Of a stretch of DNA of 38,289 nucleotides, positions 1 to 38,289 are shown piece by piece. Positions within the stretch are counted from its first letter, which is position 1, and every line of letters starts with the position of its first letter. Source of the DNA: Paracoccaceae bacterium (GTDB lineage Bacteria; Pseudomonadota; Alphaproteobacteria; Rhodobacterales; Rhodobacteraceae); assembly GCA_902573175.1 (NCBI GenBank), contig CACGIS010000006.1, positions 1 to 38,289 of the forward strand. The letters are read 5' to 3'. The translations under genes and the position numbers were made by a program. The notes below the pieces were generated by a model. It was not told where the DNA came from, made no database searches, and saw nothing but the letters and a program-made list of their open reading frames with translations.

Positions 1-123
1 ATTGGATTGGTTGTAATTATTAAAATGATAGAAAAACTTGTTGGTGTAATTGAAGCAAAACGAGGTCGTCCTTTACTAAAAATGCTCATCAGTAAACCCA
101 GAGATGCACACAGGGGTATATAG
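1..123 (+). CDS. C-terminal fragment of an unrecognised protein
   Basis: Frame 1 of the + strand is open from the left edge to a TAG at 121-123, giving the last 40 residues of a protein whose start lies outside the window. The visible part begins with a short hydrophobic run (IGLVVIIKMIEKLVGVI) and ends in a basic tail (KRGRPLLKM, then KPRDAHRGI). This could be the end of a membrane protein, but I do not recognise the family. It converges on mlaF, whose stop codon is about 60 bp away. The absence of a stop and the plausible residue mix are the only support for it being coding. Confidence 0.45.
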   Translation: MGLVVIIKMIEKLVGVIEAKRGRPLLKMLISKPRDAHRGI

Positions 124-159
124 ACTGTCGTTTTGAAAAAAATTACAAAAAGGAAAAGT

Positions 160-189
160 GGTGATGGGTGGAAAAGATCAAGCATCACC
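160..189 (-). terminator. Possible terminator overlapping the mlaF stop codon
   Basis: GGTGATG at 160-166 pairs with CATCACC at 183-189 across a 16-nt loop. On the minus strand the hairpin contains the mlaF TGA and is followed by a T-rich stretch. The long loop and short stem make this a weak call. Confidence 0.3.
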
Positions 190-931
190 TTAAAGTTTCT
201 ATTGGTCCAACAGTCGAGCCAGCTATAAATTGTTTTAAGTATTTGTTTTTAGATTTATCAAGTTGGTTTAATAGACCTGACCATTGTATAATTCCATCGT
301 GAAGAAGTGCGACCTCGTCTGCTATCGATCTAACGGATTGAATATCGTGCGTAATTGTTACGGCTGTAACACCTAATTCTACTACTAATTCTCGTATCAA
401 ATCATTTATAACCTGTGCCATAATTGGGTCTAGTCCCGTAGTTGGCTCATCAAAAAATATAATTTCAGGTTGGGTTGCAATTGCTCTAGCCAATGCCACC
501 CTTTTTTGCATTCCTCCTGAAAGTTCAGATGGAAAATTATCAGCAAAGCTTTTTTTTAATCCCACGCGCTCTAGTTTTTCGATAGCAATTTTCTTTGCTT
601 CGCTAGCATTAATTTTTTGCTTACCGTGTAGGTATCTAAAAGCAACATTTTGCCAAATTGGCAAACTATCGAACAACGCGCCACCCTGAAATAACATGCC
701 AACCTTAGAAAGGATAATATTTTTTTGTGCGCTATTTGGGTCAAAACCATTTAATAAAATTTTTCCAGAATTAGGCTTGATCAGACCAAGTAAGCATTTT
801 AAAATCACTGATTTACCCTGCCCAGAAGCTCCTATGATTACCATAGATTTCCCATTATGAACTTTAAGATTCACGCCCTTAAGTACATGATTTTGACCAA
901 AAGATTTATATACGTCTGAAACATCGATCAT
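185..931 (-). CDS. mlaF: MlaF-type ABC transporter ATPase (lipid/organic solvent transport)
   Basis: This is the cytoplasmic ATPase of the Mla/Ttg2 phospholipid transport system, which keeps the outer membrane asymmetric. The 248 residues contain every ABC motif: Walker A GASGQGKS (34-41), Q-loop Q82, signature LSGGM (137-141), Walker B IIFFDE (157-162) and the switch histidine H195 in TITHD. The LSGGM form of the signature and the GGALFDSL segment after the Q-loop are typical of MlaF. Its ATG overlaps the mlaE stop by 4 bp (ATGA), so the pair is translationally coupled. The MlaD, MlaC and MlaB partners are not in the window. It is the last gene of the dnaB-alr-mlaE-mlaF block. Confidence 0.92.
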   Translation of the reverse strand: MIDVSDVYKSFGQNHVLKGVNLKVHNGKSMVIIGASGQGKSVILKCLLGLIKPNSGKILLNGFDPNSAQKNIILSKVGMLFQGGALFDSLPIWQNVAFRYLHGKQKINASEAKKIAIEKLERVGLKKSFADNFPSELSGGMQKRVALARAIATQPEIIFFDEPTTGLDPIMAQVINDLIRELVVELGVTAVTITHDIQSVRSIADEVALLHDGIIQWSGLLNQLDKSKNKYLKQFIAGSTVGPIETLR

Positions 932-1704
932 GACGAAAAGAAAGCCTCAGTCAAAAAGTAGTTCGCAGCTAGGATCAAAACAGATGCAGATACAACGGCT
1001 GATTTAGTCGCTTGTCCAACGCCTCTTGCGCCTTTTTCACAGCGCATACCAAAAAAACAGCCCATAAGAGCAATTATGCAACCAAAAACGGCACCTTTGA
1101 TGAGGCCACTTAATATATCCCATAACTCAAGATAATTAATCGAATTTATGAGATATATCGTATTGTTGAATTCTAACCGTGTAACGCCGATAACGTACCC
1201 ACCAAGTACTCCAATAGAATCTCCAACTCCTACTAGCAATGGTACTGTCAAAATCGCGGCAACCAATCGTGGAACGACCAAATACTTGATTGGGTCAGTG
1301 GAAAGGGTAGTTAGGGCATCAATTTGTTCTGTGACCTTCATAGTGCCGATTTCTGCGGCTATAGAACTTGCTACGCGTGCTGCTACCATTAAACCTCCCA
1401 AAACGGGGCCAAGCTCACGCACCATGCCGATAGCGACTATTGATGGAACAACTTCTTCGGCATTAAATCTTGCTCCACCAGCATAAATTTGAAGAGCTAA
1501 GGCTCCACCAGTGAAGAATGAGGTTATACCTACTACTGGTAGAGATAACCAACCAATTTGTACTACCGATGAAAAGAATGCTCGCATGAAAAAAGGTGGA
1601 GTTAAAATATATGCAAAAACTCGAATGCAAAATATTATTAGCTCTCCGATAAAACTACAGAATTTCAAAAATATTCTTCCAGTCTGTGCGATAAAGCCTA
1701 TCAT
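928..1704 (-). CDS. mlaE: MlaE-type ABC transporter permease
   Basis: This is the inner-membrane permease that pairs with MlaF. The 258 residues carry the MlaE/DUF140 signature: GGALALQIYAGG, then VPSIVAIGMVRELGPVLGG near residues 86-105, AAEIGTMKVTEQIDAL, and the late GCIIALMGCFFGM helix. Several long hydrophobic stretches fit the usual five to six membrane spans. The start overlaps the alr stop by 4 bp and the stop overlaps the mlaF start by 4 bp, so alr, mlaE and mlaF form one tightly coupled unit. No MlaD-type substrate-binding gene follows, so that part must be encoded elsewhere, or the ABC pair works with another partner. Confidence 0.92.
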   Translation of the reverse strand: MIGFIAQTGRIFLKFCSFIGELIIFCIRVFAYILTPPFFMRAFFSSVVQIGWLSLPVVGITSFFTGGALALQIYAGGARFNAEEVVPSIVAIGMVRELGPVLGGLMVAARVASSIAAEIGTMKVTEQIDALTTLSTDPIKYLVVPRLVAAILTVPLLVGVGDSIGVLGGYVIGVTRLEFNNTIYLINSINYLELWDILSGLIKGAVFGCIIALMGCFFGMRCEKGARGVGQATKSAVVSASVLILAANYFLTEAFFSS

Positions 1705-2744
1705 TTGTTTGCGCTCGCGTATTTACGATTATATCTTTGACCTAAAGAGGTTAGAAATTCGTAGCCTATAGTTCCAGCGCCCTCAGCAAATTTATCCACG
1801 GTTTGCTCAGAATTTATTAGTTCTAACTTATCTGGCTCCCCTTTAAGGCTGGTTATATCTACACCAATTAAGTCCATAGAAATTCGTCCAACAATTGGAC
1901 AACCAATTTCCTCAAAGTACAGTCTGGTTCCTTGGCCAGCGACTCTAAAAATACCGTCAGCATACCCTGCCGATATCGTTGCTATTCTTTTTTCAGATGT
2001 AGAGGTCCAAGTGTTGCCGTAACCTACTGTTTCGCCACTTTTGATATCGCGAATTTGTATCACAGGTATGTCGATTTTCAGAACAGGCAGGCAATCCTGC
2101 ATTGGTGAGCAGCCATAAATACCTATCCCGGGTCTTGTTAAGTCAAAATGATATTCTGGTCCCAATAATATACCACCAGTAGCAGCCAAGGATTTCTTTA
2201 TATTTAGTTTATCTGTAAGGGTGCGAAAAATATTAAGCTGGGTCACATTCATTTTATGGTCTGGTTCATCAGCACAAGCTAAGTGAGACATAATTAAGAC
2301 TGGGTTTAAAGATAGGATTAGCCCCTTTACAGTTTCCCATTCCACTGGCTCCATACCTAATCTATTCATACCAGTATCTAATTGAACACCAAATTTTTTT
2401 TCTTTTAAAAGTTCAGAATGTCTAGAAAGTTGTTCGATAGAATTTATTAGGGGTATTAAGTTATAGTTTTTAATTAACTCAGTATCACCAATCATGTGGC
2501 CAGAAAAAATATAGATTTCTAGTGCATTACCTAGATTAGAGCGCAATTCTGCTCCTTCTTCGGCTGTTGCTACAAAAAATATTCTTGCGCCTTCATCGTA
2601 AAGAGCTTTGGCAACTTGCTTAAGCCCCAATCCATAAGCATTTGCCTTGACTACTGCACCACTATCTTTGCTAGACATACTTCGCAATTTTTGCCAATTA
2701 TGTCTTATGGCATTTAAATCTATTGTTGCTGTCGCTGTCGCCAT
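1701..2744 (-). CDS. alr: Alanine racemase
   Basis: This PLP enzyme interconverts L- and D-alanine, supplying D-Ala for peptidoglycan. The 347 residues show the PLP lysine K33 in VVKANAYGLG, the first part of the barrel with QLDTGMNRLGM (121-131), the SHLACAD loop (153-159), and the second catalytic base Y242 in VGYGNTW. The C-terminal beta domain includes GRISMDL (286-292). Length is normal for the family. The ATG is preceded by a 106-bp gap to dnaB with no clear terminator, so it is probably co-transcribed with dnaB, an order common in Rhodobacterales. It overlaps mlaE by 4 bp. Confidence 0.95.
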   Translation of the reverse strand: MATATATIDLNAIRHNWQKLRSMSSKDSGAVVKANAYGLGLKQVAKALYDEGARIFFVATAEEGAELRSNLGNALEIYIFSGHMIGDTELIKNYNLIPLINSIEQLSRHSELLKEKKFGVQLDTGMNRLGMEPVEWETVKGLILSLNPVLIMSHLACADEPDHKMNVTQLNIFRTLTDKLNIKKSLAATGGILLGPEYHFDLTRPGIGIYGCSPMQDCLPVLKIDIPVIQIRDIKSGETVGYGNTWTSTSEKRIATISAGYADGIFRVAGQGTRLYFEEIGCPIVGRISMDLIGVDITSLKGEPDKLELINSEQTVDKFAEGAGTIGYEFLTSLGQRYNRKYASANK

Positions 2745-2850
2745 TTATCAAAAATCAAAAATTGAGAATAAGTTTTCGAAAGAACAGTAGAATAAAAAAT
2801 CAGGGAAAACCAATAAATTAAAACAAATTGCCGAAAATTTTAGCTCATGT

Positions 2851-4344
2851 TTATCTTGGTTGCTTATCACCGTTCAATTGTTGTTGCCAGGGCTTTGCTA
2901 AATTTCCAAAGCGTGTGAATTTTCCTTCAAAACTGAGTTCGACTGTTCCAATTGGACCATGCCTCTGTTTGCCCAAAATTAACTCAGCGCGACCATGAAG
3001 GCGATCCATTTCTTCCTGCCAGATTGCCATCTTCTCTAAGTCATGATCACTGGGTTTTTCACGCTCCTTGTAATATTCTTCACGATAGACAAATAAAACC
3101 ACATCAGCGTCTTGCTCAATAGAGCCAGACTCCCTTAAGTCTGCAAGTTGTGGTCTTTTATCATCTCTATTTTCCACCTGTCTCGATAATTGAGAAAGGG
3201 CAATTACTGGAATATTTAACTCCTTTGCAATAGCTTTTAGACCTTGAGTAATTTCTGAAATTTCATTTACTCTACTCTCTTTGCTCGAAGCTGCACGAAC
3301 TAATTGCAGATAATCAATAATCAGTGCGTCGAGACCATAAGTACGTTTTAAACGTCGAGCTCTTGATGCTAGCTGAGCAATTGTTAGTGCAGGTGTGTCA
3401 TCTATATATAAGGGTGAGCTTTCAATGGATTTAGCAGCTTCAACAAATCTACGAAATTCATTTTCTGTCATATCACCACGCCTTATTTGCTCTGATGGTA
3501 TTTCAGCGGTCTCAGATAAAATACGAGCTGCTAACTGCTCAGCGCTCATCTCCAACGAATAAAACCCAACAATCCCTCCATCTATAGTTTCTGATGATCC
3601 ATCTGGATTATCACGCTTATGAAAAGACTTAGCAATATTATAGGCGATATTCGTGGCCAATGAAGTTTTTCCCATTGAGGGGCGACCAGCCAAAATAATT
3701 AAATCAGACGAATGAAGGCCACCCATTTTTTTATCTAAATCGATAAAACCTGTTGATATTCCGGCAAGATTTCCGTCTCGGTGGTGTGCTGCATTAGCTA
3801 CTTGGACCGCTTCGCCCAGGGCTTTAAGAAAGGATTTAAAGCCAGTTTCAGACTTTCCGCTATCTCCGATTTGATAGAGATTTTGTTCGGCTAAAATTAT
3901 TTGCTCTTCAGGTTGCTCGTCTACTTTAATGGATTGAGCTCGAGAGCTTATTTCTTGACCCAAAGCTATTAGTTCTCTTCTTATGGCTAGGTCATAAACC
4001 AATTTTGAATAATCTTTAATTGCAGAACTTGCTACTGAACCGGCCATTAGCTGAGCTAAATAGGAACTTCCACCTAGCTCTCGTAGGCCCTCGTCTTCTG
4101 TAAGAAAGGTATTTACTGTTACAGCTGAGGCTAGTTTTCCGTCTTTTATCCTGTTCGAAACAACATCAAAAATTCGAGAATGAACTGGATCGTAAAAATG
4201 CTCGGGATCTATTTTATCTTCTAATGAATAAAATAGATCGTTGTTGTTAAGTATTCCCCCTAAAAGCTGTTGCTCAGCTTCTATCGAGTGAGGCACCATA
4301 TCTGCAGGATTTTTATTAGAATTGATCTCTGCGAATTTGTTCAT
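2851..4344 (-). CDS. dnaB: Replicative DNA helicase DnaB
   Basis: DnaB is the hexameric 5'-3' helicase that unwinds DNA at the fork. Counted from the chosen start there are 497 residues: an N-terminal all-alpha primase-interacting domain beginning at PHSIEAEQQLLGGIL, a linker, and a RecA-type domain with Walker A GRPSMGKT and Walker B LIIDYLQLV, ending with the DADVVLFVYREEYY and KQRHGPIGTVEL segments. The frame also permits a TTG start at 4383 (13 residues longer), but the ATG at 4344 has a good Shine-Dalgarno (AAGGGG, about 6 nt upstream), so I prefer it. A perfect DnaA box lies about 70 bp upstream. Confidence 0.96.
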   Translation of the reverse strand: MNKFAEINSNKNPADMVPHSIEAEQQLLGGILNNNDLFYSLEDKIDPEHFYDPVHSRIFDVVSNRIKDGKLASAVTVNTFLTEDEGLRELGGSSYLAQLMAGSVASSAIKDYSKLVYDLAIRRELIALGQEISSRAQSIKVDEQPEEQIILAEQNLYQIGDSGKSETGFKSFLKALGEAVQVANAAHHRDGNLAGISTGFIDLDKKMGGLHSSDLIILAGRPSMGKTSLATNIAYNIAKSFHKRDNPDGSSETIDGGIVGFYSLEMSAEQLAARILSETAEIPSEQIRRGDMTENEFRRFVEAAKSIESSPLYIDDTPALTIAQLASRARRLKRTYGLDALIIDYLQLVRAASSKESRVNEISEITQGLKAIAKELNIPVIALSQLSRQVENRDDKRPQLADLRESGSIEQDADVVLFVYREEYYKEREKPSDHDLEKMAIWQEEMDRLHGRAELILGKQRHGPIGTVELSFEGKFTRFGNLAKPWQQQLNGDKQPR

Positions 4345-4411
4345 TGGCACCCCTTGGAATCTACTCTTTCCTGATAACTTCAACTAACACTAGAGGCAAA
4401 ATGTATATCTA

Positions 4412-4420
4412 TGTGGATAA
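4412..4420 (-). promoter_or_regulatory. Consensus DnaA box upstream of dnaB
   Basis: The minus strand reads TTATCCACA, the strongest form of the DnaA-binding 9-mer. It lies in the 172-bp gap between pyrE and dnaB, about 67 bp before the chosen dnaB start, where a promoter would be expected. A single 9-mer can arise by chance in 38 kb (expected roughly 0.3 occurrences at even base composition). Confidence 0.45.
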
Positions 4421-4516
4421 CATGTTAATCACAATATATATTACCTGAATAATGAGTAACACTAAATATGGTAGATATAAAGGTATTTTGTAACTAAATA
4501 TTTAAATAAATAATTA

Positions 4517-5194
4517 CTATTTGGATCTTTTTTCCTGCCATTTTCTGGGCTGTTCCAAAAACTCTCTAACTTCAGATAATGTTTCAGAATCAAAGCTATC
4601 ATTTTTTTTAGCCTCTTCAAAAACATCCCACCAGGTACATAGTTTGTGTAAAGTGATCCCTTTTCTTCCCAGAATCTCCTCTGTTTCTGGAAAAATACCA
4701 TAATAAAAAATTACCGCCGTATGAGAGCATTTGGCTCCAGTTTCTCGTATTGCTTCAACAAAAGACAGCTTGGAACCACCATCTGTAGTTAAGTCTTCAA
4801 CCAACAAAACGTTTTGATTTTCATGGATGTTGCCCTCAATCCGAGCATTTCGACCATAGCCTTTTGGTTGTTTTCTAATATAACTCATGGGTAATCCCAT
4901 TCTTTCGGCTAATAAAGCTGCAAATGGAATTCCGGCCGTTTCTCCGCCTGCAATATTATCAAAAACTTCAAAACCAGCATTACGCATCACAGTAATAGCT
5001 AAAAAATCCATTATTGTTGAACGCACTCTTGGATAGGAAATTAATTTTCTACAATCTATATATGTTGGGCTTGGCAATCCAGACGCCAGAGTAAATGGAT
5101 TTTTCGAGTTAAAGTGAACAGCCTTTACTTCAAGCAGCATTCGTGCGGTCAGTCTTGCGATCTCTGAATTGGCTGAATAATTTGATGAGATCAT
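4517..5194 (-). CDS. pyrE: Orotate phosphoribosyltransferase
   Basis: PyrE joins orotate to PRPP to make OMP in pyrimidine synthesis. The 225 residues contain the PRPP-binding loop [13 protein letters not shown] (129-141), the [17 protein letters not shown] substrate region (34-50) and the flexible loop around RKQPKGYGR (107-115). The ATG has a strong Shine-Dalgarno, AAGGAG, 6 nt upstream. It lies 40 bp after pyrC on the same strand, so the two make a pyrC-pyrE operon covering the fourth and fifth steps (dihydroorotase and OPRT, with the dehydrogenase elsewhere). Length and motifs are ordinary. Confidence 0.95.
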
Positions 5195-5234
5195 ATTTGG
5201 CTCCTTTGGGATAGAAACAATAAATTTTATAAAT

Positions 5235-6287
5235 TTATTTAAATTGAGCTTGTACTTGCCATTTTGTTTTAAAGTTAGGTTTAAAGACTGTTATTTTTCC
5301 ACTGGGAGTAGATATTTTTTCTGGAAAAGAGGTGGGCTTATCTTTCTTTACAATCCTAATTTTATCATTGTTAATATTTTTTCCATAAAATTTAGCTCCG
5401 TTGATCGATGTAAATAACTCTAATTTATTCAAGGCGTTTTGTTCTTCAAAAATATGTGCTAAAATTTCCAATGAATTCGTGGCAGTAAAACAGCCAGCGC
5501 ACCCGCAGGAACTTTCCTTATCTCGGTCTAAATGGGGTGCACTATCTGTTCCTAGAAAAAATTTTGGCGACCCCGAAATAACTGCCTCTACCAGTGCCAA
5601 TCGATGAGTTTCTCGTTTTACCACTGGTAGACAATAAAAATGAGGCCTTATGCCGCCAGCCAATAAATCGTTTCTATTTATGGAAAGGTGATGGGTAGTA
5701 ACTGTTGCTGCTAAATTCTCGTTTTCTGAAAAAACATAATCTACTGCGTCTTTAGTTGTAATATGTTCCATGATAACCTTTAAAGTTGGGTTATCAGTGC
5801 GGATTTTGTTCAGAACGTTATCGATAAAAGCCTTTTCTCGATCAAAAATATCAATATTTTTTTCGGTTACCTCTCCATGAATGCACAGTGGGCATCCAAT
5901 TTCTGCCATAATTTCCAGAACAGGTTTAATTTTTTCAAAGTTATGGACACCAGATTGAGAGTTCGTTGTTGCTCCTGCTGGATATAATTTTACTGCTGAA
6001 ATTTGGCCACTTAGAAAGCCTTCTTTCACTTCTTTAGGGTCTGTTTCTTCTGTTAAGTAAAGAGTCATCAAAGGGTCAAAAGATAAATTAGGTTTCAGGG
6101 CGCTCAATATGCGTCGTTTATAATTTTCTGCATCAATTAACTTTGTAATTGGCGGAACTAAATTAGGCATTATTATAGCTCTTGCAAAAGATTTCGCTGA
6201 CTCATTTACGGTAATGGGTAAAAAGTCTTCATCTCTCAAATGGAGATGCCAATCGTCTGGACGCACTATTACTAGTTCTTTAGTCAT
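5235..6287 (-). CDS. pyrC: Dihydroorotase, class II
   Basis: PyrC cyclises carbamoyl aspartate to dihydroorotate. The 350 residues match the E. coli-type (class II) zinc amidohydrolase: HLH metal motif at H14 and H16 in [10 protein letters not shown], carboxylated lysine K100 in [11 protein letters not shown], further metal histidines H137 (CIHGEV) and H175 (MEHITT), and the catalytic aspartate in GTDSAPH. The CGCAGCF segment after the DSAPH motif is also seen in this class. The ATG opens a pyrC-pyrE pair. A 139-bp divergent gap separates it from the XdhC-type gene. No frameshift or truncation is seen. Confidence 0.95.
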
Positions 6288-6426
6288 AGAATGGCGTTAC
6301 ACAATATTTTAAAGGCTTTCTAGTTAAAGATTCTATTAAGTGTTGAATTTGAGTTATTTGCCAATTCATTCACCCTAAATTAGAGTATTGAAAAAAATTT
6401 AGATACTCCGATTAGGTTAAGAATTT

Positions 6427-7398
6427 ATGCAGTCAAAATTTGATAATTTACTCCAAGTTGCATCTCAATGGCATGAAAAGGGCATTGGAGCAGTTATTGC
6501 GACGGTTATTGAAACTTGGGGGTCAGCTCCACGTCGCGTTGGTTCTCAGTTAATCGTATCAGGTGATGGGCATATGCAAGGTTCAGTTTCAGGTGGGTGT
6601 GTTGAGGGAGCAGTAGTTTTGGAAGCTTTAGATTCTCTAAAGGACGGCAAAACGAAAGTATTAGAATATGGCGTTAGTGACGATGACGCATTTGCTGTAG
6701 GTTTGGCCTGCGGTGGTAAAATGAGAGTCCTCGTAGAACCTGTTGGGAAGCAAATGCCACAAAACCTTTTGCAAGAATTAGTGAAAGCAATAGCTGAATA
6801 TGAGTCTGTTATATATGAAATCAATATAAAAACTCTGCAACGTCGCTTAGTTTACAATGATTACGAAGATAGAATTCGTAGGGACAGATCAGGGTTTAAA
6901 GAAGACGGAGTAACGTTCTTAAATGTTTATTCTCCTAAACTAAAAATAGATATAGTAGGTGCGGTACATATTGCTCAAGCCCTTGTGCCAATTGCTGAAA
7001 TAGCTGGTTTTTCCCCTCGAATAATCGATCCGCGAGAAAGTTTTGCAAATCGTGAACGTTTTGGAAGCATTGAAATATCTAATGATTTTCCTGATGTAGC
7101 TTTGACTAAAACTAAGCCGAATTATAGAACCGCAGTTATTCTTTTGACTCACGATCCGAAATTAGATGATCCTGCACTGCACATAGCCTTGCAGAGTGAA
7201 GCATTTTATATTGGAGCATTGGGTTCAAAGAAAACACACCAGCAACGTATTAACAGGCTCAAACAGGCTGGCTTTACAGAAAAACAAATTGATCGTGTTA
7301 ACGGTCCAATAGGCCTCAACATAGGTGCGTCTTCACCAGAGGAAATAGCAATTTCAATTCTATCAGAGGTTATCGCAACGCTTCGGTTGGTTAAATGA
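6427..7398 (+). CDS. xdhC: XdhC/CoxI family molybdoenzyme maturation protein
   Basis: XdhC-type proteins bind the molybdenum cofactor, help its sulfuration, and insert it into xanthine dehydrogenase-like hydroxylases. The 323 residues have the N-terminal XdhC_CoxI domain (ETWGSAPRRVGSQ at 29-41, SGGCVEGAV at 55-63, GLACGGKMRVLVEP at 92-105) and a C-terminal Rossmann domain starting near 175 (IVGAVHIAQALVP). It ends with the family hallmark PIGLNIGASSPEEIAISI. The Rossmann glycine pattern is GAVH where many members have GAGH. No molybdoenzyme subunit, MobA or CoxE gene lies nearby, so its client enzyme is elsewhere. It is transcribed alone. Confidence 0.85.
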   Translation: MQSKFDNLLQVASQWHEKGIGAVIATVIETWGSAPRRVGSQLIVSGDGHMQGSVSGGCVEGAVVLEALDSLKDGKTKVLEYGVSDDDAFAVGLACGGKMRVLVEPVGKQMPQNLLQELVKAIAEYESVIYEINIKTLQRRLVYNDYEDRIRRDRSGFKEDGVTFLNVYSPKLKIDIVGAVHIAQALVPIAEIAGFSPRIIDPRESFANRERFGSIEISNDFPDVALTKTKPNYRTAVILLTHDPKLDDPALHIALQSEAFYIGALGSKKTHQQRINRLKQAGFTEKQIDRVNGPIGLNIGASSPEEIAISILSEVIATLRLVK

Positions 7399-7516
7399 TG
7401 CTAAGCTATGCTAATGTAAATGAAGAAAATGGCTTTTTAGTCGTTCACGTGATTAAGATTAAGAACAAAAAATTAGTCAAATTTCAAATTATCTAACTTG
7501 ACTGATAAATAAAAAA

Positions 7517-7543
7517 TAAGGCGTTAAAAAGCCTTAAATTTTT
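7517..7543. terminator. Bidirectional terminator between xdhC and infC
   Basis: TAAGGC at 7517-7522 pairs with GCCTTA at 7531-7536 over an 8-nt loop. Runs of A precede and runs of T follow the stem, so it can act on both converging transcripts. Confidence 0.65.
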
Positions 7544-7563
7544 GGTCAATTTTCGAGATAAGT

Positions 7564-8112
7564 TTATTTAGTTGGCATAGGCCCGATCATCATAGTCATC
7601 TGCCGTCCTTCTAATTTTGGTATATTCTCAACTTTGCCATGGTCTTTAACATCATCAGCTACTCGTTCGAGTAATTCTCTGCCAAGCTCTTGGTGGGCCA
7701 TTTCTCTCCCTCTGAACCGCATAGTAATTTTCACTTTGTCGCCATTTTCAAGAAATTTGTACACGCTTCTCATTTTTACATCATAATCATGTATATCGGT
7801 TCCAGGTCGGAATTTTATTTCTTTAACTTCAATTATTTTTTGTTTCTTACGAGCCTCAGACTCACGTTTCTGTTGTTCATATTTATACTTTCCAAAATCC
7901 ATTATTTTACAAACTGGTGGACTAGCGTTAGGCGAAATTTCAACTAAATCTAAGCCAACGTCTTCTGCCATTAAGAGTGCTTTTTCTGGGGACACTACCC
8001 CTTCATTCTCTCCTTCAGCGCCTATTAATCTGATTTCTGGGCTCTGGATACCATCATTTACTCTGGGTCCAGTTTCGCGCGAGGGTGGCGCGTTGTGCGG
8101 TTTACGAGCTAT
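7564..8112 (-). CDS. infC: Translation initiation factor IF-3 with an AUA start codon
   Basis: IF3 binds the 30S subunit and rejects wrong start codons and tRNAs. From the ATA at 8110-8112 the protein has 182 residues, the normal length. It includes the N-domain ([45 protein letters not shown]), a lysine-rich linker ([15 protein letters not shown]) and the C-domain ([26 protein letters not shown]). The first conventional in-frame codon is a GTG at 7995, which would delete about 40 conserved residues. No ATG, GTG or TTG occurs between the upstream stop at 8128-8130 and that GTG. The ATA has AAAGGA 8 nt upstream. E. coli infC starts with the rare AUU and is autoregulated through it, so this start is probably functional. 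Confidence 0.9.
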
Positions 8113-8126
8113 TGCTTTGTTCCTTT
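8113..8126 (-). promoter_or_regulatory. Ribosome-binding site that fixes the infC AUA start
   Basis: On the minus strand AAAGGA (8126-8121) is followed by ACAAAGCA and then the ATA codon. The 11-base segment AAAGGAACAAA recurs at the same distance before the ATC codon of rsmA. Confidence 0.7.
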
Positions 8127-8248
8127 GTTAGTTACTAAGTCATGCCCGGCAAAATAGTCATGCCGTATTGCTCTTTCAAGATACAATTTTTCTTTATTTT
8201 GATAATTTTCAATTATTTTGCCAATAATGTAGATTTTATTTGTACTAA

Positions 8249-9055
8249 TCATCCTACGAACGCTTTTTCTACAACGTAATGAGCGGGCTCTGAGTTAGCT
8301 CCTTCTTTAAGTCCAAATTCTTCAAAGATTTTCTTCAAATCTGTATTTAAACCGATAGATCCACATACCATTGCACGGTCAGTTTCTTTGGCAAGATTTT
8401 TTATGTCTAAGTCGTTAAGTAATTTTCCATTTTTGAGCAGATCAGTAATGCGGCCCATTTGATTGCTCTGGTCTCTAGTGGTGGTAGGGTAATAAATTAG
8501 CTTTTTTATAGCATTATCGCCTACTAACTCTGACATTACTCCACCGTTTTTAATTTCCTGAATTAAATTTTCTCCATAGGCCAATTCATTCCTGTTACGA
8601 CAGGTATGGGTTAAAATTATTTGTTCATAGTCCTCATAAGTCTGAGGCTCCCTTAATAGGGATGCGAATGGCGCAATGCCCGTTCCCGTCGCAAAAAACC
8701 AAATTCTTTTGCCAGGCAGTAGTGCGTCATGAACCAATGTTCCTACGGGTTTTGGTCTGAGAATGATTTGATCACCCTTTTTAACATGCTGGAGCTTGGA
8801 TGTAAGGGGGCCGTCTTGAACTTTTATAGAGTAAAATTCCAGTTCATCATCCCATGCAGGAGAGGCGATTGAGTAGGCACGAAGTAAAGGTTTCCCGTCT
8901 TCTTTAAGCAATCCAATCATAACAAACTCACCAGATCGAAAGCGTAGTGTTTTGGGGCGGGTAACTTTGAAAGAAAACAATCGATCTGTATAATGCTGCA
9001 CTCCAATTACAGTTTGTGCGTCTGGAAGCGTAGGCGTTATCTTTGGAGCATTCAC
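8249..9055 (-). CDS. fpr: Ferredoxin/flavodoxin-NADP(+) reductase
   Basis: This FAD enzyme moves electrons between NADPH and ferredoxin or flavodoxin. The 268 residues closely resemble Rhodobacter capsulatus FPR. They show the FAD motif RAYSIASPAWD, the pyrophosphate region GPLTSKLQHV, the nucleotide-binding FFATGTGIAPFASL, then YYPTTTR, RAMVCGS, and the C-terminal EKAFVG tail typical of bacterial subclass I FPRs. I chose the GTG at 9055 because the protein then begins just before LPDAQTV, as in the family. A TTG at 9166 would add 37 basic residues (FLHFLGALNQRSLL and so on) with no clear ribosome-binding site. A P450 gene lies upstream and may draw on it, but FPR also serves general redox roles. 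Confidence 0.9.
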   Translation of the reverse strand: MNAPKITPTLPDAQTVIGVQHYTDRLFSFKVTRPKTLRFRSGEFVMIGLLKEDGKPLLRAYSIASPAWDDELEFYSIKVQDGPLTSKLQHVKKGDQIILRPKPVGTLVHDALLPGKRIWFFATGTGIAPFASLLREPQTYEDYEQIILTHTCRNRNELAYGENLIQEIKNGGVMSELVGDNAIKKLIYYPTTTRDQSNQMGRITDLLKNGKLLNDLDIKNLAKETDRAMVCGSIGLNTDLKKIFEEFGLKEGANSEPAHYVVEKAFVG

Positions 9056-9261
9056 TTTTTTAAACCTGTTAATTTTTTTACTAATCTGTAAGGTAGATAG
9101 CAGACTTCTCTGGTTTAATGCACCTAAAAAATGTAAAAAAGTTTTGTTTAGAGAATGGTTTTTCAATTTAAAGATTTTTTTTATCTCTAGTTGATCTAGA
9201 AGAATAAATTCAGAAGCTTATACGGATTTTAACTAATTCAAAGATTAAAGAAATGTAAAAG

Positions 9262-10488
9262 CTAACCTTTCAAATTGACTAATAATTTCTCTAATCCATG
9301 GAAATGGTAAACATCAGCGTAGCGAGGCTTTTCTGATAACTCCATTTTAGGATATTTTGTGAACAACATTGGCAAAGCTATTTGCATTTCCAGACGAGCA
9401 AGAGCTGCACCAACACAGAAATGAATGCCACCGCCAAATGCTGTATTTTTTTTGATAATTCTATTAGGATCAAAGTATTCAGGATCGCTCCATAATGTTT
9501 TATCCCTTCCAGTTGCACCCAAAACTAGCGCAACTTCGTCACCTTTCTTTAAGGTATGGTCACCAATATCAATCTGATCATATGCATAGCGAGTAAATAT
9601 ATGCAGTGGAGGGTCAAATCTCAAAATCTCCTCTATAAGCTGATTGATTTTTGCCTCACTCTGCCAGTCAATTGTAATTTTTTTGTTCTCCAGTAAGACT
9701 TTAATGCCATTTCCTAAAGAATGAACTGTTGCTTCATGCCCAGCATTTAGCAAAAGGATACAGGTTGTAATCAGTTCGTCTGTTGTTAATTTTTCGCCGT
9801 TTTCTTCGGCGGAAATCAAATGAGTAATTAAATCATCTTTAGGTTTACTTCGGCGTTCCTCAACATAACTTCGCATAAATGCGGAAAACTCTTTGGAAGC
9901 TTTAATGGCACGTTCCTCATGTTTTACTGTCCGCCGCGCTTGATACATCATAACCATATCATTAGACCATCTTAGTAGCTGGTTGCTCATTTCCTCAGGA
10001 ACCCCTAAGAGCCTAGCAATAATGATGACAGGGATTTTATTGGCATACTCATTAAGTATATTTACTTGATTGTTAGAAAAATTTTGCATCAGTTGAGTGC
10101 ATAAAGTTTCGATCTCTGTAGCCATTGAATTAACTTTTCGACTTGTAAAAGCTCGTAAGACTAGGCCACGGAGACGAGTATGTTTAGGCGGTTCTAATTG
10201 GAGCATTGAATGGTCTTCCAGCTCGTAAAAGGGCGCTAACTCCTTACGATGGTCTTTTTTTTTCTCTTCTGGACATTCGCGACCAAATCTTCTGTCTTTT
10301 AGAATATTGGAAACGTCATCATACTTAAACAAAGAAACCATTTTATAATCTTCCCAAAAGACTTTACCTCCTTTGGCTAAACAGGTTTCATAGAAAGGGT
10401 AGGGATTTTGAACAAAATCATCATTTGTTGGAGATTGTGCAACTTTTGGTAACATTTGCCCTCTTAAATAGTGAAAGAAGTCTTTCAC
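9262..10488 (-). CDS. Cytochrome P450
   Basis: This is a soluble haem-thiolate monooxygenase of 408 residues. It shows the oxygen-activating I-helix motif AGHEAT (249-254), the ExxR pair E287-R290 (EEILR), and the haem loop FGGGIHFCVG with ligand C358. The C-helix region HTRLRGLV and the late ARLEMQIALP also fit bacterial class I enzymes. There is no membrane anchor or fused reductase. The GTG at 10488 lies 5 bp after the tpiA stop; an in-frame ATG at 10455 has a better Shine-Dalgarno (AGAGGG) and may be the true start. An FNR-type reductase (fpr) follows on the same strand, but no ferredoxin gene is present. The substrate cannot be read from the sequence. Confidence 0.92.
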   Translation of the reverse strand: MKDFFHYLRGQMLPKVAQSPTNDDFVQNPYPFYETCLAKGGKVFWEDYKMVSLFKYDDVSNILKDRRFGRECPEEKKKDHRKELAPFYELEDHSMLQLEPPKHTRLRGLVLRAFTSRKVNSMATEIETLCTQLMQNFSNNQVNILNEYANKIPVIIIARLLGVPEEMSNQLLRWSNDMVMMYQARRTVKHEERAIKASKEFSAFMRSYVEERRSKPKDDLITHLISAEENGEKLTTDELITTCILLLNAGHEATVHSLGNGIKVLLENKKITIDWQSEAKINQLIEEILRFDPPLHIFTRYAYDQIDIGDHTLKKGDEVALVLGATGRDKTLWSDPEYFDPNRIIKKNTAFGGGIHFCVGAALARLEMQIALPMLFTKYPKMELSEKPRYADVYHFHGLEKLLVNLKG

Positions 10489-10493
10489 ATTGC

Positions 10494-11234
10494 TTATATT
10501 AAATTTGATGCAGCTTTAATTATTTCTATAAAATCATCGCTTTTTAGACTGGCTCCACCAACTAAAGCCCCATTTACATTTGATATCGAGAATATTTCTT
10601 TTGCGTTGGAACCTTTCACAGACCCGCCATATAAAATTTTTACATTATGTGCTTCAGCTCCGTAAGTGCTTGCTAAAAATCCCCTTATAAATGCATGAGC
10701 AGAGCGAATTTGGTCTTTTTCTGGAACCAGCCCTGTACCTATTGCCCATACAGGCTCATAAGCAACGACGGTATTTATTGGTGTAATATTTTTAGGAAGC
10801 GATTTAAGCATTTGTTCTTGTAACACTGCGAGTGTTTTATCTGCTGTTCTTTCTTCCAATGTTTCGCCAATACAAACGACTGCTGTTGCTCCTGCTCTAT
10901 GAACAGCCTCTGATTTAAGTTTAATTATATCATTACTTTCATAATTATCTTGGCGACGTTCCGAGTGCCCCACAAGTATAAGTTGAGCACCTACTTCGAT
11001 GAGCATTTCTGCCGATACTTCACCCGTATGAGCCCCATTTATATTAATGTGACAATTTTGTGCTCCAATTTTTATATTTTTGGTTTGTTCATGCGCAGCC
11101 GAAATAAGTGGAAAGGGAGGGCATATTGCAACTTCGCAAGTTTTTTCTTTGCAATATTGGTCGATCTTTTTTATGTCGGCAATCATTGCTTTATTGCCAA
11201 ACATTTTCCAATTACCGGCAACTAATTTAGACAT
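10494..11234 (-). CDS. tpiA: Triosephosphate isomerase
   Basis: TpiA interconverts dihydroxyacetone phosphate and glyceraldehyde 3-phosphate. The 246 residues contain the active-site set N8/K10 (GNWKM), H90 (VGHSERR) and E160 (AYEPVWAIGTG), plus the phosphate-binding ILYGGSVKGSN and VGGASL loops. The ATG has an AAGAGG Shine-Dalgarno. It is followed after only 5 bp by the P450 gene, an odd partner for a glycolytic gene, so the P450 is probably co-transcribed with it. Length and motifs are ordinary. Confidence 0.96.
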   Translation of the reverse strand: MSKLVAGNWKMFGNKAMIADIKKIDQYCKEKTCEVAICPPFPLISAAHEQTKNIKIGAQNCHININGAHTGEVSAEMLIEVGAQLILVGHSERRQDNYESNDIIKLKSEAVHRAGATAVVCIGETLEERTADKTLAVLQEQMLKSLPKNITPINTVVAYEPVWAIGTGLVPEKDQIRSAHAFIRGFLASTYGAEAHNVKILYGGSVKGSNAKEIFSISNVNGALVGGASLKSDDFIEIIKAASNLI

Positions 11235-11325
11235 TTGAGCCTCTTTTCGTATTTTTGGAATGATTTTTTATTTATCAAATTTATAATATCTTATATTTTT
11301 CAATGCTTTGTGCTTGAAAGTTAAT

Positions 11326-11676
11326 TTACATATTTTCAAATTTGATTGACTCTCCGCAGCCGCATGCCTCGGTGACGTTTGGATTATTAAATTTAAAACC
11401 GGATTCAAGTAATGAGGTTTCATAATCAATTTCTGTCCCAAAAAGAAACATTTGAGCCATTGGTGCAATAAGTACCCGTGCTCCGTCTTGCTCTATAATT
11501 TCATCATTTTGATCGGGTTCTGTAACATACTCCATCGTATATTCCATACCTGCGCATCCACCTTTTTTAACGCCAACTCTCAAGCCAAAGTATTTCTTTG
11601 AACCCATTAATTTATTTATTTGTGAGACAGCGCTATTGGTCAACTTAATTGCATTTTGTCCTGGGATAGCAAACAT
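11326..11676 (-). CDS. A-type iron-sulfur carrier (IscA/SufA/ErpA family)
   Basis: A-type proteins accept Fe-S clusters from a scaffold and deliver them to client enzymes. The 116 residues keep the three cluster cysteines, C41 in KKGGCAGMEY and C105/C107 in EACGCGES, and the family segment LRVGVKKGG. The gene lies 13 bp after the SufT-like gene on the same strand, so the pair acts in cluster assembly. The scaffold genes sufBCDS are not in the window. I cannot tell from sequence alone whether iscA, sufA or erpA is the best name, so I give no symbol. Confidence 0.88.
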   Translation of the reverse strand: MFAIPGQNAIKLTNSAVSQINKLMGSKKYFGLRVGVKKGGCAGMEYTMEYVTEPDQNDEIIEQDGARVLIAPMAQMFLFGTEIDYETSLLESGFKFNNPNVTEACGCGESIKFENM

Positions 11677-11689
11677 TTTATTTATCTAC

Positions 11690-12064
11690 CTACATAAACC
11701 CTAGCTCAAGACGAGCCTCGTCACTCATCATATCCATTCCCCAAGGTGGCTCCCAAGTAATATCTACAGAGACTTGTCTTACTCCACCTGTTCCATTGAT
11801 TGCGTCTTCTACCCATCCGGGCATTTCTCCTGCCACTGGGCACCCTGGAGCCGTTAGTGACATAATTATACTAACATCATTATCTTCAGTGATTTCAATG
11901 GTATAAATGAGCCCCAAGTCATAAATATTTACAGGAATTTCCGGGTCAAATACTGTTCGGCAAGCCTCGACAATCGAGTTGTATAGCGGATGGTCCGTCG
12001 AAGACGGGGTGATCAATGGGGCACCTTCCATAGGCGGACTTACTTCATTCATTGATGAACTCAT
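11690..12064 (-). CDS. sufT: SufT-like iron-sulfur assembly protein (MIP18/DUF59 family)
   Basis: This small protein belongs to the MIP18/DUF59 family that helps Fe-S cluster maturation. The 124 residues have a low-complexity N-terminus (about 20 residues), then the DPEIPVNIYDLGLIY motif, MSLTAPGCPVAGEMP with the conserved cysteine, and the C-terminal WEPPWGMDMMSDEARLELG characteristic of the SUF-associated branch. It is the first gene of a pair with the A-type carrier, 13 bp apart. In many alphaproteobacteria it lies in the suf operon, whereas here the pair is detached and sits after bpt. The ATG has only a weak Shine-Dalgarno. Confidence 0.85.
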   Translation of the reverse strand: MSSSMNEVSPPMEGAPLITPSSTDHPLYNSIVEACRTVFDPEIPVNIYDLGLIYTIEITEDNDVSIIMSLTAPGCPVAGEMPGWVEDAINGTGGVRQVSVDITWEPPWGMDMMSDEARLELGFM

Positions 12065-12118
12065 TGTTATCTTGACTGTTTATATAAGGTATCTGTTACT
12101 CCTAGTCTAGAGCAACGA

Positions 12119-12928
12119 TTAAGTTATGATGCTATCTGGTAAAGACAAAGAAGATACTTGCTCGGAAACAGGTGCTGTATTCAGTGGGTGCAATTCAAGA
12201 GTAGATTTTTCAACCTCAGAAAGTGGTTGCCAAGCGTTATTTTGAAAAATCTCAACACCTTTAAAATTGACTTTATAATCCATTTTAGAGCTACCTGGGA
12301 CCCAATAACCTAAATAAAGATAAGGGACTCCAAGCTCCAAAGCCAATGCTATATGATCCAAAATCATGAAGGTACCTAAAGATTTTTTAGATTTATCTGG
12401 ATCAAAAAAAGAGTAGACCATACTAAGACCATCACTAAGAAAATCTGTTAAACACACGCTCTCAAGTAAATTTTTATTATAGTATTCTATCACGCGCGTT
12501 TCTATTGAAGACTCTTCAATCATCGCTGCAAATTCAAATACATCCATATCGGCCATACCACCTTTGGCATGGCGTTTTTGCAGGTACTTTTGAAATAGAT
12601 CGTATTGCTCCTCCGTTGCCCAAGGGCTATTAGATCTACGGGTTGAACCTTTGTTTCGCCGAATTATTTTTTTCTGACTTTTAGAAGGAGTAAATTTTTT
12701 TACATTAATGCGCGCAGATAAACAAGCTGAGCATTCGTTGCATGAAGGTCTATAAAGTATATTCTGGGATCGACGAAAGCCTTGTTGTGAGAGTGAATCA
12801 TTTAGCAACTGTGCATCATCGCCTTGGATAGATGTAAATAGTTTTCGCTCAATTCTATCAGGCAGATAGGGACATACCTGAGGTGCAGTTACGTAAAATT
12901 GAGGTGCTAGTGGTAAAGTGTGACGCAT
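12119..12928 (-). CDS. bpt: Aspartate/glutamate leucyltransferase (N-end rule)
   Basis: Bpt attaches leucine from Leu-tRNA to proteins with N-terminal Asp or Glu, marking them for ClpS/ClpAP degradation. The 269 residues match the bacterial R-transferase-like family. They show an N-terminal domain with C19 ([10 protein letters not shown]) and the cysteine cluster C63, C66 and C69 ([16 protein letters not shown]), and a C-terminal GNAT-like domain with [16 protein letters not shown]. The cysteines probably hold a metal or cluster. It is divergent from glnE across 199 bp and lies 54 bp before sufT on the same strand. The ATG has no strong Shine-Dalgarno. Confidence 0.9.
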
Positions 12929-13068
12929 GCCAGTATTCTAGACATTTTTTTTGCTGTAGCAATAAAGTTTAGGGTTTAAACAATAATATTCTGTTTTATC
13001 TATATAAATTTATCCAAGACTTCATCTTTGACTGTTTTAAGCTTTTAAAAATAGTTAGAATACGGTCT

Positions 13069-13097
13069 TTGACGGATTGGCTAAATTTCTTCATACT
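13069..13097 (+). promoter_or_regulatory. Possible glnE promoter
   Basis: TTGACG (13069-13074) and CATACT (13092-13097) are 17 bp apart and 30 bp before the glnE start. The -10 match is only moderate. Confidence 0.3.
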
Positions 13098-13127
13098 AAG
13101 GCTATATTGAGGTGAAAGATCAATTTA

Positions 13128-15908
13128 ATGACATTTGAGTTGAAGCCTAAACGAGTTCCCAAGGTTTTTGATCAACGAATAGCCCAAGAGATTTATAACT
13201 TATTTCCCGAGAACTCAGAAAAATTGAGAACTTTTTTTGCTTCGGTGGCATCGTGCAGTCCTTATTTATATTCTCAGATACTAAAAGAGAAAACTTGGTT
13301 GGTGAATACTGTAAGTAATAACGATTTTCACATCTTATCTCTGTTGGAGCCCTTAAAATCAGAAACTTATGACTCGCTATATTTAAAATTAAGGATAGCC
13401 AAAAGAAGAGCAGCCCTCTGGATTGCCCTGAACGATTTAGCTGATACTTGGCCTCTTGAGGTAGTTACAAAAAATCTGTCAGAATTTGCAGATGAAACCA
13501 TAAATTTATCCTGGCGTGCGAGCTTTTTAAAGGAATTGAAAAAAGGCAAATTCCCCAAAAAATACGATGGAGATCCAAATAAAGTAGGTTTTTTTATATT
13601 AGCCATGGGCAAGTTAGGCGCGTTTGAGCTTAATTATTCGTCAGACATTGATTTAATTTGTTTTTTTGATGAGGAAGTATTTCACCCTGAGGAGTTTCAG
13701 AATGTGAGGCGCATTTTTATAAATGCAACGAAAAATATGTATCGGATTTTGAATGAAAATGGGAAAGATGGTTATGTTTTTAGAACAGATTTACGATTGC
13801 GGCCTGATCCATCAGTCACTCCGGTCTGTATGGGTGTTGATGCTGCAGAAAGATACTACGCAAGCCTCGGCAGAACTTGGGAGAGGGCGGCTTTTATAAA
13901 ATCTAGAGTCTGTGCTGGTGACCATTCAGCCGGGATTAAATTTTTAAAAAATATGGAGCCATTTGTTTGGCGCAAATACCTTGATTACGCTGCAATTTCC
14001 GATGCGCATGACATCCGATTGAGAATCCGAGATCATTTCAAAACCAAAATTGGAGATATAACTTTACCTCAGCATAATATGAAACTTGGGCGAGGAGGAA
14101 TTAGAGATATAGAATTCTTTACGCAAACCCATCAAATTATTTTTGGTGGCAGAGATAAAGGTCTGCGATCGAAAGCAACTATCACTTCCCTTCGGGCAAT
14201 CGCTGATAAAAAATGGTTACCAAAAGCTTTAATAAAAGATTTGATTGAAAATTATCGGTTTCATCGAACAATTGAGCATCGTTTGCAAATGATAAATGAC
14301 GCACAGACCCATGAACTTCCTAACTCTGATCAAGGGTTCGTCCGCCTTGCATCTTTAATGGGAACAGAAAAAGACGATTTGCAGAAAGAGTTAGTTGAAA
14401 GATTAAGTAAAACTAATAGTGCAATTGAAGGTTTTTTTGAGCCACAAATTACTGGTCAGAATATTCAAAGATCAAGCTTTTCAAAAGAACTTGAGGACCT
14501 AATGAAAAATTGGGCAAGTTTTCCAGCTTTGCGAACAGCGAGAGCGATGTCTATATTTGAACGAATAAAGCCTTTGATATTAGAAAAGATAAATTCAACT
14601 TCTAGACCTCAAGAAACTTTAAAGGCATTTGGTAATTTTCTTTCAAAGCTACCTGCGGGTATCCAAATATTCTCGCTATTTGAAAATAATAAGCAGATTT
14701 TAGATTTGCTTATTGATATTTTGGGTACTTCCGGAGCTCTGTCAGAATATTTGGTCAAAAATACTGATGTTCTAGATTCTGTGATTGCACCGGAATTTTG
14801 GGAAATTTGGCCGAGTAGAAAATTCCTCTCAAGTGAATTGGAGATAATACTTAAAAGTGAAATGGATTATGAAGCCAAGTTGGATTTAACGCGTCGATGG
14901 TGCAAAGAATGGCAATTTAAGATTGGCGTACATTACTTGAGATCTCAGATAAGTGCGAAAAAAGCAGGGGCTCAATACGCGGAATTAGCTGAAATTACTT
15001 TGAACATTATTTGGAAGGAAGTTCTTTTTGAATTTGCTAAAAAATTTGGTCCTGAGCCAGGAAATGGAGCAGCTGTGATAAGTATGGGCAGTTTAGGCTC
15101 TGGTGTATTACATGCAAATTCAGACCTCGATTTAATAATAATTTATGATGCGGATGGTAATGATCAATCTGAAGGAGACAGGTCGCTTTCGGCTCGCGAA
15201 TACTATTCTCGCCTAACAAAAGCTTTTATTACTGCAATATCAGCGCCAATGAAGGAAGGGCGGTTGTATGAAATTGACATGCGACTTAGGCCTTCAGGTT
15301 TCCAAGGTCCAGTAGCAACTTCATGGAGTTCTTATCAGAATTATCAAAAAAATGAAGCTTGGGTTTGGGAGCATCTAGCATTGACAAGGGCTCGTGCGGT
15401 GGCGGGAAAAGTATTATTGTTAAACGAATTTGAAAATTTCAGAAATTCTTTATTGAAATCTTATCATCGAGAAAATATTTTTAACGAACTAATAAATATG
15501 AGAGCCAGAATATCTCAAGCAAAGTCTTTAAATCCTTGGGATGCTAAGATCGGGCCAGGACGCTTACAAGACATAGATTTACTTTCTCAGGCTGGATGTT
15601 TGGTCAACCGATCTGTTTCTCGCTCCACGGCTGCTGGCCTGGAGGCTCTTTTTTCAGGTAAATTCATATCTCAGCAAGAATTTTTTGAGATAAAAGCGGC
15701 TGCAACTCAGTTATGGTCATGGCAAATTGGTCTAAATATTTTGTTTAAAGGACAAGTTGAGCTTGAAAATTGGGATGTTTTAGATAATGGGGCCCAGGTT
15801 GAGATTTTTGAAAAACAAACCCTTTCTGAAGTTAAAGAAAGGTTGCATCATCTCTCTAATAAAATAAACAAAGTCATTGATAAAATTTTGTCTCATGAGA
15901 AGGGTTAA
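13128..15908 (+). CDS. glnE: Bifunctional glutamine synthetase adenylyltransferase/deadenylylase
   Basis: GlnE adds AMP to glutamine synthetase when nitrogen is plentiful and removes it when scarce, under control of PII. The 926 residues contain two nucleotidyltransferase domains. The N-terminal deadenylylase half has SSDIDL with D173 and D175, after LAMGKLGAFELNY. The C-terminal adenylyltransferase half has NSDLDL with D666 and D668, after MGSLGSGVLHA. Each is followed by its helical domain with LRLRP or MRLRPSG motifs. Length is normal. GAGG lies 15 nt before the ATG, which is far for a Shine-Dalgarno. The next gene follows after 7 bp. No glnB or glnA gene is present here. Confidence 0.95.
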   Translation: MTFELKPKRVPKVFDQRIAQEIYNLFPENSEKLRTFFASVASCSPYLYSQILKEKTWLVNTVSNNDFHILSLLEPLKSETYDSLYLKLRIAKRRAALWIALNDLADTWPLEVVTKNLSEFADETINLSWRASFLKELKKGKFPKKYDGDPNKVGFFILAMGKLGAFELNYSSDIDLICFFDEEVFHPEEFQNVRRIFINATKNMYRILNENGKDGYVFRTDLRLRPDPSVTPVCMGVDAAERYYASLGRTWERAAFIKSRVCAGDHSAGIKFLKNMEPFVWRKYLDYAAISDAHDIRLRIRDHFKTKIGDITLPQHNMKLGRGGIRDIEFFTQTHQIIFGGRDKGLRSKATITSLRAIADKKWLPKALIKDLIENYRFHRTIEHRLQMINDAQTHELPNSDQGFVRLASLMGTEKDDLQKELVERLSKTNSAIEGFFEPQITGQNIQRSSFSKELEDLMKNWASFPALRTARAMSIFERIKPLILEKINSTSRPQETLKAFGNFLSKLPAGIQIFSLFENNKQILDLLIDILGTSGALSEYLVKNTDVLDSVIAPEFWEIWPSRKFLSSELEIILKSEMDYEAKLDLTRRWCKEWQFKIGVHYLRSQISAKKAGAQYAELAEITLNIIWKEVLFEFAKKFGPEPGNGAAVISMGSLGSGVLHANSDLDLIIIYDADGNDQSEGDRSLSAREYYSRLTKAFITAISAPMKEGRLYEIDMRLRPSGFQGPVATSWSSYQNYQKNEAWVWEHLALTRARAVAGKVLLLNEFENFRNSLLKSYHRENIFNELINMRARISQAKSLNPWDAKIGPGRLQDIDLLSQAGCLVNRSVSRSTAAGLEALFSGKFISQQEFFEIKAAATQLWSWQIGLNILFKGQVELENWDVLDNGAQVEIFEKQTLSEVKERLHHLSNKINKVIDKILSHEKG

Positions 15909-15915
15909 CTAACTT

Positions 15916-16194
15916 ATGAAAGGTGATCTAGACGATCCAAAAGCTTTGATCCAGGAAGCTTACAAAATAGAAAACATTACGCGGTCTGAATGTCGAAGCA
16001 TATTTTTGGATTGGGCTCTAAGTCTGCCAATAGAGTGGGACGCGAACATAAGTATTCAAAATTTGCTTGAAAGATATCAATCTGAATTTTCCGATCATCC
16101 AATGACGGAAACGCTGGAGGAGGGACTTCTGACAATGGTTAAGCCCAAAAGGCGTGGAGGATGGAAATCAAGGCATCGATCTGAGTCTGACTGA
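15916..16194 (+). CDS. Small conserved hypothetical protein downstream of glnE
   Basis: This 92-residue protein starts with an ATG 7 bp after the glnE stop, so it is probably co-transcribed with glnE. It begins MKGDLDDPKALIQEAYKIE, contains ECRSIFLDWALSLP (24-37) and DHPMTETLEEGLL, and ends in a basic tail (KPKRRGGWKSRHRSESD). It resembles small proteins I recall from Rhodobacterales genomes, but I know no function. There is no signal peptide, membrane segment or cysteine pair. Its stop lies 2 bp from the stop of the convergent eda gene. A role linked to GlnE is only an inference from position. Confidence 0.75.
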   Translation: MKGDLDDPKALIQEAYKIENITRSECRSIFLDWALSLPIEWDANISIQNLLERYQSEFSDHPMTETLEEGLLTMVKPKRRGGWKSRHRSESD

Positions 16195-16196
16195 CT

Positions 16197-16838
16197 TTAA
16201 AAGGCTATTTTTGATGCTGTCCTTGCTAAATCGGTGATACTTTTCCAGTCTTTGTTTTCGATTAGGTGTTGAGGTGCAACCCAACTTCCTCCTACACATA
16301 GAGTATTCTCCAAATCTAGATAGCCTTTGGCATTATTAATAGTAATACCACCTGTTGGACAAAACTTTACATTTGGAAGCGGCCCTCCAATTGCTTTTAA
16401 GGCGGCTTGCCCTCCAATCGCTTCAGCAGGAAAAAATTTTTGCACAGAATATCCCAGATCAAATAAACGCATTATCTCGGTTGATGTTGCAGCACCTGGT
16501 AAAATTGGGAGATTTTGCTGTGCACAGGTCTCCAGCATATCGTCTGTAGATCCTGGAGAAACAGCAAAATTGGCACCAGCATTGATAGCGTCTTTTACAT
16601 CAATAGATTTTGTAATAGTGCCGGCACCTACTACTCCTCCCGGTACTTTTGCCATTTCTGATATAACTGTTAATGCAGATTGTGTTCGTAGTGTGACCTC
16701 TAAAACGGGTAAGCCTCCAGATATAAGGGCTTCTGCCAAAGGTTTTGCTATACCAGAATCGTGAACAACCAAAACAGGGATCACCGGAGCTAATCGGCAT
16801 ATTTTTTCAGTTTCTTTACTAGCTTGATAAGGGTCCAT
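16197..16838 (-). CDS. eda: KDPG aldolase (2-keto-3-deoxy-6-phosphogluconate aldolase)
   Basis: Eda splits KDPG into pyruvate and glyceraldehyde 3-phosphate, the last step of the Entner-Doudoroff pathway. The 213-residue class I aldolase has E47 and R51 (LEVTLRT), GAGTI (71-75), the Schiff-base lysine K134 in VQKFFPAEAIGG, and the phosphate-binding FCPTGGI. It lies 5 bp after edd on the same strand and is plainly co-transcribed. The two genes together convert 6-phosphogluconate to triose phosphate and pyruvate. The stop codon is 2 bp from that of the convergent small gene, leaving no room for a separate terminator. Confidence 0.95.
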   Translation of the reverse strand: MDPYQASKETEKICRLAPVIPVLVVHDSGIAKPLAEALISGGLPVLEVTLRTQSALTVISEMAKVPGGVVGAGTITKSIDVKDAINAGANFAVSPGSTDDMLETCAQQNLPILPGAATSTEIMRLFDLGYSVQKFFPAEAIGGQAALKAIGGPLPNVKFCPTGGITINNAKGYLDLENTLCVGGSWVAPQHLIENKDWKSITDLARTASKIAF

Positions 16839-16843
16839 TTTTT

Positions 16844-18649
16844 TTACAAAACTGAATTTGCACCTTCTGAAGTTGGGCCAACATGTTCTCTAAAAATATT
16901 AAATAATTCTCGACCTAATCCATATTGATTATTAGAAAGGTCGATAGAAACCGATGATCTACTTTCAAAGTTCTCAGTTTGAACTTCAAGTATTCCATTG
17001 TCAGCATCTAGCAAAACAATATCACCATCTCGAAGCTTTGAAATAGGCCCGCCATTAGCAGCTTCGGGTGTAACATGTATGGCGGATGGCACTTTTCCTG
17101 ATGCCCCGGACATTCTACCATCGGTAACCAATGCAACCTTTAAGCCTCGGTCCTGTAAGGCGGACAGTACTGGAGTTAAACTGTGTAACTCGGGCATGCC
17201 ATTTGCACGCGGTCCCTGAAAACGAACCACAAATATGGTATCTTCTTTGAATTCATTGTTTTTAAACGCTGTCTTGATTGCTTCTTGATCGTGAAAAATT
17301 AGAACTGGGGCTTTAATTGCCCTGAGATCTGGTTCAACAGCCGAAACCTTTGTTATAGCACTACCTAAATTACCATTAACTTGCTTCAACCCCCCAGTTC
17401 TTTGAAATGGATCCTTCAATGGGCGAAGAATTTTCTGGTTAGCAGAAGTCACGGCACCTGTTGTAAATTTTATCTCATTGTCTATTAGCCGAGCCTCATT
17501 TCGGTACTGGTTCATTCCATGCCCACTTACATTTTTTACATCATCGTGAAGTAAGCCTTCATTTAACAACTCATTGATCATAAACGAAAGCCCACCAGCG
17601 GCGTGAAAATGATTTACGTCAGCTAAGCCATTTGGATAAATTTTAGCCATGAGGGGTATTAGTTTTGCTATATCTTCAAAATCTTCCATTGCCAAATTTA
17701 TGCCTGCTGCCTTAGCCATTGCGGGAATGTGAAGTACTAAATTTGTTGAGCCTCCTGTTGCCATTAAACCAACTATCCCATTTACAAATGCTTTTTCATT
17801 TAGGATTTCATAGGATGGACAGAACTCACTACTAGAAAATGAAATATCCAGTGCTCTTTGAGTTCCATACTTAGTGAGAGCATCACGAAGCGGTGTCCCT
17901 GGGTTGACAAAAGATGAGCCGGGAAGTTGTAGCCCCATAAATTCCATAAGCATTTGATTTGAATTGGCTGTTCCGTAAAATGTACACGTCCCAGGGCCAT
18001 GATAGCTTTTCATTTCTGCAGTCATTAATTCGGCGCGATCAATCTCACCAGTTGCGAACTTTTGACGGATAAGAGACTTTTCATCATTGGGAAGGCCAGA
18101 AGTCATCGGCCCAGCGGGCAAAAAAATTGCAGGTAGAAAACCAAAGGTAGCAGCTGCCATGACCAAACCGGGAACGATTTTATCACAAACACCTAAATAA
18201 ATTGTACTATCAAAAGTGTTGTGGCTTAAAGCTATACCTGCAGACATGGCGATAACGTCACGCGAAAACAAGGATAACTCCATACCTACTTCACCTTGCG
18301 TTATACCATCGCACATTGCAGGAACGCCTCCAGCAACCTGCGCTGTGGCGCCGTGATTTCTTGCCTCCCGTTTTATCAAATCAGGAAAATTATAAAAAGG
18401 TTGATGAGCTGATAACATATCGTTGTAGGCTGATACTATACCAATGTTTGGCACTCTTTTATTAGCTAATGTTTCTTTGTCTGCTCCCATGGCAGCGTAA
18501 GCATGTGCCTGATTTCCGCAAGAAAGATGCGCGCGTCTAGGACCTCTTTCTACTGCGGACTTCATTCTACCAACATATTTTTCCCGACTATCTTTTGAAC
18601 GCTCTGTAATTCTATCGGTTACTTTTAAAAGTGTTTTATTTAATGGCAT
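16844..18649 (-). CDS. edd: Phosphogluconate dehydratase
   Basis: Edd dehydrates 6-phosphogluconate to KDPG. The 601 residues belong to the IlvD/Edd iron-sulfur dehydratases. They show IGIVSAYNDMLSAHQP, the cysteine motifs MCDGITQGEVGMELS and VCDKIVPG, GTCTFYGTANSNQM, MATGGSTNLVLH, and the C-terminal VTDGRMSGASGKVPSAIHV. Length is normal for Edd (about 600). The pathway is the main route of glucose use in many marine Rhodobacterales, which often lack phosphofructokinase. A 12-bp LacI-type palindrome sits about 70 bp upstream, just downstream of a plausible -10, so repression by a sugar-metabolite regulator is likely. Confidence 0.95.
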   Translation of the reverse strand: MPLNKTLLKVTDRITERSKDSREKYVGRMKSAVERGPRRAHLSCGNQAHAYAAMGADKETLANKRVPNIGIVSAYNDMLSAHQPFYNFPDLIKREARNHGATAQVAGGVPAMCDGITQGEVGMELSLFSRDVIAMSAGIALSHNTFDSTIYLGVCDKIVPGLVMAAATFGFLPAIFLPAGPMTSGLPNDEKSLIRQKFATGEIDRAELMTAEMKSYHGPGTCTFYGTANSNQMLMEFMGLQLPGSSFVNPGTPLRDALTKYGTQRALDISFSSSEFCPSYEILNEKAFVNGIVGLMATGGSTNLVLHIPAMAKAAGINLAMEDFEDIAKLIPLMAKIYPNGLADVNHFHAAGGLSFMINELLNEGLLHDDVKNVSGHGMNQYRNEARLIDNEIKFTTGAVTSANQKILRPLKDPFQRTGGLKQVNGNLGSAITKVSAVEPDLRAIKAPVLIFHDQEAIKTAFKNNEFKEDTIFVVRFQGPRANGMPELHSLTPVLSALQDRGLKVALVTDGRMSGASGKVPSAIHVTPEAANGGPISKLRDGDIVLLDADNGILEVQTENFESRSSVSIDLSNNQYGLGRELFNIFREHVGPTSEGANSVL

Positions 18650-18718
18650 GATTTTTGAGATCCAAAATATTTTTTATTAAGTTATTTGGAATTACTCTCC
18701 CCAAAAGAAGTTCAAAAT

Positions 18719-18730
18719 GTTAGCGCTAAC
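18719..18730. promoter_or_regulatory. LacI-family operator palindrome at the edd-eda promoter
   Basis: GTTAGCGCTAAC is a perfect 12-bp palindrome with the central CG typical of LacI-family operators. On the minus strand a TATACA -10 (18740-18745) and TTGCAC (18761-18766, 15-bp spacing) lie just upstream. The site would therefore fall at about +4 to +15, a classic position for repression. A one-mismatch copy precedes eno. Confidence 0.65.
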
Positions 18731-18825
18731 TTAATTCTTTGTATAGGATTAAAAAAATTTGTGCAAGTTAGACTTTTACATATGGGAAGTCTTTTATCTT
18801 GCTTTAATTTGTGTAAAAATAATTT

Positions 18826-20025
18826 ATGTCGGGAGAAGATAAGTACTCAATAATTCGTTTAAAACCAAAGGTTTCACCAGATAAAATTCTAGCTGGATTT
18901 CCTTGGGTATATGACAACGAGTTAGTTCTAGATCGAAGGACAAAACAACTTACATCTGGCAAAATTGTAGAATTGCAAGATAGCGCCAGGAATTTTTTGG
19001 CAACAGCAGTGGTCAATCCAAAATCAAAAATTTTTGCAAGAGTGATTACAAAAACCGCCAATAAAATTGGAGGTTCAGAACTTGTTTTTAAACGTATAAG
19101 TGCGGCCAAGGCCTTGAGGAAAGGTATTTTCACGGACCCTTACTACAGACTCATAAATTCAGAAGCAGATCAAATGCCTGGAACCATAATAGACCGGTTT
19201 GGTGATTTTTTTGTTATCCAACCGAATTGTGTCTGGGCTGAAAATAATTTAGATAATATTACTGACGCGCTGGTAGAACTTTTTAATCCAGAAGGAATTA
19301 TTAAAAACGCAAATAGTCGCGCGAGAACTTTAGAGGGTTTAGATGATTGCTCACTTTTAATTCATGGATCTGTCCCAACCACTCCCTTGCAGGTGCCGAT
19401 GAATGGCGCCATTTACATGGCAGATCTTAACTATGGTCAAAAAACCGGCCTTTTTTATGATCAAAGGCTGAACCAAGCATTTTTATCTAGTATCTCCAAA
19501 AACAAAACTGTTTTAGATGTGTTCTCCCATGTGGGTGGCTTTGCACTGGCAGCTCTGGTTGGTGGAGCTGTTGAGGCAACGGCTGTCGATGCATCTCAGG
19601 CAGCTTTGGAATTGGCAGAACAGGGGGCTGAAGTTAGTGGCTTCAAGTCTGCGCTTTCGATAATAAAAGACGACGGATTTAATGCATTAAAGTGTCTAAG
19701 AAATGAAGGAAAAAAGTTTGACATCGTTATTTGTGATCCGCCTGCGTTCGCTCCCTCAAGACAAGCATTAAGCTCAGGTCTTCGCGCTTATGAGCGACTT
19801 GCTAGAATTTCTGCTGGTTTAGTCGAGGAGGGAGGTATTTTGGTGCTTTGTTCGTGCTCTCATGCAGCTTCACTATCTAAATTTCGAGGGTCCTGTATTA
19901 GAGGTATCAATTCCGCGGGAAGAAGATCTTCTATCATTTTTACTGGATTCGCAGGTCCAGACCACCCGGTGCATCCGATGTTATCTGAAAACGGATACCT
20001 GAAATCTCTTTTCTTTTCGTTATGA
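18826..20025 (+). CDS. RlmI-like class I SAM-dependent RNA methyltransferase
   Basis: The 399 residues have the architecture of RlmI-type 23S rRNA m5C methyltransferases. An N-terminal PUA-like domain (LKPKVSPDKILAGFPWVYDNE to about residue 80) is followed by a middle domain with INSEADQMPGTIIDRFGD. The catalytic domain has YGQKTGLFYDQRLNQ, SAM motif VLDVFSHVGGFALAAL, motif IV DPPAFAPSRQ and the catalytic cysteine region LCSCSH. I recall a matching Rhodobacter family (RSP_2647-type) found beside edd-eda and a PIN gene, as here. The target nucleotide is not certain. It overlaps the PIN gene by 4 bp, and it is divergent from edd. Confidence 0.85.
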   Translation: MSGEDKYSIIRLKPKVSPDKILAGFPWVYDNELVLDRRTKQLTSGKIVELQDSARNFLATAVVNPKSKIFARVITKTANKIGGSELVFKRISAAKALRKGIFTDPYYRLINSEADQMPGTIIDRFGDFFVIQPNCVWAENNLDNITDALVELFNPEGIIKNANSRARTLEGLDDCSLLIHGSVPTTPLQVPMNGAIYMADLNYGQKTGLFYDQRLNQAFLSSISKNKTVLDVFSHVGGFALAALVGGAVEATAVDASQAALELAEQGAEVSGFKSALSIIKDDGFNALKCLRNEGKKFDIVICDPPAFAPSRQALSSGLRAYERLARISAGLVEEGGILVLCSCSHAASLSKFRGSCIRGINSAGRRSSIIFTGFAGPDHPVHPMLSENGYLKSLFFSL

Positions 20026-20576
20026 ATTATTTGATCGACACCTGTGTTTTATTTCCTACAGTGATGCGAACAATCTTGTTGGATGCTGTTAAATCAAAAC
20101 ATGACAGCGCTTTTTGGTCAGAAAAAATATTGAGCGAATGGTCCGCTTCGGCAAAAAAAGTTGGTGAGCTTGGACAGTTACAAGCAGACGCAGAAATATC
20201 CATTTTGAGAGCTAATTGGCCAAATAGTATAATTAGTTTTAGTTTAGAGCTTGAAGATAGTTTGTACTTACCAGACTTAAATGACCGACATGTTTTAGCG
20301 GCTGCTATTGCCGGAAAATGCGACGCGATCATAACGCTTAATAAAAAAGATTTTCCCAGGCAAATTTTAGATCAATATGGGTTAATACGAGTAGATCCTG
20401 ATCATATAATATTAGAATATTTAAAAGATGATGCCCCTATCATTGTTGAAATCGCTCAGGATTTATTAAGCGAAGCCAATAGAAAATTTAACCAAGAGTG
20501 GACAATCCGCCAATTACTTAGGAAAGCACGACTGCCAAGAACAGCAAAAGCTCTTTCTATTCTAATTGATGGTTAA
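20022..20576 (+). CDS. PIN-domain protein coupled to the RNA methyltransferase
   Basis: PIN domains are metal-dependent RNases. The 184 residues begin with the strand MNYLIDTCVLFP carrying the first acidic residue D6. The second acidic region is YLPDLNDRHVLAAAIAGKCDAIITLNKKDF, with two aspartates near residues 85-89 and one near 103. The C-terminal 60 residues are extra to the basic fold. There is no antitoxin gene beside it. Instead its ATG overlaps the methyltransferase stop by 4 bp, so the two are made together and probably act on the same RNA process. It resembles the Rhodobacter RSP_2648-type family. The stop lies 4 bp from the convergent eno stop. Confidence 0.82.
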   Translation: MNYLIDTCVLFPTVMRTILLDAVKSKHDSAFWSEKILSEWSASAKKVGELGQLQADAEISILRANWPNSIISFSLELEDSLYLPDLNDRHVLAAAIAGKCDAIITLNKKDFPRQILDQYGLIRVDPDHIILEYLKDDAPIIVEIAQDLLSEANRKFNQEWTIRQLLRKARLPRTAKALSILIDG

Positions 20577-20580
20577 TTTT

Positions 20581-21861
<1,281 letters not shown>

Positions 21862-21926
21862 TTAATAAGCCTCTCTTTATTATGAGCTCCAGGTAACAAA
21901 AATTAAATTTAATGTATATACTTATT

Positions 21927-21938
21927 GTTAGCGATAAC
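21927..21938. promoter_or_regulatory. Second LacI-type operator candidate, upstream of eno
   Basis: GTTAGCGATAAC differs from the edd palindrome only at the eighth base. With its flanks it reads TGTTA-GCGA-TAACA, with perfect 5-bp arms. It lies 66 bp before eno, just upstream of a TATATA -10 candidate (21915-21920, minus strand), unlike the edd site, which lies downstream of its -10. Confidence 0.5.
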
Positions 21939-21948
21939 ACTGAACCTT

Positions 21949-22836
21949 TTATATCTTTTGATTTACACTTTTTTGTATTTTAACTAATCTCCTTTCTCGC
22001 CCAAAGGTATAGATACCAGAACTCACTACTAACAAACCCCCTAATAAAATTGGCAACGTAAGTTTTTCTCCTAAGATTAAACTTGCAAGGCCTAAAGAGA
22101 ATAGAAGCCTTGAGTAGCGAAATGGCGCAATAACCGACACATCGCCTTTACGGGTAGCTAAAACAAGCAAGAAATAGCCAGTAAGGCCTATAATTGCAGT
22201 GCATATTAATATAATTGCTTCATATGTAGTGGGCATTATGGGAGGTCCAAAAAAAGGATAAGCAATAAACCCAGCACTTCCCATTGCTAAGCATGCATAA
22301 AAAGTAACAGTTAAAGTCGGAATTTCAGTTGCCATATCTCTAGTGACTACGTCTCTTAGGGCTAAGCATAAAACTGCTGCCAAACCTAAAAGTGATGCCA
22401 ATTGGAAGCTCCCATAGCCGGGCTGAAGTATAATTATAACGCCCAAAAATCCAATAAAAATTGCTGACCATCTGCGCCACCCAACCTTTTCGCCCAACAA
22501 AATGGCCGCTCCTAAAGTTACAAATAATGGCGTTGCTTGCAAAATAGAAGCTAGTAACGACATTGGTATCAAAACCATGGCAGAGGTAAAAGAAAGAGCT
22601 CCGAACAAGTCTGCAATCGTTCGTGATATTACATGCTTATTAAGTAGTATTTTATCAGCCAGGTTCACATTCAAAATAATGGCGAGCACTAGTGTGATTA
22701 ATGCACCGCCAAAGCCTATTGAAAAGAGAATTTGAGTGGCAGGTAGCCTGGCCGATAGTAATTTTATAAATGTGTCCTCAACAGCAAAACATGCCATTGA
22801 CATCATCATAAATAAAATACCGCGGAGATTTACCAT
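21949..22836 (-). CDS. EamA/DMT-family transporter
   Basis: This is an inner-membrane protein of 295 residues with about ten hydrophobic helices arranged as two EamA repeats. The first repeat starts LRGILFMMMSMACFAVEDTF and ends near LGVIIILQPGYG; the second follows and contains FRYSRLLFSLGLASLILGEKL. The duplicated GEK motifs (LLGEKVGWRR and ILGEKLTLP) are usual in drug/metabolite transporters. Substrate cannot be inferred; relatives export amino acids, riboflavin or other metabolites. It lies between fur and eno on the same strand, and a hairpin 19 bp before its start suggests transcription separate from fur. Confidence 0.88.
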   Translation of the reverse strand: MVNLRGILFMMMSMACFAVEDTFIKLLSARLPATQILFSIGFGGALITLVLAIILNVNLADKILLNKHVISRTIADLFGALSFTSAMVLIPMSLLASILQATPLFVTLGAAILLGEKVGWRRWSAIFIGFLGVIIILQPGYGSFQLASLLGLAAVLCLALRDVVTRDMATEIPTLTVTFYACLAMGSAGFIAYPFFGPPIMPTTYEAIILICTAIIGLTGYFLLVLATRKGDVSVIAPFRYSRLLFSLGLASLILGEKLTLPILLGGLLVVSSGIYTFGRERRLVKIQKSVNQKI

Positions 22837-22854
22837 TTGAACCCAAATAATAAT

Positions 22855-22881
22855 CCAAACCTGTCACTCAGAAGGGTTTGG
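22855..22881 (-). terminator. Probable terminator after fur
   Basis: CCAAACC (22855-22861) pairs with GGTTTGG (22875-22881) over a 13-nt loop. On the minus strand the stem is followed by ATTATTATTT. It lies 9 bp after the fur stop. Confidence 0.5.
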
Positions 22882-22889
22882 TTGTCAAG

Positions 22890-23303
22890 TTATGACTTTT
22901 TTAATGGAACGCCATAGAGCTCGAGTTTATGACCCATGAGTTTATACCCAAGCTTTTGAGCAATTTTTTCTTGTAATTTTTCAATGTCAGAGTCCATGAA
23001 CTCTATAACTCTCCCAGAATTAATATCAATCAGATGGTCATGGTGTTCACGTTCGGCGTCTTCATAGCGCGCTCGGCCATCGCCAAACTCTAACTTATCT
23101 AAAATGCCTGCTTCATCAAAAAGCTTAACGGTTCTGTATACAGTTGCTATAGAAATGGTGAGATCGATTTTTGATGCTCGTTTGTGCAATTCCTCTACGT
23201 CAGGATGATCAGCAGCGTCTTCTAACACCTGAGCGATGATTTTACGCTGGCTCGTCATACGCAAGCCTTTTTGCTCGCACCTTTGCAGAATTGTGTCTGT
23301 CAT
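22890..23303 (-). CDS. fur: Fur-family metalloregulator (Fur/Mur type)
   Basis: This winged-helix repressor senses Fe2+ or Mn2+. From the ATG at 23303 it has 137 residues: DNA-binding half with LRMTSQRKIIAQVL (14-27), DHPDVEELHKRA (32-43), SIATVYRTVKLFDEAG (51-66), and metal/dimerisation half with HHDH (87-90), H125 and E128. The only cysteine is C9; both CxxC structural zinc motifs of classical Fur are missing, as in the alphaproteobacterial Fur/Mur branch, where several members respond to manganese. A GTG at 23375 would add 24 residues and overlap selO, but family length favours the ATG. It probably regulates metal uptake, possibly the nearby futA. Confidence 0.9.
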   Translation of the reverse strand: MTDTILQRCEQKGLRMTSQRKIIAQVLEDAADHPDVEELHKRASKIDLTISIATVYRTVKLFDEAGILDKLEFGDGRARYEDAEREHHDHLIDINSGRVIEFMDSDIEKLQEKIAQKLGYKLMGHKLELYGVPLKKS

Positions 23304-23364
23304 TTTGAATATATTTTTTAATAAACGCTTAATGTTATGGTCATGTTTAGCCGAAATGCAAGAA

Positions 23365-24765
23365 CTAGGTACCACAGAATGTTTTTAAAACTTCTTCCTC
23401 TTCCGTCGGGATAGCTTCTAAATCTGAGTACTCTAGGGTTTTCTCATAAGGTGATTTTAAGGCCTTGTTTAATCGATGAAAAAGATCAAAATCAGAATTT
23501 AGCGCTGCTGTTATTGCAAGTTCTATTTGATGATTTCGTGGTATTAAATTTGGATTTGCCTTAGCCATAATTGAAATTGGGTCAGGTTCGCCTGATATTC
23601 GATTTTTCCAAGTCTTAAACCAATCAGGGTCAACAGATTTGAAGTATTCGGGCTCCTCCGTAAGCTTTCTAAAGCTTATCGTGAAATCCTCATTTCTCGA
23701 TGCTAAGCCATTTAAAAAGTTACTTATCAATTTATAATCACTGGGTTTGGTTTTGGAGATGCCAATTTTTTTTCCAAATTTTTTTAACCACAAACTTCTT
23801 ATTTGATTTGGCATTTCGTGGACCAAATTTTTAAATTTATTCAATACATCTTCATCGTTGTTTACTATTGGCAAAAGTGCATTTGCCAATTGTGCCATAT
23901 TCCAGACAATTACATCGGCTTGAGCTGAGTAAGCATATCGCCCGTGGGTATCTATCGAAGAAAAAACCTTTGAGGGGCTATAGTTATCCAAAAACGCACA
24001 GGGACCGTAATCGATTGTTTCACCTGATATTGAACAGTTATCGGTATTCATTACCCCGTGGATAAAACCAACACTTAGCCAATCGGTTACCAAATCGCTA
24101 TGTGCATTGATCACGCGACTCAAAAATTCTGAGATGGATTTTGTTTCGTTATAATGTCTCTCCTGTGTATACTTATATAAGGTTTCAAGAGCTTCCGTAT
24201 CCTTTTTATATGCAAAGTATTGAAACGTTCCGACGCGTATATGACTTTTCGCAATTCTTGTTAAAATGGCTCCTGGGAGTACGGTTTCTCTCAATACTTT
24301 ATCGCCAGTCTCAACCGCAGCTAAAGATCTAGTGGTCGGAATTCCTAAATGATGCATGGCTTCTGACACTATGTATTCTCGTAGAACAGGGCCTAACCAA
24401 GATAATCCATCGCCACTACGAGAAAAAGGTGTTGTTCCAGAACCCTTCAATTGGATATCGAATCGTCCTGATTTCGTATTTAGCTCACCTAGCAAAAGCG
24501 CTCTGCCGTCACCTAGTTGTGGACTGTAATAGCCAAATTGATGCCCAGCATAGGCTTGTGCTAAAGGATCTGCTCCGTCCGGTAACATTTGTCCTGAAAA
24601 GATCAATTCTAGTCCACTGCTAGGAAGTTTTATCTCTAATTCTTTTGCTAATTGAAAATTACAAGCTACCAGTTCAGCCTTAGTAACTGTTGCAGGTTTT
24701 TGTTTATGAAAAAACTGACTTGGAAGAGTGGAATAGGTATTATCAAAAGGAAATTGTGCATTCAT
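23365..24765 (-). CDS. selO: Protein adenylyltransferase SelO (YdiU family)
   Basis: SelO is a pseudokinase-fold enzyme that transfers AMP to proteins and is linked to oxidative stress defence. The 466 residues (ATG at 24765; a TTG four codons earlier is possible) show the N-terminal FPFDNTYSTLP, the nucleotide site GHQFGYYSPQLGDGRA, LKGSGTTPFSRSGDG, and the active-site region GVMNTDNCSISGETIDYGP. The protein ends TFCGT, with cysteine where some homologues have selenocysteine. It is followed by fur, with only a short gap, and preceded 46 bp upstream by a nucleoside hydrolase on the same strand. Confidence 0.93.
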   Translation of the reverse strand: MNAQFPFDNTYSTLPSQFFHKQKPATVTKAELVACNFQLAKELEIKLPSSGLELIFSGQMLPDGADPLAQAYAGHQFGYYSPQLGDGRALLLGELNTKSGRFDIQLKGSGTTPFSRSGDGLSWLGPVLREYIVSEAMHHLGIPTTRSLAAVETGDKVLRETVLPGAILTRIAKSHIRVGTFQYFAYKKDTEALETLYKYTQERHYNETKSISEFLSRVINAHSDLVTDWLSVGFIHGVMNTDNCSISGETIDYGPCAFLDNYSPSKVFSSIDTHGRYAYSAQADVIVWNMAQLANALLPIVNNDEDVLNKFKNLVHEMPNQIRSLWLKKFGKKIGISKTKPSDYKLISNFLNGLASRNEDFTISFRKLTEEPEYFKSVDPDWFKTWKNRISGEPDPISIMAKANPNLIPRNHQIELAITAALNSDFDLFHRLNKALKSPYEKTLEYSDLEAIPTEEEEVLKTFCGT

Positions 24766-24811
24766 GTTTACTAGCAATCGATTTTTATTCCATACCTAGT
24801 AAATTTTTCAC

Positions 24812-25753
24812 TTAAAAGCGAGCCAAACGCTCAGTCAATAAAGAGAAAAATCCGTCAGCATTCACATCGCCAATAAAATAGGCATTTTTTGGACGATTTG
24901 TGACTTTCCACCAGTCGGCTACCGTCATTCCTAAAGTAAGTTCAGACTGGGTTTCTATTTCAACATTAATGTGACGACCTGAAAATAAATCTGGTGATAG
25001 TAGGTAGGCAATAACGCAGGGGTCATGCAGTGGGGCGCCATCCGATCCATATTTTTCTTTATCGAACCGTTCAAAAAAATCAGTCATTTCAGCTACCGCT
25101 TTACCTACCGGTGAATTCAGTGCCCGAAAAGCATCATTCCTAGCCTTATTTACAAGAACTTTATGAGTAACATCAAGGGGTAATACAGTGATTTGAATGT
25201 TTGATTGAAATACAATTTCTGCTGCCTCAGGATCTACATATATGTTAAATTCTGCCGTGGGCGTGATATTGCCAACTTCAAAATAAGCTCCGCCCATTAA
25301 AACGATCTCTTGGATTTTTTCTTTTATGTCCGGTGCCTTTTCAATTGCTGTCGCTATATTTGTGAGTGGTCCCAATGGACATAATGTAATTGTGCCAGCT
25401 TCGTTGGATCGAATTGTTTCAATTATAAAATCAACTGCATGTTGCTTTTGGAGAGGCATTTTGGGATCTGGAAGGGTCGGACCATCCAGGCCAGTCTTTC
25501 CATGAACATGCTCGGCTGTTACAAGTGGTCTTTTAATTGGGGCGTCACAGCCTGCAAAAACCTTTTTCTCAGTTTTTTGCGCTAACTCACACACTATCCG
25601 TGCGTTTTTTTTTGTTAAATCAAGCGGAACATTACCTGCTACTGCAGTAATACCAAGAACCTCGATTTCTTTGGGGCTGGCTAATGCTAACAGTATTGCA
25701 ACAGCATCATCTTGGCCAGGATCTGTATCAATAATTATTTTACGCTTTTGCAT
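24812..25753 (-). CDS. Inosine-uridine preferring nucleoside hydrolase
   Basis: This enzyme cleaves ribonucleosides to base and ribose, for salvage. The 313 residues have the calcium-binding signature DTDPGQDDA with D11, D15 and D16 at the N-terminus, AVAGNVPLDLTKKNA, the VHGKTGLDG loop, the substrate region LMGGAYFEVGNITPTAEFNIYVDPEAA and the second metal region VLPLDVTHK, with DPCVIAYLL near the end. Length is normal for the IUNH family. Base preference is not clear from sequence. It may be co-transcribed with selO. The futA gene upstream on the same strand is separated by a strong terminator. Confidence 0.92.
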   Translation of the reverse strand: MQKRKIIIDTDPGQDDAVAILLALASPKEIEVLGITAVAGNVPLDLTKKNARIVCELAQKTEKKVFAGCDAPIKRPLVTAEHVHGKTGLDGPTLPDPKMPLQKQHAVDFIIETIRSNEAGTITLCPLGPLTNIATAIEKAPDIKEKIQEIVLMGGAYFEVGNITPTAEFNIYVDPEAAEIVFQSNIQITVLPLDVTHKVLVNKARNDAFRALNSPVGKAVAEMTDFFERFDKEKYGSDGAPLHDPCVIAYLLSPDLFSGRHINVEIETQSELTLGMTVADWWKVTNRPKNAYFIGDVNADGFFSLLTERLARF

Positions 25754-25802
25754 GAACTTAACCCTAATTTTAATTTAATTAACTAAGTCGCATTACCGTA
25801 TT

Positions 25803-25832
25803 AAAAAACCTGCGCAAAAGGAAGCGCAGGTT
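25803..25832 (-). terminator. Strong intrinsic terminator after futA
   Basis: AACCTGCGC (25807-25815) pairs perfectly with GCGCAGGTT (25824-25832) over an 8-nt loop. On the minus strand a T tract follows the stem. It separates futA from the nucleoside hydrolase. Confidence 0.85.
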
Positions 25833-25853
25833 CAACATTAATAGAATTAAAAT

Positions 25854-26858
25854 TCAACCGTCAAAGTCTACAATCTCTGTCAACTTCAGTGCAGTACTTC
25901 TTAACTTTGCCAAATCCATCAGATTAACATCATCTGGTGTAAAACTACCCCAGTTTTTCACTAGCTCGGCTGGCTCAGTATTAGGTGCTATCGGGTACTC
26001 AAAATTTGCAAGTGCGTAAATTTTCTGCGCATTAGGGGAACTTAAAAACTCCATAAGTTTTATGGCATTTTCTTTATTGGGCGAGTACTTTGCCAAAGCT
26101 ATTCCAGATATATTTACATGCGTACCACCGTTTTCAAACTCAGGAAAAACTATTCTCACACTGTCTGCCCATGCTTTTTGCTCAGGATCTTTAAGCATCT
26201 TACCCATGTAGTATGTGTTACCGATTGATATATCACATTCGCCAGCCCAGATTGCTTTAACTTGTGCCCGATCGTTACCTTGTGGTTTGCGGGCTAAATT
26301 GTTTTTCACAGACCTTAACCACGCTTCTGCTTTTTCAGCCCCATGATGATGAATTATCGCTGACGTTAGCGCGACAGTGTAAGCATTTGTTCCCGATCGA
26401 GTACAAATACGTCCCTTCCACTTTGGATCGGCCAAACCCTCATAGGTCGTAACTTCACCTTCGGCCACTTTGTCTTTACTTGCATAAATAATCCTTGCAC
26501 GAGTTGTTAATCCAAACCAATGGTTTTCTGGATCTCGGTAGATAGAGGGAATATTTTTGTTCAATGTTTCATTTACGACAGGCTGGGTAAGACCGGCATC
26601 AACTACTGCTGCCAAACGTGAAATATCAACAGTTAGAACAACGTCAGCTGGGCTACGTTTCCCTTCGGCTGTCATTTTTTCAATCATACCTTTTCGCAGA
26701 TATGCCACGTTTACATTAATACCTGTTTCTTCAGTAAAAGCGTCTGTCAGCGGCTGTATAAGAAACGGTTGACGATAAGAATAAATATTAATTTCGGTGG
26801 CTGCTACGGTCCCAGCCGTTAAAATTAAAAGAATAATCGAGACTAAATTTTTAAACAC
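25854..26858 (-). CDS. Iron(III) ABC transporter substrate-binding protein (FutA/FbpA family)
   Basis: This periplasmic protein captures ferric iron for an ABC importer. The 334 residues start with a signal peptide (MFKNLVSIILLILTAGTVAA, cleavage near residue 20). They continue with the family opening INIYSYRQPFLIQPL, the LRKGMIEKM segment, and the iron-ligand tyrosine pair Y216/Y217 in IGNTYYMGK, with another tyrosine at 26 or 28. The protein ends EIVDFDG. The start is GTG, with GGGG about 11 nt upstream. The permease and ATPase genes are absent here and a strong terminator follows, so the binding protein is encoded alone. An inverted repeat overlaps its promoter region; iron control is likely. 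Confidence 0.92.
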   Translation of the reverse strand: MFKNLVSIILLILTAGTVAATEINIYSYRQPFLIQPLTDAFTEETGINVNVAYLRKGMIEKMTAEGKRSPADVVLTVDISRLAAVVDAGLTQPVVNETLNKNIPSIYRDPENHWFGLTTRARIIYASKDKVAEGEVTTYEGLADPKWKGRICTRSGTNAYTVALTSAIIHHHGAEKAEAWLRSVKNNLARKPQGNDRAQVKAIWAGECDISIGNTYYMGKMLKDPEQKAWADSVRIVFPEFENGGTHVNISGIALAKYSPNKENAIKLMEFLSSPNAQKIYALANFEYPIAPNTEPAELVKNWGSFTPDDVNLMDLAKLRSTALKLTEIVDFDG

Positions 26859-26909
26859 CTTATGAACCCCATTTTTATCAAACGACGATACCGTAATTAT
26901 ATTTGGTAA

Positions 26910-26937
26910 TTTTTGTCAACCGAATTCCTGACAAAAA
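26910..26937. promoter_or_regulatory. Inverted repeat between futA and the DUF4856 gene
   Basis: TTTTTGTCA (26910-26918) and TGACAAAAA (26929-26937) are perfect 9-bp inverted arms around a 10-bp spacer centred on GAATTC. Facing futA, the site supplies a TTGACA beside a TATAAT; facing the DUF4856 gene, a TTGACA (26941-26946) follows directly. The position fits a regulator controlling both genes, perhaps an iron-responsive one. Confidence 0.5.
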
Positions 26938-27012
26938 TACTTGACATTAAAAAAAATTTCTTACTAAAAGGCTAAGGATTTAATTTTAGTGAAAGAAAAA
27001 AAGGAAATAGAG

Positions 27013-28401
27013 ATGATTTCACACCGACTTACTGCTTCGGCACTAGCTATCTGCGTAAGCGCAACTGCGCTCACTGCACATCATTTTTATGGACCCTATC
27101 CAGTTACTTTAAAAGGTTACAGCGGAGATAAAACGAACTCTGTTTCCTATGGTGGCCAGATAGCCCGTCAGACAATGGAACAAAGTCTTAAAAAACTCGC
27201 TTCTACTGGTAATGGTGGTGGAAACGCTGCTGATGTTGAAGCCCAAATGATGCAGTATTTTTCAGGTCCGACTAAAGACTTGGCTATTTTGTCTCCAGCT
27301 TCAAAAGATGGGTTCAAAATAAAACAAACCACAATTGGTGAACTATCGTCTTCGGCAAATTTAGAAGGAAAATTCTACAAAGGATTGATGTCAGCTTGGC
27401 CAGGTAATCACACCGGCGTTGATGTCATGAAGGATATGATTTCGCGAGCTGCAAAAACAAATAAAGGATTTGATGCAGAAAACGGTTACGATTATGCGCA
27501 ACTAATCTCTAAATTTACAATGGGCGCTGTTCAGTACAGTCAGGCTGTCGATAACTATCTTGATGAAAAAATGACTGCTGATGTCAAACCAAATGATGCG
27601 CCTTACAAAGAAGGCAAGCATTACACTGGTAAAGAACATTCATGGGATGAGGGCTTTGGTTACTTTGGAGCTCCGGCGCATACCTTGGGTATGACTCCTG
27701 CTGCCGCTTATGACATAGCAAAAAGAAAAGATATGGCATCAGCCGATAAAAATGGTGACGGAGTTGTCGACTTAAAATCAGAAATGGTTTTCGGTCCGGC
27801 ATATTATGCCGCAGCATTTGATAAGTCAGGAAATACAAATTACTTGGCTTTAATAATGCAGGCATACATTGATGGTCGGAAAGTTATTTCTGGTGCAAAA
27901 GGTGAAAAGCTAAGCACCACAGAACTGGCTGTCATTAAAGGTCACGCTGCAACTATCGAAGAAAATTGGGAAAAAGTTTTGGCCGAAGCTGTATTCAAGT
28001 ATGCTGGTTCCGTTTACAAAGATATAGCGGCTATGAAAGAAAACGGCGTGGATGACAAAGGTTACCGCAAATATGTAAAGCATTGGGGTGAGCTTGCCGG
28101 ATTTTCAATGGCAATTCAGTCAGGTAGAAAAAACCTTGGATCAACGGCTGTTGAAATGAACAAATTAATTGGTTTTGGTCCGGTGACTGCTGATAATAGC
28201 TACGTAACAGGCGTTGACGGTAATGGTAATTTTGTAAGAGACAGAAAAATGACTTGGTCAGATTATCAATTAAACATGTTAAAAATTCAAAAGCTGATGG
28301 CTGATACATTCGGCTTAAAATCACGTGGTAATGACATGCTTAATGAGCTTGCCAAAATGAGTGCTTCAGCTGATGCGGATACAAACGCAGAAACTGATTA
28401 A
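27013..28401 (+). CDS. Exported DUF4856-type protein, probably imelysin-like and iron-linked
   Basis: The 462-residue protein begins with a signal peptide (ISHRLTASALAICVSATALTA). I chose the ATG at 27013, which has AAGGA 9 nt upstream, over a GTG at 26989. The YPVTLKGYSGDKTNSVSYGG opening, the QIARQTMEQSLKKL helix, and HSWDEGFGYFGAP match DUF4856 proteins as I remember them; these resemble imelysin-type periplasmic proteins. Two EF-hand-like loops, DKNGDGVVD and DGNGNFVRD, may bind calcium. It is divergent from futA with a shared inverted repeat, which suggests a role in iron handling. Function remains unproven. Confidence 0.75.
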   Translation: MISHRLTASALAICVSATALTAHHFYGPYPVTLKGYSGDKTNSVSYGGQIARQTMEQSLKKLASTGNGGGNAADVEAQMMQYFSGPTKDLAILSPASKDGFKIKQTTIGELSSSANLEGKFYKGLMSAWPGNHTGVDVMKDMISRAAKTNKGFDAENGYDYAQLISKFTMGAVQYSQAVDNYLDEKMTADVKPNDAPYKEGKHYTGKEHSWDEGFGYFGAPAHTLGMTPAAAYDIAKRKDMASADKNGDGVVDLKSEMVFGPAYYAAAFDKSGNTNYLALIMQAYIDGRKVISGAKGEKLSTTELAVIKGHAATIEENWEKVLAEAVFKYAGSVYKDIAAMKENGVDDKGYRKYVKHWGELAGFSMAIQSGRKNLGSTAVEMNKLIGFGPVTADNSYVTGVDGNGNFVRDRKMTWSDYQLNMLKIQKLMADTFGLKSRGNDMLNELAKMSASADADTNAETD

Positions 28402-28411
28402 AAACTTGAAA

Positions 28412-28445
28412 ACACGGCGCTAATAGTTTAGGGCCGTGTCTTTTT
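28412..28445 (+). terminator. Terminator after the DUF4856 gene
   Basis: ACACGGC (28412-28418) pairs with GCCGTGT (28433-28439) over a 14-nt loop, followed by CTTTTT. It lies 10 bp after the stop codon. Confidence 0.7.
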
Positions 28446-28462
28446 GCAGATAGGTAGTTGTC

Positions 28463-29485
28463 TTGGAAGATCTTATAGGAACTCTTACCACATTTGGATT
28501 ATACCTTGAGACTTATTTAACTTCGCTTTCTGCAGATTTTTTAAATCATAAAAAACGAATATTTGTGGGTTATCTGGCCATTTCTGTTGTAATGGCCTTA
28601 GTATTTCTGTGTGCATGGCGAGGTTTGGGGTTACGCGGCGCTTTTGGTAAAGTTTTTGATAAAAATATTTTTTGGTCGAGATCAGCAAAGGCTGATTATT
28701 TTATCTATGCTATAAATCGAATAATTTCCATATTGATTTCGCCTTATCTTATCGCTCAAGGAGCAGTGACCACTTTACTATTTTTTCAATTGAGTAAGCA
28801 AAATGTAATTGGCTTCCTGTCTCTAGACCACTGGCCGAGTGTACTAATTATCACACTATACACTTTGACCTATTTTTTTATGGATGATTTATCGAAGTAT
28901 TTTGTTCATAGATGTATGCATCGGTGGCAGTTCTTATGGGCTTTTCATAAAGTTCACCACTCAGCTGAAACTATGACACCAATTACAGTGTATCGTGTTC
29001 ATCCGGTAGAAAGTATAATCTATGGTTTGCGAGGTTCTATTGTTATTGGAGCAGTGATAGGAATTTTTGCTTATTGTTTTGGGATAGATAATTTTTCACT
29101 AGCTACTCTGTTGGGAGTGAATTTATTTTCATTTATTTTTAATATAGCAGGAGCTAATTTGCGACATTCTCACATTGAAATTGCATATTGGCCATGGCTG
29201 GAAAAAATATTTATTTCTCCTGCTCAGCATCAGTTACACCATTCGATCGAAAATAAACATTTCAATAAAAATTATGGAGCAATGCTAGCCATCTGGGATT
29301 GGCTTTTCGGATCACTCCATTTCTCAGAAACCGGTAAGTCAATAAGGTTTGGTCTTCGTCCAAATGAAGCAAGTGCTACAAATATAATTAGTATCTACCT
29401 TAAGCCTTTTGTCGAAATATCTAACATTTTTAAATACTTTTATACTACCTTGGTAAAATTGCTAAAATTAAATATTCTCCGATAA
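28463..29485 (+). CDS. Sterol desaturase/fatty acid hydroxylase family membrane protein
   Basis: This is an integral-membrane diiron oxygenase of 340 residues with four to six hydrophobic helices. The histidine clusters that hold the two irons are present: HRCMH (149-153), HKVHH (162-166), RHSH (234-237) and QHQLHH (255-260). Such enzymes hydroxylate or desaturate fatty acids, sterols or carotenoids; the substrate here is unknown. The start is a TTG at 28463 with AGG about 8 nt upstream. It follows the DUF4856 gene but is separated from it by a terminator. The need for iron might explain the location next to iron genes, but this is speculation. Confidence 0.88.
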   Translation: MEDLIGTLTTFGLYLETYLTSLSADFLNHKKRIFVGYLAISVVMALVFLCAWRGLGLRGAFGKVFDKNIFWSRSAKADYFIYAINRIISILISPYLIAQGAVTTLLFFQLSKQNVIGFLSLDHWPSVLIITLYTLTYFFMDDLSKYFVHRCMHRWQFLWAFHKVHHSAETMTPITVYRVHPVESIIYGLRGSIVIGAVIGIFAYCFGIDNFSLATLLGVNLFSFIFNIAGANLRHSHIEIAYWPWLEKIFISPAQHQLHHSIENKHFNKNYGAMLAIWDWLFGSLHFSETGKSIRFGLRPNEASATNIISIYLKPFVEISNIFKYFYTTLVKLLKLNILR

Positions 29486-29584
29486 GAAATAATCTAAATA
29501 CATTTTGGTTAAAGTTTCAGAAAATATTTTGCTCACTTAATTTTGCTGGGTGATTTAATTTCGTATTAGTGGATAAAGCTAATT

Positions 29585-30085
29585 TTAGTGAACGCTATAA
29601 CTTTGATAATAACTTTCTTCTGCCTCCAGTGGATTACATTCACTTTTCGTGATGGATGCTGCAAATTTTCTAGCGCTGGTTACTAAGTAAGATGCAAATT
29701 TAGGAGCGACTAAGTTCGAGGCTAAAAGTAATGCATCTTCCAACTCTTCGTCTTGTGCAAAGCCAATAATATTGGCAAAACAACTTTCATCACCTCCAAT
29801 GCATTTACACGCCAGGTCATGTTTCATTATTGGTCGACGAGAATATTTAACGCACAGAGTGAAAATTTCATCAAAAGCATCAATAGCTTGTCGAGTTTTT
29901 GTTATCCCTAAATCATAAGTAATGGTAGCCCAAAACGCATTTTGTAGGTCATGATCCGCCTTGGCGCATTGTGACCAATATCTCAGAAACAAAATTGCAT
30001 TTTGTTCTAACTGGTTCAATTCTGAAAGATATCCTACTGGAGCACCTCCACGATAAATTTGGTTTTTAATTTCGGAATTATCCAT
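29585..30085 (-). CDS. Conserved hypothetical protein with a C-x-C...C motif
   Basis: From the ATG at 30085 (GGA 7 nt upstream) the protein has 166 residues; an ATG at 30145 would add 20. It begins near RGGAPVGYLSELNQLEQ, is mainly helical, and contains a compact cysteine motif CKCIGGDESCFANII preceded by RRPIMKHDLA. I recall similar proteins from Rhodobacterales but no known function. There is no signal peptide or clear membrane span. The three cysteines and the nearby histidine could bind a metal. It is preceded by a probable small gene 16 bp upstream on the same strand, reading from the divergent promoter near 30330. Confidence 0.7.
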   Translation of the reverse strand: MDNSEIKNQIYRGGAPVGYLSELNQLEQNAILFLRYWSQCAKADHDLQNAFWATITYDLGITKTRQAIDAFDEIFTLCVKYSRRPIMKHDLACKCIGGDESCFANIIGFAQDEELEDALLLASNLVAPKFASYLVTSARKFAASITKSECNPLEAEESYYQSYSVH

Positions 30086-30101
30086 TTTTTTTCCAATAAA
30101 A

Positions 30102-30281
30102 TTAAGGGTTTTCGAATTTATGATCCGACTTAGTATTCTTTTCATGATGAACCGTTGAATTGAATTCTTCGCTGTCTGCTAGAAGTTCAATAATGCCTTG
30201 ATCTAACTCGCTACTGGTTTCACAGTAAGACATTAATAAAGCGCTTTTATCAAACGCTTGGATGTACTTTTTTTTAATCAA
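30102..30281 (-). CDS. Probable small protein (59 residues), TTG start
   Basis: This short frame begins with a TTG at 30281, 7 nt after AAGAG, and about 20 nt after the transcription start predicted from the minus-strand promoter. It ends with a TAA at 30102-30104. The product starts MIKKKYIQAFDKSALL, has an acidic middle (SSELDQGIIELLADSEEF) and a polar end. An internal ATG at 30233 would give 43 residues. It lies 16 bp before the next gene on the same strand. I do not recognise it. The support is the fit between promoter, ribosome-binding site and frame; coding is not proven. Confidence 0.4.
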   Translation of the reverse strand: MIKKKYIQAFDKSALLMSYCETSSELDQGIIELLADSEEFNSTVHHEKNTKSDHKFENP

Positions 30282-30307
30282 ATCGCAGCTCTTCGTTACT
30301 ATTTATT

Positions 30308-30369
30308 ATTAAATAAACCCTACTGAAACTGTCAAGAATAAACTTGACAAAAAAAGTCAGATTTATATT
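30308..30369. promoter_or_regulatory. Overlapping divergent promoters with a shared palindrome
   Basis: TGTCAAG (30330-30336) and CTTGACA (30343-30349) form a perfect inverted repeat with a 6-bp spacer. Each arm contains a TTGACA -35, pointing in opposite directions. Minus strand: -10 TTTAAT at 30308-30313 with 16-bp spacing. Plus strand: -10 candidate TATATT at 30364-30369 (14 bp), or TATTAA at 30366-30371 (16 bp). Confidence 0.55.
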
Positions 30370-30392
30370 AAGATCGAATAGAGGGTGATGTA

Positions 30393-30755
30393 ATGAAGCA
30401 TAATGTTTTATATGAAGACGTGAAGTTTGAACAGGTAAGTCTTTTAGACGAAGCGTGTAAAATATATCCTAATCTTTCAGAGGTTCGAAAAAAAAGCCCA
30501 AACACTTACAAAGATTTTGAAAAAATGTATGAAGAAATGTGCAGAAAGCTTGCTCCAGAATGTCGAAGTTTGACACACGCCAGTAGTATAGTGAATTTAA
30601 TTTTTCGGGTACACGGAAGTGGAACTTATTATAGTGACAAGACTAAAAGCAATGTATTTTTTCTCAAATTAAGTGAAACAACCGTTGATCGTTTATTGAA
30701 TGAGGTGGAACAATTTAAACTTTGGGTCGATTGCATTTTGCGCACTCAACCGTAA
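30393..30755 (+). CDS. Hypothetical protein, 120 residues
   Basis: The protein begins MKHNVLYEDVKFEQ and is mostly polar and helical. It has two cysteines in MCRKLAPECRSL and one in each end region. It contains SLLDEACKIYPNLSEV, an acidic helix (YKDFEKMYEEM) and a C-terminal helix ending VDCILRTQP. No signal peptide, membrane segment or recognised domain is visible. GAGGGTG lies about 10 nt before the ATG, and a TTGACA-type promoter lies about 45 bp upstream. It is divergent from the small gene and conserved hypothetical gene on the minus strand, with which it shares overlapping promoters. I do not recognise the family. Confidence 0.65.
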   Translation: MKHNVLYEDVKFEQVSLLDEACKIYPNLSEVRKKSPNTYKDFEKMYEEMCRKLAPECRSLTHASSIVNLIFRVHGSGTYYSDKTKSNVFFLKLSETTVDRLLNEVEQFKLWVDCILRTQP

Positions 30756-30810
30756 ACTACCGAAGTCTTTTTTATCGGGTATGTTTTCAAAGTGATTTAA
30801 GCTTCTCTTA

Positions 30811-31620
30811 TTAAGAATTTTTTGCTTGTTGCCAGAGGGTTTCCATTTCTTCCAAAGTTGTATTTTCTATTTTTCCGCCTTGGGAGCGTATTGTGTCCTC
30901 AACGAACTTGAACCGGTTTATGAATTTTCTGTTTGTTTGTTTAAGAGCTTCTTCTGAATCAACACCAAGGTGGCGGCCCAAGTTTACGATTGAAAACATT
31001 AGATCTCCAAATTCTTCATTAATCTTTTCTTGAGATTCGAGTTCTTTTGCTTCGACTAGCTCTTTTGTTTCTTCCTCTATTTTTTCCAAAACTTGTAAAA
31101 TATTAGGCCAATCAAACCCAACTCTGGCAGCCCTTTTTTGCAACTTGAGAGACCTTACCAATGCGGGGAGGTTGAGAGCTACATCATCCAAAATTCCTGT
31201 CTGATTTTTTTTTGCTCTTTCTTCTGCTTTGATTGACTCCCAATCGTTTACCTGTTGGAATGCTGTCTTGTTTCTATGTTCATTACCAAAAACATGAGGA
31301 TGCCTTTGTATCATTTTTTGCGATATTTGGTTTACAACATCATTAAAATTAAAGAGGTCCTCTTCTTCTGCCATTTGTGTGTGATAAACAGTTTGAAGCA
31401 GCAAATCCCCTAATTCATTTTTAAGATCATCCCAGTTTTCACGCTCAATGGCATCAGCAACTTCATAAGCTTCTTCTACAGTATAAGGCGCAATCGTCTT
31501 GAAATTCTGTTCAATATCCCAGGGGCATCCGCCATCAGGATCTCTAAGCGCTCTCATTATTTCTAATAATCGAGGCATTCCTTTTGAGGGATTATTAATT
31601 AGATTTTCATCAAAAGACAT
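30811..31620 (-). CDS. mazG: Nucleoside triphosphate pyrophosphohydrolase MazG
   Basis: MazG hydrolyses NTPs to NMP and pyrophosphate and can lower ppGpp precursors or remove damaged nucleotides. The 269 residues contain two MazG-like domains. The first has GGCPWDIEQNFKTIAPYTVEE with the metal motif EExxE at 49-53 and ELGD at 69-72. The second has a weaker copy (KIEEETKELVEAKE followed by EEFGDLMFSIVNLGRHL). Length matches the usual two-domain form. It is divergent from the M20 amidohydrolase across 63 bp. No toxin-antitoxin genes are nearby, so this is the housekeeping form. Confidence 0.95.
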   Translation of the reverse strand: MSFDENLINNPSKGMPRLLEIMRALRDPDGGCPWDIEQNFKTIAPYTVEEAYEVADAIERENWDDLKNELGDLLLQTVYHTQMAEEEDLFNFNDVVNQISQKMIQRHPHVFGNEHRNKTAFQQVNDWESIKAEERAKKNQTGILDDVALNLPALVRSLKLQKRAARVGFDWPNILQVLEKIEEETKELVEAKELESQEKINEEFGDLMFSIVNLGRHLGVDSEEALKQTNRKFINRFKFVEDTIRSQGGKIENTTLEEMETLWQQAKNS

Positions 31621-31683
31621 TGCAACGTCCCTTTTTCTCAGATTGAATGATCAAACACCAAAATATACGAGCGAGTCATACTT

Positions 31684-32847
31684 ATGGCAATATTGAATAG
31701 CATAGCCGGTTTTGAGAAAGATATGGCAAAGTGGCGCCAACATTTGCATCAAAATCCAGAGCTTGGCCGAGAATGTTATAAAACTGCTGAATATGTAAGT
31801 GAACGTTTAAAAGAATTTGGTATTACTGAAATTCATACGGGATACGCTTCTAGTGGACTTGTGGCGATAATAGAGGGTAAGGGTCCCGGTCGGACTATTG
31901 GTTTAAGAGCTGATATGGATGCTCTGCCTATAACGGAGAATACTGGATTATCTTATTCTTCAGTAAATGAAGGCGTGATGCATGCTTGTGGACATGACGG
32001 CCATACAACCATGTTACTTGGGGCGGCACGTTATCTTTCCGGAACTAAAAATTTTAGTGGGCGAGTTGCGCTTATTTTTCAGCCTGATGAGGAAGCGACT
32101 GGTGGTGCTAAGGCAATGGTTGAAGAAGGCATTATAGAACAATTTCAGATAGAGGAAGTTTACGCACTCCATAACATCCCTGGCCATGATGTAGGAGTAA
32201 TGTACACGCGTTCTGGCCCAATAATGGCAGGTGCGGATAACTTCAGTGTTGAAATCAAAGGGAAAGGTGGCCACGCTGCCTATCCACATGAAGTAAAGGA
32301 TCCAATAGTTGCAGCCTTATCTATTGCACAGGCTTTTCAGACAATCGTTAGTCGAAACAATATTCCTAGCGATGACTTGGTTATTTCCATAACGCAAGTG
32401 CATAGTGGGACTACGGATAATGTGATACCGGAAACAGCCTATTTGAATGGAACAGTGCGGACATTTGATTTGTCTGTTCAGGAAATGGTCATAAAACGTA
32501 TGGAAAAAATTATTTCAGGGCTCGCCATGAGTTTCGAAGTTGAGGCGAAACTTAATTATGAGAAAGGATACCCACCCACCATAAATCATGAGGAAGCAAC
32601 AAATTTCGCAATCGAGGTTGCTAACGACGTCTGTGGACCTGATCAGGTATTAACTTCGGTAAGTAAGGAAATGGGCGCGGAAGATTTCAGCTACATGTTA
32701 GATAAAAGACCAGGTGCGTACCTATTTTTAGGAATAGGAGAAGGTGCTGGTTTACATAATCCAAATTATGACTTCAATGATGCTGCTGCACCTATCGGCG
32801 CATCTTTTTTTGCTCGGCTAATTGAGAAAGCCCTTCCTTTAGGCTAG
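31684..32847 (+). CDS. M20-family amidohydrolase (hippurate hydrolase/amino-acid deacylase type)
   Basis: This zinc-dependent enzyme of 387 residues cleaves acyl or amide bonds of N-acyl amino acids. Motifs: RQHLHQNPELG (18-28), RADMDALPI (75-83), HACGHDGHTTML with metal ligands at C102 and H104, catalytic E136/E137 in QPDEEATGG, ALHNIPG with a further histidine, GKGGHAAYPHE of the dimerisation domain, and MGAEDFSYM. The exact substrate (hippurate, indole-acetyl amino acids, acetyl-ornithine) cannot be read. It lies 51 bp before a SpeB-type gene on the same strand, which suggests joint nitrogen scavenging from modified amino compounds. Confidence 0.92.
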   Translation: MAILNSIAGFEKDMAKWRQHLHQNPELGRECYKTAEYVSERLKEFGITEIHTGYASSGLVAIIEGKGPGRTIGLRADMDALPITENTGLSYSSVNEGVMHACGHDGHTTMLLGAARYLSGTKNFSGRVALIFQPDEEATGGAKAMVEEGIIEQFQIEEVYALHNIPGHDVGVMYTRSGPIMAGADNFSVEIKGKGGHAAYPHEVKDPIVAALSIAQAFQTIVSRNNIPSDDLVISITQVHSGTTDNVIPETAYLNGTVRTFDLSVQEMVIKRMEKIISGLAMSFEVEAKLNYEKGYPPTINHEEATNFAIEVANDVCGPDQVLTSVSKEMGAEDFSYMLDKRPGAYLFLGIGEGAGLHNPNYDFNDAAAPIGASFFARLIEKALPLG

Positions 32848-32898
32848 AGTATTTTAAGATTAATAAATTAAATTTTGTAAAGAAAATCAGAGATAAAA

Positions 32899-33873
32899 AT
32901 GGTATTAAGTAACGCAAAAACTGAGATAGATCTCGCTTTTACAAGAAAAGATTTAAAGGGTTTATCATACGAAAATGCTTTCGGTGGTTCGACTTCATTT
33001 TTGCGACGACGCTACACCAAAAACTTAAAAGATGTTGATATAGCGATAACTGGGGTGCCCTTTGATCAAGCAGTAACCAATCGGCCAGGCGCCAGATTTG
33101 GTCCTAGGGCTATTAGGGAAGCATCAACTTTACAGACATTTGATCCGCCATATGGCTGGGACTTTGATCCTATGCGAGAGTTAAATATTGTTGATTACGG
33201 TGACTTGGCTTTTGATTATGCCAAAGTGCAAGAGTTTCCCTCCTTATTGGAGCAGCATATATCTAAAATTCTGTCAAATAATGTTTCAACAATAGTTTTA
33301 GGGGGTGATCATTTTATAACATACCCAATCTTAAAAGCTTATTTTAATAAGCTAGGGTCACCTTTATCTTTACTACAATTTGATGCGCATTCAGATACTT
33401 GGCCGGATGATGATGAAGACCGAATTGATCATGGAACAATGTTTTATAAGGCAGTAAAAAGTGGAATAATCGACCCTAAAACATCGGTTCAAGTTGGTAT
33501 TCGTACAACAAATGAAGATACCTTGGGGGTAAATATTATTGATGCAAGGGAAGTACATGAAAATGGCCCAGTTGAGGTCGCAAAAAAAATAAAATCAATT
33601 TTGGGAAATCAACCCACATACCTGACATTCGATATTGATTGTCTTGACCCGGCTTTTGCTCCAGGCACTGGGACACCAGTTTGGGGCGGTTTATCTTCCG
33701 GTCAGGCTGCAATTCTTCTTAGGGATATCGCAGGGATTAATATGATAGGTGGAGACGTTGTTGAGGTTTCACCTAGCTATGACACTTCTGGTGCTACGGC
33801 GATTGCTGGCGCTCATGCTGTTACGGAGCTTTTATGCATTTGGGGCTCTAATTCAAAAAATAAGAGGGCTTGA
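32899..33873 (+). CDS. speB: Agmatinase/ureohydrolase-family enzyme
   Basis: The 324 residues belong to the arginase superfamily with a binuclear manganese site: GGDH (135-138), DAHSD (162-166) and DIDCLDPAF (245-253) supply the ligands H138, D162, H164, D166, D245 and D247. The RPGARFGPRAIR loop near residue 62 is typical of agmatinase-type enzymes, which release urea from agmatine to make putrescine. Related guanidino hydrolases act on guanidinobutyrate or guanidinopropionate, so the substrate is not certain. It is followed 32 bp later by prfA and preceded by the M20 enzyme, so the operon may mix nitrogen scavenging with translation genes. Confidence 0.88.
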   Translation: MVLSNAKTEIDLAFTRKDLKGLSYENAFGGSTSFLRRRYTKNLKDVDIAITGVPFDQAVTNRPGARFGPRAIREASTLQTFDPPYGWDFDPMRELNIVDYGDLAFDYAKVQEFPSLLEQHISKILSNNVSTIVLGGDHFITYPILKAYFNKLGSPLSLLQFDAHSDTWPDDDEDRIDHGTMFYKAVKSGIIDPKTSVQVGIRTTNEDTLGVNIIDAREVHENGPVEVAKKIKSILGNQPTYLTFDIDCLDPAFAPGTGTPVWGGLSSGQAAILLRDIAGINMIGGDVVEVSPSYDTSGATAIAGAHAVTELLCIWGSNSKNKRA

Positions 33874-33905
33874 CCCAAGCTTCTTAAAAATCTTATCACC
33901 TCGCC

Positions 33906-34961
33906 ATGGTTCCTTTACAAAAATTAGAACAAATTCATCAAAGATATGAATTCCTAGAGGCTCAGATGAGTACGGGAATATCTGGTGAAGAAATAGCCAA
34001 ACTTTCTAAAGAGTACTCACAATTAAAACCAGTAGTTGAAAAGATCGAGGAATATAAATCGCTGCTTGAAGACTTAAAGGAAGCTGAAGATATGATGGCT
34101 GATCCTGATATGCGGCAACTTGCGGAAGAAGAATTGCCTCTTTTAAAAGCGCGTGTGCCCGCAGTTGAAAAACTGCTGCAGTTGGCGCTACTGCCGAAAG
34201 ATGCTGCAGATGAAAGATCTGCAATGATCGAAATTAGACCAGGTACTGGTGGAGATGAGGCGGCCTTGTTCGCTGCTGATCTTTTAAGAATGTATCAAAG
34301 ATTTTCTGAGACGAGTGGTTGGACATTTGAAGTCATTGAAGAACAGTTATCGGAATTAGGAGGAATAAAAGAGGTTGTTGTTCACATAAAAGGAGATGGA
34401 GTTTTCGCCAAACTTAAATATGAAAGTGGTGTTCATCGAGTTCAACGTGTTCCCGAAACTGAAAGTGGAGGTAGGGTACATACTTCTGCCGCAACTGTTG
34501 CAGTTCTTCCTGAAGCTGAAGATGTCGATATAAAAATTGAACAAAATGATCTTCGGATTGATACTATGCGAAGTTCTGGAGCAGGGGGGCAGCATGTGAA
34601 TACTACTGACTCTGCTGTTAGAATAACTCACATACCTTCGGGAATTGTTGTAACAAGCTCTGAGAAATCTCAACATAGAAATCGAGAAATTGCTATGCAG
34701 GTTTTAAAGACGCGTCTTTATGATTTGGAGCGACAGAGGGTTGATAATGAAAGGTCGGCTGATCGAAAATCACAGGTAGGCTCAGGAGATAGATCGGAAA
34801 GAATTAGAACTTATAACTTTCCGCAGGGTCGTGTTACCGATCATCGAATTAACTTAACTTTGTATAAGCTAGATCAGATTATCCAGGGAGATTTGGTTGA
34901 AATGGTTTCAGCGCTGATTGAATATGCTCAAGCGGAAAAATTAGCTGAGATTGACGAGTGA
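33906..34961 (+). CDS. prfA: Peptide chain release factor 1
   Basis: RF1 reads UAA and UAG stops and releases the protein. The 351 residues show an N-terminal coiled region, the [16 protein letters not shown] segment (108-123), the stop-codon tripeptide region at 183-185, the GGQ motif at 227-229 ([17 protein letters not shown]), and the C-terminal [16 protein letters not shown]. The tripeptide reads PET where E. coli RF1 has PAT; the first and third residues are kept. The stop overlaps the prmC start by 4 bp, so the factor and its methyltransferase are coupled. No clear Shine-Dalgarno precedes the ATG. Confidence 0.96.
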
Positions 34962-35788
34962 AATTAAAAAAGGTTTTAGCCGATACCACAATTAAATTAT
35001 CTGAATCAGGAATTGAAGGTTCGGCAAGGGATGCTAGGATTCTGACTGCATATGCGCTTCAGATTCCAATTTCTGAATTGTCACTTAAGATCAATGAGCA
35101 AGTATCGGGGAAAATAACCTCTAAACTTGAAAAATTAATACTCCGCAGAATTAATAGAGAGCCTATTTCAAAAATTTTAGGGAGAAGAGATTTTTGGGGT
35201 CGGACGTTCTCTATTAATGAAAATGTGCTGGATCCAAGGGGTGATACGGAGACACTAATAGATTTTGTAATAGAAAAACCAGTTAAATCGGTTTTAGAGC
35301 TTGGTACAGGTTCTGGTGCAATTGCAATAACCCTGGCTTGCGAATGGAAAGAGGTTCATGTGACAGCGGTAGATATCTCGGAAGATGCTCTCTTGCTGGC
35401 TAAATTAAACGCGGAAAAGTTTAATGTTCAAAACAAAATCCATTTTTTAAAGTCTGACTGGTATGACAATGTAAAAGGGCTCTTTGATCTCATAATCTCG
35501 AACCCTCCTTATATTGGTTTGGCAGAACAAGATGAATTATCTGCCGAAGTTATAAAATATGATCCTGAAATTGCGTTGTTTGCTGGTCGTGATGGATTGG
35601 ACGCTTATAAAAAGATAATCCCCAACTTACCAAAATTTTTGAAACCAGATGGTTTTGTTGCTCTCGAAACAGGGGCATCACAAAGTAATCAAGTTAAAAA
35701 AATGATGAATGCAGTTGGTTTCATTGATGCAAAAATAGTAAAAGACTTGTCAGGAAAAGACCGTTTAGTGGCGGCAAAACTTGCTTGA
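34958..35788 (+). CDS. prmC: Release factor glutamine methyltransferase
   Basis: PrmC methylates the glutamine of the GGQ motif in RF1 and RF2, raising release efficiency. The 276 residues contain an N-terminal helical domain, SAM motif [13 protein letters not shown] (113-124), motif IV SNPPYIG (181-187) and [13 protein letters not shown] at the end. The usual LIPRPDTE substrate segment reads LDPRGDTE here, a mild variation. The start is a GTG overlapping the prfA stop by 4 bp. A 187-bp gap with unusual sequence follows before the DUF4167 gene. Confidence 0.95.
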
Positions 35789-35852
35789 TTGATAAATTTT
35801 TATTGTTTTATTCTTTTTAGCCTTGTTTATTTATATAAAATTAGGTTACAAA

Positions 35853-35894
35853 GTGCATGTAAAGCGCTTACAGCCTTGGCTGCCGCGCAAATAA
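35853..35894 (+). other. Possible leader peptide and GC-richer element before the DUF4167 gene
   Basis: In an otherwise AT-rich gap (35789-35975) a stretch of about 60 bp is clearly richer in GC. It holds a 13-codon frame (GTG at 35853, TAA at 35892-35894) with product MHVKRLQPWLPRK, and AGG 7 nt before the GTG. It also contains TGTAA-AGCGC-TTACA (35858-35872) and the adjoining repeat CAGCC-TT-GGCTG (35871-35882). This may be a regulatory leader of the DUF4167 gene; I know no match. Confidence 0.3.
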
Positions 35895-35975
35895 CAACAA
35901 GCCCACATCGCAAATAGTTACAATATTAACAGCTCGCGATGAACAATATAGATTGATATAAGGCTCGAAAATTTA

Positions 35976-36563
35976 ATGAGATCTCCCAAATCGCGCTCTC
36001 GGAGTAAGCAGAATAGAAATAACAACCGTTCTGTCGGTAACGTGTTAAACAGAGTTTTTGATAGCTCTGGACCAGAAGGTAAAGTTCGTGGAACACCCCA
36101 GCAGATTATTGACAAGTATAATCAGTTAGCGAGAGACGCACAGCTTTCAAACGACCGCGTTGCTACGGAAAACTTTCAGCAGCACGCTGAGCACTATCTG
36201 AGGCTTCTTGCTCATGCTCAAAAAGAGCAAGAGGCAAGGCGCGAGCAACAAGAGAAAGAGAATAGGGGCCGAAACGGTGATAGGGAAAGAAATAGAATAG
36301 AAAACGGGCCCGATACATCCGGCGGAAACGTTTCGGATTTGGAAAAAGATACCAAAGCTACTTCGGGCGCCGATGGCGGTAAAAACCATTATGAAGCAAT
36401 TCAAGAAAATAACCCGCTAGAGAAAAGCAGCTCAGGCTCTGATGACAATGACAGGTCTTTCAAGGAGAATAGGCGTAAAAGAAACAACAATAGTCAATCT
36501 GATGCCATTGATAAGGATGACAACCCATCAGCTGACAATACTTCAAAAGAGGCTGCTGAGTAG
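35976..36563 (+). CDS. DUF4167 domain protein
   Basis: The 195 residues begin with a basic RS-rich tail (RSPKSRSRSKQNRNNNRS). Next comes the DUF4167 core, GNVLNRVFDSSGPEGKVRGT and QQIIDKYNQLARDAQLSNDRVATENFQQHAEHYLRLL (about 21-80). A long, low-complexity hydrophilic tail rich in E, R, N, D and S ends the protein. The domain is widespread in alphaproteobacteria and often sits beside prfA-prmC, as here. The basic start suggests RNA binding; function is not established. Its TAG is immediately followed by the rsmA stop on the other strand. Confidence 0.9.
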   Translation: MRSPKSRSRSKQNRNNNRSVGNVLNRVFDSSGPEGKVRGTPQQIIDKYNQLARDAQLSNDRVATENFQQHAEHYLRLLAHAQKEQEARREQQEKENRGRNGDRERNRIENGPDTSGGNVSDLEKDTKATSGADGGKNHYEAIQENNPLEKSSSGSDDNDRSFKENRRKRNNNSQSDAIDKDDNPSADNTSKEAAE

Positions 36564-37397
36564 TTAATTTACCCTTAGATGATTAGCTAATAGACAAAAT
36601 TCTTCTATTGTTAGGTTTTCGGCTCTTGCTGCAGGATCTATTTTTAATTTTTTAAGTATATTTTCTATATCAGGTGTTAAGCTTTTAAGCGACGATCTCA
36701 ACATTTTCCTGCGCTGATTAAAAGCTGTAGCTACAACTTTTTCAAGATTGCTCAAATTGGCATTATAATTTGGTGATTTTAATGCTTCTATTTGAACGAC
36801 TGCACTCGTCACTTTAGGGGAGGGATAAAAAACTTCGGGGTTTAGTTTCATCTTTATGGAGGTTTTACATCGCCAATTTGAAAGTACCGATAGCCTGCCA
36901 TATGACTTTTCGCCTGGTTTCGCCGCTATTCGTTCTGCAACTTCGTTTTGAAACATAAGTGTTAAACTATGCCAAAAAGGTGGCCAATCTTTAGCACTCA
37001 ACCACTCAATTAAAAGTTTTGTTCCGACATTGTAAGGAAGATTGGCAATAACTTTAACTGGCTTCGTAAAATACTTTTCTTGCTGTATCTCATTAGCATC
37101 GCCTTCTATTATTTGTAATCTGTCAGGGTAATGATTTTGAATTTCTCTCAATGCCGAAATGCATCTTTTGTCCTTTTCAATGGCTACTACTCTGTGAGCT
37201 CCTTCTGAAAGAAGTCCTCTTGTTAAGCCACCTGGACCGGGCCCAATTTCCAAAATCTCAAAATTTGTTAGATCTCCTGCTAACCTAGCTATTTTCGAAG
37301 TAAGATTTAAGTCGAAGATAAAATTCTGGCCTAAAGATTTTTTTGCGTTGAGATCATATTTTTCAATGACCTGTCTTATAGGCTGAAGTTTATTGAT
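36564..37397 (-). CDS. rsmA: 16S rRNA dimethyltransferase RsmA (KsgA) with a probable AUC start codon
   Basis: RsmA dimethylates A1518 and A1519 of 16S rRNA during 30S maturation. From the ATC at 37395-37397 it has 277 residues, the normal length. The N-terminus NKLQPIRQVIEKYDL is followed by KSLGQNF (20-26), LEIGPGPGG (49-57) and NLPYN (119-123), and later FYPSPKVTSAVV. No ATG, GTG or TTG occurs between the upstream in-frame stop (37434-37436) and a TTG at 37253, which would remove the essential KSLGQNF segment. The ATC has AAAGGA 8 nt upstream and overlaps the pdxA end by 8 bp, so coupling is possible. A sequence error (ATG to ATC) is the main alternative. Confidence 0.88.
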   Translation of the reverse strand: MNKLQPIRQVIEKYDLNAKKSLGQNFIFDLNLTSKIARLAGDLTNFEILEIGPGPGGLTRGLLSEGAHRVVAIEKDKRCISALREIQNHYPDRLQIIEGDANEIQQEKYFTKPVKVIANLPYNVGTKLLIEWLSAKDWPPFWHSLTLMFQNEVAERIAAKPGEKSYGRLSVLSNWRCKTSIKMKLNPEVFYPSPKVTSAVVQIEALKSPNYNANLSNLEKVVATAFNQRRKMLRSSLKSLTPDIENILKKLKIDPAARAENLTIEEFCLLANHLRVN

Positions 37398-38289
37398 CTT
37401 TTTGTTCCTTTTTTGACAAATTCCAAGCCAGTTTTATAGCTTCTATAGTCGAAGTAGGATTAGCCAGATTTTTGCCAGCTATATCGAAAGCTGTTCCATG
37501 ATCAGGTGAAGTCCTTATGAAACTCAGCCCAATTGTTAAGTTGACACTAGTATGAAAATCTAGTGTTTTTATTGGTATTAGTGCTTGATCATGATACATG
37601 CAGACCGCTGCATCAAATCTCCGTCTTTTTTTTCCGTAAAACATAGTATCTGCGGAGATTGGGCCTATCAAATTATATCCTTCTGATTGAAGTTTTCTTA
37701 TAACTGGTATTATAAATTTTTGCTCCTCATCTCCAATTGTTCCGGCTTCTCCAGCATGAGGATTCAGTCCTGAAATCCAAATGCTTGGATTTGAAATCGA
37801 AAATCTACTAGTAAGTTCGCGATGCGTGGTTAAAATTGTTTTCTCAATTAATTCTGCAGTCAAATATTTAGTTATATCTTTGATGGGAACATGAATGGTT
37901 GTGGGAACTACTCTTAAATATTTATTAACTAGCATCATCCCATATGTATTTTTTTCGTCCAAGTGAGCTAAGTATTCCGTGTGTCCTGGAAAGGAAAAAT
38001 TTGTTCCATTCTTTAGAATTGATTTACTTATCGGCATTGTACAAATAGCGGAACATTGTCCATTTTTTATAAAATTCACTCCGCGTTCTACTGCGCTTAT
38101 AGTCGCCTCAGCATTTTTTGGGTTTGGTTTGCCTGGAACTCTATGTTCGGCAAACTTATGTCGAATGACTGTTAGGACGTTTTTCTCAACGTCAGATGGG
38201 AGCGGCGCATAATCAAGAATTTTGATGTTAATATTTTTTGGTAAGAAATCAGGGTCAATAATAATGCATAGGGGAATTTCGTCTTTCAG
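37390..38289 (-). CDS. pdxA: 4-hydroxythreonine-4-phosphate dehydrogenase, partial
   Basis: PdxA oxidises 4-phosphohydroxy-L-threonine in vitamin B6 synthesis. The frame is open to the right edge, giving 299 residues; about 30 N-terminal residues are outside the window. Visible motifs are the RVPGKPNPKNAEATI region, TMPISK (with the conserved lysine), FPGHTEYLA, SGLNPHAGEAGTIGDEE with a metal histidine, CMYHDQALIP with another, and the final RTSPDHGTAFDIAG. A GTG at 38079 is only an internal codon, because the conserved protein continues upstream. It overlaps rsmA by 8 bp; pdxA-rsmA is a common bacterial pair. Confidence 0.94.
   Translation of the reverse strand: MKDEIPLCIIIDPDFLPKNINIKILDYAPLPSDVEKNVLTVIRHKFAEHRVPGKPNPKNAEATISAVERGVNFIKNGQCSAICTMPISKSILKNGTNFSFPGHTEYLAHLDEKNTYGMMLVNKYLRVVPTTIHVPIKDITKYLTAELIEKTILTTHRELTSRFSISNPSIWISGLNPHAGEAGTIGDEEQKFIIPVIRKLQSEGYNLIGPISADTMFYGKKRRRFDAAVCMYHDQALIPIKTLDFHTSVNLTIGLSFIRTSPDHGTAFDIAGKNLANPTSTIEAIKLAWNLSKKEQKDQ
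37395..37411 (-). promoter_or_regulatory. Ribosome-binding site and AUC codon of rsmA
   Basis: The minus strand reads AAAGGA (37411-37406), ACAAAAAG, then ATC (37397-37395). The 11-base core AAAGGAACAAA and the 8-nt spacing are identical to those before the infC ATA codon. Confidence 0.65.

Follow-up and report, generated by a model that had tools for sequence, protein, structure and literature searches.

rsmA without an ATG start in a low-GC marine Rhodobacteraceae clade: an AUC/AUA start as a candidate target of initiation-fidelity control

Introduction

IF3 represses translation from non-canonical start codons, among them that of its own gene, infC, which starts with AUU in E. coli and with AUC in Streptomyces, so that IF3 represses its own translation (PMC5472188). 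It also holds down Streptomyces sigR, a gene with a GTC start (PMC5472188). The rsmA (ksgA) gene described here resembles infC in combining an AUN start codon with a Shine-Dalgarno sequence (SD) and in encoding a product that acts on start-codon fidelity. It differs from infC in that its product is an rRNA dimethyltransferase, its start falls within bases shared with the end of pdxA, and its regulation is putative. Like sigR, it is a gene other than infC with a non-canonical start; unlike sigR, which encodes a stress sigma factor, it has AUC or AUA, and its product bears on initiation fidelity, making a loop possible. A weak AUN start that limits a housekeeping gene is familiar from E. coli pcnB, which starts with AUU; unlike RsmA, the pcnB product is not a fidelity factor, and feedback is not expected. 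E. coli ksgA is itself reportedly autoregulated at the level of translation (van Gemen 1989) and is not known to use a start-codon route. A more general parallel to the feedback proposed below is provided by sgm and kgmB, rRNA methylase genes whose products limit their own translation; unlike in our proposal for rsmA, they are not known to do so by a start-codon route (PMC2791848). In E. coli K-12, rsmA follows pdxA with a 4-base overlap, compared with 8 bases in the clade studied here.

Cells lacking KsgA produce more protein from non-AUG starts, and such starts are over-represented among the proteins whose levels rise in E. coli and H. volcanii when KsgA/Dim1 is missing (PMC7897474, which cites older reporter work). 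Loss of rsmA has also been described as lowering the fidelity of initiator-tRNA selection, not of start-codon choice, and the region of A1518/A1519 as an IF3 binding site (PMC7949028). The premise of an initial annotation of this DNA, that IF3 and KsgA both bear on non-AUG initiation, thus fits the literature (PMC5472188, PMC7897474). Among the titles and abstracts returned by searches of open-access literature, none describes an rsmA/ksgA gene with a non-canonical start.

Results and discussion

The window (the whole stretch of DNA analyzed, 38,289 nucleotides) carries the following features, all on the minus strand:

7564-8112, minus strand: infC (IF3), 182 codons from ATA at 8112-8110; TIGR00168, IF3_N, IF3_C
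8116-8126, minus strand: AAAGGAACAAA at infC, SD core AAGGA and A-rich spacer, three bases 5' of ATA
36564-37397, minus strand: rsmA/ksgA, 277 codons from ATC at 37397-37395; TIGR00755
37401-37411, minus strand: AAAGGAACAAA at rsmA, SD core within the last pdxA codons (..KKEQKDQ*)
37390-38289, minus strand: pdxA, 3' part, the 5' end lying past the window; TIGR00557, 343 bits, cut-off 290

The rsmA product scored 247.7 bits against TIGR00755 (cut-off 171) over profile positions 2-256 of 256 and thus belongs to the dimethyltransferase family. Its frame opens at ATC (37397-37395) and reads INKLQPIRQVIEKYDL...; the first in-frame ATG, GTG or TTG lies at 37253, and a start there would remove an N terminus that is conserved in relatives. 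Similarly, the infC product matched TIGR00168 with 252 bits (cut-off 60) as well as the IF3_N and IF3_C domains, and its first in-frame canonical codon, at 7995, would cost a conserved N terminus. At infC, AAAGGAACAAA is followed by GCA and then ATA (8112-8110); at rsmA, it is followed by AAG and then ATC. The initial annotation had noted precisely this, the same 11-mer three bases before an AUN codon at both genes, and both AUN codons were confirmed at these places (AUA and AUC), a canonical start giving the whole protein being absent in each case.

The infC start proved to be ordinary. A match was obtained in 57 of 61 genomes, and among the 30 family loci that were read the start codon is ATA in 28 and ATC in one, with one unassignable locus because of a frame break. 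AGG, GGA or GAG stands 5' of the start codon in all 29 assignable loci, so that a conserved non-canonical start with an SD was found for infC, and an in-frame canonical codon occurs within 25 codons upstream in 8 of the 30 (for example, ATG at -3 in L050). The AUA codon is this family's form of the known non-AUG infC start, and infC of the window is a plain AUA case of the described autoregulation type.

For rsmA, the five genomes of the focal clade in which the gene is present carry ATC (the source genome G000, and G002, G004 and G010) or ATA (G006) at the start position. Between the upstream in-frame stop and residue 17, there is no ATG, GTG or TTG in any of the five species, the tightest case being G006, where the upstream stop and ATA are six codons apart. 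A conserved non-canonical start accompanied by an SD, with no canonical alternative, was thus found in all five, and we infer that rsmA translation initiates at this AUC or AUA codon. The exact position is less sure in G002, where an ATA adjoins the ATC, and in G010, which has another ATC nearby. The focal species differ from one another at up to 33 of 64 fourfold-degenerate sites, and the start itself varies between AUC and AUA, with ATG in none of the five; the lack of a return to ATG despite this divergence hints at selection on the rsmA start. Two caveats apply: the five species represent a single origin, and the start overlaps the last pdxA codon (Gln in four species, Lys in one), so that one base serves as position 3 of the former and position 1 of the latter and might be fixed for a reason unrelated to rsmA.

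Outside the focal clade, all 112 rsmA loci that were read have a canonical start within -8 to +1 of the focal AUN position (ATG in 99, GTG or TTG in 13, neither in 0). These comprise five loci of an ATG subclade of the same genus, 104 of other family members and three of the class; the family was represented by 143 further genomes with an rsmA match, 39 of which were left out as fragments or because of longer open frames upstream. One locus of the 112, L287, is weakly aligned. Of these 112 loci, 85 have an Ile codon (ATC, ATT or ATA) at the aligned position and 75 have ATG at -3. Among 27 named rsmA loci, five duplicate focal genomes in whole or in part and 20 have a canonical start, with L083 (cut by a contig end) and L098 (N terminus unalignable) outside the tally. 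The 16 same-genus genomes divide into the five focal ones, the five of the ATG subclade (G003, G005, G009, G011 and G012), in which ATG occupies the aligned codon itself, and six without rsmA or with a weak match; G014 has a weak match alone (E 9.5e-4). An RsmA tree sets the five focal sequences apart from the rest by a branch with support of 100/100. The focal and ATG subclades each sit on a fully supported branch and their join is weak (62/85), so that the order of AUH and ATG at this codon within the genus has to be deduced. The simplest reading of the alignment is an ancestor with M-x-x-I-D-x-L-P-P-L, from which the ATG was lost in the genus while the Ile codon became the start, with ATG at that place in the other subclade. 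The Ile codon at RsmA position 4 probably took over as start. The non-canonical rsmA start is a novelty of the focal clade, whereas AUN at infC is known in kind.

The pdxA stop codon TAA (37392-37390) lies inside rsmA, giving an 8-base overlap (37390-37397) that recurs in all five focal species according to match coordinates and leader sequences. In each of them the rsmA SD sits in the last pdxA codons. This layout, in which one gene ends within the next and houses its SD, suggests translational coupling from pdxA to rsmA, in which terminating pdxA ribosomes probably serve the rsmA start. The junction differs between the focal and ATG subclades. The focal rsmA leaders read as follows:

G000: AAAGGAACAAA-AAG, start ATC
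G004: AAAGGGAGCAAA-GGG, start ATC
G002: GAAGGAACAAA-ATA, start ATC
G006: GAAGGAACAAA-GAG, start ATA
G010: AAAGGATCAGA-AGT, start ATC

Predicted SD pairing, computed against the 16S 3' end of G004, amounts to -5.6 to -7.8 kcal/mol at the five focal rsmA starts versus -0.4 to -0.7 kcal/mol at the five same-genus ATG starts, in a comparison that is slightly uneven (segments of 19 bases versus 16-18 bases). Against a background median of -3.85 kcal/mol (n = 128 starts), of which 11-34% at least equal them, the focal rsmA SDs are good, not exceptional. The contrast between the weak focal start, backed by a good SD, and the ATG start, served by a poor one, resembles compensation. SD compensation has been described for GUG and UUG starts; in alphaproteobacteria the trend was non-significant for cumulative substitutions (PMC5622118).

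A screen of 255 G000/G004 ortholog pairs found the protein frame conserved far upstream of the canonical start in infC and rsmA only. In 62 of the 255, the conserved frame extends at least 5 codons 5' of the first canonical codon. Codons were read in 16 of these, including rsmA and infC, and the other starts were judged by eye to be ATG, TTG or GTG. Five pairs have at least 30 codons upstream, namely rsmA, infC and three frames antisense to other genes. No such gene was seen in 91 G000/G006 pairs. The screen covered about half of G000 and part of G004 and of G006, and it is blind to genes in which a canonical codon closely follows the start or happens to precede it; within these limits, AUN starts are not in general use in the source genome.

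Based on these observations, we propose that rsmA in this low-GC marine Rhodobacteraceae clade, having lost its ATG, is started at AUC or AUA with the help of an SD and coupling to pdxA, is repressed by IF3 and exerts negative feedback on itself, a reading to which we assign a probability of about 0.6. The clade would have lost the rsmA ATG and put an Ile codon in its place, and the SD in the last pdxA codons together with ribosomes finishing pdxA would feed the new start; IF3 overexpression has been reported to lower re-initiation efficiency (PMC2268962). The weak AUC/AUA start would bring repression by IF3, as for infC and Streptomyces sigR. Because initiation at non-AUG codons is easier for ribosomes that KsgA has not methylated, translation of rsmA would rise when RsmA is scarce. 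From the published effects taken together, IF3 repression of the focal rsmA is predicted, as is derepression when KsgA methylation falls short, and feedback through the weak start is plausible and could benefit the cell. rsmA would then be an IF3-sensitive gene beside infC, probably with negative feedback on itself. With moderate confidence, we regard regulation by initiation fidelity as the best-supported account of why the rsmA start matters.

A further step, which is possible but on balance doubtful, would be a double fidelity loop in which IF3 and KsgA are both made from starts that lax ribosomes favor, with IF3 repressing both. The two are determinants of stringency at the same 16S end, and each would be made when overall stringency drops; KsgA would be controlled through the very ribosome property that it imposes.

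A change of start codon to AUC or AUA is very rare in evolution: among 61,358 ancestral AUG starts, one change to AUU was reported, and AUC and AUA do not appear in that paper's text (PMC5622118). Here it affects the gene for a near-universal 16S dimethylase, and the only other gene of the focal clade that our screen found in this state is infC. rsmA also illustrates how a start codon can disappear and an internal Ile codon take over its role. If sensitivity to IF3 or to KsgA holds true, rRNA methylation and start-codon choice would be joined in a natural feedback loop, open to testing by a single-codon swap.

The AUC/AUA start could also be real and have no regulatory use, being either a low-dosage setting or the relic of an ATG lost in small genomes, on which IF3 and KsgA have an effect that the cell does not exploit. 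pdxA coupling and a good SD would then supply enough RsmA. We consider this unlikely, if far from negligible. It would accommodate the single origin of the focal rsmA rows, the unlike pdxA-rsmA junctions of the two subclades and genome sizes of about 1.4-2.4 Mb, and an SD stronger than in the ATG subclade is what simple compensation would produce (compare GUG/UUG; PMC5622118). It sits less well with the failure of all five species to regain ATG, even though ATA to ATG is one transition, and with the identity of the sole other gene of this kind in the screen, infC, which is known to be autoregulated.

It is improbable that RsmA is instead made as a PdxA-RsmA fusion by ribosomal frameshifting at the end of pdxA. 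The two frames do overlap by 8 bases, and G000 has an A-rich run and an rsmA frame that stays open over 12 codons 5' of ATC; however, the A-run varies among species, there is no conserved slippery sequence, the last sense codon of pdxA is CAA in four species and AAA in the fifth, and a stop interrupts the rsmA frame 5-6 codons 5' of AUA/AUC in G006 and G010.

The 11-mer AAAGGAACAAA had been taken to mark infC and rsmA as one initiation module, and a specific element of this kind, whether recognized by one shared factor or handled in the same way by ribosomes, could co-regulate the two genes. Its occurrence within the source genome is uncommon. The window holds exactly two copies, both on the minus strand (8116-8126 and 37401-37411), compared with a mean of 0.07 copies per shuffle of the window and at least two copies in 1 of 100 shuffles. 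In the whole assembly (1.53 Mb, 101 contigs, 58.8% complete) it occurs five times versus three for a reversed-pattern control, and the three further copies have AGT, CTG and AAG, none of them a start codon, at start-codon spacing. Before 569 other ORF starts (ORFs of at least 150 amino acids in a sampled 795 kb of the source genome), an in-register match of 10/11 was found once, of 9/11 once and of 11/11 never. The 11-mer is thus not common before ordinary ATG genes; the initial annotation had named such commonness as refuting its proposal. The match was chosen post hoc and is not conserved at rsmA of relatives.

Across the focal clade, the two genes part. AAAGGAACAAA is identical in 9 of 9 infC loci, and at rsmA it is exact in one of five species, with the 10-mer AAGGAACAAA in three of five, so that it does not accompany both genes in species with both AUN starts. 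What remains constant at rsmA is the SD core, AGGR preceding the gene in 5/5 species; the spacer differs in G004 and G010, and the bases double as pdxA codons. At infC outside the clade, AGG is conserved and ACAAA is not. Among 21 canonical starts in the sample with AGGA at -12 to -9, the spacer agrees with ACAAA at four of five bases in one and at all five in none. The ACAAA match is hence uncommon in the source genome, which favors the module, and is missing from other rsmA leaders and from non-clade infC, which disfavors it. Relatives with an ATG-started rsmA lacking the motif, which the initial annotation had likewise named as refuting, do exist, outside the focal clade, and IF3 needs no such element to act on a start codon. 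Overall, a specific shared element is highly improbable. From the fidelity-control proposal of the initial annotation, we retain the starts themselves, since neither gene has a canonical one and AUN with a well-placed SD, which at rsmA is kept in all five species, is the sole good candidate, and give up the shared module. GGAAC was also considered as a mimic of the GGAA loop of 16S helix 45 (GGGGAACC in the 16S of G004) and was rejected; it has no flanking stem and is missing at rsmA in G004 and G010.

The idea that the sequence is in error, through sequencing or assembly, or that rsmA is decaying deserves next to no weight: the source assembly is indeed in pieces (101 contigs, 58.8% complete), but the same state in five genomes, four of whose loci are matched by records named Rhodobacteraceae or Paracoccaceae from other projects, makes error unlikely to the point of refuting it, and the rsmA frame is open at full length in the four species that have it on one contig and, in G010, runs on into another contig, with no inactivating changes seen in focal rsmA.

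A gene finder restricted to ATG, GTG and TTG would place the rsmA start about 48 codons late. Folding of the rsmA start region in the five focal species gave no consistent, conserved RNA structure: in the predictions, the start codon is unpaired in G002 and G010, is accessible about half of the time in G006, and is largely base-paired in G000 and G004.

pdxA-rsmA junction

Where pdxA, the gene directly upstream of rsmA on the same strand, ends relative to the rsmA start is not the same from one subclade to another (individual same-genus loci, L018, L022, L023, L027 and L028 compared with L006-L010). Same-genus junctions range from an overlap to a pdxA that stops a few bases short of the rsmA ATG. 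As judged from this variation between subclades, the junction is evolutionarily mobile within the genus.

In genome G011, a member of the same-genus subclade in which rsmA starts with ATG, pdxA is recovered as a two-piece match (G011:C82 14141-14888; loci L208 and L210) with a TGA within the 3' match, whereas its neighbour G005 has pdxA as a single open frame. The split is either a frame break or a sequencing error.

infC start and neighbourhood

Two relatives possibly depart from the usual infC start: in G021 (L050), an ATG lies in frame 3 codons upstream of the conserved ATA, immediately past the Shine-Dalgarno sequence, and in G030 (L060) the conserved ATA is replaced by ATC. In G009 (L052), the conserved ATA and the infC N terminus are in different frames, consistent with a small indel close to the infC start. 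Upstream of infC in the window, and on the same strand, lie:

8249-10488, minus strand: cytochrome P450 and FAD/NAD-binding oxidoreductase
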